Of a stretch of 64,000 bases of DNA, positions 1-64,000 are shown one piece after another; the stretch's first letter is position 1; the number at the start of each line of letters is the position of its first letter. A program made the translations under genes and the position numbers. The DNA is from Microbacteriaceae bacterium (GTDB taxonomy: Bacteria > Actinomycetota > Actinomycetes > Actinomycetales > Microbacteriaceae). The notes beneath the pieces are model-generated. The model had not been told where the DNA came from and did no database searches. It saw only the letters and a program-made list of their open reading frames with translations. The DNA lies in assembly GCA_027491295.1 (NCBI GenBank), contig JAIXWK010000001.1:62001-126000 (forward strand), read 5' to 3'.

Positions 1-301
1 TGGTTGCTGAGCGTCCCTTGAACTTATAGCGACCAAGCGCGATAGCGATGGCAGTTCCAAGCGCGGTGGAGATCAGGGTGGAGATAACCGCGATCGCCAA
101 CGAATTACCAAAGGCTTCACACACCACCGGCTGGTCACACATGTTTAGCCAGTTGTCAAAAGTGAACTCTTTCCAAGCAATATTCGACTTTTCAACTTTG
201 TTGAATGAGAAAACAAAGGTGTAAGCAATTGGAATCATGGTGAAGATAAACGCCAATGTGACATAGGTCGGAAGAAGCCACTTACCCAGTGAAAATTTCA
301 C
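1..301 (-). CDS. potC: Polyamine ABC transporter permease PotC (partial, N-terminus only)
   Basis: The reading frame runs off the left edge of the window, so only about 100 N-terminal residues are visible. It begins with a membrane segment (LPTYVTLAFIFTMIPIAYTF) followed by an extracytoplasmic stretch and the start of the transmission region, as in the second permease of spermidine/putrescine ABC importers. The GTG start at 301 overlaps the TGA stop of the preceding permease gene (GTGA overlap) and has GGAGGAG just upstream, so the two are translationally coupled. The role as PotC is inferred from its position after potB in a potD-potA-potB-potC operon; being cut is a window effect, not decay. 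Confidence 0.85.
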   Translation of the reverse strand, partial: MKFSLGKWLLPTYVTLAFIFTMIPIAYTFVFSFNKVEKSNIAWKEFTFDNWLNMCDQPVVCEAFGNSLAIAVISTLISTALGTAIAIALGRYKFKGRSAT

Positions 302-1212
302 AGTAGCTCCTCCGTTCCACTCTTTCGAACGTAGACCGAAACCAAAACCACAATGGCAGCCATCAGCATTACCGACAGCGCTGAGGCGGTTGGGTAATCC
401 TGGATGCGGAAGAAGTTCGACTCAACCACGTTTCCGATCATCGCGGTGTCAGAACCACCTAAGAAGTCCCTGGAGGCCGAAACATAGTCACCCGAGATCG
501 GAATGAAGGTCAACAAAGTTCCCGAGATAACACCCGGTAGCGAGAGCGGGAACGTCACCTTCCAGAAGGTCTGAACCGGAGTTGCATAAAGATCTGCCCC
601 GGCCTCAACCAATCGAGTATCTAGTCGCTCCAAAGAGGTATAGATAGGCAGGGTCATAAAGGGAATGAAGTTGTAGGTCAAACCTGCAATCACCGCAAAG
701 CTGCTGCCGATCACATACTGGTCTGGAGCTAGCACGCCGATTGACTGTAGGAACTGCGTGGCTGGAGATTCGTTGGAGAAGATCTGCTTCCAGGCAAAAG
801 TGCGAAGCAAAAAGCTAATAAAGAATGGTGCGATAACCAAGGTCAGCAAAAACGCCTGCAGGATCGGTTTGTTGCGCGCCTTAACACCGATGAAGTAAGC
901 GATCGGGTAGCTAATCAGCAGCGCCATCAGGGTTGCGATTAGCGCATAGATAAAGCTTCTGGTGATTTGTGGAAGGTACTGATCAAGCGCATAGGCGTAG
1001 TTCGAGACCTGGAATCCGTAGTCATACATGCCAATTTCGCCGGTAAACGAGGCGGTCTTGAGCGAGGTGATAACCAGCGAAACCAGTGGGGTTAGAAAGA
1101 ACAACCCCAGGTAAATCATGCCCGGAGCCAACAGGATGAAGGCTACCCTGGAAGCCTTTTTCGGTGCGGAGGAATTACCCGCTGAACCCTGCCCTAGCGC
1201 TACGAATGCCAC
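298..1212 (-). CDS. potB: Polyamine ABC transporter permease PotB
   Basis: A 304-residue inner-membrane permease of the binding-protein-dependent type, with about six hydrophobic segments, the first at residues 25-48. The EAA-like cytoplasmic loop (EAGADLYATPVQTFWKVTFPL, about residues 200-220) contacts the ATPase. It would pair with PotC to form the channel for putrescine or spermidine. The start at 1212 is GTG with only a weak ribosome site, five bases after potA ends, so translation may be coupled. Assignment to polyamine rather than another cationic substrate rests on the neighbouring aldehyde dehydrogenase and aminotransferase. Confidence 0.88.
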   Translation of the reverse strand: MAFVALGQGSAGNSSAPKKASRVAFILLAPGMIYLGLFFLTPLVSLVITSLKTASFTGEIGMYDYGFQVSNYAYALDQYLPQITRSFIYALIATLMALLISYPIAYFIGVKARNKPILQAFLLTLVIAPFFISFLLRTFAWKQIFSNESPATQFLQSIGVLAPDQYVIGSSFAVIAGLTYNFIPFMTLPIYTSLERLDTRLVEAGADLYATPVQTFWKVTFPLSLPGVISGTLLTFIPISGDYVSASRDFLGGSDTAMIGNVVESNFFRIQDYPTASALSVMLMAAIVVLVSVYVRKSGTEELL

Positions 1213-1217
1213 GGGCT

Positions 1218-2348
1218 CTATGCCTCGTCGTTATCTGCCTTGAGCGGCAGATCGCTTAGGCCAAATGCGTGCTCGACCTTCCAGCTCACCCAAACATGAG
1301 CGCCCAGCTCGACCACCGGGCTCTTGCCGACATTCTGCGCAAAGACAGTGATGTCACCAAAGCCTGGAACGTCGATTAGGTACTGGTTGGAAACTCCGGT
1401 GAAGCGGATGTCAATGATCTCACCGGGGCCAACCAGGTTGTGGTTGGAATCTAGGTCAGGCTTGTCAGCGTGGAAAGTTGCTTTCTCTGGGCGCACACCC
1501 AAGGCAACCTTGCCGCTGTGCTTTTCGGAGCGCTTTTTCGGAGCAGCAATTCTTTGGCCATTGCAGCTAATGGAAATGCTGTGGTCGTTTTCCTCAACCA
1601 CATCTCCAACAAAGATGTTGGACTGACCTAGGAATCTGGCAACAAAGGCGGTCTTTGGTCTGTCGTAGAGGGCTTCTGGGGCACCCATCTGCTCAATCTC
1701 ACCCTTATTCATAACCGCTACGGTGTCGGCCATGTCCATGGCCTCCTCCTGGTCGTGGGTGACGTGCAGGAAGGTAAGACCAACTTCCATCTGGATGGCC
1801 TTGAGCTCAACCTGCATCTGTCGACGAAGCTTTAGGTCCAATGCACCAAGCGGCTCATCCAACAGCAATAGCGCCGGGCGGTTTACCAGGGCACGAGCCA
1901 ATGCAACACGCTGCTGCTGACCACCGGAAAGCTGCTGGGGCTTGCGCAGTGCCAGGTGTTCTAGCTCAACCAGCTGCAGAGCCTCGGTCGCCTTGGCAAG
2001 CGGATCGGCAACCTTACGCTGGCGAAGTCCAAACGCTACGTTTTCCAAAACTGACATGTGAGGGAATAGCGCATAGCTCTGGAACACAGTGTTCACTGGA
2101 CGCTCGTGAGGCTTGGATGCTGTGACATCCTTGCCGCCAATTAGCACCTTGCCGCGAGATGCTTCATCCAATCCCGCCACGATTCTCAAAGTGGTGGTCT
2201 TGCCGCAACCCGAAGGTCCAAGAAGTGCGAAAAACTCACCGGCTGGGATTTTTAGGTCAAGGTTCTCAATGGCGGTGAAGCCAGGGAACTCCTTGTGAAT
2301 GCCAACTAGCTCTAGGTCTTGACCCCTAGCTACGAACTCTGTTGCCAC
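1218..2348 (-). CDS. potA: Polyamine ABC transporter ATP-binding protein PotA
   Basis: A 376-residue ABC ATPase that would energise the PotBC channel from the cytoplasm. Walker A is GPSGCGKT at residues 44-51, the signature is LSGGQQQR (about residue 140), Walker B is LLLLDEPLGALD, and the switch histidine lies in LHVTHDQEEA. The C-terminal third is a TOBE-type regulatory domain (VALGVRPEKATFH), as in PotA, MalK and FbpC. The GTG start directly abuts the TAG stop of potD (no spacer). An iron or thiamine ATPase would look similar; the operon context favours polyamines. Confidence 0.9.
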   Translation of the reverse strand: MATEFVARGQDLELVGIHKEFPGFTAIENLDLKIPAGEFFALLGPSGCGKTTTLRIVAGLDEASRGKVLIGGKDVTASKPHERPVNTVFQSYALFPHMSVLENVAFGLRQRKVADPLAKATEALQLVELEHLALRKPQQLSGGQQQRVALARALVNRPALLLLDEPLGALDLKLRRQMQVELKAIQMEVGLTFLHVTHDQEEAMDMADTVAVMNKGEIEQMGAPEALYDRPKTAFVARFLGQSNIFVGDVVEENDHSISISCNGQRIAAPKKRSEKHSGKVALGVRPEKATFHADKPDLDSNHNLVGPGEIIDIRFTGVSNQYLIDVPGFGDITVFAQNVGKSPVVELGAHVWVSWKVEHAFGLSDLPLKADNDEA

Positions 2349-3584
2349 CTAGGCGCCTAGCAAGACGTTTTGCCACGCAGTGGCGAAGCGCTGCTCTTCC
2401 TGTCCGGTTAGAGCGCGGAACGCGAAGACGTTTGACAGGAATTCCTCAGATGGGAAGATCAATGGGTTCTCGGCCAACGCAGGGTCGGTCTTGAGCATCT
2501 CTTCCTTAGCGCCAACCACTGGAGTCACGTAGTTCACGTAAGCAGCCAACTCAGCAGCGTTCACTGGGTCGTAGTAGTAGTTGATTAGCGCTTCTGCGTT
2601 CTTCTTGTGGGCAGAACCCATAGGAACCACGAAGGAGTCAGAGGAGATGGTTGAACCGGTGTCTGGAACCACGAAACCAAAGCGCTCTTCGCCAACCTCG
2701 GCGTTCAGGATTGTGGTGTCTCCAGACCAAGCCAATGCAACGATGATGTTGCCGTTGGTTAGGTCTTCACCGTAGGAGTTGCCCTTGATGTTGAAGATCT
2801 GGCCGGAGGAAACCTGAGCGGCAATGAACTCAACCGCTGCGTTGAACGCATCCTCGGTTAGAGAATCTTCGCTGGTGATGTCGATGCCCTGGCTCAATAG
2901 GGTTAGACCTACAGAGTCACGCATCTCGGAGATAAGGCCAACACGGCCCTTTAGCTCAGGAGCCCAAACATCAGCTAGTGAGGTTGGGGCGTCCTTGCCG
3001 GTTGCTTCCTTGTACATCTTCTTGTTGTAAACAATGCCGCCGATGATGCCCTGGTAAGGAACAGAGATAGAACGCTCTGGGTCATTGGCATCGCCTAGGT
3101 AAGCAGGAGCTAGGTTTGCAACCTTGTTTGGCATGTTGGCGTTGTCTAGGGTCTGAAGGTAACCAAGACCGATCATGCGGTTTACCAACCAGTTGGTCGG
3201 GCAGGCCACGTCGAAGCCTGGGTCAGTGCCCAAGGCAAGCTGGTCCTTCACCTTGGCGTACCAGGTGTCGTTGTCGTCGATTTCCATCATGTACTCGACA
3301 GTGATGCCGGTCTCGCCCATAAAGCGGTTCAGGGTCGGGTAAGAAGCGTCATCCTCGCCGTCCATGTAAAGCGGCCAGTTGTGCCAAACCAAAACTTTTT
3401 CGCTGTCAGAAAGATCAGTTGCCGGAGTCAAATCACTCTTGGCGTCAGCGGCACAAGAGGCCAAAGACAACACGGCTGCGGTGCCACCGAGACCCAAAAG
3501 GGTAGCGCGACGAGAAAGCATCTTGCCACGTGCCATTTGCACGAGCTGACGCATCATTGGGTCCTGAGGTAGACCTTCCTTCAT
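2349..3584 (-). CDS. potD: Polyamine-binding lipoprotein PotD-like
   Basis: A 411-residue periplasmic-type solute-binding protein of the PotD/PotF class that captures the polyamine outside the membrane. The N-terminus has a twin-arginine-like pair (LSRRATLLGLGG) followed by a lipobox ending in LASC, so it is probably exported folded and then lipid-anchored. The mature part starts with the PotD-like phrase VLVWHNWPLYMD, and the acidic and aromatic residues needed for diamine binding are plausible. An AAGGAG-type ribosome site precedes the ATG. It is the first gene of the potDABC operon and follows the aldehyde dehydrogenase gene on the same strand after 137 bp. Confidence 0.88.
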   Translation of the reverse strand: MKEGLPQDPMMRQLVQMARGKMLSRRATLLGLGGTAAVLSLASCAADAKSDLTPATDLSDSEKVLVWHNWPLYMDGEDDASYPTLNRFMGETGITVEYMMEIDDNDTWYAKVKDQLALGTDPGFDVACPTNWLVNRMIGLGYLQTLDNANMPNKVANLAPAYLGDANDPERSISVPYQGIIGGIVYNKKMYKEATGKDAPTSLADVWAPELKGRVGLISEMRDSVGLTLLSQGIDITSEDSLTEDAFNAAVEFIAAQVSSGQIFNIKGNSYGEDLTNGNIIVALAWSGDTTILNAEVGEERFGFVVPDTGSTISSDSFVVPMGSAHKKNAEALINYYYDPVNAAELAAYVNYVTPVVGAKEEMLKTDPALAENPLIFPSEEFLSNVFAFRALTGQEEQRFATAWQNVLLGA

Positions 3585-3669
3585 TGCAATCTCCTTAGTC
3601 CACGGATTTCAATCCAGTGGTGAGTAATGACCAACATGAACATCGCTACCGGGAAACCGAAGCAAGCCC

Positions 3670-3687
3670 AAGTTTGTCACAAAACTT
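3670..3687. promoter_or_regulatory. Short inverted repeat upstream of potD
   Basis: AAGTTT and AAACTT arms flank six bases in the 137-bp gap between the aldehyde dehydrogenase gene and potD. It could be an operator for the neighbouring Lrp/AsnC regulator or a weak hairpin. It shares only a core resembling TTTG-CAAA with the longer palindrome at 5241-5276, so the link is tentative. Confidence 0.3.
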
Positions 3688-3721
3688 TAACTTTTAGGAC
3701 CAAGAAAACGAATTTGTATCC

Positions 3722-5158
3722 TCAGTCTCCGATGTAGCTCATGACGTGCTTGATTCGGGTGTAATCCTCAAAGCCGTACTGGGACAAATCCTTGCCGTAG
3801 CCAGAGTGCTTGAAGCCACCGTGCGGCATTTCTGCAATCAATGGAATGTGGGTGTTGATCCAAACCGCACCGAAGTCCAAGTGCTTTGCAAAGCGCATTG
3901 CACGAGAGTGGTTGGTGGTCCAGACCGAAGCAGCTAGGCCGTACTGAACGTCGTTTGCCCACTTCAGCGCCTGAGCGTCGTCCGAGAACTTCTGAACGGT
4001 GATGACCGGTCCAAAGATTTCATCTTGAATGTGCTCATCGGTCTGCTTGAAGCCAGAAAGAACAGTTGGCTCAAAGAAGTAGCCTTCCGAACCGATCTGG
4101 TTACCACCGGCCTCGATTCTGGCGTGATCTGGAAGACGATCGATAAAGCCCTTAACTCGAGCAAGCTGGCCGGCGTTGTTGACCGGTCCAAACAAAATGT
4201 CTTCATCGGATGGCTTTCCGACCTTCGCGCTGGCCTTCACCTCTGCCAATAGGTGCGGCATGAACTCGTCGTAGGCAGATTCCTGCACCAGCAACCTGGT
4301 GGCAGCGGTGCAGTCTTGACCGGCGTTGAAGAATCCAGCGGCAACAATTCCAGCAGCGGTCTTAGCAAAATCAGCATCGGCAAACACGATGACCGGGGCC
4401 TTGCCACCAAGTTCTAGGTGAACGCGTTTTAGGTCTGAGGCTGCACTCTTGGCAACCTCCATACCGGCACGAACGCTACCGGTGATCGAGACCATCTGTG
4501 GGATGCGGTTTTCGATCATTGATCGACCGGTGTCGCGGTTTCCGGTAACCACGTTAAAGACACCGGCAGGCAAAAACTCGGCAGCAATTTCTGCCAGCAG
4601 CAAAGTGGAAGCCGGGGTGGTGTCTGATGGCTTTAGCACGATGGTGTTTCCGGCTGCGATTGCAGGGGCAAACTTCCAGGTGGCCATATTCAAGGGGTAG
4701 TTCCAAGGAGTGACCTGACCGATTACACCAATTGGCTCGCGGCGAATCATTGAGGTGTGGTCGCGCAGGTACTCACCGGCGGAGCGACCCTCTAGGTTTC
4801 TGGCAGCTCCTGCAAAAAAGCGAATCTGGTCCACCGAAGGCATGATTTCGTAATCCACCAGGGTGGAAAGTGGCTTACCGGTGTTCTCGGACTCAACCTC
4901 TGCTGCCTCTTTGGCGCGAGCCTCTAGCGCATCGGCGATCCTAAAGAGCGCTAGCTGACGCTCAGACGGGGTGGTTTGACCCCACTCTTCAAAAGCAGCC
5001 TGGGCAACCTGATAGGCAGCGGCTACATCCTGCTCGCTGGATACCGGAGCGTGGGCATAGACCTGCCCGGTTGATGGGTTGATGACATCGCTGACTTCAC
5101 CAGAAGACGCAGCTACGTACTTGCCACCGACAAAGTTTTTCAATTGCTTCACTGACAC
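3722..5158 (-). CDS. Gamma-aminobutyraldehyde dehydrogenase (PatD/PuuC type)
   Basis: A 478-residue NAD-dependent aldehyde dehydrogenase. The oxyanion Asn153 lies in PWNYP, the general base Glu249 in LELGGK and the catalytic Cys283 in AGQDC; the length is normal for the superfamily. Its closest described subgroup by phrase content is the gamma-aminobutyraldehyde or betaine-aldehyde group. Together with a polyamine importer and a class III aminotransferase this supports the route putrescine to 4-aminobutanal to GABA. The GTG start at 5158 has GAGGAG upstream. It is transcribed divergently from the Lrp/AsnC regulator across a near-palindrome. Betaine aldehyde as substrate cannot be excluded from sequence. 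Confidence 0.85.
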   Translation of the reverse strand: MSVKQLKNFVGGKYVAASSGEVSDVINPSTGQVYAHAPVSSEQDVAAAYQVAQAAFEEWGQTTPSERQLALFRIADALEARAKEAAEVESENTGKPLSTLVDYEIMPSVDQIRFFAGAARNLEGRSAGEYLRDHTSMIRREPIGVIGQVTPWNYPLNMATWKFAPAIAAGNTIVLKPSDTTPASTLLLAEIAAEFLPAGVFNVVTGNRDTGRSMIENRIPQMVSITGSVRAGMEVAKSAASDLKRVHLELGGKAPVIVFADADFAKTAAGIVAAGFFNAGQDCTAATRLLVQESAYDEFMPHLLAEVKASAKVGKPSDEDILFGPVNNAGQLARVKGFIDRLPDHARIEAGGNQIGSEGYFFEPTVLSGFKQTDEHIQDEIFGPVITVQKFSDDAQALKWANDVQYGLAASVWTTNHSRAMRFAKHLDFGAVWINTHIPLIAEMPHGGFKHSGYGKDLSQYGFEDYTRIKHVMSYIGD

Positions 5159-5240
5159 GCGAAACTCCTCATTGAGCTAATAATGCTTCGACTCTAAACC
5201 CGCAGGGGCCATTTCGACAGCCTAGTTTTGAAACTCGACT

Positions 5241-5276
5241 GAATTCGTAACTATTTGACAAATTAGTTGCGAATTC
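5241..5276. promoter_or_regulatory. 36-bp near-palindrome, probable Lrp/AsnC operator
   Basis: Two 13-base arms, GAATTCGTAACTA (5241-5253) and TAGTTGCGAATTC (5264-5276), are inverted repeats with one mismatch around a 10-base A/T-rich spacer TTTGACAAAT. The spacer is itself close to symmetric. The element sits between the divergent start codons of the aldehyde dehydrogenase gene (5158) and the Lrp/AsnC-type regulator gene (5314), where such regulators commonly autoregulate and control the target gene. Binding by that regulator is inference. Confidence 0.7.
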
Positions 5277-5301
5277 CATCGTCTCACGCAGCACGGTGGG
5301 C

Positions 5302-5307
5302 AATACT
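5302..5307 (+). promoter_or_regulatory. Candidate -10 element for leaderless lrp-like gene
   Basis: AATACT lies six bases before the ATG at 5314, which lacks a Shine-Dalgarno sequence. It matches the A at position 2 and T at position 6 of the actinobacterial TAnnnT -10 but not the first T, and no clear -35 is seen. Confidence 0.35.
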
Positions 5308-5313
5308 TCTGCA

Positions 5314-5787
5314 ATGGCAAGAATGGAAAGAGCGAGCCGCTCTCAACTGGATGATGTGTCCAAAAAGATTATTGAGCAATTGCAAATTGACGGCCGAAAG
5401 TCCTACTCCGAGATCGGCAAAGTGGTTGGTCTCTCAGAAGCAGCCGTGCGTCAGCGGGTTCAAAAACTAACCGAGTCTGGAGTGATGCAGGTGGTTGCGG
5501 TCACTGACCCGATGAAGCTTGGCTTTAGCCGACAGGCAATGATCGGAATCAAGTGCATGGGAAACGCATCCGAGGTTGCAAAGCAGCTTACGGAGTTTGA
5601 CTCGGTTGACTACGTAGTACTCACAGCAGGCAGTTTCGATGTTCTGGTCGAGGTGGTTTGTGAGGATGACGAAGACCTGATTCAGCTGCTGAATGACAAA
5701 ATCCGGTCCCTACCGGGGGTGATTTCCTCCGAGACATTTGTGTATCTCAAGCTCCACAAGCAGTTCTACAGCTGGGGAACCCGATAA
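5314..5787 (+). CDS. Lrp/AsnC family transcriptional regulator
   Basis: A 157-residue regulator from the ATG at 5314 (an upstream GTG at 5296 would add six residues). The N-terminal winged helix-turn-helix is clear (DVSKKIIEQLQIDGRKSYSE then VGLSEAAVRQRVQKL), and the C-terminal RAM/ligand-binding domain follows (VDYVVLTAGSFDVLVEVVC). It forms oligomers that bind amino acids or polyamine products in the family. It lies between the divergent dehydrogenase gene and the co-directional aminotransferase, and the palindrome at 5241-5276 sits in front of it, so it probably controls polyamine use in response to a pathway metabolite. No ribosome-binding site is evident; a leaderless transcript is possible. 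Confidence 0.85.
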   Translation: MARMERASRSQLDDVSKKIIEQLQIDGRKSYSEIGKVVGLSEAAVRQRVQKLTESGVMQVVAVTDPMKLGFSRQAMIGIKCMGNASEVAKQLTEFDSVDYVVLTAGSFDVLVEVVCEDDEDLIQLLNDKIRSLPGVISSETFVYLKLHKQFYSWGTR

Positions 5788-5829
5788 CATCTGTATAGCC
5801 AACTAACGACGAAGTTAAGAGTGATAGCA

Positions 5830-7314
5830 ATGGCAGCCAAGAAATCCAAAGGTCTACTAGCCCTACTCGGCAAGAAGAAGTCCAAGAAGTCCGAATCCGG
5901 CGAGCGCCGAGACCTCAAGCTGTTCGAAGCAATGAGCAACGGCGAGCCTTACGGCGACAAAGAACTGCAGCGCAGTGCAAAAGACCACCTTTGGATGCAC
6001 TTCACTCGCCACTCCCCCTATCAGACCAAAGACATGACCATCATCACCAGGGGTGAAGGACACTACCTCTGGGATTCCAAGGGCAACAAAGTAATTGATG
6101 GCCTAAGTGGTCTATTCGCAGTAAATGCTGGTCACGGTCACCAGGAACTTGCTGATGCGGCTGCCAAGCAAATGATGGAGCTGGACTTCATGCCGCTTTG
6201 GGCCTATGCCCACCCGCGCGCGATTGAGCTTGCGGAGCGCCTGTTGAGCTATGCGCCAAAAGATCTAAACCGCATCTTCTTTACCACCGGTGGTGGCGAG
6301 GCGGTTGAAACCGCCTGGAAGGTTGCGAAGCAGTACTACAAGCTCAAGGGCAAGCCAACCAAGACCAAGGTCATCTCTCGCATGACCGCCTACCACGGCA
6401 CCAGCCACGGAGCTCTTTCTATCACCGGTATTGCAGCCATGAAGACAATGTTTGAGCCGCTAGTGCCATCAACCATTCGCGTTCCAAACACCAACTGGTA
6501 CCGCTCCAAGCACCTGTTCAAAACCGAAGAGGAGTTTGGCCTTTGGGCAGCGAACCGCATCGAGGAAGCAATCTTGATGGAGGGGCCAGACACCGTTGCC
6601 GCCTTCTATGTTGAGCCAATCCAGAACTCCGGTGGCTGTTTCACCGCTCACCCGAGCTACTTCAAGCGCGTTCGTGAGATTTGCGATAAGTACGACGTGA
6701 TCTTCGTGGCAGACGAGACCATTACCGGCTTTGGCCGCTCCGGTGAGATGTTTGCTTGCGACCGTTACAGTATCCAACCAGACATGATGATCACCGCAAA
6801 GGCGATTACCTCTGGAACGCAGCCCCTGGGTGCTTTGTTCCTCAAGGAAAAGTACTTTGAGCCATTCACCGAGGGAACCACAATCTTCCCGCACGGTTAC
6901 ACCTTTGCTGCCCACCCGGTTGCCTGCGCGGTAGCACTTGCGAATCTCGACATCTATGACCGTGAGAAGCTAGTGGACAACGTTCGCACCAATTCGCCGA
7001 TCTTCCGCAAGACCTTGGAAAAGCTTTACGACCTGCCAATTGTTGGCGATGTTCGTGGCGATGGTTACTTCTTTGCCATTGAGCTTGTCAAGAACCAGGA
7101 AACCCGCGAGACCTTCACCAAAGAAGAGTCCGAGAAGCTTCTCAGAGGGTTCTTGAATAGCGCGTTCTATGAGGCAGGCCTGTATTGCCGAGCTGACGAT
7201 CGTGGAGACCCTGTGGTTCAGCTAGCTCCTCCATTGACCATTGGTCCAAAGGAGTTTGACGAGCTGGAGCAGATTCTTCGTAAGGTGCTAACTGAGGCGT
7301 GGAAGCGCGTCTAA
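5830..7314 (+). CDS. Class III aminotransferase, probable putrescine transaminase
   Basis: A 494-residue PLP-dependent omega-aminotransferase. The fold-type I pattern is complete: GGGEAVETAWK for phosphate binding, the aspartate in VADETITGFGR, and the Schiff-base lysine in ITAKAIT near residue 324. The pathway context suggests putrescine-pyruvate transamination to 4-aminobutanal (SpuC-like), feeding the dehydrogenase. ATG at 5830 is preferred over GTG at 5821 because AAGAG lies eight bases before it. An odd Lys/Ser-rich N-terminal extension (about 25 residues, AAKKSKGLLALLGKKKSKK) precedes the conserved domain. Its last 173 bases overlap the convergent FtsK-like gene. Beta-alanine or GABA transamination is an alternative. 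Confidence 0.82.
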   Translation: MAAKKSKGLLALLGKKKSKKSESGERRDLKLFEAMSNGEPYGDKELQRSAKDHLWMHFTRHSPYQTKDMTIITRGEGHYLWDSKGNKVIDGLSGLFAVNAGHGHQELADAAAKQMMELDFMPLWAYAHPRAIELAERLLSYAPKDLNRIFFTTGGGEAVETAWKVAKQYYKLKGKPTKTKVISRMTAYHGTSHGALSITGIAAMKTMFEPLVPSTIRVPNTNWYRSKHLFKTEEEFGLWAANRIEEAILMEGPDTVAAFYVEPIQNSGGCFTAHPSYFKRVREICDKYDVIFVADETITGFGRSGEMFACDRYSIQPDMMITAKAITSGTQPLGALFLKEKYFEPFTEGTTIFPHGYTFAAHPVACAVALANLDIYDREKLVDNVRTNSPIFRKTLEKLYDLPIVGDVRGDGYFFAIELVKNQETRETFTKEESEKLLRGFLNSAFYEAGLYCRADDRGDPVVQLAPPLTIGPKEFDELEQILRKVLTEAWKRV

Positions 7315-7987
7315 GTAAGGGATTTCCCTGGTCAAGCGCAGTTTGCGGTAAAGCCTTAGGTTTTTCAAGCTGAAGTAGTCCTCGCTTACCCGGCCAACTG
7401 AAAGCGATAACGTGCTCGGCCAACTGCTCATACGTCGTGATGTTCAATTGCTCGTTAGCATCTGGGCCGAGGGCAAATCTGATTTGGCAGTTTCGCCAAA
7501 CTGACTGCGGTAAATCTGAGATCAGTTGCGCTGTCACCAGAAGGAAAACGTTTGACTTTCTGCCAGCTCGAGCAACCAGCTCCATCAGTTCCAAATGTTC
7601 GGTAAACAAATGCACATCGTCAACCACTAGCACCACCGAGAGCTCGAAACGCTCCTTGAGAGAGATCGCACTCGCTATAGCAACCACCTCAGGATTCTGA
7701 GGTTCGAGCCAAATCACCCGAGAGTTGATATTCCTCAACAAGCTGTGGACCAAAACAGTCTTCCCTGAGCCGGTTACGCCCAGGATTAGGCAGTGCCACT
7801 TGGGATTTCGCATTGGATTTTCGAGCGATACCCCGAGTTGATCTAGACCTAAAGCATCCTGGGGATGGGTGACTAGTTCTTGTTTTGCAGCCGGCTCGGC
7901 ACTAGTCGCAGTGTTGGCAGATCCAATCACTGCGAGTAATCCGCGAAGCCGTGAGGCGAGGTTTCTTTGCATGCACCAAATTTGCAT
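7142..7987 (-). CDS. Small FtsK/HerA-like P-loop ATPase
   Basis: A 281-residue protein with a textbook Walker A (GVTGSGKT, residues 70-77), a Walker B-like run VVLVVDDVHLF, and a following AGRKSNVFLLVTAQ strand like the sensor region of FtsK/SpoIIIE ATPases. It lacks membrane segments, the long FtsK N-terminus and the gamma domain, so it resembles an isolated, shortened motor domain. DNA or protein translocation is only a guess. The last ~57 residues are encoded antisense to the 3' end of the aminotransferase gene and are low in recognisable structure. Start choice is unsure: ATG at 7987 has CGGAG almost touching it, and ATG at 7972 is in frame; both lie in a TTTGCATGC direct repeat (7966-7974, 7981-7989). 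Confidence 0.6.
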   Translation of the reverse strand: MQIWCMQRNLASRLRGLLAVIGSANTATSAEPAAKQELVTHPQDALGLDQLGVSLENPMRNPKWHCLILGVTGSGKTVLVHSLLRNINSRVIWLEPQNPEVVAIASAISLKERFELSVVLVVDDVHLFTEHLELMELVARAGRKSNVFLLVTAQLISDLPQSVWRNCQIRFALGPDANEQLNITTYEQLAEHVIAFSWPGKRGLLQLEKPKALPQTALDQGNPLLRRASTPQLAPYEESAPARQTPLDQWSMEELAEPQGLHDRQLGNTGLPHRTRYSRTL

Positions 7988-8022
7988 GCTCCGGAGATTG
8001 CGATGGAGCCAAATTGAAATTC

Positions 8023-8043
8023 TGTGGATAACTCTTTTCCACA
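8023..8043. promoter_or_regulatory. Pair of convergent DnaA-box-like nonamers
   Basis: TGTGGATAA (8023-8031, the exact complement of the consensus TTATCCACA) and TTTTCCACA (8035-8043, a one-mismatch box) face each other three bases apart. They lie in the 107-bp gap between the divergent FtsK-like and ogt genes. Two boxes do not make an origin; they could let DnaA regulate either promoter or titrate DnaA. Confidence 0.45.
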
Positions 8044-8094
8044 GCTATGACGCTGATAACAAAAATCGCGATTTGAGTTCGAGATACTTGAGTC

Positions 8095-8595
8095 ATGGAC
8101 ATCGAAATTGGTTGCACAAGAGTTGTTGAAACGCCGATTGGCAGGTTGGCCATTTCCGCTAGCGATATGGCATTGGTCGAGCTTGCATTTTTACTTGGCA
8201 ATTCAAAACGGCTGGACTTTGTGAGTAGCGACTTGGCCGAGAAGCAGGTCGATAAAGCCATCAAGTGGATCAAAGATTACTTTGCAGGCAGCGAGATTGA
8301 TTACCCGGGTCAACTTGACCTTTCTGGCACAGACTTCCAGCGCTCAGTCTGGAGCGAGATATCGAAAATCGAACATGGGCGCACCATGACATACGGTGAG
8401 ATTGCTCAACGAATTGGAAGGCCGAAGGCCTCCCGCGCTGTCGGTGCAGCTGTTGGGGCTAACCCAATTCCCTTGATTGTCCCCTGCCATCGGGTAATGG
8501 GAACTGGCGGCAAAATCACCGGCTACTCCGGTGGCGATGGGATACCGACTAAGCGCAAACTCTTAAAACTCGAAAACATTGAGTTCTCCGAATGA
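8095..8595 (+). CDS. ogt: Methylated-DNA--protein-cysteine S-methyltransferase
   Basis: A 166-residue suicide repair protein that transfers alkyl groups from O6-alkylguanine in DNA to its own cysteine. The active site IVPCHRVMG places the acceptor at Cys131, and the helix-turn-helix DNA-binding stretch (TMTYGEIAQRIGRPKASRAV) just precedes it. The N-terminal ribonuclease-like domain is short but present. No Shine-Dalgarno sequence is visible; GATACT (8083-8088) six bases before the ATG may be a -10 for a leaderless transcript. It overlaps tag by an ATGA, so both alkylation-repair genes form one operon. Confidence 0.93.
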   Translation: MDIEIGCTRVVETPIGRLAISASDMALVELAFLLGNSKRLDFVSSDLAEKQVDKAIKWIKDYFAGSEIDYPGQLDLSGTDFQRSVWSEISKIEHGRTMTYGEIAQRIGRPKASRAVGAAVGANPIPLIVPCHRVMGTGGKITGYSGGDGIPTKRKLLKLENIEFSE

Positions 8596-9158
8596 CCCAC
8601 ACGCGCACTCATGCTGATGGGGTAACCCGCTGCTCCTGGGTCACTGACGACGAGATCTACATTCGCTACCACGACAATGAGTGGGGGCAAGAGGGCCGGG
8701 GTCAGCAAGAACTCTTTGAAGCAATCTGTCTCGAGGGATTTCAGGCGGGCCTGAGCTGGATAACCATCTTGAAGCGACGCGAGGGTTTTAGAAGAGCATT
8801 TGAAAACTTTGACATCAAAAAGGTTGCAAAGTTTGACGCCAACAAGATTGAGGATTTGATGCTGAACCCTGAGATCATTAGAAATCGGGCCAAAATCGTA
8901 TCCGCGATAAACAACGCAAACCTCGTCCTCGATCAAGACATAGACCTGACCAGTTTGATTTGGTCATTCGCTCCAGAAACTCAACAGACTCCAGAATCAA
9001 ACTTCACCTGGGTTGCCACCAGTGCAGAGTCGATTGCGCTGAGCAAGGCGCTGCGCAAGTTGGGATTTAGCTTTGTGGGTCCAACCACCATGTATGCACT
9101 GATGCAATCATCGGGCTTGGTGAAAGAACACGCTCCGGGATGTTTCAGAAGAGACTGA
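8592..9158 (+). CDS. tag: DNA-3-methyladenine glycosylase I
   Basis: A 188-residue base-excision enzyme that removes 3-methyladenine. It shows the family hallmarks: RCSWVTDDEIYIRYHDNEWG at the N-terminus, LFEAICLEGFQAGLSW with the helix-hairpin-helix-like core, and the late histidine/cysteine region (KEHAPGC) that with Cys14-type residues binds zinc in Tag. ATG overlaps the ogt stop, which suggests coordinated repair of methylated bases. The downstream sigma-factor gene starts 41 bases after its end and may be transcribed from the same promoter. Confidence 0.93.
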   Translation: MTHTRTHADGVTRCSWVTDDEIYIRYHDNEWGQEGRGQQELFEAICLEGFQAGLSWITILKRREGFRRAFENFDIKKVAKFDANKIEDLMLNPEIIRNRAKIVSAINNANLVLDQDIDLTSLIWSFAPETQQTPESNFTWVATSAESIALSKALRKLGFSFVGPTTMYALMQSSGLVKEHAPGCFRRD

Positions 9159-9199
9159 AAAGATTCGCATCGCCACTACATTGGCTAGATGGGAGAGAA

Positions 9200-9682
9200 A
9201 TGACTGAGCAAGAATTTAACGACATCTTCAGGGCCTACCTACCCGATGCGTCACGGTTTATCGCAAGACGAACCAAGTCGGAGGACGTTGAGGACATAGC
9301 TGCGGACCTATTCGCGCTGGCTTGGCAAAAGAAAGGCAGCATCCCTAAGGGACTGGAACTGCCTTGGCTCTACAAGTCAGCTCGCTACCTGATCTCAAAC
9401 CACAACCGCAAGCAAGCGGGTAGACAGGCCATTTTTGCAACCCTGCAGGAGCCGCAATCCGCTCCAAGCGCCGAGTCGATTGCCCTTGCTGATTTAGAGC
9501 TAGCAGAGGCATGGAAGGCACTGAATGCTAAGGAGCAGGAAATCCTTGCACTTTGGGCATTTGAGGGCCTTGAGCCAAAGCAGCTCGCAGTGGCACTGGA
9601 GAAAAGTGAGAATGCCTGTGCAATCTCACTGTCTCGTGCCAAAGCAAAACTTACCCAGCTACTGAATTCTGAAAATAACTAG
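9200..9682 (+). CDS. ECF-type RNA polymerase sigma factor
   Basis: A 160-residue protein with sigma region 2 (FNDIFRAYLPDASRFIARR then EDVEDIAADLFALAWQKKG, ending in LPWLYKSARYLISNHNRK) and region 4 (LNAKEQEILALWAFEGLEPKQ) joined by a short linker, as in ECF sigma factors. The ATG at 9200 is chosen because GGGAGAGA lies directly in front; an upstream in-frame ATG at 9140 would overlap tag and lacks a ribosome site. The next gene codes for a membrane protein that probably restrains it. Its target promoters are not visible here. Confidence 0.85.
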   Translation: MTEQEFNDIFRAYLPDASRFIARRTKSEDVEDIAADLFALAWQKKGSIPKGLELPWLYKSARYLISNHNRKQAGRQAIFATLQEPQSAPSAESIALADLELAEAWKALNAKEQEILALWAFEGLEPKQLAVALEKSENACAISLSRAKAKLTQLLNSENN

Positions 9683-9698
9683 AGGCTGACTACACATC

Positions 9699-11021
9699 AT
9701 GAATATGAACGAAAACGAAGAACTTAGAAACCGCATCTCAAACTCGATCTCTACCGAGGGTGCAGAACTTTCGGATTACGTGGTTGCTCAGGCAGCCAAA
9801 GCCAAGCCAAAGCGAGTCTTTGGATTCAACAGCGTTCGCTTAGGTCTTGGGTCGATGGCAGCTGCCTCTTTGGCCTTGGTAGGAGCGTTCGTGCTACCTA
9901 GCGCTTTTGCACCAGCACCGCTTTTCACAATGGGCATTGGTGCTCAAGGCGGCCAGACGCTAGCCAGCGCGGAGTCTGCACCGGCTGATGCCAAGATGAG
10001 CATGATTTGGCCTGGTTACGTGCAGTACAACTACATCGCCGATGGACTTAGCGATTCAACCGGCAAGGGACATGTTTATCAGGCCGAACTTGTTGGCACC
10101 GCAGAGGGTCTAATGGCATCACTGATGAAGCAGTTCAAGCTCCAAGGTGAGATCAAAAAGGACGAGTGGTCAACCGATCAAGCACCAAGCTTTACGGTTC
10201 AAAGTAAGTCTGAATCTGGTGTCGAGTCTTATCTGAATGTTTATTGGGCTGGCACTGGAGCCTGGTACTTCTCCAGCTGGGACCCATCGCTCTGGGCTTG
10301 TAGCGCAACTCCATCGGAAACCAAAGATGACGGTACTTCGACAGAAACTTGCGAGCAGCCAAAGCCTCAGCCAGAGCTAGTTCCATCAAAAGAGGAAATG
10401 GCGCAATACGCTGACAAACTTTTCTCCTCCCTCGGCACTGACATCGCGGCAAGCGACTTCACGGTCTACCGCGAGGAGTGGGGTGGTTCTGCGTTCGCAG
10501 ACCTGACCTTGGACGGCCAGAAGCTTCCAGTAAGCGTGTCTGTTGGTTGGGATGCTTGGGGCAAGCTTTCTTACGCTTCCGGTCACAGCTTCAAGCTTGT
10601 AGATCGAGGCGAATTCAAGACCATCTCCGCTAACGACACGGTTTCTCGCATCAAGGAGGGTCGCTGGTACGGCTCAGCCCCTTCGAGCTTCTATAGCAAC
10701 ACTGCAGTCAGCTCGCGGGTTAGCGTGGATCCGGTGGTTGGTTCTGAAACAGCAGTCGAGCCAATGCCAGGCGACAACACCACTCCGGAAGAGAGTCCAG
10801 CACCAAAGATCGTTGACCTAAAGATCAACAAGTCGGTATCGACAATGCTTGGTGTTTGGGATGCAGCAGGCGGATTCTGGCTGGTTCCAGGACACCTGCT
10901 CTACAACGACCAGGGCTGGTTCGACTCCATCATTAGCCTGGAAGACGGAGTTATTGAACTGCCGAAGTATGAGGAAGTTACTCCAATGATTGAACCTGGC
11001 GTCGACACCAAGAATGGCTAA
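9699..11021 (+). CDS. Single-span membrane protein paired with the ECF sigma factor (putative anti-sigma)
   Basis: A 440-residue protein I do not recognise by family. About 45 N-terminal residues are charged and would be cytoplasmic, then one membrane helix (LGLGSMAAASLALVGAFVLP, about residues 50-70), then a ~360-residue exterior domain rich in Ser, Trp and Tyr with a Pro/Glu linker near residues 345-365. Position 16 bp after an ECF sigma gene suggests an anti-sigma role, but the usual HxxxCxxC zinc motif is absent from the N-terminal part. Its last 4 bases overlap the convergent yaaA stop. Only the topology and pairing are supported; the function is inference. Confidence 0.6.
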   Translation: MNMNENEELRNRISNSISTEGAELSDYVVAQAAKAKPKRVFGFNSVRLGLGSMAAASLALVGAFVLPSAFAPAPLFTMGIGAQGGQTLASAESAPADAKMSMIWPGYVQYNYIADGLSDSTGKGHVYQAELVGTAEGLMASLMKQFKLQGEIKKDEWSTDQAPSFTVQSKSESGVESYLNVYWAGTGAWYFSSWDPSLWACSATPSETKDDGTSTETCEQPKPQPELVPSKEEMAQYADKLFSSLGTDIAASDFTVYREEWGGSAFADLTLDGQKLPVSVSVGWDAWGKLSYASGHSFKLVDRGEFKTISANDTVSRIKEGRWYGSAPSSFYSNTAVSSRVSVDPVVGSETAVEPMPGDNTTPEESPAPKIVDLKINKSVSTMLGVWDAAGGFWLVPGHLLYNDQGWFDSIISLEDGVIELPKYEEVTPMIEPGVDTKNG

Positions 11022-11752
11022 AAGCCGCTTGGGACAATAAGTTCAAACACTGAGCCAGACTGGCGGGCCGAAAGGCCTGCCAGTTTTGCTATTTGCGGGA
11101 TTTGGTCCACGCTCTCTAGGCCGTGCTCAAGCGCAGCTCTAACGAATGCCCCCTTGGCTTTTTTGTTGAAGTGATTCAACGCCTTACCGGAGGTTTCATC
11201 CAGGACCTCAACCGTGTAGTGCTCGCGATCAGGAATTGGGTTTAGGGCGGCATAGCTCTTTGATCTCATATCCAGGATTGGACCGAGCAGTCTTGGCCAG
11301 ACAGCAGCGTGAGCCTTGATCCAGTGCTTTTTGAGGTCAATGCCCGGCAGGCTGCTATTTGCCGAGAGCCGATAGTAGGGAATCTGCTCGGTGGCCGGCA
11401 AAAGGCCAAACAGAGCTGACTGAATAAAGAGTTTTTCTTTGGCTCGCTCTTGCCCTGCTGGCGAAAGAGTCTGGAAGTCAAGTGCGTCATAGAGCGTGCC
11501 GGCGTATCGCTCGACCGCTGGCATGGTTGGTGCGGTTAGCAGCACTTTCAAACTTGCTATGTCTGCATCCGGATTCTTGCCCAGCTTCAAAGCTTTGACG
11601 GTCTTGGCCCTCGACTTTGAGAGCGTCGCGAGCTTCTTCAATAAAACATCTCTCGCGGGATCAAGCGCGGCCCAAATGATTGCTGCCTTGTCGATAGAAA
11701 TGCCAACGCCGCCGGAACGTTTAGTTTCCGACGGCGGCAGCAGAATAAGCAT
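11018..11752 (-). CDS. yaaA: Peroxide stress protein YaaA (DUF328)
   Basis: A 244-residue cytosolic protein opening with the family signature LLPPSETKR. In E. coli the homologue lowers free iron and limits oxidative DNA damage. Further conserved phrases are present (YAGTLYDALDF, QSALFGLLPATEQIPYYRLS and a KKAKGAFVRAAL C-terminus). The ATG overlaps the TAA stop of atpC (TAATG), so it is translated as the last member of the ATP synthase operon, an arrangement that may tie its expression to respiration. It ends against the convergent membrane-protein gene with a 4-base overlap. Confidence 0.9.
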   Translation of the reverse strand: MLILLPPSETKRSGGVGISIDKAAIIWAALDPARDVLLKKLATLSKSRAKTVKALKLGKNPDADIASLKVLLTAPTMPAVERYAGTLYDALDFQTLSPAGQERAKEKLFIQSALFGLLPATEQIPYYRLSANSSLPGIDLKKHWIKAHAAVWPRLLGPILDMRSKSYAALNPIPDREHYTVEVLDETSGKALNHFNKKAKGAFVRAALEHGLESVDQIPQIAKLAGLSARQSGSVFELIVPSGF

Positions 11753-12020
11753 TAGCTAATCAGGGTTGCGTCCCTGACCACCAAGGTGACAGTGTCAGAC
11801 TCGATGGATAAGAAGCCACCCTGGGTGGTCTCTGCGATCACTGGCTTGCCTTCTGCAAGGGTGATTCGAATCTGACCCGCTGCCATAATGGCAAGCATCG
11901 GCTCGTGACCTGCGAGTAGACCAATTTCACCCTCGGCGGTCTTAGCGACCACCATGGTTGCACTGCCGGACCAGATCTTACGATCCGCCGCGACTAGGTC
12001 TACGTTGAGTTCTCTTGCCA

Positions 12021-12021
<1 letters not shown>
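11752..12021 (-). CDS. atpC: ATP synthase F1 epsilon subunit
   Basis: An 89-residue epsilon subunit of the F1 central stalk. It has the beta-sandwich domain (LNVDLVAADRKIWSGSATMV, EIGLLAGHEPMLAIM) but lacks most of the C-terminal two-helix domain found in E. coli, as is common in actinobacteria, so auto-inhibition by that domain should be reduced. The GTG start shares one base with the TAG stop of atpD. Confidence 0.95.
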
Positions 12022-13472
<1,451 letters not shown>

Positions 13473-14375
13473 TTAGTCCTCGTCAACCGTCTGCAGAGCG
13501 TCTGCTCCACCAACGATTTCCGAAATCTGCTGGGTAATTTCTGCCTGACGTGCTGCGTTTGCCAAGCGGGTGTAGTTCAGGATCAACTTGTCTGCGTTGT
13601 CGGTTGCGCTCTTCATGGCCTTTTGACGGGCGGCATGTTCGGCGGCAGCAGACTGCAGCATTACGTTGTAGATGCGGTTTTCGATGTAAACCGGAAGCAG
13701 AGCGTCTAGCACCTTGTCTGCCTCTGGCTCAAATTCATACAGTGGGAAGACTTCAGCGCCAGCGACTGCCTGCTGCTCAACTACCTCAAGCGGTAGCAGG
13801 CGAGTGGTGGTTGGCTCCTGGATCATCATCGAGACGAACTCGTTGCCCACCAGGTAGATCTCGTCTACTCCGCCATCCTCGTTAGGCGAGAGGAATAGCT
13901 CCAAAACAGCATTTGCAATCTCGGTTGCGGTTTCAAACTGAGGAAGGTCAGTGCCACCGGTCCACTCACGAATATAAGCACGACGACGGAAGTTGAAGTT
14001 AGCAAGCGCCTTACGACCAACCAGGTAGTAAACAACTTCCTGGCCCTGCTCGCGAAGCCTTACGGTCAGAGCTTCAGCTTCCTTTAGCGCACCCGAGGAG
14101 AACGCACCAGCAAGTCCGCGGTCAGAGGTGAAAATCAACACCGCTGCGCGGGTTGGCTTCTCGGTGACGCGGGTTAGCGGGTGGTCGATGTTCGCGTGCG
14201 AAGCTACCGCTGAAACTGCGCGGGTTACGGCACGGGTGTAGGGGGTAGAGGCAGCGACCCGCTGCTGGGCTTTCTGAATTCTCGATGCCGAGATCAGCTC
14301 CATTGCACGGGTAATCTTCTTAGTCGTCTTGGCAGACTTAATCTTCTGCCTGTAGACCCGAAGTTGCGCACCCAT
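13473..14375 (-). CDS. atpG: ATP synthase F1 gamma subunit
   Basis: A 300-residue rotor shaft of F1. The N-terminal helix ([20 protein letters not shown]) and the C-terminal helix ([20 protein letters not shown]) form the coiled coil inside the alpha/beta ring, and the central Rossmann-like part carries [11 protein letters not shown]. The C-terminus is slightly extended ([12 protein letters not shown]). It lies between atpA and atpD in standard order. Confidence 0.97.
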
Positions 14376-14397
14376 AACCTAAACCCTTACCTATTCC

Positions 14398-16035
14398 TTA
14401 TCGCTTCTGAATTACGATCTTCTCTTGACCGACCTGCTCGTCGGCTAGAGCCTTGACTTCTTCCTTACCGGCCTTGACTAGTGGCTCACCGGTGTGAAGC
14501 TGGAACATCTTCTTGAAGTGCTCGATTGCCTTCTCAAGCTCGTTGACGGTGTCGTCTTCTAGCTTCTCGGTCTCACGAATCACGGTCAGAGCCGAAGTGT
14601 TGCGCTTTAGGTAGTCCAAGAACTCGCGCTCAAAGCGCAGGATGTCCTGAACTGGAACCTCGTCCAGCTTGCCGGTGGTACCAGCCCAGATCGAAACGGT
14701 CTGGTCCTCAACCGGGTATGGCGAGAACTGAGGCTGCTTTAGAAGCTCAGTCAAACGTGCACCACGCGCAAGCTGCTTACGGCTAGCTGCATCTAGGTCA
14801 GATGCGAACATTGCGAAGGCTTCCAAAGAGCGGTACTGAGCTAGCTCTAGCTTCAGAGTTCCGGAAACCTTCTTGATGCCCTTTAGCTGAGCCGCACCAC
14901 CAACACGAGATACCGAGATACCCACGTCGATAGCTGGACGCTGGTTGGCGTTGAAAAGGTCTGACTGCAAGAAGATCTGGCCGTCGGTGATCGAGATCAC
15001 GTTGGTCGGAATGTATGCAGAAACGTCGTTCGCCTTGGTCTCGATGATTGGAAGTCCAGTCATCGAACCGGCACCCATGGCGTCAGACAACTTTGCACAA
15101 CGCTCTAGTAGGCGGGAGTGCAAGTAGAAGACGTCACCTGGGTAGGCTTCGCGGCCCGGTGGGCGGCGTAGTAGTAGCGAAACCGCACGGTAGGCCTCAG
15201 CCTGCTTCGATAGGTCATCGAAAATGATTAGCACGTGCTTGCCGCCGTACATCCAGTGCTGACCAATTGCGCTACCGGTGTAAGGAGCTAGGTACTTGAA
15301 ACCAGCTGGGTCAGATGCAGGAGAAGCCACGATGGTGGTGTACTCCATTGCTCCGGCCTCTTCCAAGGCTGCCTTCACACCAGCAATGGTGGAACCCTTC
15401 TGACCGATTGCAACGTAAATGCAGCGAACCTGCTTGTTTACATCGCCCGATAGCCAGTTGTCACGCTGGTTGATGATTGCGTCAACCGCAATCGCAGTCT
15501 TACCGGTCTGGCGGTCACCAATGATTAGCTGACGCTGTCCGCGACCTACTGGAATCATGGCGTCAATTGCCTTGATGCCGGTCTGCAGTGGCTCGTGAAC
15601 GCTCTTACGGTCCATAACACCAGGAGCCTGAAGCTCTAGCGCACGAAGACCCTCGCTCTTGATCTCGCCTAGGCCATCGATCGGTGCACCCAGTGGGTTT
15701 ACTACGCGACCAAGGTAAGCATCTCCAACTGGAACAGAGAGCACCTCACCGGTGCGGTAGACCTCCATACCAGCTTCGATGCCGGTGAATTCACCAAGCA
15801 CAACAACACCGATCTCGCGCTCGTCGAGGTTCAGTGCTAGACCCAGGGTGCCGTCCGAGAAGCGCAATAGCTCATTCGCCATCGCACTTGGCAGTCCCTC
15901 GATGTGAGCAATACCGTCGCCAGCGTCGATGACGTAGCCGACCTCTTGCTTGTCGGTTCCCTGCGGCTCAAAGGACGAAACGAAGTCCTTCAGGGCATCC
16001 CGAATTTCATTCGGGTTGATCTTGAGCTCTGACAT
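14398..16035 (-). CDS. atpA: ATP synthase F1 alpha subunit
   Basis: A 545-residue non-catalytic nucleotide-binding subunit of F1. Walker A is [11 protein letters not shown] near residue 173, and the arginine-finger region is in the [11 protein letters not shown] stretch. The C-terminal tail beyond residue 510 ([19 protein letters not shown]) is longer than in E. coli, which is a known actinobacterial trait. It starts 21 bases after atpH. Confidence 0.98.
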
Positions 16036-16056
16036 TGGTTCCTCTGCTTCTTTTAG

Positions 16057-16848
16057 TTAGTTCAGTTGCAATCTTGCGTGGTTGAGTTTGGTGAGAAGGG
16101 TGGCGTCAATGACCTCACCATTCACGGCGACGTGAACGCCACCTATTACATCTTCCGAAACCTCAACATTTAGCTGAAGTTTGCGGCCGAAACTTGCGGT
16201 TAGGGCGTTGCCCAACCTTTGTAGCTGGTCATCACTCAGCGGCTTAGCGACGGTTATCAGTGCAACTGACTCCCCCGCCACCTGGGCTACCCAGCTGCCG
16301 TAGTTCTCAAGCACCGCGGCATAGCGCTTTACGCTGTGGCTAGATACTGCCTGCAGAGCTAGAAGCTCGGCAGCTGCCGAAAGCTTCCCAGAAATAAGCG
16401 ACTTCACAAGCGCTTGTTTCTGCTCGCCCGATGCGCGGTTTGAGCTAAGTGCTAGCTCCAACTCATTGTCCTGGGCGATTACCTGCTCGAGAGAGAACAG
16501 CTCGGCCTGTAGGGCGTGAGCGTCGGTGCTAACTGAGGCAACAACTCGCACTGCCAGCTGCTCTGCCACCTTCGCGATGTCGCGAGTGGCAGACCAGCGC
16601 AGCTTTGCAAGCGTGATGGTTAGGTTGAGGGAAGCATCCGATAGTTTGCCGCCAAAAACCGACCTAATTACCTTTTCCTTGCCTGCTACTGCGGCGGAAG
16701 GATCCGTCAGTATCGAGCGCAACTGCGCGCTCTGATGCAGGGCATTGGCAACCGCAAACAGTTCTGCTGCGGTGTCAAGGGTTAGGCCAGATAGCGATCC
16801 GAGCGCTTGCTCGGCCGCTAGTTTGGCTGCTCTGGTACTGGATGCCAC
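16057..16848 (-). CDS. atpH: ATP synthase delta subunit
   Basis: A 263-residue OSCP/delta subunit that clamps the peripheral stalk to the top of F1. The last ~110 residues (VSEDVIGGVHVAVNGEVIDA) carry the conserved signature. At 263 residues it is longer than the ~177 of E. coli, but without a fused b-subunit as in mycobacteria, because a separate atpF precedes it. The N-terminal helical bundle begins STRAAKLAAEQALG. The family is otherwise weakly conserved; position between atpF and atpA settles the call. Confidence 0.93.
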   Translation of the reverse strand: MASSTRAAKLAAEQALGSLSGLTLDTAAELFAVANALHQSAQLRSILTDPSAAVAGKEKVIRSVFGGKLSDASLNLTITLAKLRWSATRDIAKVAEQLAVRVVASVSTDAHALQAELFSLEQVIAQDNELELALSSNRASGEQKQALVKSLISGKLSAAAELLALQAVSSHSVKRYAAVLENYGSWVAQVAGESVALITVAKPLSDDQLQRLGNALTASFGRKLQLNVEVSEDVIGGVHVAVNGEVIDATLLTKLNHARLQLN

Positions 16849-16854
16849 TTGTTG

Positions 16855-17403
16855 TTACGCCCTCTTACCCTCAAGCTCAGAGATGAAGTCGTCGACAACC
16901 TTGTTGGCGACGGCGTCTTCTTGAAGCTTCTGACCGACGATACGAGAAGCAAGTTCAATCGCAAGCTCACCGATCTCGGCACGAAGGACGCGCTGGGCGA
17001 CCTCACGCTCTGCCTCGAGTGAGTTCTTGACTGTCTGCTGTAGGCGTTCTGCCTCGGCTGCCGCCTGAGCCTTCATCTCAGCCAGGATGGCAGCTCCTTC
17101 GGAGCGTGCCTCCTCGCGGATTGATGATGACTCACTGCGGAGCTTGGCCTGCTCAGCTTCGATGAAAGCTGTGCGCTCCTCGGCAGATCGCTGGGCAGCC
17201 TCGGCCTCAGCCAAGCGTCCTTCGATTGCCTTAGCGCGCTCATCGAGCATCTTCTTGAATCCAGGCAGAACCTTGAACCAGAAGAAGGTCAGCAGAACAA
17301 CAAAGACAACCGATGACCAGGTGATGTCATACCAAGCCGGAATCAGCGGGTTAGGTGCTGCTGCACCCTCCTCCGCTGCGGCGGCAAGAATCCTTGAAAT
17401 CAT
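16855..17403 (-). CDS. atpF: ATP synthase Fo b subunit
   Basis: A 182-residue peripheral-stalk subunit. One N-terminal membrane helix (WSSVVFVVLLTFFWFKVLPG, about residues 30-49) is followed by a long charged helix rich in Ala, Glu, Arg and Lys (EGRLAEAEAAQRSAEERTAF), which dimerises and reaches delta. It lies 14 bases after atpE and 6 bases before atpH. Confidence 0.96.
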   Translation of the reverse strand: MISRILAAAAEEGAAAPNPLIPAWYDITWSSVVFVVLLTFFWFKVLPGFKKMLDERAKAIEGRLAEAEAAQRSAEERTAFIEAEQAKLRSESSSIREEARSEGAAILAEMKAQAAAEAERLQQTVKNSLEAEREVAQRVLRAEIGELAIELASRIVGQKLQEDAVANKVVDDFISELEGKRA

Positions 17404-17417
17404 CGTTTACCTTTTGC

Positions 17418-17675
<258 letters not shown>

Positions 17676-18503
17676 TTAGTGTTCGTCTGCCAATGCCAAC
17701 TGAATGTAGACAGTGGTCAGAAGTGTAAATACATATGCCTGCAGAACCGAGACCAAGATCTCAAATACTGTAAAGGCAAATCCGAAGACTAGGGTGCCGG
17801 CTCCAAAGAGCTTGAAGAACCCGTCGGCCTCGAAAAAGAAGAACTGCGTCGCTGAGAAACACAGAACCAAAAGCAAGTGACCCGCGATCATGTTCATCAA
17901 AAGACGAAGAGCCAAAGTCACCGGACGAAGAATGAATGTCGACAGGAACTCAATTGGAGTTACCAGCACGTAGAACGGTTTTGGCACACCTGCCGGGAAT
18001 AGCGCGTTTGAGAAGAACTTCACACCGTGCTTGCGAATACCTGCGTAGATGAAGGTGACGTAGGCGACAGCGGCCAACACCAGTGGTAGTCCCACAACCG
18101 AGCTGCCAGCGATGTTTGCGAACGGAATGATTCCGGTGATGTTCATGCCCAAGACCATAAAGAAAATCGTGGTAAGTAGCGGCAGGAAGCGATCGCCATC
18201 CTTCTCACCTAGCTGGTCGTGAGCGATGTTCTTTCGAACAAAGTTCAAAGCCATTTCGCCCAGCAACTGGAATCGACCAGGTACTACGTTTCCGGTGCGG
18301 ACTGCTCTTTTGAATGAGCGAGTCCAGAAGTAGAAAAGAACTAGCAAAGCTGCAAGCACGATCAAACGAATCATCATGATTCGGTTGATTGCAAAAATCG
18401 TGCCCTCAAAGGCAACAATCTCCGGGTAGAACTCCATGATCGAAGGTGGGTGGAATCCGCCCTCCTCGGCCGCAAACAGAGTCAGTGCACTAAACAGCTT
18501 CAT
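17676..18503 (-). CDS. atpB: ATP synthase Fo a subunit
   Basis: A 275-residue stator channel subunit with five to six membrane helices. The essential arginine is in LALRLLMNMIAGHLL, next to the c-ring, and the C-terminal helix has the usual LQAYVFTLLTTVYI. CCAGGAGT precedes the ATG closely. A 101-base gap with no gene separates it from the small membrane protein upstream. Confidence 0.97.
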   Translation of the reverse strand: MKLFSALTLFAAEEGGFHPPSIMEFYPEIVAFEGTIFAINRIMMIRLIVLAALLVLFYFWTRSFKRAVRTGNVVPGRFQLLGEMALNFVRKNIAHDQLGEKDGDRFLPLLTTIFFMVLGMNITGIIPFANIAGSSVVGLPLVLAAVAYVTFIYAGIRKHGVKFFSNALFPAGVPKPFYVLVTPIEFLSTFILRPVTLALRLLMNMIAGHLLLVLCFSATQFFFFEADGFFKLFGAGTLVFGFAFTVFEILVSVLQAYVFTLLTTVYIQLALADEH

Positions 18504-18604
18504 ACTCCTGGCTCGGGCGGCGTAGTAAACGTCGCGGGTGGTCTAAGGAAGTCCTCAAAAGTTTATAGGAGGAATTCCTGTTCTAAACCCCTAAATCAAA
18601 AAAA

Positions 18605-19015
18605 CTAATCCCGTGAATCAATAGTTGGAATGCGGGAGCGAAGCACCACCCAAGAATCGATGCTCAGGCTGCCCAAAACGCTCAGCACGATGGCAAAAAA
18701 CAGGGTCGGGCCGTGGATAAAGTCCATGCGCTGCAGAGCTGCCATAAGGAGCGCAAAAAGCACGATCTTTAGCAGCCAACCGCCGAGCACCAAGCCATAG
18801 AACCCACCAAGTGGCAGCCGCGCGCCAAACAGCACGCTCAAAACTGTTAGCGAGGTGAAAACCAGGGCAATTGCAGAGCCGATTAGTGCGGTCCAAAGAC
18901 CGTCGACACCCACCACCAGGTAGCCAATAATCGAACAGATAACCGCGACTGATACAACCAACAGCGCACTGAGTTTTAAAGCCTTCGCAAAGACCTGGGT
19001 AGAACTACTTGCCAC
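18605..19015 (-). CDS. AtpI-like small membrane protein
   Basis: A 136-residue protein with four hydrophobic segments (for example LSALLVVSVAVICSIIGYLV and ALIGSAIALVFTSLTVLSVL). It sits immediately before atpB, the place where AtpI or its actinobacterial counterpart is found; AtpI aids c-ring assembly or Mg2+ supply in other bacteria. The match is by topology and position more than by motif. Its start overlaps the end of the upstream glycosyltransferase gene by 11 bases. Confidence 0.7.
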   Translation of the reverse strand: MASSSTQVFAKALKLSALLVVSVAVICSIIGYLVVGVDGLWTALIGSAIALVFTSLTVLSVLFGARLPLGGFYGLVLGGWLLKIVLFALLMAALQRMDFIHGPTLFFAIVLSVLGSLSIDSWVVLRSRIPTIDSRD

Positions 19016-20123
19016 GGAGTGCCTTTCTGAACTTGTTACGTCTTTTGAAAACTGGCCAGTAGGTGTGTACCAAGGCCAAAATCAACCAGAAGCCAAAGAT
19101 AACCATGACCTGCGGCCAGTCCAACCAGAAGAACAGCAAAAGCGAGATCGAAACCAGTGCGGTCCAGTGATAGAACACCATCACGGCGCCCTGGTGGCTA
19201 TGGCCAACATCCTGGAGCTGGTGGTGCAGGTGCTCTCTGTCGGCAGCAAACGGTGATTGCCCGCGGCGCAAGCGTCTAACTACCGCCAACGCTAAGTCCA
19301 AAAGTGGAATCACCAGGATCAAGACCGGCAAGGCCAGTGGGATCAAGGCTGGAAGTAAGTCGTTTCTTGTCACAGTTGCCGGGTCAATCGAACCGGTAAC
19401 AGTAATTGCACCAACCGCCATCAATAGGCCAAGCAACATTGCTCCAGAGTCGCCCATAAAGATCTTGGCTGGACGCCAGTTGTGCGGCAAGAACCCCGCA
19501 ACCATTCCCAACACCAAGGCTGCTAAAAGTCCAGCAATCGAGAAGTAGTTGGTGGGAGAAGTTTGCTGGGCCAGCAGGTAGGTGTAGACAAAAAATGCCA
19601 AGGTTCCAATGCCAACTACACCCGCCGCTAGGCCGTCTAGACCGTCGATGAAGTTCACAGCATTCATAATCAAAACAATCAAAAACACCGTTACCGCAAA
19701 GGAGACTGCGAAGCTGCCGACTGTCAGCCCGCCGATTGGCAGCGAAACTATTTGAATTCCAGAAGCGGCCAATATCCAGGCTGCACCCATTTGACCACCC
19801 ATTTTGGCGGTCCAGTCCAAATCCACCAGGTCATCCAAAAGTCCAACCACCATGATTACCGCCGACGCTGCAAGCACCGCCCAGATTGGACCGGGGTTCA
19901 CGAAGATCGAATCAAACCATCCAAAGCTGGCAGAGGCGAAGACTCCGGCTCCGAGGCCCAGGAACATCGCGATGCCACCAATTCTCGGGGTTGGCGACTT
20001 GTGCACATCACGCTCGCGAATAGCGGGGTGGATATTGAATCTCTTAGCCGTCCACCTAACGCCCCAGGTCGCCAAATAGGTGACCAAAGCGGTGAGTAGC
20101 GCGACTAGAAAATAGGCCCTCAT
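19005..20123 (-). CDS. WecA/TagO-like undecaprenyl-phosphate GlcNAc-1-phosphate transferase
   Basis: A 372-residue polytopic membrane enzyme of the MraY/WecA family, with about ten hydrophobic segments. Catalytic motifs are present: LLDDLVDL, NAVNFIDGLDGLAAG, FMGDSGAMLLG and the HIHH-like REHLHHQL loop typical of WecA/TagO. It would attach a sugar phosphate to undecaprenyl phosphate to start synthesis of a wall glycopolymer. In many actinobacteria this gene stands between tsaC (sua5) and the atp operon, as here, which supports orthology. The exact sugar is not shown by the sequence. Confidence 0.9.
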   Translation of the reverse strand: MRAYFLVALLTALVTYLATWGVRWTAKRFNIHPAIRERDVHKSPTPRIGGIAMFLGLGAGVFASASFGWFDSIFVNPGPIWAVLAASAVIMVVGLLDDLVDLDWTAKMGGQMGAAWILAASGIQIVSLPIGGLTVGSFAVSFAVTVFLIVLIMNAVNFIDGLDGLAAGVVGIGTLAFFVYTYLLAQQTSPTNYFSIAGLLAALVLGMVAGFLPHNWRPAKIFMGDSGAMLLGLLMAVGAITVTGSIDPATVTRNDLLPALIPLALPVLILVIPLLDLALAVVRRLRRGQSPFAADREHLHHQLQDVGHSHQGAVMVFYHWTALVSISLLLFFWLDWPQVMVIFGFWLILALVHTYWPVFKRRNKFRKALRGK

Positions 20124-20783
20124 TTAGTTGACCTTGAGCTCAACATCTCCGATGACACTGCGGATTCGGTCCAAAGACAGTGCACCTAGGCGCAGCACGC
20201 GAATTGGCTCACCCGCATTTACCTGCGACAGATCCAAAATTGTCGAAGCTTCGCCCTTTGGGCTAGCTCCGGCATCAAGGTAGGTAGAAACTTTGTCACC
20301 GAAGTAGTCAACTGCCTGTTGAGCATTTACCGCTGCCGGTTGGCCGGTGAGGTTTGCACTAGAAACCGCTAGCGGACCGCAGTCCTCCAAAAGTGCCAAG
20401 GTGATCTTGTGATCTGGAACCCGCAAGGCGACCGTGCCGCGGGTCTCCCCCAAATCCCACTGCAGAGTGCTCTGGGCCTGCAGCACCATGGTCAAAGCGC
20501 CAGGCCAAAAAGCTGCAGCTAGCTGGTTTGCGACGGGCGGAAGGTCCTGGGCTAGCGCCAACATGGTTTCGACTTTTGGAATCAGAACCGGTGGTGGAGA
20601 GGTGCGCTCGCGGCCTTTGAGGTTCAACAGCGCTTCCACAGCTTTAGCATTGAAGGCATCGACGGCAACGCCGTAAACGGTATCGGTCGGGATAACCACA
20701 ACTTCGCCGCGACCAAGGCCTACTTTGGCCTGGCGGAATCCGGTGAGCAGGTCAGTGTCGACAGAGCAGTCATAAACCCGCAT
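20124..20783 (-). CDS. tsaC: L-threonylcarbamoyladenylate synthase
   Basis: A 219-residue YrdC-fold enzyme making threonylcarbamoyl-AMP for the t6A37 modification of ANN-decoding tRNAs. The substrate-binding KRxxT-like segment is VVIPTDTVYGVAVDA at the N-terminus, followed by NLKGRERTSPPPVLI, and PLAVSSANLTGQPA marks the later half. It lacks the extra C-terminal Sua5 domain, so TsaC/YwlC short type is the better name. It directly abuts the glycosyltransferase gene (stop at 20124, next start 20123). Confidence 0.92.
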   Translation of the reverse strand: MRVYDCSVDTDLLTGFRQAKVGLGRGEVVVIPTDTVYGVAVDAFNAKAVEALLNLKGRERTSPPPVLIPKVETMLALAQDLPPVANQLAAAFWPGALTMVLQAQSTLQWDLGETRGTVALRVPDHKITLALLEDCGPLAVSSANLTGQPAAVNAQQAVDYFGDKVSTYLDAGASPKGEASTILDLSQVNAGEPIRVLRLGALSLDRIRSVIGDVELKVN

Positions 20784-20792
20784 TTTGCCTCG

Positions 20793-21641
20793 CTATCTGA
20801 TTGCCGTGATAGTTCGGTATCGCATGGTTGCATCCTGGAACGCACTCACACTCAACCAACCGTCATTCAATAGTAATTCACGGATGGCATCGGACTGGCT
20901 CTCTGCGTGCTCCAAGACCAAAAGCCCGCCGGCTCTAAGTAGCGCTGCTGCGATGCCTGAGATGTCACGAATCACATCAAGGCCGTCTTCTCCCCCGTAA
21001 AGAGCTAGTTCCGGGTCAAAATCTCTAACCTCTGGATCAATTGGAATAGCGGAATCAGGGATGTATGGCGGATTAGAGATGACAACGTCAAGTCCACCAA
21101 CCAGATCCGAAACCACTTCCTGCATAGCCCCTAGCCGAAGTTCAACCGCGGCTGCATTGGCCTCAATGTTTTTCGCCGCGTAATCAAACGCGGCCTGAGA
21201 GAGCTCAACGGCATAGACCTTGGTTGGCGGAACTTCAACCGCCATCGCGATGGCAATTGCACCGGATCCGGTGCCAAGGTCGATTGCGAACCCTGGCCTT
21301 GGAAGTTGGCGTAGGTAGTCAATCGCGTACTGCACCACCTGCTCGGTTTCAGGCCTTGGGATAAAGACTCCAGGACCAACGCTTAGCTCGAGTGAGCGAA
21401 ATGCTGCCTTGCCAGTGATGTGCTGCAGTGGCTCGCGCTTTTCTCGTCTTGAAAGGGCAACCAAGAAAGCGTCTAACTGCTCTGCAGCTAGTTCCTGGTC
21501 GAAGGTGATCCGAGTCAAAAGGTCTGAGCGATCAGTTTCAAGGATGTGGCAAAGCAGCCAAGTGGCATCTGCTTGCGGGGATGGCACGCCAGCTGCGCTG
21601 AGCTTTTCGCTCGCGAAGGCCAGCGCTTCAGAGAGCTTCAC
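20793..21641 (-). CDS. prmC: Release factor glutamine methyltransferase PrmC
   Basis: A 282-residue SAM-dependent enzyme that methylates the GGQ glutamine of release factors. The SAM site is DLGTGSGAIAIAMA and the catalytic motif is NPPYIPDS. The N-terminal helical domain that docks the release factor is present. Its ATG overlaps the last base of prfA, its substrate gene, so enzyme and substrate are made together. Confidence 0.96.
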   Translation of the reverse strand: MKLSEALAFASEKLSAAGVPSPQADATWLLCHILETDRSDLLTRITFDQELAAEQLDAFLVALSRREKREPLQHITGKAAFRSLELSVGPGVFIPRPETEQVVQYAIDYLRQLPRPGFAIDLGTGSGAIAIAMAVEVPPTKVYAVELSQAAFDYAAKNIEANAAAVELRLGAMQEVVSDLVGGLDVVISNPPYIPDSAIPIDPEVRDFDPELALYGGEDGLDVIRDISGIAAALLRAGGLLVLEHAESQSDAIRELLLNDGWLSVSAFQDATMRYRTITAIR

Positions 21642-22717
21642 TACTCACCCTGAAGGGCTGCGAGTCTGGCTTCTTCGTCCATCTTGATAGCGGACTGAAC
21701 AATCGGCTCCAAGGCACCGTCCATTACCTGGTCCAAGTTGTATGACTTGTATCCGGTTCGGTGATCGGCGATGCGGTTCTCCGGGAAGTTGTAGGTGCGA
21801 ATTCGCTCTGAGCGGTCAACTGATTTCACCTGAGAGCGTCTGGCAGCGGACTGCTCTGCTTCGATGGCCTCCTGTTGAGCGGCCAAGATTCTGGCGCGCA
21901 GTACGCGCATCGCGGCTTCGCGGTTCTGTAGCTGAGACTTTTCGTTCTGCATCGATACCACGATGCCGGTTGGCAAGTGTGTGATGCGAACCGCGGAGTC
22001 GGTGGTGTTTACCGACTGACCTCCTGGGCCGGAGGAGCGAAATACGTCAATGCGGATTTCGTTCTGGTTGATTTCCACTTCTTCAGGCTCATCAACCTCG
22101 GGGAAAACCAATACTCCGGCAGCTGAGGTGTGAATGCGACCCTGGGTCTCGGTGACCGGCACACGCTGAACGCGGTGAACGCCGCCTTCATACTTCATGT
22201 GGGCCCAAACGCCATCGGCTGGGTCGGTGGCATTGGACTTGATTGCAACCTGAACATCCTTGATTCCACCGAGGTCAGACTCAGTGCGGTCGAGGATTTC
22301 GGTCTTCCAACCCTTGGAGTTTGCGTACTGGATATACATGCGAAGTAGGTCACCTGCGAATAGCGCCGATTCGGCACCACCTTCACCGGCTTTGACCTCC
22401 ATGATGACATCGCGACCATCGTCTGGGTCTCTAGGAATAAGTAGTCTGCGAAGCTTTTCGCCGGCATCTTTGAGCTGCTGCTCCAAACCTGGAAGCTCTT
22501 CGGCAAATACCTCGTCTTCTTTGGCCAACTCCTTGGCTGCTGCCAAATCCTCGGTTACTTTGATCAGGTTGCTCTCAGCAGTCATGATTGCAGAAAGCTC
22601 TGCATAGCGACGGTTCAGCTTTTTTGCCAACGCTGGGTTGGTGTGAATGGCCGAGTCGCTGAGTTGCTCCTGCAAACTCGCGTGCTCAGCCTTCAGGCCT
22701 GCAAGCGAATCAAGCAA
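21641..22717 (-). CDS. prfA: Peptide chain release factor 1
   Basis: A 358-residue class I release factor. The peptidyl-tRNA hydrolysis motif GGQ occurs in [16 protein letters not shown], and the codon-recognition part is near [15 protein letters not shown]; the PxT tripeptide typical of RF1 fits the VTETQGR region upstream. The length matches the family. It starts two bases after rho ends. Confidence 0.96.
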
Positions 22718-22719
22718 AG

Positions 22720-24279
22720 TTACTCCGAGTCACTTTCCTGTGGGACTGGCATCGACTTCTCAAGCTTTAGCAAGAACTCAACGTTTGATGCGGTGTCCTT
22801 CAGGCGAGAAAGCACAAGCTCGAGAGCCTGCTGCTGCTCGAGACCTGCAAGGGCGCGACGTAGCTTCCAGATGATCTTGGTCTCCTGTGGGCTCATCAGC
22901 ATTTCTTCGCGACGAGTACCGGATGCGTTGATGTCAACCGCTGGGAAGATTCGCTTGTCTGCCAACTGGCGGGACAGGCGAAGCTCCATGTTTCCGGTTC
23001 CCTTGAACTCCTCGAAGATAACCTCGTCCATCTTTGAACCGGTCTCAACCAAGGCGGTAGCCAGGATGGTTAGCGATCCACCGAACTCGATGTTTCTAGC
23101 TGCACCGAAGAAGCGCTTTGGCGGGTAAAGGGCTGATGAATCAACACCACCGGACAGAATACGTCCAGATGCTGGTGCGCTTAGGTTGTAGGCACGGCCC
23201 AGACGGGTGATTGAGTCAAGGAGGACTACAACGTCGTGACCGAGCTCAACCAAACGCTTTGCGCGCTCAATAGCGAGCTCTGCAACGGTGGTGTGATCCT
23301 CGGCAGGACGGTCGAAGGTGGAGGCAATAACCTCACCCTTGACGGTGCGCTGCATGTCGGTAACTTCTTCTGGACGCTCATCAACTAGAACCACCATTAG
23401 GTGAACCTCTGGGTTGTTGGTAGCGATAGCGTTCGCGATTGCCTGCAGCACCAAGGTCTTACCGGCCTTTGGAGGAGAAACAATCAGTCCGCGCTGACCC
23501 TTACCAATTGGAGCAACAAGGTCAATGATTCTGGTGGAGAGCTTCTTGCTGTCAGTCTCTAGGCGAAGACGAGTGTCTGGGTAGAGCGGGGTTAGCTTGC
23601 CAAACTCAACACGAGCTGCAGCTTCTTCCATGGTCTGGCCGTTGATCGAGTCAACCCGAACTAGCGCGTTGAACTTCTGACGCTGGTTGTTCTGGTCTTC
23701 GCGTGGCTGGCGAATTGCGCCAACTACCGCATCACCCTTGCGCAGGGCATACTTCTTTACCTGGCCTAGGGACACGTAAACATCGTTTGGTCCAGGAAGG
23801 TAACCGGAGGTGCGCAAGAACGCGTAGTTCTCCAGTACGTCCAAGATTCCAGCAACTGGAACTAGAACGTCATCCTCGGTGATCTCCGGCTCTGACTCGT
23901 CCTGTGAACCAGGAGCGCGACGGCGGTCGCGGTCACGGTAGCGTCCACGACGGTTGCGGTTTCCGCCACGGCGTTCGTCATCGCGGTCACGGTTGTTCTC
24001 GCGGTCTGAGCTTCTGGTCTCGCGGTCTTCGCCACGCTCTGCACCGGCTTCAGCCGAAGTGTTGCTTTCGCCACCCTCGGTCCTGACTTCGCCACGGGCT
24101 GGGCGGGGGCGACGACGGTTTTCGGTCTTTGGCTCTGCATCACCAGAGGTCTTGACCTCTGCCTCGGCTGCCTTAGGAGCCTTTGCTGCCTTTGGTGCAT
24201 CGGTTGCTTCTGCGGAAACTGTTGCGCTGGTTGCGCGGCGGGTTCTCTTTACAGGCTTGTCCTGCTGGATTTCATCCAT
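22720..24279 (-). CDS. rho: Transcription termination factor Rho
   Basis: A 519-residue hexameric RNA translocase. The RecA-like core has Walker [15 protein letters not shown], the Q-loop/R-loop motifs, and [15 protein letters not shown]; the RNA-binding CSD precedes it ([19 protein letters not shown]). The first ~135 residues are low-complexity, with an acidic/Ala part then Arg/Asp/Asn-rich repeats ([20 protein letters not shown]), as in other actinobacterial Rho proteins where this insertion alters RNA binding. No strong ribosome site is seen. With almost no room for intrinsic terminators in this window, Rho is likely to carry much of termination. Confidence 0.97.
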
Positions 24280-24354
24280 GTGGTTATTACTCGTTTCTTG
24301 GCGGCAAATGTGCCGGATTTGTGAAGAATTTCTTGAGAATGCAGTGGCGGGCTT

Positions 24355-25269
24355 TTAGACGCCTGATCCAGACTGCACCTCAACACTAGCACCTTTGAAG
24401 TCAACCGCAAGCGAAAGTGGTTTCCAAGTTGGAAACTCCCGCTCCACAAATGCTACGGCTGCAACACGCTTCACCGGGTCTACCTCCAGCACCAATACAG
24501 ACGGCCCTGCCCCGGAGACCACAGCTGGGTGACCCTGGGCGCGGAGCTTCTCGATCAGCTTGCTGGTCTCAGGCATTGCACTGGCTCGGTAGTTCTGGTG
24601 CAGGCGGTCCTCGGTAGCGGCAAACATAAGCTCAGGACTCTGAGTCAGGGCTGCCACCAGTAGTGCAGAGCGAGAAACATTGAATACCGCATCGGTGTGT
24701 GGAACTGACTCTGGTTGAAGGCTTCTTGCAAGTTTGGTTGACATTTGGTTTGGTGGAACCAAAACCAAAGGTGAAACACCGCGGTGCACAGTTAGCTTCT
24801 TGTGGTGCGGACCGGTTTCGTCTTTCCAAGCAATGGTCAACCCGCCAAATAGCGCAGGCGCTACGTTGTCCGGGTGACCTTCCAGTTCGGTGGCAAAATC
24901 CAAAAGCTGCTGTTCGGTTAGCACGATCTCTGGCTTTAGTAACCCGGCTGCCAGCATCACGCCACCGGATACCGCAGCACCAGATGACCCCATACCGCGG
25001 CCATGCGGGATGTTGTTGTGACAGGTGATTCGAAGTGGCGGCACAGTCTTGTGGAACTTTGCAAAAACAAAAGCAATCGTCGAGTAGATCAGGTTGTTCT
25101 GATCGCGAGCGATGTCTTTTTCTCCCTCGCCCACCACAGAAATCTCTAGGCCGCTTTGGATTACCTCGGCGGAGTAGTTGTCATAGAAGCTCAGCGCCAT
25201 ACCCAATGTGTCAAAACCAGGGCCTAGGTTTGCGCTGGTGGCGGGGATCTTTACCGATACCTTGGTCAT
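24355..25269 (-). CDS. thrB: Homoserine kinase
   Basis: A 304-residue GHMP-family kinase that phosphorylates homoserine in threonine synthesis. The nucleotide loop is IPHGRGMGSSGAAVSGG, the substrate-side start is ATSANLGPGFDTLGMAL, and motif 3 is VSGAGPSVLVL. The start overlaps the thrC stop (4 bases), giving coupled translation within the hom-thrC-thrB block. Confidence 0.96.
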   Translation of the reverse strand: MTKVSVKIPATSANLGPGFDTLGMALSFYDNYSAEVIQSGLEISVVGEGEKDIARDQNNLIYSTIAFVFAKFHKTVPPLRITCHNNIPHGRGMGSSGAAVSGGVMLAAGLLKPEIVLTEQQLLDFATELEGHPDNVAPALFGGLTIAWKDETGPHHKKLTVHRGVSPLVLVPPNQMSTKLARSLQPESVPHTDAVFNVSRSALLVAALTQSPELMFAATEDRLHQNYRASAMPETSKLIEKLRAQGHPAVVSGAGPSVLVLEVDPVKRVAAVAFVEREFPTWKPLSLAVDFKGASVEVQSGSGV

Positions 25270-26348
25270 TTGTTTTTCTCCAAGCCCAATACGCCGGCAA
25301 CCGAATCTGCGGTTGCGGAAACCTTCTTAGGTCTAATCTGGCGACCGCGCTCATCCTTCAGGGCCCAGTCTGGGTCCTTTAGGCCGTGACCGGTAACGGT
25401 AACGACGATGGAATTCACCTTTGGCAACTCACCCTTTTGCTTGGCCTGCAATAGCCCGGCAGCACCGGTTGCGCTGGATGGCTCGACGAACACGCCTGCC
25501 TCCTGGGATAGGAAGCGGTGCATCCACAAGATGTCCTTATCGCTCACCGCACCGAAAGCACCATTGGTGTCAGCCTTTGCCGCCTGAGCCAGGTCCCAAG
25601 ACGCTGGGTTTCCAATTCGGATTGCCGTTGCGATGGTCTCTGGCTTCGCAACTGGCCTACCTAGAACAAACGGGGCGGAACCTGCCGCCTGGATGCCGTA
25701 AAGCATGGGAAGTTTTTGGATTCGACCGGCATCGCGATCCTCGCGGTAACCAAGGTGATAGGCGGAGATGTTTCCGGCGTTACCCAGTGGCATGGCGTGT
25801 AGGTCCGGTGCGAAGCCCAGAGCGTCAAATACCTCAAAGGCCGCGGTCTTCTGGCCCTGCAGGCGATCTGGGTTCACCGAGTTCACCAGGAACACCGGGT
25901 AGCTCTCGCTTAGCTCGCGAGCAAGTCGCAAGCAGTCATCAAAGTTTCCTCGCACCTGAAGAATCTGTGCCTTGTGAGCAACCGCCTGCGATAACTTGCC
26001 CCAAGAAATCTTGCCGGCTGGAACTAAAACAACAGACTGCATGCCACCGGCAACCGCATAGGCAGCAGCCGATGCCGATGTGTTACCGGTTGACGCTGCG
26101 ATAACAGCCTTCGCGCCTTTGCCCTTGGCTTTTGAAACAGCAGTGGTCATGCCGCGGTCCTTGAACGAGCCGGTCGGGTTCATGCCTTCAAATTTGAGGT
26201 GTACGGAACCAACATCCAAAAGCTTTGCGAGCGCCGGTGCCTCAATTAGAGGGGTGCCACCCTCGCCCAAAGTGACAATTGGGTCGTCCTGGGTGAATGG
26301 AAGTCGATCAAAGTATTCGCGAATTACGCCACGCCACTGGTGAGCCAT
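25266..26348 (-). CDS. thrC: Threonine synthase
   Basis: A 360-residue PLP enzyme (fold type II) converting O-phosphohomoserine to threonine. The PLP lysine is in GSFKDRGMT, and the phosphate loop is ASTGNTSASAA. It is the short class without the N-terminal domain seen in E. coli and lacks a SAM-binding extension. Its start overlaps the final base of hom. Confidence 0.96.
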   Translation of the reverse strand: MAHQWRGVIREYFDRLPFTQDDPIVTLGEGGTPLIEAPALAKLLDVGSVHLKFEGMNPTGSFKDRGMTTAVSKAKGKGAKAVIAASTGNTSASAAAYAVAGGMQSVVLVPAGKISWGKLSQAVAHKAQILQVRGNFDDCLRLARELSESYPVFLVNSVNPDRLQGQKTAAFEVFDALGFAPDLHAMPLGNAGNISAYHLGYREDRDAGRIQKLPMLYGIQAAGSAPFVLGRPVAKPETIATAIRIGNPASWDLAQAAKADTNGAFGAVSDKDILWMHRFLSQEAGVFVEPSSATGAAGLLQAKQKGELPKVNSIVVTVTGHGLKDPDWALKDERGRQIRPKKVSATADSVAGVLGLEKNK

Positions 26349-27658
26349 TAGATTCCCTCCACTCGGATAACCGAGTTGACTTTCTGGACCGCTGCGTTGC
26401 CTCGCAAATCCTCTACGACCGCCTCAAGTTCGCCTTCGCCAGCCTCGTGGGTCATGATGGTCAAAAGTGCACCGGTGTTTTCGCCCGCCGCATTTTGATC
26501 CACGGTTTCAACGCTAACGCCATGCTGAGCAAATACCGTTGCGACCGAGGCCAACACACCGGGAAGGTCATTCACCTGCAGGGTGATTTGGAAGCGAGTG
26601 CTGATTGCCTGCACCGGCAAGATGTCCAGGTTTGCGTGAACCGAGTCTGCAATTCCGGGACCTCCTGCCAGGTGACGCTTTGCGGCACCGACTAAATCTC
26701 CCAGGACTGCGGAGGCAGTCTCCGGTCCTCCCGCGCCTGCACCATAGAACATCAGACGTCCAGCGCTCTCGGCCTCAATAAACACAGCGTTGTATGCGCC
26801 ACGAACTGCAGCCAGCGGGTGGTCATCAGGAATCAAGGTTGGGTGCACTCGGGCCACAATTCCCTCTGGCTGACCATCGATAGCTGGAACGCGCTCGCAG
26901 ATTGCCAAAAGCTTCACGGCATACCCAGCCTCGCGAGCAGTCTCAATCTGCAGCGCGGTCACTTGAGAGATACCCTCGCGGTAAACGTTCTCGACCGGCA
27001 TCTCGGTGTGGAAAGCAAGCGATGCCAAAATAGCTGCCTTGCTGGCTGCGTCGTAACCTTCAACATCAGCCGTTGGGTCAGCCTCGGCATAACCAAGCTG
27101 CTGAGCTTCCGCTAGGGCATCTTCGAAGCTTGCACCGGTAGAAGCCATGCGATCCAGGATGAAGTTTGTGGTGCCATTGACGATACCCATCACCTTGTTG
27201 ACCTTGTCACCTGCCAACGACTCGCGCAGTGGACGAATGATTGGAATTGCACCACCGACGGCAGCCTCAAAGTAAAGCTGTGCGCCAAGCTGTTCGGCTA
27301 GGTCAAAAAGTTCAGTTCCGTGGGCGGCGATCAAGGCCTTATTTGCGGTGATCACGTCCGCACCAGAGTTCAATGCCAGGGTGATGTAGCTCTTGGCTGG
27401 CTCAATGCCACCGATGAGCTCGATGACAATGTCTGCTGCCTTGATTAGAGCTTCGGCATCGAGGGTCAGTAGTGCCTTTGGCAGGTTGCCGTTTCTAGCG
27501 GAGTCCAGATTACGGACCGCGATGCCAACCAGTTCAAGGTCCGCACCAACGCGCTGGGCTAACTCGTCACGGTTCTCGATCAAGAGTCTTGCGACCTGGG
27601 AGCCGACTGATCCGGCACCTAAAAGTGCAATACGAATTGGGCGATAAGCGATTTCCAT
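26348..27658 (-). CDS. hom: Homoserine dehydrogenase
   Basis: A 436-residue enzyme reducing aspartate semialdehyde to homoserine. The NAD(P) site is LLGAGSVGSQVARLL, catalytic features include NGTTNFILDRM and ADPTADVEGYDAASK, and the C-terminus is an ACT domain (FQITLQVNDLPGVLASVATV) that mediates threonine feedback in the family. It is monofunctional (no fused aspartokinase). It lies two bases after lysA. Confidence 0.97.
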   Translation of the reverse strand: MEIAYRPIRIALLGAGSVGSQVARLLIENRDELAQRVGADLELVGIAVRNLDSARNGNLPKALLTLDAEALIKAADIVIELIGGIEPAKSYITLALNSGADVITANKALIAAHGTELFDLAEQLGAQLYFEAAVGGAIPIIRPLRESLAGDKVNKVMGIVNGTTNFILDRMASTGASFEDALAEAQQLGYAEADPTADVEGYDAASKAAILASLAFHTEMPVENVYREGISQVTALQIETAREAGYAVKLLAICERVPAIDGQPEGIVARVHPTLIPDDHPLAAVRGAYNAVFIEAESAGRLMFYGAGAGGPETASAVLGDLVGAAKRHLAGGPGIADSVHANLDILPVQAISTRFQITLQVNDLPGVLASVATVFAQHGVSVETVDQNAAGENTGALLTIMTHEAGEGELEAVVEDLRGNAAVQKVNSVIRVEGI

Positions 27659-27660
27659 GG

Positions 27661-29064
27661 CTATGCCTTTCCTTGGCTAATGCCGGCATCGCGGCTTAGC
27701 AGGTCATTCTCTGTCTCCGCCCGAATCAAAAGCGAACTCTTGCCGCCCTTTACAGCAACCATGGCTGGTCGGGTTAGGAAGTTGTAATTTGAAGACAGCG
27801 AGAAACAGTAGGCACCCGTTGCCGCTACCGCCAAAACATCGTTTACCGCAATATCCGAAGGAAGATAATCGTGTCTTACGACGATATCACCAGACTCACA
27901 GTGCTTACCCACGACCCTCACCAGTGCCGGAGTTGCCGAGGTGACTCTGGATGCCAGCATGGCGGAGTACTCGGCTTGGTATAGCGCAGGTCTTGCGTTA
28001 TCGCTCATGCCGCCATCGACGCTTACGTACTTGCGGGTTGCACCCATGCCCTGTTCAGAGACAGTTACATCCTTGATGGTTCCAACCGAGTAAAGCGTGA
28101 TTCCCGCCGGTCCCGAAATGATTCGACCCGGTTCAAAAGCCAACTTTGGAACCGCAATTCCCAGAGCGCTGCACTTAGCAGCAACTGCCTGCATGATTCG
28201 GGTTGCCATATCGGCAATACCCAGTGGCTTATCCGCCTCGGTATATGCAATTCCAAATCCACCACCGAGATTCAGCTCTGGAACATCACCGGTTTTTAGC
28301 AGCTGCGCGTGGACATCGAGCAATCTTTCGGCGGCGGCAACAAACCCATCCACCACAAAGATCTGCGAGCCGATGTGGGAGTGAAGTCCAAGGAAGCGAA
28401 GGTTAGAGAAGGAGCGGATCTTGCCAACTAGTTCCTCAACATCGCTGAGCGCGACACCAAACTTTTGGTCTTCTCTTGCGGTGGCAAGGTGCTCGTGAGT
28501 GTGTGCGTGAACTCCGGAGTTGACACGAAGCCTTACCGCCTGAGTCTTTCCAGCTGCTGACGCAACAGCAGCAATTCGCTCAATCTCAAGCTCAGAGTCG
28601 ATAACAATGACAGCAACATCGGAGGCGATCGCCTTACCGATTTCCACCAGAGACTTGTTGTTTCCGTGAAGTCCCAAGCGCTCGCCCTTAGCTCCTGCGG
28701 CAAGGGCAACAGCAAGCTCTCCACCGGTTGATACATCTACCGACAAACCAGCATCGATTACCCAACGAACCACCTCTGCAGTGAGTAGGGACTTGGATGC
28801 GTAGTAGAGCTTTGCGGTGGTGCCAATTTTGTTGGCGGCATCGCTAAAGGCTCGCTTGATGTAAAGCAGTGTGGTTTCAAAGTCCTCTTGGTCCACCACG
28901 TAAAGTGGTGAGCCATACTGGCGCATCAGGGCGGACACCGACACATCGCCAATAGTCAATTCACCGTGGCTGTTGCGCTTTGCTGTCCTCGGCCAAATTC
29001 GGGCATCAATGACATTGAGATCGGCTGGCGCAACTAACCATTGAGGAGCAAGTGGATTCTTCAC
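27661..29064 (-). CDS. lysA: Diaminopimelate decarboxylase
   Basis: A 467-residue PLP enzyme (alanine-racemase fold) making L-lysine from meso-diaminopimelate. The PLP lysine lies in LYYASKSLLT, the glycine loop is ELNLGGGFGIAYTE, and the C-terminal cysteine region is GKHCESGD. I place the start at GTG 29064 rather than the longest frame start at 29145. GGAGAGG stands eight bases before it, it lies two bases after the argS stop, and the extra 27 residues of the longer version would be encoded inside argS and are unconserved in character. Confidence 0.95.
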   Translation of the reverse strand: MKNPLAPQWLVAPADLNVIDARIWPRTAKRNSHGELTIGDVSVSALMRQYGSPLYVVDQEDFETTLLYIKRAFSDAANKIGTTAKLYYASKSLLTAEVVRWVIDAGLSVDVSTGGELAVALAAGAKGERLGLHGNNKSLVEIGKAIASDVAVIVIDSELEIERIAAVASAAGKTQAVRLRVNSGVHAHTHEHLATAREDQKFGVALSDVEELVGKIRSFSNLRFLGLHSHIGSQIFVVDGFVAAAERLLDVHAQLLKTGDVPELNLGGGFGIAYTEADKPLGIADMATRIMQAVAAKCSALGIAVPKLAFEPGRIISGPAGITLYSVGTIKDVTVSEQGMGATRKYVSVDGGMSDNARPALYQAEYSAMLASRVTSATPALVRVVGKHCESGDIVVRHDYLPSDIAVNDVLAVAATGAYCFSLSSNYNFLTRPAMVAVKGGKSSLLIRAETENDLLSRDAGISQGKA

Positions 29065-29066
29065 CC

Positions 29067-30722
29067 TTACATCCTCTCCGGAGCAGATACGCCTAAAAGT
29101 GCCAACCCGTTGCCAAGCACGATGCTGGCCGCGTTGTTTAGCCAAAGCCTGGTGCGGTGAACACTCTCGACTTCTTGCCCGCCCAATGGAGTGACTCGGC
29201 AGTTGTCATACCAGCGGTGGTAACTTCCAGCCACCACTTCAATGTACCTTGCAATGCGGTGAGGTTCGCGGAACTGAGCCGCCTGAGCAACAACCCTTGG
29301 GAATTCACTCAGGTTCGCCAAAAGTTCTGCTTCTGCTTCGTGGCTCAGTAGCGAGGGATCGAATTCCGAGTCGTCAACCCCGAGCGACACCGCATTCTTG
29401 GCAACCTGCTTGGTTCTGGCGTGAGCGTACTGGACATAGAAAACTGGGTTGTCATTGGTCTTTTTGGTGAGCTGCTCAAGATCAACATCGAGTGAAGAGT
29501 TAATCGACGAACGAGCAAGGGCATAGCGAGCGGCGTCAACACCGACCACATCCACTAGGTCTTCCATGGTCACCACGGTTCCTGCACGCTTAGACATGCG
29601 AACCGGCTCGCCACCGCGAACAAGGTTCACCATCTGGCCAATCAGAATCTCCATGTTTTCACCTGGCTTATCGCCAAACGCAGCACAAAGCGCCATCATT
29701 CGAGGCACGTAACCGTGGTGATCTGCACCGAGCATATAGATGCAGCGGTCAAAGCCTCTTGAGCGCTTGTCCTGGTAGTAGGCGATGTCGCCGGCAATGT
29801 AAGCGGCGTCTCCGTCGCTTTTAATGATTACGCGATCTCTATCGTCTCCAAAGGCTGTGGAGCGAAGCCAAATAGCACCGTCTTCTTCGAAGATGTGACC
29901 CATCTCGCGCAAACGCTCAATCGAACGCTCAACGGCCTTGGATTCATAGAGCGAGTTCTCATGGAAGTAGACATCAAAGTCAACTCCGAATTCGTGCAGT
30001 GACTCTCTGATCTGTTGGAACATAAGTTCAACGCCAGCAGCACGGAACTTCTCTTGGGCTTGATCGTCCGGCAAAGACAAGATTTCTTCCGCAGTCTCGG
30101 CTAGAACGCGAGCAGCAATCTCCTGGATGTATGCCCCTGAGTAACCATCCTCGGGAGCTGGTTCATTCTTAGCCGCCGCAAGTAGTGAACGCGCAAAACG
30201 ATCGATCTGAGCACCGTGGTCATTGAAGTAGTACTCGCGAGTTACCTCTGCGCCAACAAACTCAAACACTCGCGCAAGTGAGTCACCGACCGCGGCCCAA
30301 CGGGTGCCACCGAGGTGGATTGGTCCGGTTGGATTGGCGGAAACAAATTCAAGATTTATCTTTAGTCCCTGATACTCAACGCCTCGGCCAAAACTTGCTC
30401 CTGCGGTGACTATCTCGCGGGCAAGCTCGCCGGCTGCGGAGTCTGAGACAAAAAGATTTATGAAGCCAGGGCCTGCGATTTCAACCTTTTCGATCCCTGC
30501 GCTTTTTTGAAGCTCTGAAGCCAAAAGTTCGGCGAAGTCTCGCGGCTTCAGACCGGACTTAGCGCCAAGCTGCATGGCGACATTCGTTGCCCAGTCTCCG
30601 TGCTCACGGTTTTTTGGTCTTTCGACCACTACCTCGCTTGGAACTTCCAGCTCCAAAGAGCCAGCGGCAACCAGTGCGCGCAATGCAGCAACAATGGCTT
30701 CCGAAAGCTGGTTGGGAGTCAC
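29067..30722 (-). CDS. argS: Arginyl-tRNA synthetase
   Basis: A 551-residue class Ia synthetase. The HIGH-type signature appears as [12 protein letters not shown], and KMSKS as [10 protein letters not shown]. The N-terminal Add-1 domain and the C-terminal DALR anticodon-binding domain ([15 protein letters not shown] onward) are intact. It starts with GTG at 30722 with AGGAA upstream and heads the argS-lysA-hom-thrC-thrB block, an order common in actinobacteria. A tRNA-Arg gene lies 170 bp upstream on the other strand. Confidence 0.97.
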
Positions 30723-30873
30723 TTTGGACCTAGTTCCTTAGGGTATGGCAACCGACGAGATTGATTTCGGCGGTGAACCTAAATCATACCCGTGCAAGGC
30801 CTCGGAATCGAAGAGAGCTTTCGCCAGATGGTTGAAACCCAAGTCGGCGAATAGCTAAAAACTTTGCCGATGC

Positions 30874-30879
30874 TAGGCT
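30874..30879 (+). promoter_or_regulatory. Candidate extended -10 for tRNA-Arg
   Basis: TAGGCT preceded by TGC forms an extended -10-like element 12 bases before the tRNA-Arg 5' end. No convincing -35 is visible. Confidence 0.4.
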
Positions 30880-30891
30880 GGATTCGTCCCC

Positions 30892-30963
30892 GCCTCTATA
30901 GCTCAGGGGATAGAGCACCGCCCTCCGGAGGCGGGAGCGCAGGTTCGAATCCTGCTAGGGGCG
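30892..30963 (+). tRNA. tRNA-Arg (anticodon CCG)
   Basis: The cloverleaf is complete. Acceptor GCCTCTA pairs with TAGGGGC (one G-T pair), the D arm is GCTC/GAGC, the anticodon stem is CCGCC/GGCGG with loop CTCCGGA giving anticodon CCG, and the T arm is GCAGG-TTCGAAT-CCTGC. It reads CGG codons. No CCA is encoded. The 3' end is only seven bases from the stop codon of the convergent permease gene. Confidence 0.96.
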
Positions 30964-30970
30964 CTTTTGG

Positions 30971-31897
30971 CTAACCCTTAACCGATCCAGCCAGCAAACC
31001 TCTTACGAAGTAACGCTGCAGCGAGAAGAACACAATCAGCGGAACAACAATCGAAACAAAAGCACCGGCAGTCAATAGCTCCCAGCCGGACCCTCTGGTT
31101 CCAACCATCTCAGCAAGACGAATGGTCATCGGTGCAACCTCTTTCGCGCCACCTCCGAATGTCAGACCTACCAATAGGTCGTTCCATACCCAAAGGAATT
31201 GGAAGATTGCAAAAGATGCAATCGCCGGTACCGAAAGTGGAAGAACGATCTTTGAAAACAGCGTGAACCAGCCGGCACCATCCACACGCGCAGCTTCGAT
31301 CAACTCACGAGGGATTTGACGCAGGAAGTTGTGCAGCAAGAAGATCGCCATTGGCAAACCAAAGATTGTGTGAGCGATCCAAATTGGGATATAGGTTCCG
31401 GTGATGTTGAAGTCCGGGATGATTGTGACATCGCCGATTACCAGGCCCTTTGCGAACAGCTGAAGCAGTGGGATCAAAGTCAACTGCAGCGGAATAACCT
31501 GCAGCGCAAAGATTGAGAAGAAGATGAAATCTCTTCCCCTGAATTCAAACCATGCCAAAGCGTAGGCCGCAAATACCGCCAAGGTAATCGGGAAGATAAC
31601 CGCCGGAAGTGTTACCGCTAGCGAGTTGAAGAAGAACTGGTAGAGCGGTGGGTTGGTGGTAGACCCCTCGAACAACACCTGCTGGTAGTTCTCAAAAGAA
31701 ATGTTTGGATTTACAAAGAAAGTCCACCAACCTGAGTTGTTGATGTCTTTTTCTGGACGAATCGAAGTGACCAGCAAACCGAATGTTGGGATGGTCCACA
31801 AAATCGCAATGATCCAAGCGCCAAGGGCTGCCCAAGGGGAAGAGAAAACGTTCTTGGCCTTTGACTTTACAAGTGACTTATTGATTAGAGAGGTCAT
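30971..31897 (-). CDS. Carbohydrate ABC transporter permease (AglG/MalG type)
   Basis: A 308-residue permease with about six membrane helices. The MalG-like EAA loop is EAARVDGAGWFTLFSKIVLPL, and the C-terminus ends in YFVRGLLAGSVKG, the usual end of this family. It forms the sugar channel with the following permease. The gene start overlaps the stop of the preceding permease by one base. The alpha-glucoside assignment comes from overall resemblance to AglEFG systems and is less certain than the transporter class. Confidence 0.88.
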   Translation of the reverse strand: MTSLINKSLVKSKAKNVFSSPWAALGAWIIAILWTIPTFGLLVTSIRPEKDINNSGWWTFFVNPNISFENYQQVLFEGSTTNPPLYQFFFNSLAVTLPAVIFPITLAVFAAYALAWFEFRGRDFIFFSIFALQVIPLQLTLIPLLQLFAKGLVIGDVTIIPDFNITGTYIPIWIAHTIFGLPMAIFLLHNFLRQIPRELIEAARVDGAGWFTLFSKIVLPLSVPAIASFAIFQFLWVWNDLLVGLTFGGGAKEVAPMTIRLAEMVGTRGSGWELLTAGAFVSIVVPLIVFFSLQRYFVRGLLAGSVKG

Positions 31898-32907
31898 TAT
31901 CTTTCCGTCCTCTCGAGGCGCAGTTGTCGAATGTTGTAGATGATGATTGGAACGATCGCGACGAAAAGGATGATCGCCAAAGCAGAGCCTCGTCCAAAGT
32001 TCATCTGCCTGAAGGCCTGGGAATACATCTCATTCGCGATTACGTTGGTTTGGAAGTTACCACCGGTCATAGTTCTCACTATGTCGAAGACCTTCAGGGT
32101 TCCAATCGTGATTGTGGTTAGCACCACCACGATGGTCGCACGAATCATTGGGACTGAAACCAAGTAGAAGCGCTTCCAAGGAGCTGCGCCATCCAACATG
32201 GCGGCCTCAACCACCTCGTCAGGAATGTTCTTGAGTGCCGCAGAAAGCACAACCATGGCGAAGCCGGTCTGAATCCAAATCATTACAACGATCAGCAAGA
32301 AGGAGTTCAAAGGCGCTTCAAGCAACCAGTTGGGCGGGGTTAGACCAAGTCCCTTGAAAATCGCAGATAGCAAACCGATGTCTGGCTTGTTGTCATTTGG
32401 TTGGTAGTTGTAAACAAACTTCCAAATAATGCCGGCGCCCACAAACGAAATAGCCATCGGCATAAAGATCAGCGACTTGATAGCTGCCGGGCGGTTCATG
32501 CGGTCGGTCATGTAGGCAATGGCCAAACCAATCACTGTGGAAAGAATTGGGGCGGTAACCACCCAGATAGCTGTGTTGGCAAGCACCACGGTGATTTCTG
32601 GGATAGTGAAGGCCCAGATGAAATTGTCAAAACCTACGAAGGTTTCAGCTTCTTTGTCCATAAAGGCAAGAATCAGGGTGCGAATAGCCGGATAGATCAA
32701 GCCGACTACCAAAAGCAAAATCGATGGCACAAGGAAGACCAGGTACTTCAACCATTCTTGAGTCTTTACCGAGGTGCGAGATGCGAGTAGAAAAATCAAA
32801 AAGATAACAGCTCCGAAGCTCAATAGAGCCAGGGCTAAAAGGGAGAAGTTTTCCGCAATTATGTCCGCGGGGGTTTTCCTCGCCGCGTGAAGTGCCAGTG
32901 TGAACAT
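31897..32907 (-). CDS. Carbohydrate ABC transporter permease (AglF/MalF type)
   Basis: A 336-residue permease with an extra N-terminal membrane helix (FSLLALALLSFGAVIFLIFL) before the core six, as in AglF. The EAA loop is EAAMLDGAAPWKRFYLVSVP. It follows the binding-protein gene after a 92-bp gap containing a strong hairpin, so it is probably expressed at a lower level than the binding protein. The ATG is at 32907. Confidence 0.88.
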   Translation of the reverse strand: MFTLALHAARKTPADIIAENFSLLALALLSFGAVIFLIFLLASRTSVKTQEWLKYLVFLVPSILLLVVGLIYPAIRTLILAFMDKEAETFVGFDNFIWAFTIPEITVVLANTAIWVVTAPILSTVIGLAIAYMTDRMNRPAAIKSLIFMPMAISFVGAGIIWKFVYNYQPNDNKPDIGLLSAIFKGLGLTPPNWLLEAPLNSFLLIVVMIWIQTGFAMVVLSAALKNIPDEVVEAAMLDGAAPWKRFYLVSVPMIRATIVVVLTTITIGTLKVFDIVRTMTGGNFQTNVIANEMYSQAFRQMNFGRGSALAIILFVAIVPIIIYNIRQLRLERTER

Positions 32908-32936
32908 GAGCGAATCCTAACAACCTTTGAAGAAGA

Positions 32937-32968
32937 GCTGTGGGGCCTGCAATCGCAGACCCCACAGC
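32937..32968 (-). terminator. Intercistronic hairpin between sugar-binding protein and permease genes
   Basis: GCTGTGGGG (32937-32945) pairs with CCCCACAGC (32960-32968), and an inner CTGC/GCAG extends the stem past one mismatch to a four-base loop. No long U-tract follows on the minus strand. This suits a partial terminator or a 3'-end-stabilising stem that raises binding-protein mRNA over permease mRNA. Confidence 0.7.
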
Positions 32969-32999
32969 CTTGTTTAACTATTTGTAACTGTGTGGCTTA

Positions 33000-34358
33000 T
33001 TAGTAAGGCCAGCTTGCGTAGATAGCGTCTAGAACAGCCTTGTCAGACTTGTCCTCAGCTACCCATGCAGTCATTTCCTTCCAGAATGAACCAGCTCCAA
33101 CCTCGGCTGGCATCACGTCGGAGCCATCGAAGCGGAAGGTTGATGCGTTCTGAAGGATCTCAACTGCAACCTTGTTTACTGGGTCTGCAACGTTAGCGGT
33201 GTCTAGACCGAGGTTTGCAGAGAACCAGCCACCAAGAGCTGCCTTCTTGTTGTTCCACTCAGGAGTGGTTAGGTAGTGCTGTACAGCGTGTACCTCTGGA
33301 CGGTCAGCGAAGATACCAATGAACTCGCCACCACCAAGTGCAGGCTTGTTGTCAGCCGAAACACCTGGGAAGTAGAAGGTGGTGATTCCACCCTCAGTGG
33401 TGGTGTCCTCTGGGGACACGATGGTTGCACCGAAGTCAGCAGCAAGGATGCCACCGATGAACGATGCCTGACGGTGCATTGCACAGCTGCCGTCAACTAG
33501 GCCAGCGCCACCCTCCTGGAAGGTGGTGGTAGCGATAGAAGCAACATCGCCTACGTAAGCAGGGTTCTTTAGGATCTTGCCAGCCTCAGCTAGAACTTCA
33601 GCAACCTTAGGGTCGTTGAATGGAAGCTCGCCAGATACCCACTGGTCGTAGGTTGCAGCGTCCTGGAAGCGAAGCATTAGGTCTTCCATCCAGTCAGTTC
33701 CGACCCAACCGGTAGCGTCACCGGAACCGAAACCAACACACCAAGGCTGAACAGAGCCCTCAGCAGCAATGGTGTCAGATAGAGCTAGTAGCTCGTCCCA
33801 AGTGGTAGGAATGGTCCAACCCTTGTCAGCGAAGGTCTTTGGTGAGTACCAAACGAAGGACTTCACGTTAGCGCCTAGTGGAGAGCCGTAGAACACGCCA
33901 TCGACGGTGCCGTAGGTCTTCCAGTCAGCGGTGTAGTTCTCGTCAACCGAAGCAGAAGTTGCATCGTTTGCAGGAACTAGGCCGTTTCCAGCGAACTTAG
34001 CCAATAGGCCAGGCTGTGGGAAGATTGCAATGTCAGGAGCGGTGCCACCTTCAACGCGAACAGAAATCTGAGCCTCAAACTCCTGAGTTCCGTTCCAGTT
34101 GATTGTGATGCCGGTGCAGTCCTCAAACTCAGCGAAAGACTCGATGAAGAGTGAAGCTTCTGGGTCAATGATGGTGGTGTAGATCTCAACCTCGGTGCCC
34201 TCGTTGCCCATGTAGGCCTCGTAAGCAGCACAAGCGTCAGATCCAGTCGCAGTGGTCTCCTCGGTTACGGTCTCGGTGCTTGCGCAACCGGCCATTACCA
34301 AGGTAGCCGCTACAGCAGTTGCTCCAAGAGCAACTACGCGACGACGTAGTGTTGACAT
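33000..34358 (-). CDS. Alpha-glucoside-type extracellular sugar-binding lipoprotein
   Basis: A 452-residue solute-binding protein of the family 1 carbohydrate type. The signal peptide (LRRRVVALGATAVAATLVMAG) ends in a lipobox VMAGC, so it is a lipoprotein. The body has the AglE-like features IAIFPQPGLLAKFA and LGGWFSANLGLD. The start is placed at ATG 34358, with AAAGGAAA just upstream; the longer frame start at 34382 has no ribosome site. A 16-base perfect palindrome sits 17 bases before the start. No ATPase gene is in the operon. Confidence 0.88.
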   Translation of the reverse strand: MSTLRRRVVALGATAVAATLVMAGCASTETVTEETTATGSDACAAYEAYMGNEGTEVEIYTTIIDPEASLFIESFAEFEDCTGITINWNGTQEFEAQISVRVEGGTAPDIAIFPQPGLLAKFAGNGLVPANDATSASVDENYTADWKTYGTVDGVFYGSPLGANVKSFVWYSPKTFADKGWTIPTTWDELLALSDTIAAEGSVQPWCVGFGSGDATGWVGTDWMEDLMLRFQDAATYDQWVSGELPFNDPKVAEVLAEAGKILKNPAYVGDVASIATTTFQEGGAGLVDGSCAMHRQASFIGGILAADFGATIVSPEDTTTEGGITTFYFPGVSADNKPALGGGEFIGIFADRPEVHAVQHYLTTPEWNNKKAALGGWFSANLGLDTANVADPVNKVAVEILQNASTFRFDGSDVMPAEVGAGSFWKEMTAWVAEDKSDKAVLDAIYASWPY

Positions 34359-34375
34359 GTTTTTCCTTTCGACAT

Positions 34376-34391
34376 CGGCCAACGTTGGCCG
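34376..34391. promoter_or_regulatory. Perfect 16-bp palindrome, LacI-family-type operator
   Basis: CGGCCAACGTTGGCCG is a perfect palindrome centred on CG with an AACGTT core, the form of many LacI/GalR operators. It lies just upstream of the ribosome site of the sugar-binding protein gene, where a repressor could block elongation or initiation. No LacI-family gene lies in the window. Confidence 0.65.
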
Positions 34392-34502
34392 AACCTCACA
34401 CGTTAGGAGGGTGCCCTAAGGATAAAACACGGGGTAGACAAGTTTCGACTGCAAGCGATTACATTTGGATAACACTTATGTATCAGACCGATACCGATTG
34501 TC

Positions 34503-34520
34503 TTTACAATTTTTACAATT
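34503..34520. repeat. Tandem 9-mer TTTACAATT x2
   Basis: Two exact adjacent copies of TTTACAATT lie in the 183-base gap between rdgB and the sugar-binding protein gene. On the minus strand each copy gives a TTGTAA that could serve as a -35 for the transporter promoter, or the pair could be a regulator site. Confidence 0.4.
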
Positions 34521-34541
34521 GCAAATGTACGGGTTGCAAAA

Positions 34542-35117
34542 TCAGCCCTTCGCTAGGTATTGCGCCATCTGTTGCAGCGCCATGGCTCGGTGAGACATAG
34601 AGTTTTTAACCTCCGGGTCCAATTCAGCTGCGGTTACTTCCAATCCCTCAGGGATAAAAACTGGGTCGTAACCAAAGCCGCCTAGACCTGCAACCTCAGT
34701 TGAAATTGACCCCGGCCAAATACCGGTAAACGAGATTTCTTCGTCCGGACCAACCATGGCGATCGTGCAGACGAATGCGGCTGAGCGGTGTTCGGTGGGA
34801 ATATCCTCAAGTTGCTTGAGCAGCAGGTTTCTGTTGGTGGCATCGTCTCGGGTGCCAGACCAGATTGCCGAGAAGATTCCAGGCGCTCCCCCCATCACCT
34901 CGCAGGCGATGCCGGAGTCATCTGCAAAAGAAAGCTGCCCGGTGGCTTCAAAAGCGGCGCGCGCTTTGATTAGTGCGTTTTCCAAAAAGGTTGTGCCACT
35001 TTCAATTGGCTCAGGACCCGAGTAGGTCAGGACCTGCACCTCTGGATTTGCAAGTTTGAGAATTGCCTCGGCTTCTTGGGCCTTGTGCTTGTTCCCGGTT
35101 GCAAAAACAATTTCCAC
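34542..35117 (-). CDS. rdgB: XTP/dITP pyrophosphatase
   Basis: A 191-residue Ham1-family enzyme that cleans the nucleotide pool of ITP, XTP and dITP. Signature parts are VFATGNKHKAQEAEAIL at the start, SFADDSGIACEVMGGAPG in the middle and GGFGYDPVFIP near the C-terminus, with SHRAMAL at the end. The start overlaps the final base of rph. The rph-rdgB pairing is common. Confidence 0.96.
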   Translation of the reverse strand: MEIVFATGNKHKAQEAEAILKLANPEVQVLTYSGPEPIESGTTFLENALIKARAAFEATGQLSFADDSGIACEVMGGAPGIFSAIWSGTRDDATNRNLLLKQLEDIPTEHRSAAFVCTIAMVGPDEEISFTGIWPGSISTEVAGLGGFGYDPVFIPEGLEVTAAELDPEVKNSMSHRAMALQQMAQYLAKG

Positions 35118-35857
35118 TAGCGAGTTTCCAGTGTCTCACCCAATGCCAAGCGCTGAACCTCGGCAAGTTGCTTGTTGGCATCCAGGGCCATCTCGAGCAG
35201 GCGATTGAGTTCATCCCGATCAAATGGCTCTGCCTCGGCGGTGCCCTGCACCTCGACGAAAAGTCCGCGGCCGGTTACCACAACGTTCATATCGGTGTCT
35301 GCCCTGACATCCTCGACATACTCGAGGTCGGTAACTGCAACACCATCAATGATTCCAACTGATACGGCGGAAACGGTGTCAATCAATGGCGTAGCACTTT
35401 TGGCGATGAGCCCCTGCTTTTTGGCCCAAGCAACAGCATCAGCGAGTGCAACAAAGGCACCGGTGATGGCCGCTGTGCGAGTTCCGCCATCGGCCTGTAG
35501 GACGTCACAGTCCAACACGATGGTGTTCTCCCCCAGGGCCTTCACATCAATGACCGCGCGTAGCGAACGACCAATAAGTCTTGAAATTTCGTGGGTGCGA
35601 CCACCGATTTTGCCCTTGACCGCTTCGCGATCAGAACGATCGTGAGTGGCACGCGGGAGCATTGCATACTCAGCTGTTACCCAGCCCTCACCAGAGTCTT
35701 TCTTGAAGCGAGGCACTCCAGGGGTGAAAGAGGCGTTGCACAAAACCTTGGTGTTACCGAATGAAACCAGCACAGAACCTTCGGCGTGGATGGTGAAGTT
35801 TCTTTCAATAGTGACTTCGCGCAGCTCGTGCTCTGCTCTGCCGTTTGGCCTACTCAT
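35117..35857 (-). CDS. rph: Ribonuclease PH
   Basis: A 246-residue phosphorolytic 3'-5' exoribonuclease that trims tRNA 3' ends. The start is the classic [19 protein letters not shown], the phosphate-binding arginines fall in the [20 protein letters not shown] region, and [19 protein letters not shown] is the active-site core. It overlaps the end of murI by eight bases. Confidence 0.97.
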
Positions 35858-36671
35858 TTGTTGCCTTTCGCTCCAGGTGGGTTACATCGTTAACCTCAGG
35901 TCCCAAGAAACGCTTGGCCAGGCTTTCGAATTCTTTGGCATTACCGGTGGCATAAAACTTGTAGCTCGGCTTTGCGGTCACAGGCGCCAAAAGATCGTGT
36001 TCGGTGAGCACCCTAAAGACATCTTTTGCAGTCTCGTCTGCCGATGAAACCAAGTTCACGCTGTCACCCATTACATACGACAGTGCTGCGTGCAGCAGCG
36101 GGTAGTGGGTGCAGCCCAAAACCAAAGTATCGACCTGCGCTGCCTTGATTGGCGCTAAGTAGGCCTCGGCCGCCGCAAGCAGCTCTGGTCCGGAAGTAAC
36201 TCCACGCTCAACAAAGTCCACGAAGGTTGGACAAGCCGCAGAGGTGATCTCAAAGTCGACAGCTGCTGCGAAAGCGTCTTCATAAGCCTTTGAGTTCACC
36301 GTGGCGCTGGTTCCGATGACACCGACCCTGTGGTTTCGAGAGGTCCCCACCGCTTTGCGAACCGCAGGTTGAATCACTTCAATTACTGGGACACCGAGTC
36401 CCTCGGTATATCTCTCCCTGGCATCTCTTAGAACAGCTGCTGAGGCAGAGTTACATGCGATGACTAAAAGCTTGACCCCCGATGCCACCAGTTCATCCAT
36501 AACCTCAAGGGCTAGTGCTCTGACTTCCGAGATGGGCTTGGGGCCGTAAGGCGAGTTCAGAGTGTCGCCTACGTAGTGAATGGATTCGTGCGGAAGTTGG
36601 TCAATGATTGCTCGAGCCACCGTCAAGCCACCGACGCCTGAGTCGAATACACCAATTGGTCTGGAATCCAC
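35850..36671 (-). CDS. murI: Glutamate racemase
   Basis: A 273-residue cofactor-free racemase supplying D-glutamate for peptidoglycan. Both catalytic cysteines are present, in VIACNSAS and LVLGCTHYP, and the N-terminus [17 protein letters not shown] is diagnostic. The start is GTG at 36671. No Shine-Dalgarno sequence is present; TAGACT lies exactly six bases before the GTG, which suggests a leaderless mRNA. It heads murI-rph-rdgB. Confidence 0.96.
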
Positions 36672-36677
36672 TGACTA

Positions 36678-36683
36678 AGTCTA
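36678..36683 (-). promoter_or_regulatory. -10 element of leaderless murI transcript
   Basis: TAGACT on the minus strand fits TAnnnT and lies six bases before the murI GTG, which has no ribosome-binding site. Confidence 0.6.
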
Positions 36684-36699
36684 AAGCTCATTGGGTAGA

Positions 36700-36705
36700 T
36701 AGGCT
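36700..36705 (+). promoter_or_regulatory. -10 element of leaderless pncB transcript
   Basis: TAGGCT fits TAnnnT and lies six bases before the pncB GTG at 36712. The divergent murI element is 16 bases away, so the two promoters are back to back. Confidence 0.6.
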
Positions 36706-36711
36706 AAAGAG

Positions 36712-37986
36712 GTGTCCACTGCATTGAATACCGATCGCTACGAGCTCACCATGCTCCAGGCTGCGCTGAAGTCTGGAAAAGCTGAGCGCAAGTGCGTATT
36801 TGAGGTTTTCACCCGCCAACTTCCTGCGGGACGTCGATACGGCGTGGTGGCAGGAACCGGGCGAGTCCTAGAGGCAATTCAAAACTTTAGGTTCGAGGAA
36901 AAAGAGCTTGATTTCCTTAGGACCAACTCGGTGGTGGACGAGTCGACTCTCAGTTGGCTTGCAAACTATAAATTCTCGGGAAATGTCTTTGGTTATCGCG
37001 AGGGCGAGCTTTACTTCGGACACTCTCCAGTCCTGACGGTGGAGGGCAGCTTTGCGGAAGCCGTAATTCTAGAAACTGTGATTCTCTCGATTCTGAATTA
37101 TGACTCTGCAGTGGCCTCGGCAGCCGCTCGCATGAAATCAGTGGCAGCCGGCCGACGTCTGATTGAGATGGGTTCGCGTCGAGCTCACGAGTCGGCAGCG
37201 GTCGCGGCGGCCAGAGCTTCATTTATTGCAGGCTTTGATGCGACAAGCAATCTTGCTGCCGGTGCTCAATACGGCATCGAGACCGCTGGCACCAGCGCGC
37301 ACGCTTTCACATTGCTGCACGACACCGAAGAGCAAGCCTTTCAAGCGCAGCTGGCATCAATGGGAATTGAGACCACTCTTCTGGTCGACACTTTTGATGT
37401 CAGAAATGCGGTGGCGACTGCGGTGCGACTAACTGACGGAAAGGTTCGAGCAGTTCGTCTCGATTCTGGAGATCTAGCCACCTCGGCTGTCGAGGTGCGC
37501 AAGCAGCTGGATGATTTAGGAGCGAAACAAACCAAGATCACAGTCACAAGTGACCTAGACGAATACACAATCGCTGCCCTGGCAATCGCACCGATCGATA
37601 GCTACGGCGTCGGAACCAGTTTGGTCACCGGCTCGGGTCACCCAACCGCCGGATTTGTATACAAACTTGTGGCTCACACCGATAACGGTGACTGGGTAGA
37701 TGTTGCCAAAACCTCAAAACTCAAAACCAACCGCGGTGGCAAGAAGCATGCCAGCCGAGTTTTGGAAAATGGCGTTGCAAAGTCAGAGCTGATTTCTGGA
37801 GAACCACAGGCTGGACGAGCACTTCAGGCCCCGATGATTTCCAATGGTGAAATTGCAACTGAATACCTAGGAATTCAAGGCGTATTAAGAGCTCGAGAGC
37901 ACCACAGGGAAGCAATTTCTGAGCTACCGGCAGGAGCACTTCGCCTGTCTAAGGGCGAGCCTGCTATTCCAGTTGAGTTTATTTAG
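36712..37986 (+). CDS. pncB: Nicotinate phosphoribosyltransferase
   Basis: A 424-residue enzyme converting nicotinate and PRPP to nicotinate mononucleotide in NAD salvage. Diagnostic parts are TDRYELTMLQAALKSGKAER at the start, EMGSRRAHESAAVAAARASF, and GTSAHAFTLLHDTEEQAF around the catalytic histidine, with LDSGDL later. GTG start, probably leaderless. The last eight bases overlap the convergent DUF3039 gene. Confidence 0.95.
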   Translation: MSTALNTDRYELTMLQAALKSGKAERKCVFEVFTRQLPAGRRYGVVAGTGRVLEAIQNFRFEEKELDFLRTNSVVDESTLSWLANYKFSGNVFGYREGELYFGHSPVLTVEGSFAEAVILETVILSILNYDSAVASAAARMKSVAAGRRLIEMGSRRAHESAAVAAARASFIAGFDATSNLAAGAQYGIETAGTSAHAFTLLHDTEEQAFQAQLASMGIETTLLVDTFDVRNAVATAVRLTDGKVRAVRLDSGDLATSAVEVRKQLDDLGAKQTKITVTSDLDEYTIAALAIAPIDSYGVGTSLVTGSGHPTAGFVYKLVAHTDNGDWVDVAKTSKLKTNRGGKKHASRVLENGVAKSELISGEPQAGRALQAPMISNGEIATEYLGIQGVLRAREHHREAISELPAGALRLSKGEPAIPVEFI

Positions 37987-38224
37987 ACTCGTCGTCCCCA
38001 GGCTTTAGGCCCTCGTAAATTTCCTTGCAGGTTGGGCACACCGGAAACTTCTGTGGATCACGAGTCGGGGTCCAGACCTTGCCGCAAAGTGCCACAACCG
38101 CGCTTCCAAGAACCGCCGATTCAACAATCTTGTTCTTCTGCACATAGTGCGAGAAGCGCTCGTGGTCACCCTGATCGAGGTGAACCTGCTGTTCTACTTT
38201 GGTGCCAAAATCCTGCTCTGCCAT
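37979..38224 (-). CDS. DUF3039 family protein
   Basis: An 81-residue actinobacterial protein of unknown function. Two pairs of putative metal ligands are visible: a lone cysteine in VALCGKVWTP and CPTCKEIY near the C-terminus, together with GDHERFSHYV, suggest a small zinc-binding fold. The ATG at 38224 is chosen over GTG at 38230. It follows the htrA-like gene closely, within six bases, so the two may be co-transcribed. Nothing here reveals its role. Confidence 0.85.
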   Translation of the reverse strand: MAEQDFGTKVEQQVHLDQGDHERFSHYVQKNKIVESAVLGSAVVALCGKVWTPTRDPQKFPVCPTCKEIYEGLKPGDDESK

Positions 38225-38229
38225 GGCCA

Positions 38230-39429
38230 CTACCTTAGATCCGCGGCATCGCCCAGGGTGACCTGGAAAGTCTTTTTGGAACCATTGCGGATTACCTCAA
38301 CCTCAACGATTGCACCGGCCGGTTCAGCCCTAACCATCGCTGTGAGATCAGCAGCCGAAGTCACAGTTTGGCCGGCAAAGGTGATAACGACATCGCCGGG
38401 TTCAATTCCCGCCTTTTCTGCAGCACCAGCCTCAGTGAGCTTCTCTACATAAGCGCCGGTGGAAAAGGTTGAGTTCTCGACAGTGTTGTCCCTGACCATC
38501 GCACCCAGCAGGCCGTGGCTTGCTGATCCGGTGTCAATAATCTCCTGAGAGATCCTGAAAGCTGTGTTTGATGGGATTGCAAAACCAACACCGATGCTTC
38601 CGCTCTCACCATTGCCAGCAGTGGCAATTGCAACGTTGATTCCGATAAGTTCGCCCTGGTTATTTACCAGCGCACCTCCCGAGTTACCAGGGTTGATTGC
38701 TGCATCGGTCTGAATCACCTGAAGCGAGATTGGGGCATTCCCGGTGCCGTTCCAGAACTGAAGACCTGGGTTGTCGCTAACCTCTGCGCTTGCCACCTGG
38801 ATGGTGCGGTTTAGTGCCGAAATGATGCCTTGCGTCACGGTTGAAGAAAGACCAAGTGGGGCACCGATCGCGACAACATCCTCACCAACATTCAAATTGT
38901 CAGAGTCTGCAAAAGTGATTGGCTTTAGACCTGCGACCTGAACCTTTACCACCGCTAGGTCGTAGACCGAGTCATAACCGATTAGCTTGGCCGGATAAAC
39001 CGATCCGTCCCAAAGCTGAACTGTGATCTTTGGGTTCTGTGTCAAACCTCCGAGAGTCACCACGTGGGCATTGGTTAGCACGTAACCATCTTCGGTAAGT
39101 GCAACACCTGAACCGGAGCCTGACCCATCAGCAGATTCAACCGCCAGGGTAACTACCGACGGTGCGGCGTTGGATGCGGCACCGGTGACCCAGTTGACGT
39201 TCTCGGTGTTGTTTACGACAACCGGAGCTGGCTGGGAAATTGATAGATAGGAAAGCGTGAATGCGGTTGATCCGACTACACCACCGATTAGCGCTGCGGT
39301 TAGCGCGAGCAGTGCGATCCCGAGAGCGCGAATTGGACGACGCTTGCGCTTTGGAGCTTGGGCTACTGGAGCAGAGTAGGTGTTACCGAAACTAAATTGA
39401 CTATCTCCAGAGCGATTCCACTCAGACAT
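38230..39429 (-). CDS. HtrA/DegP-like membrane-anchored serine protease
   Basis: A 399-residue envelope protease for misfolded proteins. A basic cytoplasmic N-terminus (PKRKRRPIRALG) leads to one membrane helix (about residues 36-62); then comes a trypsin-like domain with His122 (TNAHVV), Asp157 (YDLAVVKV) and Ser250 (NPGNSGG), and a C-terminal PDZ domain (LTEAGAAEKAGIEPGDVVIT). A good AAAGGAAA ribosome site precedes the ATG. A TTGCCC/GGGCAA inverted repeat lies 16 bases upstream of the start. Confidence 0.93.
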   Translation of the reverse strand: MSEWNRSGDSQFSFGNTYSAPVAQAPKRKRRPIRALGIALLALTAALIGGVVGSTAFTLSYLSISQPAPVVVNNTENVNWVTGAASNAAPSVVTLAVESADGSGSGSGVALTEDGYVLTNAHVVTLGGLTQNPKITVQLWDGSVYPAKLIGYDSVYDLAVVKVQVAGLKPITFADSDNLNVGEDVVAIGAPLGLSSTVTQGIISALNRTIQVASAEVSDNPGLQFWNGTGNAPISLQVIQTDAAINPGNSGGALVNNQGELIGINVAIATAGNGESGSIGVGFAIPSNTAFRISQEIIDTGSASHGLLGAMVRDNTVENSTFSTGAYVEKLTEAGAAEKAGIEPGDVVITFAGQTVTSAADLTAMVRAEPAGAIVEVEVIRNGSKKTFQVTLGDAADLR

Positions 39430-39444
39430 GCATTTCCTTTCGAG

Positions 39445-39466
39445 TTGCCCAAATTCTGTCGGGCAA
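39445..39466. promoter_or_regulatory. Inverted repeat in the htrA-like 5' region
   Basis: TTGCCC (39445-39450) and GGGCAA (39461-39466) are perfect arms around ten bases, six bases upstream of the ribosome site of the htrA-like gene. It may be an operator or a 5'-UTR hairpin. A second, wider pair GGGGATT/AATCCCC (39471-39477, 39506-39512) lies further upstream. Confidence 0.35.
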
Positions 39467-39520
39467 GACTGGGGATTCTATGAACTCAACCTGTGTAAAT
39501 TCTGAAATCCCCAAGGACAA

Positions 39521-40300
39521 TCATCCCACCAACAAGGTCCTCCGCTCCCTTTCAATCACCGCGATAGACAATTTGTTGGAGGACAGCTCCCAACTGGCAG
39601 CGTTGTAAACCCAGTTAGCGGTCGAATACTTGTAATCCACCTCATAAGAAACAAAGGCCTTTGCCCAGTAGGTTCCCGGACTGGAAAATGCATAACTTCG
39701 ATGAAAGCCAAAAAGGTCCCTACCGTTTGATAACTCCCACCTAGCCGTTACCGGCCGAAACCTTATCTGGGCAGATCTGCCAAGCAGAACACCAGAGATT
39801 ACCTCGGTGTTGGCTTGGACGTGAAGTTCTATCTCGTCTTCAAACTCAATCTCTGAACCAGGGCTCCACCAAGCCGTTGGCTTTCCAGCCATTGCGGTAA
39901 AGCGATCCCTGAGCTCAATTTCCTCGGCGGTCATGGTGGTGCCTGATGAGCTTGATGGCTTAGGAACTTCATCTCCGATGCAGGGTCTTGACCCAACCGG
40001 CACCCAGGCTGTGATTACGGTCATGGTTGGAACATCGATGGTGCCATTTGCAAAGTAACGGCATTCCCGCATCGCTACCTCCCCCGATCCACCTGAACTG
40101 CCGCCCCCGCCACCAACTACCTCATCAGCGCAAACGCTGAATTGACCAGGTATGCCATCTGGGCACTCGCTAGCTTGCTGGTGGGCACGATATTTGGTCG
40201 AGGAGTTCGCCTGAAACGAAGAGTTGTTTGATGAGAATTGAAAGTCGGCAGCCAGATTTGCGATCCCAAGTGCAACGAGTAAGACAACGAGCAAATTCAT
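39521..40300 (-). CDS. Secreted protein of unknown function
   Basis: A 259-residue protein I do not recognise. A short signal sequence (MNLLVVLLVALGIANLAADF) is followed by a Ser/Asn-rich stretch, a segment with four cysteines (about residues 48-110: ECPDG, SVCAD, RECRY, RPCIG), a Gly/Ser linker (GGGGGSSGGSG), and a C-terminal beta-rich domain with GTYWAKAFVSYEVDYKY that vaguely recalls PKD-like surface domains. The start lacks a ribosome site, and TAACTT lies six bases before the ATG, a leaderless pattern. It stands alone between htrA and the initiator tRNA. Confidence 0.6.
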   Translation of the reverse strand: MNLLVVLLVALGIANLAADFQFSSNNSSFQANSSTKYRAHQQASECPDGIPGQFSVCADEVVGGGGGSSGGSGEVAMRECRYFANGTIDVPTMTVITAWVPVGSRPCIGDEVPKPSSSSGTTMTAEEIELRDRFTAMAGKPTAWWSPGSEIEFEDEIELHVQANTEVISGVLLGRSAQIRFRPVTARWELSNGRDLFGFHRSYAFSSPGTYWAKAFVSYEVDYKYSTANWVYNAASWELSSNKLSIAVIERERRTLLVG

Positions 40301-40306
40301 AAGAGC

Positions 40307-40312
40307 AAGTTA
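40307..40312 (-). promoter_or_regulatory. -10 element of the leaderless secreted-protein transcript
   Basis: TAACTT on the minus strand fits TAnnnT and lies six bases before the ATG at 40300. Confidence 0.5.
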
Positions 40313-40356
40313 GATGAGTTTGAAAGATTACGAATTTGAGATTCCACAGGAAAAAG

Positions 40357-40386
40357 AAATCCCCTCAATTTTCATTGAGGGGATTT
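40357..40386 (-). terminator. Rho-independent terminator of the initiator tRNA gene
   Basis: AAATCCCCTCAAT (40357-40369) and ATTGAGGGGATTT (40374-40386) are perfect 13-base arms with a four-base loop. On the minus strand they are followed by CTTTTTCC, a short U-run. It sits six bases after the tRNA 3' end and is the clearest intrinsic terminator in the window. Confidence 0.85.
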
Positions 40387-40392
40387 TCCTAG

Positions 40393-40466
40393 TTGCGGGG
40401 GCAGGATTTGAACCTACGACCTCCGGGTTATGAGCCCGGCGAGCTACCGAACTGCTCCACCCCGCG
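40393..40466 (-). tRNA. Initiator tRNA-fMet (anticodon CAT)
   Basis: Initiator traits are all present: an unpaired first position (C1 against A72 in CGCGGGG/CCCCGCA), and three G-C pairs next to the anticodon loop (CCGGG-CTCATAA-CCCGG). The D arm is GAGC/GCTC and the T arm ends GGTTCAAATCC. No CCA is encoded; a strong terminator follows. Confidence 0.96.
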
Positions 40467-40495
40467 GCGAAGTTCCAACATTAGCAGGAAATTTG

Positions 40496-43366
40496 CTAGT
40501 CCGCCAATAGTCCTAGGGCTTGCGCTACGGCCTCTGCCAAACGAGCATCGGCCTCACCGTAGGCTGTCCAGTCGCCAGCAGCCAAAGCCGCTTGCTTGTC
40601 CTCGATAGCCTGCTTTGCCAAAGCTAAAGCGGCAGAGAGTTCAGGGCTGGCCGGATCCACGGTTCCAGAACTAGAGGAGCCGGTGCCCGGAGTGGTCGGC
40701 TCGGTTGTGCCGCCTGCTCCCGAGTTACCGCCAAATAGCGCATCAAGGGCTTCTTCCAAAGTGTCCTCGAAGGCAATTTGGTCACCGAAGGCCACAAGGA
40801 TTTTTTGAAGTAGCGGGTAGCTGGTCTCGCCGGTTGACTCGATGTAAACCGGCTGGACATAAAGCAAGCCACCGCCAACCGGAAGGGTTAGCAGGTTACC
40901 GTTTAGCACTCGAGTTGAACCCTGGCGCAAAAGGTTTAGCAGCGAAGAAACTTTGCTGTCGGCGTTGAAGTTGTTCTGCACCTGTCCAGGTCCTGGAACA
41001 ATGGTCTCCCTCGGCAAATTGAGCAGAGTGAGCTTGCCATAGTCGGCATTCACCTTGCCCGCTTGGTTACCCGCGTCCGCATTTGCAATCAGGTAACCGG
41101 TGAGTACGTTTCTAGTTGTTTCGCCGGTCGACTGCGGAATGAAGGTTGAGTAGAGCGAGAACTTGCTCTGAGTCTCACCAGGTGCTTGCAGGGTTAGGTA
41201 GTAAGGAGGCTGAAGCTCTCCAATTCCAGTTCCCTCTACCGGGTCGTTAGGAGTCATCCAGGCATCCTGCTGCGAGTAGAACGCACCAGCTTCGGTCACG
41301 TGGTAACGACCAAGAATCGAACGCTGAGCCTTGAATAGGTCAGCTGGGTAGCGCACGTGAGAAATCAACTCAGCACTCATGGCAGAGCGTGGCTGAACGG
41401 TGTCCGGATAGATTCCCATCCAGGCAGAAAGGATTGGATCCTCTTCGTCCCAGGCGTAAAGATCTACCGAGCCATCGTATGCATCTACGGTTGCCTTCAC
41501 AGAGTTGCGGATGTAGTTGATGGTCGAAGGTCCCGAACCGAAGGAATCAGATCCCGAGTCCAGTTTTGCAAGGTTAAAGTTCTCGGCATTTGCAAATGGG
41601 TAGTTACTGCTGGTGGTGTAGCCATCGATAATCCACTTGATTCGACCATCCACAACGGCTGGATAGACCTCTGAATCCAAGGTTAGGTATGGCGCTACCT
41701 CTGCAACACGAGTCGCTGGATCGCGGTTGTAAAGAATTTGAGAGTTCTCATTGATAGCGTCCGAAAGCAAAATCTGCTCGCTCTGGAACTTCAGTGCGTA
41801 TGCCAAACGGGTAACCAAGTCGCCCATCTTCGGTCCACCGTCGCCTTGGAAAGTTGTGTAGGTTTCGTTTTCGCCATCTACGCCTGCCGGGTAGTCAAAC
41901 TCCAGCGGCTGAGCTCCCTCAGGTGCTCCAACAATTGAGTAGAGCGGCGAATTTGCACCAAAGTAGACCCTCGGCTCAAACTCCCCAAGTGCACCAACAG
42001 GTGGGATTCCAGACTGAAGGAAAAGCGGCTTTCCATCGGTATCGCGCTTGTTTCCATAGGCTGCGACCAGACCAAAACCATGGGTGTAGACGATGGTTGA
42101 GTTGTACCAGGACTGGGATTCTCCAAGTCCTGACTGGTTCAATTCACGAACTGCAACAACGGTGTCTTGCACCTGGCCGTCTATTTCGTAGCGGTCAATG
42201 TGCAGCCGGTTTGGGAAGCTGTAGTACTGGCGGTACTGCTCAAGCTGCCTAAAGGCATCGGAGACCAGCGCCGGGTCCAAAATACGAATTGAGGCGGTGG
42301 TCTTTGCGTCATTGCGCAGCGCACCTGGTTCAGCAACTACCTTGGCGTCGTAGTCCACAACCTCGACACCGTCTAGGCCGTAGGCGATTCTTGTCGCGTC
42401 GATGTTGTGCTGCAGGAATGGACTCTCAAGGGTTCGCTCATTTGGAACCACCTGGAAAGTTTGAATGATCCACGGGTATAGCCCGCCGACAACCAAGCTG
42501 CTGAGCACCATCATCGCGGTACCGATGATCGATACTCGCCACTTGCCAATCACAGCTGTGACTAGGAAAAGCACGGCTACGGCGACAGAGATCATCGCAA
42601 GGATCTGAAGCCCCGGAATGGTGGCGTTAGCAGCGGTGTAGTTCACACCCGTGAACAGAGCTCCGGATGCGGATACGGTGCTGTACTGGTCAAGCCACAG
42701 GCTTACTCCCTGGACCGCTAGGTAAATTGCAACCAGGCTGGTGAGCTGGATTCTCGCCGGCTTTGAAACCTTAATCTCACGGCCAGTTATTCGCATTCCA
42801 CCGTAGATAAGGTGCACCGCACCGTTAATTACTGCAGCTAGCAGCAACGCACCGGAGAGGTAGCCAACAGCAAAAGTTAGAAACGGCAGCTGGAAAATGT
42901 AGAAGCCGACATCCAATCCAAAGTGAGGGTCGGTCTGACCAAACTCCGAGCCGTTTAGCCAAAGCGCAATTACCTGCCACTGGCGAGCAACAATCAAGCC
43001 TCCAAAGACTCCAAGCACAACCGGCAATCCCCAGCGAATCAGCTTTCCAACGCTCTCGAACATCTGCTGGTATGCCTGAAATGGCGACGCTTCACTGAGC
43101 TTGAGATACACCGGTCTGGTGCGCCAAGCAAGCGCAAGCCCCAATCCAATGAGCAAGGTCATTACCAACCATCCGATTAGGAAGGTGACAAGCTGAGCCA
43201 CAATCTCGGTAACAAAGATGGTTTCAAATCCCAACTGACGGAACCAAAGTAGATCGGTGAATACACCGGCGGCTGATAGCAATGCCACTGCAATAACCGC
43301 CACGATGCCGATGGCGATCGAAAATGGCGACGCCTTGCGCTGAGGTCTTAGGTTTGCTTGAGTCAC
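40496..43366 (-). CDS. UPF0182 family large membrane protein
   Basis: A 956-residue protein with about seven membrane helices in the first ~300 residues and a long exterior domain (SQSWYNSTIVYTHGFGLVAA, GGPKMGDLVTRLAYALKFQS) diagnostic of UPF0182. A Gly/Ser/Thr linker (about residues 895-915) leads to a C-terminal helix rich in Ala. The function is unknown. The GTG start overlaps the stop of the PDZ/Lon-like protease gene by four bases, an association conserved in actinobacteria (Rv3193c/Rv3194c order). AGGAGA precedes the start. Confidence 0.92.
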   Translation of the reverse strand: MTQANLRPQRKASPFSIAIGIVAVIAVALLSAAGVFTDLLWFRQLGFETIFVTEIVAQLVTFLIGWLVMTLLIGLGLALAWRTRPVYLKLSEASPFQAYQQMFESVGKLIRWGLPVVLGVFGGLIVARQWQVIALWLNGSEFGQTDPHFGLDVGFYIFQLPFLTFAVGYLSGALLLAAVINGAVHLIYGGMRITGREIKVSKPARIQLTSLVAIYLAVQGVSLWLDQYSTVSASGALFTGVNYTAANATIPGLQILAMISVAVAVLFLVTAVIGKWRVSIIGTAMMVLSSLVVGGLYPWIIQTFQVVPNERTLESPFLQHNIDATRIAYGLDGVEVVDYDAKVVAEPGALRNDAKTTASIRILDPALVSDAFRQLEQYRQYYSFPNRLHIDRYEIDGQVQDTVVAVRELNQSGLGESQSWYNSTIVYTHGFGLVAAYGNKRDTDGKPLFLQSGIPPVGALGEFEPRVYFGANSPLYSIVGAPEGAQPLEFDYPAGVDGENETYTTFQGDGGPKMGDLVTRLAYALKFQSEQILLSDAINENSQILYNRDPATRVAEVAPYLTLDSEVYPAVVDGRIKWIIDGYTTSSNYPFANAENFNLAKLDSGSDSFGSGPSTINYIRNSVKATVDAYDGSVDLYAWDEEDPILSAWMGIYPDTVQPRSAMSAELISHVRYPADLFKAQRSILGRYHVTEAGAFYSQQDAWMTPNDPVEGTGIGELQPPYYLTLQAPGETQSKFSLYSTFIPQSTGETTRNVLTGYLIANADAGNQAGKVNADYGKLTLLNLPRETIVPGPGQVQNNFNADSKVSSLLNLLRQGSTRVLNGNLLTLPVGGGLLYVQPVYIESTGETSYPLLQKILVAFGDQIAFEDTLEEALDALFGGNSGAGGTTEPTTPGTGSSSSGTVDPASPELSAALALAKQAIEDKQAALAAGDWTAYGEADARLAEAVAQALGLLAD

Positions 43367-44436
43367 TTTTTCTCCTGGTTGTTGCAGCTGATGGGCGGTA
43401 CGGGTTTTCCTGAATTGAAATCATTTACTGCTTGAAGTGCTGACTTTAGGTCCTTCACAACTGCAACCGAGAGACCTCCCGGAATCTGCCCGATTACCTC
43501 AGAGCAATTTCCCTCGGGTGCCAAAAATAACGTGGCACCGGCATTCTTAGCCGAAATCAATTTAAGCTCAATTCCGCCAATTGGTCCGACCTTGCCATCT
43601 GCCGAGATGGTTCCGGTGCCGGCGATGTGATTTTGTCCACCAAGCGACCCTTCGGTCAATACGTCAATAATCCCCAGCGAGAAGATCAAGCCACCCGAGG
43701 GTCCACCGACATCACCGAGCTGAAGTGCGATCTCGACCGGGAAGTCATAGACGTATCCAACCATCGCACCGATTACCCAGGTGTCTTCCTTTTTCTCAGG
43801 TGTCAGTTCAAATTCTTTGCTTTCACCATCGCGCAAGACCTTGACGATGATCGGCTGTCCCTGGGAGAGCTGAATCTGCGCTTTGAGTTCCTCATAGGTC
43901 AAAACCTCAACTGCACCAACAGCCAGTAAGTAGTCCCCTGCCACCAGTTTCTTGGAAGCTGGAGTGTCCTGAATGACAGATGCCACGTAGAGCTGGCGAT
44001 CGAGCGGGTAGCCGAGTTCAGTCAGTGCAGCCGCTATAGCATCCTGCTGAGACACTTCCATCTGAGCTGTCGATTCGGCTCGAACCTGTTGGGTGGATAG
44101 CTGCGGCGGGTAGACCTCATCCAGCGGAAGCACTATCTGGGCCGGGTCGATCCATGCGGAGAGCACCTGCAACCAACCGGGGGTCGAGTCGCGATTGCCT
44201 AAAAGTGAAACTGTGGTGATGTCAAATCTAGTTTTACTCTCGAAGGTCTTCACATCGCTGGCAGAAATAACCGGCTTATCGTCGATTTCACCCATTACGT
44301 TGAAGACCTGTCCAGGTCTCTCAATCACGTATCCGCTGGGAAGGGCCATAAGACCTCCCAGGCTCAGCACGAGCAGGGCAGTAATGGCCCAACTGCCGGG
44401 CTTGAGTCGCGGGTTAGAAGTCTTGAAAAAAGTCAT
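43363..44436 (-). CDS. PDZ-domain Lon-like (S16) protease, YlbL type
   Basis: A 357-residue envelope protease with an N-terminal membrane anchor (WAITALLVLSLGGLMALPSG), a PDZ domain (VIQDTPASKKLVAGDYLLAV) and a C-terminal Lon proteolytic domain. The Ser-Lys dyad is intact: Ser247 in GGPSGGLIF and Lys292 in GIELKLIS (numbering from this start). I place the start at ATG 44436, not 44511, because TAGCAT lies seven bases upstream (a leaderless pattern) and the longer version adds 25 residues without a ribosome site. In B. subtilis YlbL acts on SOS cell-division inhibitors; that role here is only suggestive. Confidence 0.9.
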   Translation of the reverse strand: MTFFKTSNPRLKPGSWAITALLVLSLGGLMALPSGYVIERPGQVFNVMGEIDDKPVISASDVKTFESKTRFDITTVSLLGNRDSTPGWLQVLSAWIDPAQIVLPLDEVYPPQLSTQQVRAESTAQMEVSQQDAIAAALTELGYPLDRQLYVASVIQDTPASKKLVAGDYLLAVGAVEVLTYEELKAQIQLSQGQPIIVKVLRDGESKEFELTPEKKEDTWVIGAMVGYVYDFPVEIALQLGDVGGPSGGLIFSLGIIDVLTEGSLGGQNHIAGTGTISADGKVGPIGGIELKLISAKNAGATLFLAPEGNCSEVIGQIPGGLSVAVVKDLKSALQAVNDFNSGKPVPPISCNNQEKK

Positions 44437-44443
44437 TGCAACA

Positions 44444-44449
44444 ATGCTA
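44444..44449 (-). promoter_or_regulatory. -10 element of the leaderless PDZ-Lon transcript
   Basis: TAGCAT on the minus strand fits TAnnnT and lies seven bases before the ATG at 44436. Confidence 0.5.
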
Positions 44450-44574
44450 CGAATCTTTCGGTCAGGAAACCTCAGCGTCCTCACGCCGTGGGCGAACAGC
44501 CCGCTTATCATCAGCGATTTCCCAGCTTGTTTGCGGTTTTGGCGGTAGCGTTTTTCGAAAGGTTAGGAATCTAA

Positions 44575-45849
44575 GTGGACGAGAATCGCGACAGAGAAGA
44601 GCTGGAGAAGCTCCTCAAGCGCATGTTCGAATCTGGAGCACTGAACCCCGAAGAGCTTTCCAAGGTTGCCGGAGCTGGAATAAACCCCAAACTCCTAGGT
44701 CAACTTTTTGGCCAGGTGCAGGCCATGATGTCTGATAGCGACGGACCCGTGAATTGGGAGTTAGCAACCAAAACCGCATTAGACCTTGCCAAAGATGGGC
44801 AGCGTCAGCCCAGTGAGGTAATCAGCGCGGAAATTCAGAACAGCTTTGAAATCGCTCAACTTTGGCTCGGGGAGCAAACCGAATTCACGAATTCTCAGCC
44901 GCTAAAGCAGCTCTCTCGAACCCTCTGGGTTCAAGACGCCATCCCACTCTTCAAAGACCTCGCCGAACCTGTAGCCGCGAGCATGTCCAAGGCACTGAGT
45001 GAGAACCTCACCCAAGTGATGCCCGAGGAATTGGTTGGGATGATTGGCCCTGCGACCAAGTTCTTAGAAAATGCCGGTGCCTCAATGTTTGCCGCTCAGC
45101 TCGGACAATCAGTTGGCAAACTTTCCGAGAATGTGCTCAGCGCTAGTGAGATTGGGATTCCGCTGTCGACTAGACCCGGCCTTGTGATTCAAAACGTCGA
45201 GGATTTTCTAAAGGATTTAGAGACACCCAAGTCTGAGGTCTTGATTTACCTAGCCATCCGAGAGCTGGCGGTGTCTTCGCTTTACGCCTCCAACCGTTGG
45301 TTGCGCGATCAGGTAGCCACACAGGTTTCGGAATTTGCCGCCGGGCTAAAAATTGATCCGGAATCGATCCAGAACCTAGCCCAGCAAATCGATCCAAGCG
45401 ACCCAACCACTTTCAATTTGGTTATCGAATCCGGCGGGCTAATCACTCCGAGAACAGCCGACCAGGAAGCAACTTTGGTCCGCATCGAAACCACTCTCGC
45501 CTTGATTGAAGGCTGGGCCGATGCTGTCGCGTTTAGCGCGGCAAGCCGACTTCCGGGGATCAACCAGGTTTTTGAATTGCTGCGTCGTCGTCAAGCCGTG
45601 GGTGCCGCTCAAAAGACCTTTGCAACTTTGCTGGGGCTTGAGCTTCGACCTAGATTGCAGCGCGAAGCCATGGCGATGTGGCAGCAGCTGGCCGCAGAGG
45701 TTGGCACTGCGGTGCGAGATTCAATTTGGATGCACCCTGACCTGCTGCCAAGTGCAGAGGATATTCAAGACCCGAGCGCTTTGATCAAACGACTCTCTGG
45801 TGGCGATGACGATTTCGACAGCGAGCTAAACAAACTTCTCGGCAACTAG
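44575..45849 (+). CDS. DUF2342 (Zincin_2-type) protein, probably without its metal site
   Basis: A 424-residue protein of the DUF2342 family, whose members are often called zinc-dependent metalloproteases. Family layout is recognisable: PVNWELATKTALDLA, IGIPLSTRPGLVIQNVEDFL, the VLIYLAIRELAVSSLYASNRWLR helix, ALIEGWADAV and GLELRPR near the C-terminus. In the family, as I recall it, the RELA segment reads REAAH-x-RLF with histidine ligands; here those positions are V and S, so peptidase activity is doubtful. GTG start with AGGAATC upstream. Confidence 0.75.
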   Translation: MDENRDREELEKLLKRMFESGALNPEELSKVAGAGINPKLLGQLFGQVQAMMSDSDGPVNWELATKTALDLAKDGQRQPSEVISAEIQNSFEIAQLWLGEQTEFTNSQPLKQLSRTLWVQDAIPLFKDLAEPVAASMSKALSENLTQVMPEELVGMIGPATKFLENAGASMFAAQLGQSVGKLSENVLSASEIGIPLSTRPGLVIQNVEDFLKDLETPKSEVLIYLAIRELAVSSLYASNRWLRDQVATQVSEFAAGLKIDPESIQNLAQQIDPSDPTTFNLVIESGGLITPRTADQEATLVRIETTLALIEGWADAVAFSAASRLPGINQVFELLRRRQAVGAAQKTFATLLGLELRPRLQREAMAMWQQLAAEVGTAVRDSIWMHPDLLPSAEDIQDPSALIKRLSGGDDDFDSELNKLLGN

Positions 45850-45899
45850 CCTGTGGAAAACCATCGACGAGAGATTTCGCTTTGCGGAATTCTTTCTCA

Positions 45900-46901
45900 A
45901 TGGTCAAACAAATAAACCCAAGCCTCGCTCGCATCTGGCACTCTGAGAACATCAGGCAATACGGGTATTCGAATCCGACGCTGATTCCGATCCAATCCGA
46001 GGCCGAGCACCGTGTGGTCGACATTTTGGAACAGGGCGTTACCAACGTTCAATTTGGAAACCTGACCAGACTTGCAAAAATCCATCAGCCGGAGCTGAAT
46101 TTGATCTTGAATCGGCTGGCTCCACTAATTCGACAGACCAGCAGTTTTTTACCTGAACTGGATCAAGGTGATGTCGAAATGCGGTTTGCGGAAATCATGA
46201 GGGTCTTCCTAGCCGATTTCAAGGACCCGGCGGCAGTAATGAAGAAACGTGGTCTTGCCAAAGTCTTTGTTTCAAGCCTTTCAAGAACCGGTTTATTGGC
46301 AGCCAAAGCCCTTTACACAGCGGGCGTTGGAACTCTCATCACATTCGATGGCACCAGAGTCAGAAAACCGGACACCAATGAACTCGGATACGTCCCAATG
46401 GCAATCGGCCTAACTCGACACGAAGCGGCAAAACAGCAGCTCGGGAAAAAGCGGGACGAGCTGCAATTGCACACTCGGCTTACCAATGGGCTTGATCAAA
46501 TCTCGGCTGCGCTAGTTATTGCAAACGACGTTGTGGATCCGGCTGAGTACCAGGTTTGGATGACCCGGGATGTTCCCCACATTTCGATTTGCTTCACAGA
46601 ATCCGGTGCAAGCATCTCGCAACTTGTGAATCCAGGAATAACACCCTGCCTCGCTTGCTCAGAAATCTACCGAATGCAAGAAGATCCGAATTGGCTGGCC
46701 ACAGTTACTCAGCTCTCGCAGTTAGATCGCGACCTCGCCGACTCGGTGAGCATGCTGGCAGCAGTGAGTGTCGCGGTGCGAAGAATCCTGAATCAGATCG
46801 ACAATCCGCTGGAAGCTGCAAACAATCCGCTCGAGTTCTATTCCAAGACCGGAGAGATTATTGAAGGCGTAGTGCCAGAAACTAACTGCGGCTGCCGCTA
46901 A
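45900..46901 (+). CDS. ThiF/E1-like Rossmann-fold protein, degenerate
   Basis: A 333-residue protein resembling the E1-like ThiF/MoeB fold. The segment LAKVFVSSLSRTGLLAAKAL with AGVGTLITFDGTRVRKPDTNELGY corresponds to the ATP-binding GxGxxG strand and the downstream acidic turn, but the glycines are largely replaced (SSLSRTG). Two cysteine pairs, CLAC near residue 255 and CGC at the very C-terminus, could bind zinc as in E1 proteins. The ATG at 45900 is used; a TTG at 45882 is possible. It follows DUF2342, as in related actinobacteria, and the last four bases overlap uvrD2. Substrate unknown. Confidence 0.6.
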   Translation: MVKQINPSLARIWHSENIRQYGYSNPTLIPIQSEAEHRVVDILEQGVTNVQFGNLTRLAKIHQPELNLILNRLAPLIRQTSSFLPELDQGDVEMRFAEIMRVFLADFKDPAAVMKKRGLAKVFVSSLSRTGLLAAKALYTAGVGTLITFDGTRVRKPDTNELGYVPMAIGLTRHEAAKQQLGKKRDELQLHTRLTNGLDQISAALVIANDVVDPAEYQVWMTRDVPHISICFTESGASISQLVNPGITPCLACSEIYRMQEDPNWLATVTQLSQLDRDLADSVSMLAAVSVAVRRILNQIDNPLEAANNPLEFYSKTGEIIEGVVPETNCGCR

Positions 46902-48526
46902 GAGACGAAACTGAGAAACTCCGAAACCGGTTTATCTGAATTGCTAGACAGCAACAATCGGTCTTTGGCTCTGGTGAGGCCAACGTAGAAAAGCCTGCGC
47001 TCCTCGGCGAGCTCAGAACTGGTTTGCGCATAGGAAATTGGGAAGTAACCCTGGTTTAGTCCGCAGAGGAAAACCAGCTTCCATTCAAGTCCCTTGGTGG
47101 CGTGGATGGTGGCAAGCGAAATCGCCGCCATCACAGGCTCGTGACCTGACCGCTCGCGTTCTTGAAGCTCGCGAAGATACTCATCCAAGCTGACATCACC
47201 CGTGAATTCCTCAAGCACCTCAACAAACCAATTCAGCCCAAGCCACTTCTCAGAGCCATCCGAACGTGAACTCCAACCAAGCGCAGAAATGATGTTGCTC
47301 ACCGAAACAAACAGTGGTTCGGTTAGCTCTGAGGTTTGTAGGGCTCTGAGCGCAATCATGGCCTGCATGATCTCTGGTCGTCGGAAGAAACGTCCAGTGC
47401 CTCTCACCTGGCACTTGATACCACGCTTTGTCAGTTCCGACTCCACCTGCTCAAGCTGAGAATTGATTCTCGCGAGCACAGCAATTTCACCAAGGTCGGT
47501 TCCGGACTGCACTGCTTCAGAAATCGTCTCGGCAATCCACTTGGCCTCGGCAAGTGAGCTGGAGAATTTTTGGTGAGCTGGACGAGAACTGAACATTCGC
47601 ACCGCCTCGAGCTCGCCGTGCTCAGCGACTCGATTAGCCAGCTGAACAATCTCCTGACTGCTGCGGTAGTTGCGGTTGAGCTCAAATATCTGGGCGCTCG
47701 GGAAGCGGCCAATGAACCCGGTTAGGAAACTGGGATCCGCCCCGGCAAAGGTGTAGATGGTTTGTCTCGGGTCGCCGACAACGCAGAGCTCCTCGCGGTC
47801 CCCCAGCCAAGTCTCAAGCAGTGACTGCTGCAGGGGTGAGATGTCCTGGTATTCATCAACTGTGAAGTGACGATACTGCTGCTGCACGTGAGCGAGCATT
47901 CGTGCTTCATTTCTCAATAACCCCGTTGTTAGCAGCAGAACATCTTCCCAGTCGGCAAGTCTGCGCTGCTGCTTCACTGCTTCAAATCTTCCGGCCACCT
48001 CCAAAAACTTGTCCTTCGAGAAAGACGCGATGTTGGGGCGATCTAGGTTTTGATACTCGTCCAAAGAGACTAAGCCGTATTTCATCCACTCAATCTCGGA
48101 AGCGATGCTGCGCAAATCTTCATCCGAACCTCGGATCTTCAATTCCTCAAGAGCATCTTTTAGGACGGGGAGCTTGTTGGTTATCAGTTTCGGTGCCAGT
48201 GACTCTGTGAGCTGGGGCCAAAAGAATTGCAGCTGGCTAAGAGCCGCCGAGTGGAAGGTCCTGACCTGAACACCTTCAGCTCCCAAATCGCGCATCCTGG
48301 ATCGAAGTTCACTTGCCGCACGATTTGTATAGGTGAGAGCCAAGACACGGTTTGCGGTATAGACGCCAGTTTCGATGCCGTGCGCAATTCGATGGGAAAT
48401 AGTTCTGGTTTTTCCGCTGCCGGCACCTGCAATTATGCAGACCGGACCAAGCAAAGCCTCAGCAGCAAGCCTTTGGTCGTCATCGAGTTCCGCTAGGAAG
48501 TCGAGATCAGACTGGTCCGAGTTCAA
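46898..48526 (-). CDS. uvrD2: UvrD2-like superfamily 1 DNA helicase, short form
   Basis: A 542-residue SF1A helicase. Walker A is GAGSGKT (residues 34-40), motif II DEYQDISPLQQSL, motif III VVGDPRQTIYTFAG, motif V ATIHATKGLEW, and motif VI VGLTRAKDRLLL. It ends just after motif VI, so the HRDC and tetracysteine tail of mycobacterial UvrD2 (about 700 residues) is missing; that tail matters for unwinding there. The TTG start at 48526 is supported by AGAGGA seven bases upstream. Synteny with the AdnAB genes favours UvrD2 over PcrA. Confidence 0.82.
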   Translation of the reverse strand: MNSDQSDLDFLAELDDDQRLAAEALLGPVCIIAGAGSGKTRTISHRIAHGIETGVYTANRVLALTYTNRAASELRSRMRDLGAEGVQVRTFHSAALSQLQFFWPQLTESLAPKLITNKLPVLKDALEELKIRGSDEDLRSIASEIEWMKYGLVSLDEYQNLDRPNIASFSKDKFLEVAGRFEAVKQQRRLADWEDVLLLTTGLLRNEARMLAHVQQQYRHFTVDEYQDISPLQQSLLETWLGDREELCVVGDPRQTIYTFAGADPSFLTGFIGRFPSAQIFELNRNYRSSQEIVQLANRVAEHGELEAVRMFSSRPAHQKFSSSLAEAKWIAETISEAVQSGTDLGEIAVLARINSQLEQVESELTKRGIKCQVRGTGRFFRRPEIMQAMIALRALQTSELTEPLFVSVSNIISALGWSSRSDGSEKWLGLNWFVEVLEEFTGDVSLDEYLRELQERERSGHEPVMAAISLATIHATKGLEWKLVFLCGLNQGYFPISYAQTSSELAEERRLFYVGLTRAKDRLLLSSNSDKPVSEFLSFVS

Positions 48527-48550
48527 TTGGTAATCCTCTTGGTTCGCGTG

Positions 48551-48578
48551 GCATTGACCGCTTGCTGGGCATTGACCG
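48551..48578. repeat. Direct repeat GCATTGACCG x2 in a DNA-repair intergenic region
   Basis: GCATTGACCG occurs exactly twice (48551-48560 and 48569-48578), eight bases apart (18-bp period). It lies between the divergent uvrD2 start and the kinase-fold gene, immediately before that gene's -10 element. It may be a regulator site for one or both genes. Confidence 0.5.
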
Positions 48579-48580
48579 TC

Positions 48581-48586
48581 TAACCT
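48581..48586 (+). promoter_or_regulatory. -10 element of the leaderless kinase-fold gene transcript
   Basis: TAACCT fits TAnnnT and lies seven bases before the GTG at 48594; no ribosome-binding site is present. Confidence 0.5.
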
Positions 48587-48593
48587 GTGTGAT

Positions 48594-49727
48594 GTGGGAC
48601 GACCTGCTTTGATTTTAGCTGCACTGGCAGCCGATGCTTCGCCTGGAAAAAACTTCCGGCACTACTTGAAAGTTGACTCCAACCCAGATTTGGAGACCTT
48701 GAGACTTTGGGGTGCCGATGGGCAGGCCTATGAGTTCAAGATTCCGGCAAACTCTGCCGGCATAAGCGAATTGGCAACCGAGCAAATGGTGGTGCAGTCC
48801 ATGCGCCGCCTTTCTTCTCGTTTGCCGTTTGAGATTCCAGAGTCACTTGGACAAACCCAAGACGACAAGGGAACCACCGGTGTGTTGTTCACGTTGCTAG
48901 AAGGCTCAAGCCCAGACCTTTCTCGCCTGGGACCTGGGCCATTCTCAAAGTCCTTTGGTGAAGCGCTTGCCGCTCTGCACTCACTTTCAGTCGAAGCAAT
49001 CTCAGAGGCCGGACTACCTCAGTATGACTCGGCCGCAATCCTGCACCAGAAAGTTTCCGAGCTCGACAAGATGGCCGCAACCGGCAAGGTGCCAGCTCAG
49101 TTACTTAGCCGCTGGGAGCAGGCACTTGAGGACATCGGTCTATTCCGTTTCCACTCGACCATCACCCACGGCGCAATAAGTTCCGATGCTGTTTTGATCA
49201 ATGGCCAGCAGGTTGTTGGATTGGCAAATTGGAACTCGCTTTCAATTGGTGACCCGGCCGAAGACTTCCGCTGGCTCTCCGGTGGAGCGCTACCTTCCAC
49301 CTTCGAGGACGCAATGATTCACTACCGCGCTGCGAGACCTACGACCGATGAGAACTTTGCTCAGCGTGCGATGCTCTATTCCGAGTTGGAACTGGGAACC
49401 TGGCTACTGCACTGCCTAGCTGTGGGTGACCAAGAGCAGATCAAGCAAGCCGAGGAACTCTTGGCTGAGCTAAAAGACAACCTTGAAGCCGGCAACCTAA
49501 AAGATCTGACCGCAACCAGCTTTGTTGGCTTGGCCGCTGCAGCAGCAATCATTCCTGCAGCCATGCCGACACAGGAGCTAAGCGCTGTCGAGACAGCTAG
49601 CGAGAGCGAAGATCTCGAGGAAGTATCCGCCGCATCAATCTTTGACGAGGTGGCTGGCGTTGAGGCTGAGGAATCAGCCGAAGAAGAGCCGAAGACTGAA
49701 GAAACTAGCCTCGACGAGCTGTTCTAG
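48594..49727 (+). CDS. APH-fold phosphotransferase-like protein, probable pseudokinase
   Basis: A 377-residue protein with an aminoglycoside-phosphotransferase-like layout: FEIPESLGQTQDDKGTTGVLFTLLEG for the N-lobe, GEALAALHSL for the helical region, and ITHGAISSDAVLINGQQVVG for the catalytic loop. The expected HGDxHxxN is replaced by HGAISSDA, and the metal-binding D of the IDW motif is an N (GLANWNSL), so catalysis is unlikely. The last ~65 residues are Glu/Ser-rich (ASESEDLEEVSAASIFDEVA). It stands between uvrD2 and adnB, and its final 23 bases overlap adnB. Function unknown. Confidence 0.65.
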   Translation: MGRPALILAALAADASPGKNFRHYLKVDSNPDLETLRLWGADGQAYEFKIPANSAGISELATEQMVVQSMRRLSSRLPFEIPESLGQTQDDKGTTGVLFTLLEGSSPDLSRLGPGPFSKSFGEALAALHSLSVEAISEAGLPQYDSAAILHQKVSELDKMAATGKVPAQLLSRWEQALEDIGLFRFHSTITHGAISSDAVLINGQQVVGLANWNSLSIGDPAEDFRWLSGGALPSTFEDAMIHYRAARPTTDENFAQRAMLYSELELGTWLLHCLAVGDQEQIKQAEELLAELKDNLEAGNLKDLTATSFVGLAAAAAIIPAAMPTQELSAVETASESEDLEEVSAASIFDEVAGVEAEESAEEEPKTEETSLDELF

Positions 49728-52700
49728 CACCCTCGATAGCAGCCACCAACTCCTGCTCTGACAACAATCGAACTGGCATGACTTCCTTGCCATCTGCAGC
49801 AAAGAAGAAGGTCGCGGAAACTTTTTCCAGCCCAATGCCCTGCCACTTCGCAAAAGCGATTCGATAGAGCGCTAGCTGGATCGCGCGTGATTTTAGGTCA
49901 GCTTCAGACCTAGGTGCGGAACCGGATTTCCAGTCCACTATCAAGAAACCGTTTGCCTCTGAGAAAATCGCATCGATTTTGCAGACCACGATTAGGCCGG
50001 CAATTTCAAATTCGATGGACTGCTCGACAAAGTCAGGCTTGAGGGTGGCGAATCGAGAATTCTCAAAGTTTGCCTTGAGCTCCAAATCCTCTTCTGCCCA
50101 ATCTTGATCGGCCAGTTCAGAATCTTGAGTCCAGTGCTCTTCGAGCAGGCGGTGAAAATCGGTGCCGCGTTGCGCAACCGGGCTGTAAACGGCAGGCATA
50201 GGCCTTGCCAAATAGTTTGCAAACTCCTGAGGATTTGTGATCAGCTGCATGACTTTAGAAGCACTAAGGCGCTTGGGCAGCTCTGGAGCTGCCAGCCAAT
50301 TACCGCGCTCGCGCTCCTCCAACAGCAATGCGAGTTCCGTGAAACTCTCAAGGCTTGCAGGTGCCGAACTAATGACCGACGATGCGGCCGACTCAATCTC
50401 TTTGCGCTTATCGCCAAGCGGATCAAAAGGCCAAACCGTTTGCTCTTTGCGCCCATCCAGCGGGTTGGTTTGATAGACATCTGGAATCGCACTGACTAGC
50501 TCGACCAGAGAGTTCTCAATCAGTTCTACTAGAAATGGAGATAGCTCCCTGGGCTTTTTGTTTCCCATTTTGTAGTGCGAAGCGGTGATGTGCAGAGCGG
50601 TCTTCGCCCTGGTGACTGCAACATAGGCCAGTCTTCGCTCTTCAGTTAGCTGCCTGAGGCGATTTAGCTCTTGGAACTGATCGAAGGCTGCCTTTAGTTC
50701 TTTTTGCGTGGTGGCGTGCTGGTAGCTAAAGACAGGCAGCACATTAGAATCACCTCGCAATTCAAAAGGCAGCTTGCCCGCTGCCAACCAGCCCTTGGCC
50801 CCTTTGCCCTCGACCGGGAAAGCGCCCTTATTCAGCTGAGCCAGGGCTACCAAATCCCACTCCAAACCTTTCGCGGCGTGTACCGTCATGATTTGAACAG
50901 TGCCCTTTTTGGCTCCAAGGCGTGGAAGCTCAAAGTTCTCCTTTTCGTTGGCGTAATCCAGCCAAGACAGCAGTTCCGTAAGGGAGGGTCGGAGCGAAGA
51001 CTGTTCGTATTCGGCAATTCGAGCAATAAAAGCTTCGAGGTTTGCCAATGGATTTGGCGCACTGGAGTGCGCGAATAGCTCGATGTCAATTTCTAACTCT
51101 CGAACTACCACCCAGGCGAATTGGGCCAATGAGATGTTCGAGGTAGCGCGCATCTTCCGCAAGAGCTTGGCAGCCATGACCAAGCGCGCTCCTCCGACTT
51201 CAGAGAATTTCGAATACTCCAGTGCACCTGGACGAATAAGTTCATCCAATGCCTCCACAATCGTTACGGGCATAGCACTTGTAACCTCAGACCTAACCCT
51301 CGATAGGCGCTGTGCGGTCGCAGAAAGCTCCGCTAGGTCCTTGGGCCCAATCCTCCAGCGTGGACCCGAGAGCAGGCGCATTAGCGATGCTCCGGATTCT
51401 GGTCGCTGCACCACATTCAAAGCGCAAATCAAATCCATGACCTCGGGAAGCTGCAGCAGCCCGGAAAGCCCGGATACCTCAACCGCTATCCCCCGCTCAG
51501 AAATGACTTTGGCATACAGCGGCATGCTCGCTTTGGTTCTCAGTAATAGTGCAGCCGACTTATCTTCGTCGAGGTTTTTTTCGAACCAGTCGGCAACCGC
51601 CTCTGCCTCGGATAGTTCGTCCTGGAAGACTTCAGCGGTTACGAAGTTCTCGCGGTTGGCCACCCCAGGTGTCAGTGTCACCGGGGCTAGTTCCGGCTGG
51701 ATGGCGTTGAGGGCCTGGGTGAGTTGATTGGCGGCATCCACCACCGCCTGGCCGGATCGCCAGGACTTCGAAAGCTGGAAAGTTTGAGCTTGTTTGGAAC
51801 CAAAGTCGGCGTGGAAACCGGCGAGGTTATTGCTACTGGCGCCGCGCCACCCGTAAATAGCCTGATTCGGGTCCCCGACGGCCAAAACCGCCTGAGCGAA
51901 AAACAAGCGGGCTAGCAGTTGAGTTTGAATGCTCGAGGTGTCCTGATACTCATCGAGCAAAACGAATCGGTAACCGTGCTCAAATTCAGTCGTGAGTGCG
52001 CTCAACGCCAGGGCTACCTGGTCTGAAAAGTCGACTAGGTTTCTTCGCTTTTTGAGCGCCAGGTACTCGCCAACCAGCTCTGCAATCACCACATTGAGCG
52101 CGGCCGCATCGAGTAGGTCAGTGACGTACTGAAACTGACCCGGCTCTCCCTTATCGCTTCGGGGTAACCCAGAAATCTGCTCGGCAAAACTAGTCAAAGT
52201 GGCAATCATCATCTCGGGGGTTGCTTGATTATCGGTAATCTCGGAAGCCAGCGAAAGCACCAGTTCGATCAGGTAATCCTTGGTCTTATCCCAATCCTCT
52301 AGGTTGCGATGTAGGTCGCCCTTGAGATTGCGGACCAGCTCATCAGCCAGCGCTACCGAGCTCGCTTCAGTGAGCAAGGTTGCATCCGACTCATAACCAA
52401 CCGCTAGCGAGAGCTTGCGGAAAATGTCGTTTCCAAATGAGTTGTAGGTGGTGATATTCGGTGGCGTAAAGTCCTGCTCTAGTTCAGCAGGCCACATATC
52501 ACTCTCACGCAATTTGTAGAGTGCTTGGTTGACTCTCGCGGACAGTTCGCTCGCTGCTTTGCGCGTGAAAGTGAGCCCGAGAATTTCGGAGGGCAGGGCC
52601 AGCGAATTGGCTATTAGGTATAGCACCCTGACCGTCATCAGCTCAGTCTTGCCACTACCGGCTCCTGCTATTACCAAGGTCGGCGAGCTATTTGAAGCGC

Positions 52701-52782
52701 CTTCGATGACAGCCTTTTGCTCCTGAGTCAAAGAGTGTGGCGAGAGTAACTTATAGACCTGATCGGCAGAGTACTTAGCCAC
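49705..52782 (-). CDS. adnB: AdnB-like helicase-nuclease subunit
   Basis: A 1025-residue SF1A helicase with a C-terminal RecB-type nuclease. Walker A is GAGSGKT (residues 40-46), motif II DEYQDTSSIQ, motif III VGDPNQAIYGWRGA, motif V TVHAAKGLEW and motif VI VAVTRAKTALH; the nuclease signature is VDWKSGS near residue 955 followed by QLALYRIAF. AdnAB is the actinobacterial double-strand-break resection enzyme, where AdnB is the ATP-driven motor. Position immediately downstream of an AdnA-like gene (8-base overlap) makes the pair clear. Confidence 0.92.
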   Translation of the reverse strand: MAKYSADQVYKLLSPHSLTQEQKAVIEGASNSSPTLVIAGAGSGKTELMTVRVLYLIANSLALPSEILGLTFTRKAASELSARVNQALYKLRESDMWPAELEQDFTPPNITTYNSFGNDIFRKLSLAVGYESDATLLTEASSVALADELVRNLKGDLHRNLEDWDKTKDYLIELVLSLASEITDNQATPEMMIATLTSFAEQISGLPRSDKGEPGQFQYVTDLLDAAALNVVIAELVGEYLALKKRRNLVDFSDQVALALSALTTEFEHGYRFVLLDEYQDTSSIQTQLLARLFFAQAVLAVGDPNQAIYGWRGASSNNLAGFHADFGSKQAQTFQLSKSWRSGQAVVDAANQLTQALNAIQPELAPVTLTPGVANRENFVTAEVFQDELSEAEAVADWFEKNLDEDKSAALLLRTKASMPLYAKVISERGIAVEVSGLSGLLQLPEVMDLICALNVVQRPESGASLMRLLSGPRWRIGPKDLAELSATAQRLSRVRSEVTSAMPVTIVEALDELIRPGALEYSKFSEVGGARLVMAAKLLRKMRATSNISLAQFAWVVVRELEIDIELFAHSSAPNPLANLEAFIARIAEYEQSSLRPSLTELLSWLDYANEKENFELPRLGAKKGTVQIMTVHAAKGLEWDLVALAQLNKGAFPVEGKGAKGWLAAGKLPFELRGDSNVLPVFSYQHATTQKELKAAFDQFQELNRLRQLTEERRLAYVAVTRAKTALHITASHYKMGNKKPRELSPFLVELIENSLVELVSAIPDVYQTNPLDGRKEQTVWPFDPLGDKRKEIESAASSVISSAPASLESFTELALLLEERERGNWLAAPELPKRLSASKVMQLITNPQEFANYLARPMPAVYSPVAQRGTDFHRLLEEHWTQDSELADQDWAEEDLELKANFENSRFATLKPDFVEQSIEFEIAGLIVVCKIDAIFSEANGFLIVDWKSGSAPRSEADLKSRAIQLALYRIAFAKWQGIGLEKVSATFFFAADGKEVMPVRLLSEQELVAAIEGARTARRG

Positions 52783-55654
52783 CTGTCACCACCTTGGATA
52801 TCAATAGTTGGCAGTTCGAATCTTCGTTGCAGTGATCGGCGATCTCAGCCACGAAGCTATTGCCGCCCGCCCCATCCTCAACTCTCTTCAGTAGCTCGAG
52901 AATCTCCCCTTCGAATTCTCCAGATACCTGTGGCTGGTCCAGTACTTTCAGGCGCTGGTCTCCAACAGCGACGATTCGGCCACCCGCCATCTCTTCGCCG
53001 TATTGTTCCCGAACCGCTAATTGGTAGACCGCTAGCTGCCGGTGAGTGAGAACCTCCTGGGCACTTGGTGGTTTTCCGGTCTTTAGATCTACCACTCGCA
53101 GACCGCCATCCGCATCTCGCTCTACTCGATCGATCTTGCCGGCAATAACCAAGCGTCCGATTTTCACCTCAAACTTTTGCTCGGCGGTTACCAATTCGCC
53201 AGCGCTGCGTAGGTACTCACCGAGGGCGGCCACCATGTTCAGCGCTTTGCGCTTTTGCCCACTGGACTGCCAGCTTGCTTCGAACTCCAGGGTGTGCCAG
53301 TTACTCTCGACAAAGTACTCAAGCTCTGCCTGGGTCAAAGAGACTTCGAGAGCGGCGTGCAGCAAAGTGCCCAATGATGCCTCAAAGCCAGAGCCATCGC
53401 CTCCAAAATTCTGGATGAACCAGTGCACCGGACACTTCTCGAAAGCGGAAAGCCTCGATGGCGAAAAGCGAATGTCCCCACCCTCAACCACTAGCGGCTC
53501 ATTGGTTGAAAGTGGCAACAATCCCTGCCAGCCCTCTGGATTTGCTCCTGGCACCTGCAGCAGCGCGAGCGCAGCCAATAGCGGTGCCACCGATTGGTCG
53601 CCGGATGCTAGTGCTCGGCGATAACTTCCAACCAAACGTCGAAGATCAAAGCTGATTGCTTGCTCATTTTGCGCCGGTGCTAGTCCCAGCATTTCGAAAA
53701 ATTGTGAGGGCTGCTCCTCTTGGGACACCATGGCGGTGATAATCACCTCGGACCGGGCAGCTCCGATTGCCTTGTAAAGCAAACGGATCTCATCGTCTAG
53801 TTCCGATCGAACCAGAAGCGTTGGTTGCGCCACCTTGCCATTTAGAAAGCCCGAGAGTGAGGTGGCCCCAAGCAGTGAACTTCTAGGTCTTAGGTTTGGC
53901 CAGATTCCATCTTGCAGGCGCGGCAGCAACACAACCTGATAGCTACGATCCGAAAGCCCGGCAGCCGTTGTCAACTGCACCGCAGGACGAAGACCCTTTG
54001 CAGCCAAAGAGTCTTCTGGCACCGCCTGTTCCAGCTGCGCAAACACAAAATCGGAGGCGGTACCCAGCTGATTGGCATCAAATCGCTGGGCGGCGGCGAA
54101 AAGTTCAAGCACCGAATCCAGCGAACGGTTGGCACTGAGTGCGACCTCGGACGACCCCTTAGCGAGCACCTCCAGCGCCGCGTGATCAACAATCGACCAA
54201 ATTGCCGACAGTAACTCATGAGCGCTTGAGTCCGCCAAAGACTTGATGTTCTGAATTAGGGCGGTGAGCTTTCCAAGCTTTCGAAATTCTGGACTGCTTG
54301 GCTCGATTTCCACCTCTAGTGCCGCGATTAACAATTCCGAGGATGGAACCTGACCTAAATCTGATTGCTGCGCTAGTTGGCGCTTCAACCTTCGAATGGC
54401 TATCGAATCTAGGCCGAAGATTGGTGAGTGCAGCACCTCTATCACGGAATTTTGGTCGCCTCGTCTAAGCCCCAACTGTGCGGTTTCCAAGAGCGCTCTG
54501 GCCATGGGCTGATCTCTCAGCGCCTGGCTGGTGCCGAGTGTTGAGGTAGGTACCTCGCGAGCCGCAAGGGCCGAAGCCAGCTGATCGAGCTGGGTTCTGG
54601 TTCTGGCAACAACAGCGAAATCTCCCCAGCTAAGGCCATCTCTCATCCTTCGCTGCCGAATCTCACTGGCCAGCCAGTCGGCTTCGCTCACCTGATTGTC
54701 AAATAGTGCAGTCCGGATCTTGCCTGCACTACCAACTGGTCTCGGCCGCTGCGGACCAGCCAATTGCGGTGGAAGCTTCGAAGCTAATTTCGAAAGCTCA
54801 AGAGCAAAACTGTCATTGGGCTCTAGGTAGTGCTTCATCGCCTGAGGGAACTCGCCGACAAACCCGTCAACAAAGCCGGATCTAAAACCAAGCACTGTGC
54901 TGTCCGGGTCACCAAACAGCGCAAGGTTTGCGTTTTGAGCAAGTTTCTGAACTAAAGCCAACCCAGCCTTCGAGAAATCCTGGGCGTCATCTACCAGCAG
55001 CCATTTGTATTCTGGCGCCCGTAATTTAGTGACCCCCAGAATCAATTGCGATGGGTCAACTAGGCCTCGAGCCTCAATTTCAATTTCGTAAGCCGGCAAG
55101 AGCTCAGCAGCAATTGCCAAACCACGATGATTGAACTCTTGGGATTTTTCCATCAGCCACACAGTTGAGAGGCCATTTTCGATGCAAACCGCAAACAGGT
55201 CTCTCAGCTCTTGAATAAAGCCCTGCAATCCAATGGTCTGAAGGTCATAACCCCATGGACTGCTCGCACTTTTCTCAATCAGCTCGCGAAGAATGCTTTG
55301 CTGCATGGCACCGGAGAGCAATCGCATCTCCGGGTTGCTCGCCGTAAGCAGCCCAAAGGCAAAGCTTGTTACCGACTGGGCACGTGGCGCAGAAGTTGCT
55401 CGCTTGCTGGCTAAAGCCAGCTGGTCGCGAAGCTTGCTGGCGGATTGCCTGGTTGGAGTCAGCACCAAAATCTGGGATGGCTCAATTGTGTGTTCGAGCT
55501 GCATCGCTAAGTGGCGCAAAGCGGTGGTCTTTCCCGAACCGGGCGCACCTAGGACAATGTGCTGCCCTGAACTGATCTCTAATAGGGATCGAAGGCTAAA
55601 TTCGCCAGTTGCATCAACTGCACCCTGAGCAAATACCTGATTGTTTTCGACCAC
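52775..55654 (-). CDS. adnA: AdnA-like helicase-nuclease subunit
   Basis: A 959-residue partner of AdnB with intact Walker A (GAPGSGKTT, residues 36-44), a motif II-like LLVDDAQDFS, and a C-terminal RecB-like nuclease (VVDLKTGKP then QLAVYQLA). Cysteines in FEKCPVHWF and CNEDSNC near the end resemble the Fe-S staple of AddB-type nucleases, though I see three rather than four. GTG at 55654 has no ribosome site; TAGATT lies six bases before it, indicating a leaderless mRNA. The pair would resect DNA ends for recombination. Confidence 0.9.
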   Translation of the reverse strand: MVENNQVFAQGAVDATGEFSLRSLLEISSGQHIVLGAPGSGKTTALRHLAMQLEHTIEPSQILVLTPTRQSASKLRDQLALASKRATSAPRAQSVTSFAFGLLTASNPEMRLLSGAMQQSILRELIEKSASSPWGYDLQTIGLQGFIQELRDLFAVCIENGLSTVWLMEKSQEFNHRGLAIAAELLPAYEIEIEARGLVDPSQLILGVTKLRAPEYKWLLVDDAQDFSKAGLALVQKLAQNANLALFGDPDSTVLGFRSGFVDGFVGEFPQAMKHYLEPNDSFALELSKLASKLPPQLAGPQRPRPVGSAGKIRTALFDNQVSEADWLASEIRQRRMRDGLSWGDFAVVARTRTQLDQLASALAAREVPTSTLGTSQALRDQPMARALLETAQLGLRRGDQNSVIEVLHSPIFGLDSIAIRRLKRQLAQQSDLGQVPSSELLIAALEVEIEPSSPEFRKLGKLTALIQNIKSLADSSAHELLSAIWSIVDHAALEVLAKGSSEVALSANRSLDSVLELFAAAQRFDANQLGTASDFVFAQLEQAVPEDSLAAKGLRPAVQLTTAAGLSDRSYQVVLLPRLQDGIWPNLRPRSSLLGATSLSGFLNGKVAQPTLLVRSELDDEIRLLYKAIGAARSEVIITAMVSQEEQPSQFFEMLGLAPAQNEQAISFDLRRLVGSYRRALASGDQSVAPLLAALALLQVPGANPEGWQGLLPLSTNEPLVVEGGDIRFSPSRLSAFEKCPVHWFIQNFGGDGSGFEASLGTLLHAALEVSLTQAELEYFVESNWHTLEFEASWQSSGQKRKALNMVAALGEYLRSAGELVTAEQKFEVKIGRLVIAGKIDRVERDADGGLRVVDLKTGKPPSAQEVLTHRQLAVYQLAVREQYGEEMAGGRIVAVGDQRLKVLDQPQVSGEFEGEILELLKRVEDGAGGNSFVAEIADHCNEDSNCQLLISKVVTGG

Positions 55655-55657
55655 TAG

Positions 55658-55671
55658 GCAAATCTATTTGC
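55658..55671. promoter_or_regulatory. Palindrome over the adnA promoter
   Basis: GCAAATCTATTTGC (6-2-6 perfect arms) covers the adnA -10 element TAGATT (55661-55666, minus strand), which is six bases before the adnA GTG. It could be a repressor site or part of the promoter symmetry. No LexA-type SOS box was recognised here. Confidence 0.45.
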
Positions 55672-55720
55672 ACGCTATGACTTTTTCATGTCGTAACCTA
55701 GTAATCCCCAAAGGAGTGCA

Positions 55721-55945
55721 ATGGAAATCAGAATTGGCATACGCGAGAATCAGCGCGATTTAAGTTTCGAGACAAACCTGACCTCGGCGCAGGTTTCAAC
55801 CTTGATCTCGACGGCGTTCGCTTCCAAGCAGGAGCTGGTCTTTTTCGAAGACGATAAGGGCACAACTATTTTGGTTCCAACCGCAAGCATTGCCTACGTT
55901 GAAATTGGAGCGGAGCAAAGCCGCAGAGTGGGATTCATCGCGTAA
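55721..55945 (+). CDS. DUF3107 family protein
   Basis: A 74-residue small beta-rich actinobacterial protein (IRIGIRENQRDLSFETNLTS start, PTASIAYVEIGAEQSRRVGF end) of unknown function, as found next to adnAB and the RhlE-like region in mycobacteria. AAAGGAG lies well placed before the ATG. Its stop overlaps the next start (TAATG). Confidence 0.9.
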   Translation: MEIRIGIRENQRDLSFETNLTSAQVSTLISTAFASKQELVFFEDDKGTTILVPTASIAYVEIGAEQSRRVGFIA

Positions 55946-56244
55946 TGGAGATTTTGGTTCTTTTGGCATACGCCGCAATTTTGGCTCTGGTCGCACCTTT
56001 CGTGCTTCCGAGTTCCGAGTACTACGGCAAGCTGGTCCCGGCTGGTATATCTCTAGTCTCGGGTTCATTGATTTGGCTGATTCTGACCTGGGCTGGTTTT
56101 CACTACGACGAAGCCTGGATCTGGTTCATCGTGATGTTGGCGATGCCTGCCGCAATGATTTTCGGAACTCGCTACCTAGCTCGCACTAGGGCGGTGGCCG
56201 AGGAAAAGAAGTTGGCCGAGATTCGCCTAGGCGGAAAGGCCTAG
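55945..56244 (+). CDS. Small three-helix membrane protein
   Basis: A 99-residue protein with three hydrophobic segments (ILVLLAYAAILALVAPFVLP, GISLVSGSLIWLILTWAGF, WFIVMLAMPAAMIFG) and a charged C-terminal tail. The start overlaps the stop of the DUF3107 gene, so they are translationally coupled. The last 18 bases overlap the convergent ferritin-like gene. No function is evident. Confidence 0.8.
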   Translation: MEILVLLAYAAILALVAPFVLPSSEYYGKLVPAGISLVSGSLIWLILTWAGFHYDEAWIWFIVMLAMPAAMIFGTRYLARTRAVAEEKKLAEIRLGGKA

Positions 56245-56985
56245 TTGATCCATGCGCACGGTGTGCGCTGCAATCAACTCTGAGGTGTATGGCTCGAGTG
56301 TTTTGAACTGAGCGCGGGTTCGGTCAGCATCGTTATTGAATGACCCGGTGACCAACACCCTTTCAAAACTGATTGAGTTTCTAATCTCCAATAGGCAGTC
56401 CGCCACCACCATGCGCCCAAAAAGCGCCAGTCGCTGACCAAGCTTTGGATCTTGAGAAATTGCGTCAAACAGCGTGGCCTGCGCTAGCTTCTCAAGCTCC
56501 TGGTGAGACAAAAGCTCTTCAACCTTTATCCGTCGTGCAGGGGTTAGCCCCCTTGCCAACTTGCGGAAAGAGTCCTCCAGCATTCCAAACACGATGTAGT
56601 CGCGCATCATCTCCTCAAAGAAGTCTGCGCCCTTGGTTCTACTGAGCAGCTGATTGATTGAGCTGCCGTAAAGCGCTTCTAGGTTGCTTGGGACCACATC
56701 CAATTTTGCGAGCAGCGGAACCAGCTCTGCGTGCCTTGAGTAGTACTTATTCGAGAGCAGGTGAAGCTTCTTAGAAAGAGTTTGATCGCCCGCTGTTTCC
56801 GACTGCTGGTCTAGCTGCTCAGCGATGCTGACCGTGAGGTGAGCAAGCCGACCTAGGTAGATTTCAGGCGAAGGAGTAAGCTTGGCAGGGTTGAGTTGAA
56901 TTTGGCTTCTACCCGAGCTCGCATCACGCGAGGGGAGCGAAAGCTTCTGGGACACCTTGCGGAGTCTGCGCAACCAATCCAACAC
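56227..56985 (-). CDS. Ferritin-like fold protein
   Basis: A 252-residue all-helical protein matching the actinobacterial ferritin-like group next to rhlE. Candidate metal ligands are the glutamates and histidines in SRHAELVPLL and the EELLSHQELEKLAQ helices, but I cannot confirm a full di-iron site. MiaE-like tRNA hydroxylases share the fold. GTG start with TAAGCT six bases upstream, a leaderless pattern. It is divergent from the DEAD-box gene, with 65 bases between starts. Confidence 0.75.
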   Translation of the reverse strand: MLDWLRRLRKVSQKLSLPSRDASSGRSQIQLNPAKLTPSPEIYLGRLAHLTVSIAEQLDQQSETAGDQTLSKKLHLLSNKYYSRHAELVPLLAKLDVVPSNLEALYGSSINQLLSRTKGADFFEEMMRDYIVFGMLEDSFRKLARGLTPARRIKVEELLSHQELEKLAQATLFDAISQDPKLGQRLALFGRMVVADCLLEIRNSISFERVLVTGSFNNDADRTRAQFKTLEPYTSELIAAHTVRMDQLGLSA

Positions 56986-56991
56986 CTGAAA

Positions 56992-56997
56992 AGCTTA
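56992..56997 (-). promoter_or_regulatory. -10 element of the leaderless ferritin-like transcript
   Basis: TAAGCT on the minus strand fits TAnnnT and lies six bases before the GTG at 56985. Confidence 0.5.
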
Positions 56998-57050
56998 TAA
57001 CTTGCGACCGCATCCCACTAACGGGAGTGGCGAATTAATGGAGAGAATTC

Positions 57051-58367
57051 TTGAACTTTCGTTCCCTTGGCATAGATGAGGACATCTGTGCCGCTTTAGA
57101 TTCCAAATCGATCACCAGTCCATTCCCAATTCAGGAACAAGCTATTCCAGTTGCGTTATCTGGAACTGACGTCATCGGACAGGCCAAGACCGGCACCGGC
57201 AAGACCCTAGGCTTTGGCCTTCCGCTATTGCAGTCCCTAGGAAAAGACCCAGAGCACGGCGTTCAGGCGCTGGTTGTTGTTCCGACCCGTGAACTTGCTG
57301 TTCAGGTTGCAGAGGACCTAGAACTCGCTGCTTCAAACCGAAGCACCCAAATTGCAGCCATCTATGGCGGTAAGGCGTACGAAGGTCAGATTGCTCAGAT
57401 CAAGGCTGGTGCTCAGGTAGTAGTTGGAACCCCGGGTCGACTAATCGACCTTGCCAAGCAAAAGCTTTTGGATTTGGGAAAGATCAAGTTCATGGTGCTG
57501 GATGAGGCCGATGAGATGCTGGATCTTGGTTTCTTGCCGGATGTTGAGAAGCTATTTAGCTTCACCCCTGCTGGTCGTCAGACCATGCTGTTCTCGGCAA
57601 CCATGCCGGCAGCGATTCTGAACCTCGCCCGTCGTTACCAAAACCGACCTATTCACATTCGTGTGCAAGATCCGGACGAGGGTAAGACCAAAGCTGACAT
57701 CAAGCAGTTTGTTTACCGCGCTCACTCGATGGATAAGGACGAAGTAGTCGGTCGCATCTTGCAGGCCGAGGGACGCGGTAAGACCGTGATCTTCGTTCGC
57801 ACCAAGCGCACCAGCGCCAAGCTTTCCGAAGAGCTGATTGACCGTGGCTTTAATGCCACCGCGCTGCACGGAGACATGAGCCAAGAAGCTCGCGAGCGTT
57901 CGATGGCAAACTTCCGCGCCGGTAAAAAAGACATCCTGGTGGCAACCGAGGTCGCGGCTCGTGGAATTGACGTTGACGACGTTACCCACGTAATCAACTA
58001 CTCGGTTCCTGAGGATGAAAAGGCTTATCTACACCGCATCGGTAGAACCGGTCGCGCCGGAAAGCTCGGCGTTGCGGTTACCTTTGTGGACTGGGATGAC
58101 ATGACTCGTTGGGTTCACATCAACCGCGAACTAGAGCTGGAAAAGCCTGAGCCACAGGAGACTTATTCGAACTCCCCTCACCTTTATGAGGAGCTCGGGA
58201 TTGCTGTGGGAACCAAGGGTCGCATTGCCCGCTCAACTAGAGAGCCGGCAAAGGATTCAAAGCCAAAGCAGCAGCAACCTGCCAGAACCGAACCGACTAA
58301 GCAAGCACCTAGGCGCGATCGCAACCGCTCTCGCAACTATGTGAGTGGTTCAAAGCCTGAGGCTTGA
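57051..58367 (+). CDS. DEAD-box RNA helicase (RhlE/DeaD-like)
   Basis: A 438-residue ATP-dependent RNA helicase. Motifs are complete: Q motif region (SPFPIQEQAIPVALSG), GQAKTGTGKT, PTRELAVQVA, LDEADEMLD, FSATMP, TEVAARGIDVDDVTHVINY and HRIGRTGRAG. A basic, disordered tail (TREPAKDSKPKQQQPARTEP) can bind RNA. The start is TTG at 57051, set by GGAGAG in front; no better in-frame ATG exists. The last 31 bases overlap the convergent PHP gene. Confidence 0.95.
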   Translation: MNFRSLGIDEDICAALDSKSITSPFPIQEQAIPVALSGTDVIGQAKTGTGKTLGFGLPLLQSLGKDPEHGVQALVVVPTRELAVQVAEDLELAASNRSTQIAAIYGGKAYEGQIAQIKAGAQVVVGTPGRLIDLAKQKLLDLGKIKFMVLDEADEMLDLGFLPDVEKLFSFTPAGRQTMLFSATMPAAILNLARRYQNRPIHIRVQDPDEGKTKADIKQFVYRAHSMDKDEVVGRILQAEGRGKTVIFVRTKRTSAKLSEELIDRGFNATALHGDMSQEARERSMANFRAGKKDILVATEVAARGIDVDDVTHVINYSVPEDEKAYLHRIGRTGRAGKLGVAVTFVDWDDMTRWVHINRELELEKPEPQETYSNSPHLYEELGIAVGTKGRIARSTREPAKDSKPKQQQPARTEPTKQAPRRDRNRSRNYVSGSKPEA

Positions 58368-59206
58368 TCAATAATTCGCTGAAGCATCTCGGGCGTGGTG
58401 ACATTTTCGCCAAGTAGGTTGTCTTTGCCGCCCACCCCGTGGTAATCCGAGGAACCGGTAACAATCAGGTTGTGCTTTAGGGCCATATCCCTCAGCCAGT
58501 GCCTGGCAACATCTGGCACAGCTCGGTGATCCACCTCCAAGCCATCCAGTCCTGCCTCGATCAAAGTTTCAAAGTGGGCCCTTGGAAGATCTTCCCGCTT
58601 TGCTCCCGGAGGAAAATCAATTAGCGGGTGAGCCATGACGGTTACTCCCCCGGCACGCTTGATCAAACCAATGGCCTCGATGGTGTCAAGGGATTTCTCC
58701 GAGACGTAGTAGCTGGAAGTCCGATGCAAAATCGAGGTAAAGGCATCTGAGCGGGTTGGCACGATCCCGGCTTCAACCAGAGCGTCAGCGATTGCGGGTC
58801 TGCCAATGGTTGATCCTTCAGGAAGTTGCCTGAGCACCATTTCAAAGTCAATTGGGTATTCCTTCGAGAGCCTCGACACCATCTCGCGAGCGCGAACCAT
58901 TCTGGATTCTTTGGTGCGGTTCAGCGCACCAATCAGCGCTTGATCATTTGGATCTGGCAGGTAGGCCAGCATATGAACGCTTACGCCATGGCCAGATGGC
59001 GTTACCGCTCGAGTTGACACTTCAATTCCGGGTATCAACCCAATGCCGAAGTTCTGGGCAGCCTGAATCGCTTCATCCCAGCCGGCTACGGTGTCATGAT
59101 CGGTGATTGCCAGCACCTGAATCCCAGCCCGGGCGGCATTTTGCACCAATTCGGTTGGGGTATCCTTGCCATCCGAAAAATTAGTGTGTGCATGAAGGTC
59201 GATCAC
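58337..59206 (-). CDS. PHP-domain phosphoesterase
   Basis: A 289-residue metallo-phosphoesterase of the PHP family (YciV/3',5'-nucleoside bisphosphate phosphatase-like). Metal ligands appear as DLHAHTNFSDG at the start, TDHDTV, GIEVS and MAHPLIDFPPG, with SDYHG near the end. The GTG at 59206 is chosen because it places the conserved DLHAH motif at residues 3-7 as in the family and because TATTCT lies six bases upstream. Upstream alternatives would lie inside the divergent aminopeptidase gene. The exact substrate is open. Confidence 0.85.
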   Translation of the reverse strand: MIDLHAHTNFSDGKDTPTELVQNAARAGIQVLAITDHDTVAGWDEAIQAAQNFGIGLIPGIEVSTRAVTPSGHGVSVHMLAYLPDPNDQALIGALNRTKESRMVRAREMVSRLSKEYPIDFEMVLRQLPEGSTIGRPAIADALVEAGIVPTRSDAFTSILHRTSSYYVSEKSLDTIEAIGLIKRAGGVTVMAHPLIDFPPGAKREDLPRAHFETLIEAGLDGLEVDHRAVPDVARHWLRDMALKHNLIVTGSSDYHGVGGKDNLLGENVTTPEMLQRIIDQASGFEPLT

Positions 59207-59211
59207 AGGTA

Positions 59212-59218
59212 GAGAATA
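59212..59218. promoter_or_regulatory. Overlapping divergent -10 elements of PHP and pepP genes
   Basis: TATTCT on the minus strand (59213-59218) and GAGAAT on the plus strand (59212-59217) overlap; each is six bases from its own start codon (59206 and 59224). Both genes lack ribosome-binding sites. Confidence 0.55.
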
Positions 59219-59223
59219 GTGGC

Positions 59224-60621
59224 ATGGGAAAAAAGTCAAAGCCGACCAACAGATCGCGCACGCCACAATCTAAAACCTTTCTGAAGTACATCGCATCCGG
59301 TTGGGATGATTCTCAAGGGCAGGAAACCTCTCGTTGGGAGGTTGCGGACTTCACCGAGAAGCGCAGAGCGGAAATTGCCAAGCAGTTCAAGGGCAAGGTT
59401 CTAATGATTGCGGCGGGGGAACCAAAGGTTCGCTCGAATGACGATGAATACCGCTATCGCCCATTCTCTGGATTTGCTCACCTGACCGGCTGGGGTTCTG
59501 CAACCGTGCCAGGTTCGGTATTGGTCATTGACGCTCGCAAGACCAAAGTCCACTCAACTCTTTATCTAATGCCAACCGCAGACAAGAACTCGGATGAGTT
59601 TTTTGCAAATCCAATGATTGGCGAATTCTGGGTTGGAGCAAGACCAAGCCTTCTGCAGGTCGCAAACCAGCTCGGTATCGAAACCGAGGACGTGGCAAAG
59701 TTGCCAAAGCACCTTGAGAAGATCGGCAAGGTGGTTACCCCAAAGAATGCAAAACTCGCAGAGGCACTCTCCACCTTGAGATTTATCAAGGACGACTACG
59801 AGATTTCCCAAATGCGCGAGGCGGTAAACGTCTCGATTCGCGGATTTGGTGATGTCGCACGCTCACTTCCAAAGGCTACGACCCACTCCCGCGGTGAGCG
59901 CGTGGTCGAGACCGCTTTTTACTCCCGAGCACGTCTTGAGGGTTATGACCTTGGCTATGGAACCATCGCGGCATCGGGTGCACACGCCTGCACCCTGCAC
60001 TGGACCAACAATGACGGTGAGGTAAAGCCGGGAGATCTGATTCTGGTTGATGCCGGTGTCGAACTTGATTCGCTCTACACAGCCGATATCACCAGGACCA
60101 TTCCAGTCAACGGTAAGTTCACGAAGCAGCAAAAGCAGATTTACGATGCGGTGTTAGCCGCGGCAGACGCCGCCTTTGCTATTGCTAAACCGGGAATCAA
60201 GTTCAAGGACATCCACAACACAGCTATTGAGGTGATTGCCCAGAAGGTGTCCGAGTTTGGCTTCTTGCCGGTGACCCTCGAAGAGTCTCTGAAGGCGGAG
60301 AACCAGCACCACCGCCGCTACATGGTTCACGGCACCAGCCACCACCTAGGCATGGATGTGCACGACTGCGCCCAAGCCAGACGTGAGATGTATCAAGAGG
60401 GCATCTTGCAGCCAGGCATGGTTTTCACCATCGAGCCAGGGCTTTATTTCCACGCCAATGACCTAACCGTTCCGGCGGAATTCCGCGGAATTGGTGTGAG
60501 AATCGAAGATGATGTCTTGGTTACCGAGACCGGTGTCGAGAATCTCTCAGCCGCATTGCCAAGAACCACAGCTGAACTTGAAGCCTGGTATGCCCAGGAA
60601 CTACTCGGAGCTGCCGGCTAA
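59224..60621 (+). CDS. pepP: Xaa-Pro aminopeptidase (M24)
   Basis: A 465-residue metallopeptidase cleaving N-terminal residues before proline. The M24 metal ligands are present: Asp in LVDAGVELDS, Asp in TADITRTIP, His in HGTSHHLGMDVHD, Glu in TIEPGLYFH and Glu in RIEDDVLVT. A charged N-terminus (GKKSKPTNRSRTPQSK) and an N-terminal creatinase-like domain precede the catalytic part. The ATG at 59224 is preferred to GTG 59188, which would overlap the divergent PHP start. The 3' end overlaps the convergent gene by 21 bases. Confidence 0.93.
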   Translation: MGKKSKPTNRSRTPQSKTFLKYIASGWDDSQGQETSRWEVADFTEKRRAEIAKQFKGKVLMIAAGEPKVRSNDDEYRYRPFSGFAHLTGWGSATVPGSVLVIDARKTKVHSTLYLMPTADKNSDEFFANPMIGEFWVGARPSLLQVANQLGIETEDVAKLPKHLEKIGKVVTPKNAKLAEALSTLRFIKDDYEISQMREAVNVSIRGFGDVARSLPKATTHSRGERVVETAFYSRARLEGYDLGYGTIAASGAHACTLHWTNNDGEVKPGDLILVDAGVELDSLYTADITRTIPVNGKFTKQQKQIYDAVLAAADAAFAIAKPGIKFKDIHNTAIEVIAQKVSEFGFLPVTLEESLKAENQHHRRYMVHGTSHHLGMDVHDCAQARREMYQEGILQPGMVFTIEPGLYFHANDLTVPAEFRGIGVRIEDDVLVTETGVENLSAALPRTTAELEAWYAQELLGAAG

Positions 60622-61116
60622 ACCTAGAATCTTAAGTGCTGGTAGCGCATCCTCGTTTGGAACGATGACTTCATAGCGAGTGGCAATTGGCATTTGCGAT
60701 GATAAAAACGATCGCTTGTTTTTAGTTGTCGAGAATCTAATGATTTGGAACAGCATGCCAAGGCCTGCCGCTACTACCAGAACCGAGAAAAACTGCTGCG
60801 GCAGATAGCTCATTCCGCCTTCTGGGGAAACCTCAATCCCAGCGCCAATCAAAAGGGCAAAAATCAAACCCATCCAAAAACCGGTGATAGCACCTGAGAG
60901 CGCTACTCGCCCATAGCCCAGGCGGGTGCGCACTCGCTCCACTAAAACTGGGTCGTGACCAATGATCGAAATCTTATTTGGCGCGAAGTCGCCAGCAATT
61001 AGACGTTCCACCAACTTGGTGGCATCTTGGTAATTTGGAAACTCACCAAGCGAGTGGCCCTTGGGAACAATAGGTCCAGGACGGCCACTTTTAGGGTTAG
61101 GTCGGGCATCGGTCAT
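60601..61116 (-). CDS. General stress protein 17M-like membrane protein
   Basis: A 171-residue protein with an N-terminal YflT/Gsp17M-like segment (FPNYQDATKLVERLIAGDFA, ISIIGHD) followed by two hydrophobic helices (LSGAITGFWMGLIFALLIGA, FFSVLVVAAGLGMLFQII) and a short tail. The family is linked to general stress, but its function is unproven. No ribosome site is seen; CAAAAT lies six bases before the ATG. It is divergent from the MgtE-N gene. Confidence 0.8.
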   Translation of the reverse strand: MTDARPNPKSGRPGPIVPKGHSLGEFPNYQDATKLVERLIAGDFAPNKISIIGHDPVLVERVRTRLGYGRVALSGAITGFWMGLIFALLIGAGIEVSPEGGMSYLPQQFFSVLVVAAGLGMLFQIIRFSTTKNKRSFLSSQMPIATRYEVIVPNEDALPALKILGLAGSSE

Positions 61117-61150
61117 GTGAGCATTTTGCCAGAAGTTTGCATTTGGCGAA

Positions 61151-61156
61151 TAAGGT
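61151..61156 (+). promoter_or_regulatory. Candidate -10 of leaderless mgtE-N transcript
   Basis: TAAGGT fits TAnnnT and lies seven bases before the GTG at 61164. The AAGG within it could instead act as a weak ribosome-binding site. Confidence 0.4.
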
Positions 61157-61163
61157 TATCTCT

Positions 61164-62396
61164 GTGAGCGCAACCAGAGTATTCGTAGCCAGATTGGCGA
61201 GCTGTGGCGTCTTTGACCCACTCGGTGACCGAGTTGGAAAAGTCATTGACGTTCTAATGGCGTACCGAAAGAATCTGCCACCGCGCGCAACCGGCTTTGT
61301 GATTGAGATTTCTGGCCGCAGAAGAGTCTTTCTTCCGGTGGCACGAGTCACCGCAATTGCACCTGGACAGCTTATGACCAATGGTTTTATTGACCTGCGC
61401 CGCTTCTCACAGCGCGGTCAGGAAGTCAGGGCTATTGCGGAAATCCTCGGCCGCAAGGTCACCCTGCTGGATGGCTCAGGCGATGCCACCATCGAAGATT
61501 TCGCGATCGAGAAGAACAAGCGCGGCGACTGGGAACTGAGCGAGCTATTTGTCCGCCGACCCAAGAACACCGCCCTTCCTTTTGCCAAGGGTCCAACTGA
61601 GTTCGTGATGTGGCAAGACGTTCAGGAGAACAAGCAAAACCCGGCTGAGCAAGATGCACAGCAGCTACTGTCAACAGTCGCCGACCTTCGACCAGCAGAC
61701 TTGGCAACCGCAGTGCTTGAACTTCCTGAAGACCGAATGATTGCTCTGGCAGAGGAGCTCGACGACGAGCGCCTGGCCGATCTACTAGAAGAGCTACCTG
61801 AAGAGGAGCAGCTCGAGATCATGAACGAACTCGAGGATGAGCGTGCAGCCGAGGTTTTAGATCTCATGGATCCTGACGACGCAGCCGACCTTATGCAGAA
61901 TCTTTCGAAAGAGCGCACCGAGACCCTTTTGGATCTGATGGACCAAGAGGAAGCGGATGATATTCGCCAACTTTTGAAGTATGAACCGTATACCGCCGGT
62001 GGAATGATGACCCCGGAACCAATCATTTGTGCTGCCGACACCACCGTGGCAGAGGCGATGGCACTTATTCGCCGCAAAGAAGTCGAGCCGGTGCTAGCTG
62101 CTCAAGTCTTTGTGACGTTGCCGCCTTATGAGACCCCAACCGGTAAGTACCTAGGTGTAGTTCACTTCCAGAAACTTCTGCGCTATCCCCCGCACGAGAG
62201 ACTGGCATCGCTACTGGATTCAGATCAAGAGCCAATCCAAGTCGATACCTCCATTTCGCAGATTCACCGTGACCTTGCGACCTATGACCTAGTTGCCCTG
62301 CCGGTGGTTGACGCCGAGCGACACATGCTCGGTGTTGTTACCGTGGACGACGTTTTGGACCACCTGTTGCCGGATGACTGGAGAAGTGAGGACTGA
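61164..62396 (+). CDS. MgtE N-terminal and CBS-domain protein without membrane channel
   Basis: A 410-residue cytoplasmic protein. The first ~150 residues look like a PRC-barrel pair (RLASCGVFDPLGDRVGKVID), followed by the MgtE N superhelix (LEELPEEEQLEIMNELEDER, MDPDDAADLMQNLSKER) and two CBS domains (TPEPIICAADTTVAEAMAL, GVVTVDDVLDHLL). The membrane domain of the MgtE Mg2+ channel is absent, so it may sense Mg2+ or nucleotides and act on another protein. The start is GTG at 61164. It overlaps the DUF1003 start and is part of a conserved trio with DUF1003 and Mrp. Confidence 0.85.
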   Translation: MSATRVFVARLASCGVFDPLGDRVGKVIDVLMAYRKNLPPRATGFVIEISGRRRVFLPVARVTAIAPGQLMTNGFIDLRRFSQRGQEVRAIAEILGRKVTLLDGSGDATIEDFAIEKNKRGDWELSELFVRRPKNTALPFAKGPTEFVMWQDVQENKQNPAEQDAQQLLSTVADLRPADLATAVLELPEDRMIALAEELDDERLADLLEELPEEEQLEIMNELEDERAAEVLDLMDPDDAADLMQNLSKERTETLLDLMDQEEADDIRQLLKYEPYTAGGMMTPEPIICAADTTVAEAMALIRRKEVEPVLAAQVFVTLPPYETPTGKYLGVVHFQKLLRYPPHERLASLLDSDQEPIQVDTSISQIHRDLATYDLVALPVVDAERHMLGVVTVDDVLDHLLPDDWRSED

Positions 62397-62902
62397 TGAT
62401 GGCTAGAAATCAATCACCTCTCGAGACTCCAAAGTCTCGAAGAGTATTCCGTGCTCCGAGCATGAACCAAGAAGCGGTTGGCCGCATCTCGGAGAGCTTT
62501 GCCCGAGCAATGGGGACCGGAGCGTTCCTAATCACGATGACCATCATTGTGATGATCTGGCTCTCTTGGAACACCTTGGCGCCGGTAGATGCTCAGTACG
62601 ACCCAAGGGCTTTGAACTTTAGCCTTTTGACACTGATCCTCTCGCTGCAGGCTTCCTACGCAGCACCTTTGATCCTTTTGGCTCAGAACCGCCAGGACGA
62701 CCGAGATCGAGTGAAGTTTGAGCAGGATCGTCAGAGAGCTGAGCGAAACCTAGCTGATACAGAATACCTCGCCCGTGAGGTCGCAGCGCTAAAGCTTGCC
62801 CTGGATGAAGTTGCCACCAAGGATTTCGTCAAGGATGAACTGCGCGATGTGGTGCGAGAGCTTTTAGAAGAGCTGCAGACCAAGCCTAAAAAGACCAAAT
62901 GA
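62396..62902 (+). CDS. DUF1003 membrane protein
   Basis: A 168-residue protein with a charged N-terminus, two membrane helices (GTGAFLITMTIIVMIWLSW, LNFSLLTLILSLQASYAAPL), then a conserved RQDDRDRVKFEQDRQRAERN helix and a long charged helix. The function is unknown. Starts ATGATG at 62396 overlap the stop of the MgtE-N gene, and its stop overlaps the mrp start, indicating one operon. Confidence 0.88.
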   Translation: MMARNQSPLETPKSRRVFRAPSMNQEAVGRISESFARAMGTGAFLITMTIIVMIWLSWNTLAPVDAQYDPRALNFSLLTLILSLQASYAAPLILLAQNRQDDRDRVKFEQDRQRAERNLADTEYLAREVAALKLALDEVATKDFVKDELRDVVRELLEELQTKPKKTK

Positions 62903-63999
62903 GCAAAGCGCTAGCCGCTTTGAAGCTGGTTATTGACCCAGAACTCAGAGCCCCAATCACCGAGCTCGGGATGGTGGAGATCACCTCCGAAACAAACACC
63001 ACAGCCCAGGTCATCGTAAAGCTCACGATTGCAGGTTGCCCGGCAGCGCAGAAGATAGAGCGAGATGTTCGCGAGGTGCTGAGTGAGAGCTTTTCTTCTT
63101 TTGAACTAACCATGTCTGTTATGACCCAAGCGGAGCGCGATGAACTGAAGGTAAAGCTGCGCGGCGATGCACCGGTTCGTTTCAACCCGTTCGCCCAAGA
63201 CGATAACTTCACCAAGGTGATCTTTGTCGGAAGCGGCAAAGGCGGTGTCGGAAAGAGCACTCTAACCACGAATATCTCGGTTGCACTGGCTTCCCTCGGC
63301 CACAAGGTTGGCCTGATAGATGCCGACATTTTTGGATACTCAATCCCTGGACAACTGGGCATTAGCGAGAATCCGACTCAGCTGGACGATTTGATTTTGC
63401 CGCCGATCGCATTTGGCGTGAAGGTGATGTCGATTGGATTCTTTGTCACCGACAACCAACCGGTTGGTTGGCGAGGGCCGATGCTGCATCGGGCAATTGA
63501 GCAGTTTCTAACCAATGTCTACTGGGGCGATCTGGACTACCTGCTGTTAGATCTTCCTCCCGGCACCGGAGATGTAGCAATTAGCCTTGGTCAACTTTTG
63601 AAAAAAGCACGCTCGCTGGTGATTACTACCCCGCAGTCTGCCGCTGCCACGGTGGCCGAGCGAAGCGGAGCGATTGGCTTGCAGACCGGCCAGGAAATCC
63701 TTGGAGTGATAGAAAACCTGAGCTACCTACCAAGCGATTCTGGAAACCAATACATCTTTGGCCAAGGCGGCGGTAAAGCCGTGGCAGATCGATTGAGTTC
63801 CCTTAGTGGCCAAACTGTCGAGCTGTTGGCCCAGCTGCCGATCAGTAGGGAGCTGCGAGAAGCTTCGGATAACGGTGTGCCGCTGGTGGCTTCAAACCCC
63901 GAACACGAGATTTCCAGGCAAATTTTTGAGCTCGCCAAGCAGATCGCGGCATTACCAATTGGGCTCAGTGGGAAATCTTTGGGGCTAAAACCCCGTTAG
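62899..63999 (+). CDS. mrp: Mrp/NBP35-type P-loop ATPase
   Basis: A 366-residue ATPase of the ApbC/Mrp family implicated in iron-sulfur cluster delivery. The N-terminal ~95 residues form a DUF59/MIP18 domain (LKLVIDPELRAPITELGMVE, IAGCPAAQKIERDV), followed by the ParA-like core with GSGKGGVGKST and DADIFGYS. The usual CxxC between the helix and the FGxGGG loop is absent (NLSYLPSDSGNQYIFGQGGG), so a bridging cluster on that site is unlikely. The ATGA overlap with DUF1003 implies coupling. The gene ends one base before the window edge and is complete. Confidence 0.94.
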   Translation: MSKALAALKLVIDPELRAPITELGMVEITSETNTTAQVIVKLTIAGCPAAQKIERDVREVLSESFSSFELTMSVMTQAERDELKVKLRGDAPVRFNPFAQDDNFTKVIFVGSGKGGVGKSTLTTNISVALASLGHKVGLIDADIFGYSIPGQLGISENPTQLDDLILPPIAFGVKVMSIGFFVTDNQPVGWRGPMLHRAIEQFLTNVYWGDLDYLLLDLPPGTGDVAISLGQLLKKARSLVITTPQSAAATVAERSGAIGLQTGQEILGVIENLSYLPSDSGNQYIFGQGGGKAVADRLSSLSGQTVELLAQLPISRELREASDNGVPLVASNPEHEISRQIFELAKQIAALPIGLSGKSLGLKPR

Positions 64000-64000
64000 A

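Follow-up and report, generated by a model that had tools for sequence, protein, structure and literature searches.

The window analysed here is a stretch of 64,000 nucleotides from the genome of a Microbacteriaceae bacterium, and many of its genes, among them the divergent murI and pncB, adnA, PHP and a PDZ-Lon gene, begin a few nucleotides after a TAnnnT hexamer. An earlier note on this DNA had taken such hexamers, lying 6 or 7 nt before a start codon with no Shine-Dalgarno (SD) sequence, as a sign of widespread leaderless genes. The nine hexamers that it named are all present exactly as claimed, with their spacings and start codons, and a tenth strict match, absent from its list, lies in front of an ABC-permease gene (Table 1). 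The near matches with A2 and T6 that it described at the Lrp/AsnC-like, ogt, pepP and YflT/Gsp17M-like genes are present as well. Orthologs of pepP have.A...T at spacing 6 in 16/16 cases and SD-like words in 11/16; those of the YflT/Gsp17M-like gene have.A...T at spacing 6 or 7 in 16/16, overlapping an SD-like GAAAGG in 5. A small gene at 37979-38230 has a possible site in 9/13 genomes, with scattered spacings.

Table 1. Predicted -10 elements, near matches and short divergent intergenic regions in the window, with the number of genomes in which each site is kept.
Feature	Sequence	Position	Strand	Start codon	Conservation or remark
Lrp/AsnC-like gene, near match	AATACT	5302..5307	+	6 nt before ATG 5314	
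ogt, near match	GATACT	8083..8088	+	6 nt before ATG 8095	
ABC-permease gene (31897-32907), predicted -10	TAGGAT	32914..32919	-	6 nt before ATG 32907	6/7 genomes
murI, predicted -10	TAGACT	36678..36683	-	6 nt before GTG 36669-36671	13/13 genus genomes
murI/pncB intergenic region, 40 bp		36672..36711	both		two divergent predicted leaderless promoters
pncB, predicted -10	TAGGCT	36700..36705	+	6 nt before GTG 36712-36714	13/13 genus genomes
259-aa gene (39521-40300), predicted -10	TAACTT	40307..40312	-	6 nt before ATG	4/6 genomes
PDZ-Lon, predicted -10	TAGCAT	44444..44449	-	7 nt before ATG 44436	16/16 genomes
APH-kinase-fold gene (48594-49727), predicted -10	TAACCT	48581..48586	+	7 nt before GTG	17/17 genus genomes
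adnA, predicted -10	TAGATT	55661..55666	-	6 nt before GTG 55654	
MiaE_2/ferritin-like gene (56227-56985), predicted -10	TAAGCT	56992..56997	-	6 nt before GTG	18/18 genomes
PHP/pepP intergenic region, 17 bp		59207..59223	both		two leaderless genes may share a bidirectional -10
pepP, candidate -10	GAGAAT	59212..59217	+	6 nt before ATG 59224	without T1
PHP, predicted -10	TATTCT	59213..59218	-	6 nt before GTG 59206	16/16 genomes
YflT/Gsp17M-like gene, candidate -10	CAAAAT	61123..61128	-	6 nt before ATG 61116	
MgtE_N-CBS gene, predicted -10	TAAGGT	61151..61156	+	7 nt before GTG 61164	14/16 genomes

A count against shuffled controls, of the kind proposed as a check, shows in samples of four genomes that the hexamer is enriched. 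In a 444-kb sample of the same genome with 381 called genes, 49 have TAnnnT 6 or 7 nt before an in-frame ATG or GTG candidate, against a mean of 14.4 in 200 dinucleotide shuffles (s.d. 3.7, largest 29). Samples of three relatives from the genus gave 83/434, 76/391 and 83/380 genes, against shuffle means of 14.7, 16.3 and 13.7. The excess is smallest in the genome studied here, where about 14 of the 49 matches are expected by chance. The spacing profile has a clear peak, with 36 genes at 6 and 13 at 7 but only 1 to 6 at other spacings; the relatives have 64/20, 48/29 and 56/27 genes at spacings 6/7. With EM on the first genes, the motif T.86, A.97, R, R, C.53, T.93 emerged at spacing 6/7, while seven control pairs of spacings yielded nothing like it. 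The earlier estimate that about half of the first-in-operon genes have a site was too high, as a strict site precedes 10/30 first genes in the window and 25/160 in the rest of the sample. A background-corrected model gives 23% of first genes in this genome, 27-35% in the three relatives and 30-47% of divergent genes, an estimate which leans high because the model threshold was picked for maximal excess. About a sixth to a quarter of the genes of the genus look leaderless, although such fractions are rough, since the starts come from a simple purpose-made gene caller and are approximate.

The start codons are restricted to ATG and GTG. At spacing 6, TTG candidates were found for 0, 3, 1 and 0 genes in the four genomes, compared with 36, 64, 48 and 56 for ATG and GTG together, and at spacing 7 for 1, 1, 3 and 2 genes compared with 13, 20, 29 and 27. 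The genes combine the marks of actinobacterial-type leaderless genes, namely TAnnnT 6-7 nt before the start, ATG or GTG rather than TTG, and no SD sequence. The last of these holds as a description but not as separate evidence. SD-like words occur at 7/203 spacing-6 sites and at 194/672 other first genes, but when T, A and T are written into the same positions of those other genes the words fall to 24/672, the same rate, because the hexamer itself occupies the SD slot. As this contrast is built in, our confidence in the leaderless reading is slightly reduced. Genes with a strict site have an SD-like word in 0 or 1 orthologs each; the 16S end carries a normal anti-SD, and the genome also contains SD-led genes.

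Across the genus, motif, spacing and start were found together in 129/133 ortholog instances of the nine genes, a few of which may be chance matches since any in-frame ATG or GTG from -75 to +45 nt was accepted. Among 24 other genes tested in the same way, 20 lack such a site in every genome. For adnA, some TAnnnT-6/7-RTG is present in 18/18 orthologs and the exact TAGATT in 15/18, the N-terminus and the motif mostly shifting together. The kinase-fold gene has TAACCT-7-ATG in two other genera. The central triplet is gene-specific and conserved, with an identity of 90-95% within a gene and 22-36% between genes, and its constancy contrasts with the divergence of most positions on either side.

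The spacing peak, the limit to ATG and GTG and the conservation of motif and start within the genus support the leaderless interpretation. They fit a sigma-70-type -10 element with the transcription start site (TSS) at the first base of the start codon, and we give a probability of about 0.9 to the sites being housekeeping-sigma -10 elements of leaderless mRNAs. TAnnnT, here mostly TARRCT, would be the -10 element, and RNA polymerase would start on the A or G of ATG or GTG. The mRNA would then have no 5' leader, and the ribosome would recognise the 5'-terminal start codon without an SD sequence; both the transcription start at +1 and the translation of the leaderless RNA are what we infer. Nearly all visible promoter information would be carried by the -10 element. 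No -35 consensus was found at -38 to -27 (0.00-0.03 bits), and TTGAC occurs at -38 to -26 in 4/203 sites, compared with 1 and 0 in two adjoining stretches.

Leaderless mRNA is well documented in actinobacteria (PMC3160421, PMC3898074, PMC4633059), and the genus adds a probable further case. Zheng et al. 2011 predicted TA-led (leaderless) genes, about 20% of genes, in 86/89 actinobacterial genomes (PMC3160421). There as at our sites, TAnnnT precedes the start by about 10 bp, but ours come from a small-genome, mid-GC Microbacteriaceae genus (GC of 52-55% in three samples); the gene-specific central triplets and the 17-bp pairs with a putative shared -10 described below have no mention in the abstract and one results section of that paper. 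In M. tuberculosis, TANNNT without a -35 motif is described, and of the genes that have a primary TSS 26% are leaderless (Cortes 2013, PMC3898074). In mycobacteria a 5'-terminal ATG or GTG is necessary and sufficient, TTG being ineffective (Shell 2015, PMC4633059). M. tuberculosis, M. smegmatis and the genus studied here share TANNNT, the lack of a -35 consensus, the use of ATG or GTG but not TTG and a leaderless share near one quarter, taken in the mycobacteria over genes with a primary TSS, whereas the mycobacterial studies measured TSSs and used ribosome profiling and ours draws on sequence and conservation only (PMC3898074, PMC4633059).

Some of the sites might give mRNAs with very short leaders of 1-5 nt rather than strictly leaderless ones. 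Spacing 7 is found in 13 of the 49 genes of this genome, spacings 6 and 7 interchange between orthologs (11/6 for the kinase-fold gene, 11/2 for murI), and the spacing-7 genes PDZ-Lon, kinase-fold and MgtE_N could have a 1-nt leader. TTG is scarce at spacing 7 too, however, which fits an RNA that begins with its start codon, and we consider short leaders unlikely. Considerably less probable is that the genes are leadered, with the true TSS further upstream and the conserved TAnnnT as a regulator site or secondary promoter. Several promoters are possible for some genes and the leaderless reading is made from sequence, but the exact spacing of motif and start across unrelated genes and the restriction to ATG and GTG speak against leaders, and the 17-40 bp of intergenic space at several pairs leaves little room for them. 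A gene-finding artefact, in which ORF-first starts follow TA because TAA or TAG at spacing 6 is an in-frame stop (TA[AG], four codons before the start, in 170/203 sites), is refuted by the absence of a peak at the equally in-frame spacings 3 and 9 and at TTG starts, and it would also leave unexplained the fixed T6, the conserved central triplet between diverging flanks and the equal share of TA[AG] at the out-of-frame spacing 7 (74/85). Selection for the in-frame stop itself is rejected by the same comparison of shares.

At two divergent gene pairs, one promoter core may serve two leaderless genes. In 22/22 genus genomes a fixed TAGACTA stands between the start codons of menB and menC, which are 17-18 bp apart, and the PHP/pepP gap, read by eye, is 17 bp in 15/16 genus genomes and 18 bp in one. 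The hexamers of pepP and PHP are the same core on opposite strands. Bidirectional promoters, studied in Salmonella and E. coli, usually have divergent TSSs 18 bp apart (PMC10268837, PMC12825309). A symmetric -10 with putative TSSs about 18 bp apart, a geometry read from the letters, would fit menB/menC in 22/22 genomes and PHP/pepP in 16/16, the latter with T1 missing on the pepP side. The predicted -10 has the symmetric positions -11 and -7 of the published promoters, and a 17-bp intergenic region corresponds to their TSS distance of 18 bp (PMC10268837, PMC12825309). In contrast to the Salmonella and E. coli cases, the start codons here would sit on both TSSs, and the intergenic region would consist of the -10 and two discriminators. 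The menB and menC enzymes belong to one pathway, and a single RNA polymerase site read both ways would give each of them a leaderless mRNA. We think it probable that a single 7-bp -10, with nothing else, can serve two divergent leaderless genes, with menB/menC as the first example and PHP/pepP as a second, less symmetric one, and that each tested leaderless gene keeps its own hexamer as a gene-specific setting of promoter strength.

The case for a shared -10 is the conservation of these two pairs and not abundance. Gaps of 17-18 bp are found in only 5/217 divergent pairs of the four samples, three of the five being menB/menC. In the genome studied here the symmetric pattern CAY-N5-TANNNTA-N5-RTG has menB/menC as its single match, and the one-sided pattern is not enriched, with 7 matches against 11 for a reversed control. 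The menB/menC site matches the one-sided pattern on both strands; among the five other matches, only at PHP/pepP are both ORFs long (289 and 465 codons). A further match has ORFs of 84 and 236 codons, and three have an ORF of less than 24 codons. Across the 22 genus genomes the symmetric pattern has 31 matches, of which menB/menC accounts for 18; the reversed control has 20. Five of the 13 others were inspected for ORFs; none has two clearly long ones, and one (L271, ORFs of 88 and 95 aa) is ambiguous. A literature search on menB/menC gave nothing useful, the papers being mostly on meningococci. If the -10 is indeed shared, hardly any divergent regulatory region could be smaller than that of the 17-bp pairs, which would also allow a clean test of promoter symmetry serving paired expression.

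Taken more widely, the results provide a comparative set of candidate leaderless promoters for a small-genome actinobacterial genus, by which several gene starts can be fixed. With starts set at the site wherever a site existed, the median divergent gap is 41 bp when both genes are called leaderless and 157 bp when neither is, so that leaderlessness appears to be associated with genome compaction. Pairs with both genes leaderless gather at 37-47 bp (12 of 24 pairs below 100 bp), but orthologs repeat among them, so we make no strong claim. The murI/pncB gap is 38-59 bp across 13 genomes, and its spacing would place each -10 at about the expected -35 position of the other. Upstream of pncB, a TAGGCT-like sequence, judged by eye, is also seen in many other Microbacteriaceae.

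We consider genes with TAnnnT six or seven nucleotides before an in-frame ATG or GTG (strict sites) to be very probably leaderless, as the earlier note had proposed. We put this reading at roughly 0.9, on the sequence evidence of a spacing peak, shuffles, restriction to ATG and GTG, and conservation in orthologs. Re-reading the window sequence gave the hexamer, spacing and start codon as claimed for all nine listed genes, and another strict site lies upstream of an ABC-permease gene. The near matches at the Lrp gene, ogt, pepP and the YflT (Gsp17M-like) gene do carry the key A2 and T6, each at spacing 6. The TAnnnT observation is right and the leaderless phenomenon is already known. According to passages in the papers concerned, TAnnnT leaderless genes were predicted in Actinobacteria in 2011 (PMC3160421), leaderless genes were measured in mycobacteria (PMC3898074, PMC4633059, PMC10937400) and the same leaderless TAnnnT genes occur in Deinococcus (PMC12340547). 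Among the papers listed by searches of mainly open-access journals, and judged by title and start of abstract, none dealt with leaderless genes in Microbacteriaceae or with bidirectional promoters.

TAnnnT was tallied at every distance from in-frame start candidates in 444 kb of the own genome, window included, with 381 genes from our simple caller, which overlooks some genes (at first, for example, the 259-aa gene). ATG candidates (n=590) have it at spacing 6 in 20 cases and at 7 in 12, GTG candidates (n=525) in 16 and 3, and TTG candidates (n=544) in 0 and 1; each remaining spacing holds 0-7. The expected excess over shuffled sequence is borne out, with a 6/7 site in 49 of the 381 genes against a mean of 14.4 in 200 dinucleotide shuffles (s.d. 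3.7, largest 29). Three further genomes of the genus, sampled likewise, give 83/434, 76/391 and 83/380 genes against shuffle means of 14.7, 16.3 and 13.7; the excess is smallest in the own genome. At spacing 6, TAnnnT precedes a TTG candidate in 0, 3, 1 and 0 genes, taking the four samples in turn.

The genus is represented by the own genome and 21 others, of which stretches from 17, plus three outgroups, were picked for synteny with the window. Of 133 ortholog instances of the nine listed genes, own genome counted, 129 have a strict site near the aligned N-terminus. Another 24 genes were covered by six or more genomes; 20 of them lack a site in every genome, and the exceptions are tabulated. 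Conservation of T1, A2 and T6 is no evidence, because these positions were used for picking sites; the central triplet was not. Over ten genes, two genomes share the triplet of a given gene in 90-95% of pairings, a figure that takes in close relatives such as genomes G017 and G018; triplets of different genes agree in 22-36%, which is near chance. Omitting such relatives, identity between 13 representative genomes is 0.84-0.93 at hexamer positions 3-5 and mostly 0.25-0.6 in the spacer; of the four positions adjoining the hexamer, three reach 0.68-0.76, and identity is 0.75 just after it. We would read the gene-specific triplet as selection on promoter strength, gene by gene.

Features, coordinates (window unless prefixed G000, the own genome), Pfam/NCBIfam matches and hexamers or sites by number of genomes
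Feature	Coordinates	Domain match	Hexamer or sites/genomes
murI		Asp/Glu racemase	
pncB		NAPRTase	TAGGCT 13/13
PDZ-Lon gene		PDZ + Lon_C	TAGCAT 15/16
Kinase-fold gene		APH kinase	TAACCT 17/17, plus two other genera
adnA		UvrD-like helicase with PDDEXK	
Ferritin-like gene		MiaE_2	
PHP gene		PHP	TATTCT 16/16
MgtE_N gene		MgtE_N with CBS	
Lrp gene	start 5314	AsnC/Lrp	
ogt		Ogt	
pepP		M24 peptidase with AMP_N	
Gsp17M-like gene		YflT	
ABC-permease gene	31897-32907		6/7
Other gene	37979		9/13
Other gene	45882		2/16
Other gene	46898		1/18
adnA/DUF3107 intergenic	55655-55720		
TTG-start gene	57051-58367		
menB/menC start codons, 17 bp apart (locus L268)	G000:C1:183175-183197		around TAGACTA
16S rRNA matches	G000:C2:16-823, G000:C3:18-739		

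Domain matches agree with the gene names wherever tested; the adnA label fits its domains, with no model so named matched, and a Pfam search with the 259-aa gene gave no match. The adnA N-terminus varies among species and in most TAGATT-6-RTG shifts along with it; TAGATT is found in 15/18 genomes, and one or two of the remainder may be chance. In many genomes of the genus the adnA/DUF3107 intergenic region keeps, by eye, a palindrome-like GACA-(A/T-rich)-TGTC and then GTAACCT, perhaps an operator or promoter of the Shine-Dalgarno-led DUF3107 gene. For both pepP and the YflT-like gene, all 16 orthologs show.A...T, lacking T1, at spacing 6 or 7. They are less certain as leaderless genes because SD-like words occur in 11/16 and 5/16 orthologs, the hexamer overlapping GAAAGG in all five YflT-like cases.

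Strict sites precede 10/30 first genes in the window (own caller) and 25/160 in the own sample outside it. Estimated over four samples with an expectation-maximisation motif and control spacings, the share is 17-23% for all genes, 23-35% for first genes and 30-47% for genes in divergent orientation. These fractions all rest on our start calls and tend high because the threshold was picked for maximal excess. The proposed half of first-in-operon genes is too high; two relatives do reach it (46 and 47%), but for their divergent genes only.

The promoter profile of 203 spacing-6 sites from the four samples favours G (.60) or A (.23) at position 3, C (.56) at position 5 and T (.54) right after the hexamer, with A.55/G.45 opening the start codon and no information content in the -35 region. 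The absence of a Shine-Dalgarno holds as a description and fails as proof of leaderlessness. SD-like words occur in 7/203 of these sites against 194/672 other first genes and 224/660 operon-internal genes, a contrast that is built in, because writing T, A, T into the same positions of other first genes leaves them in 24/672; outside the hexamer both groups are alike. The 16S rRNA end, GGATCACCTCCTTT, is normal, and therefore leaderless and SD-led initiation should coexist. The TTG-start gene has a rare start codon that is conserved: in 18/18 genomes of the genus examined, TTG lies closest of the start candidates to the aligned N-terminus, and 17/18 have an SD-like word.

The part most worth experiment is a proposed -10 common to two leaderless genes. 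The four samples hold 217 divergent pairs: 27 with strict sites at both genes, 105 at one and 85 at neither, with median start-to-start gaps of 41, 62 and 157 bp respectively. These medians are somewhat biased to short because starts were set at strict sites where present. The murI/pncB gap is 38-59 bp in 13 genomes. Between menB and menC (NCBIfam equivalogs above cut-off) it is 17 bp in 18/22 genomes of the genus and 18 bp in 4/22, with CAT-N5-TAGACTA then RTG invariable in all 22; between PHP and pepP it is 17 bp in 15/16 and 18 bp in one. A 17-bp gap places the predicted transcription starts 18 bp apart, which passages in two papers give as the commonest distance in bidirectional promoters, because positions -11 and -7 are symmetric (PMC10268837, PMC12825309). 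Divergent promoters in close juxtaposition, and one divergent pair whose mRNAs are leaderless, are already described in a figure legend of Cortes 2013 (PMC3898074).

The 17-bp class is rare. menB/menC is the sole match to the symmetric pattern in the own genome, where the one-sided pattern is not above control (7 vs 11 matches); across the genus the symmetric pattern has 31 matches, 18 of them menB/menC, against 20 in the control. Outside the genus the 17-bp menB/menC form is mostly absent: it is in none of 8 outgroup loci (genome G027 may, by eye, have an 18-bp form) and in 1/20 family genomes, read by script and eye (15 genera, mostly small genomes, a non-random choice from 120 listed). Of these 20, 18 retain a separate TAnnnT-6/7 before menB, one is ambiguous and one has none. 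The short PHP/pepP form was not seen in three outgroups. At locus L273 in genome G003, the menC frame beside the putative shared -10 has just 64 codons, a disrupted gene or assembly error. Two further both-leaderless divergent pairs in the own genome, L016 near 13638 and L009 near 2664, have gaps of 38 and 41 bp and each -10 close to the partner's -35 position.

The window (GC 53.6%) is bases 62001-126000 of contig 2 in a three-contig genome of 1.447 Mb. PncB relatives at 96-98% identity come from MAGs labelled Micrococcales, Microbacteriaceae or, in one case, Auritidibacter. The 16S rRNA matches are split across the ends of two contigs: the assembly is broken at this rRNA gene.
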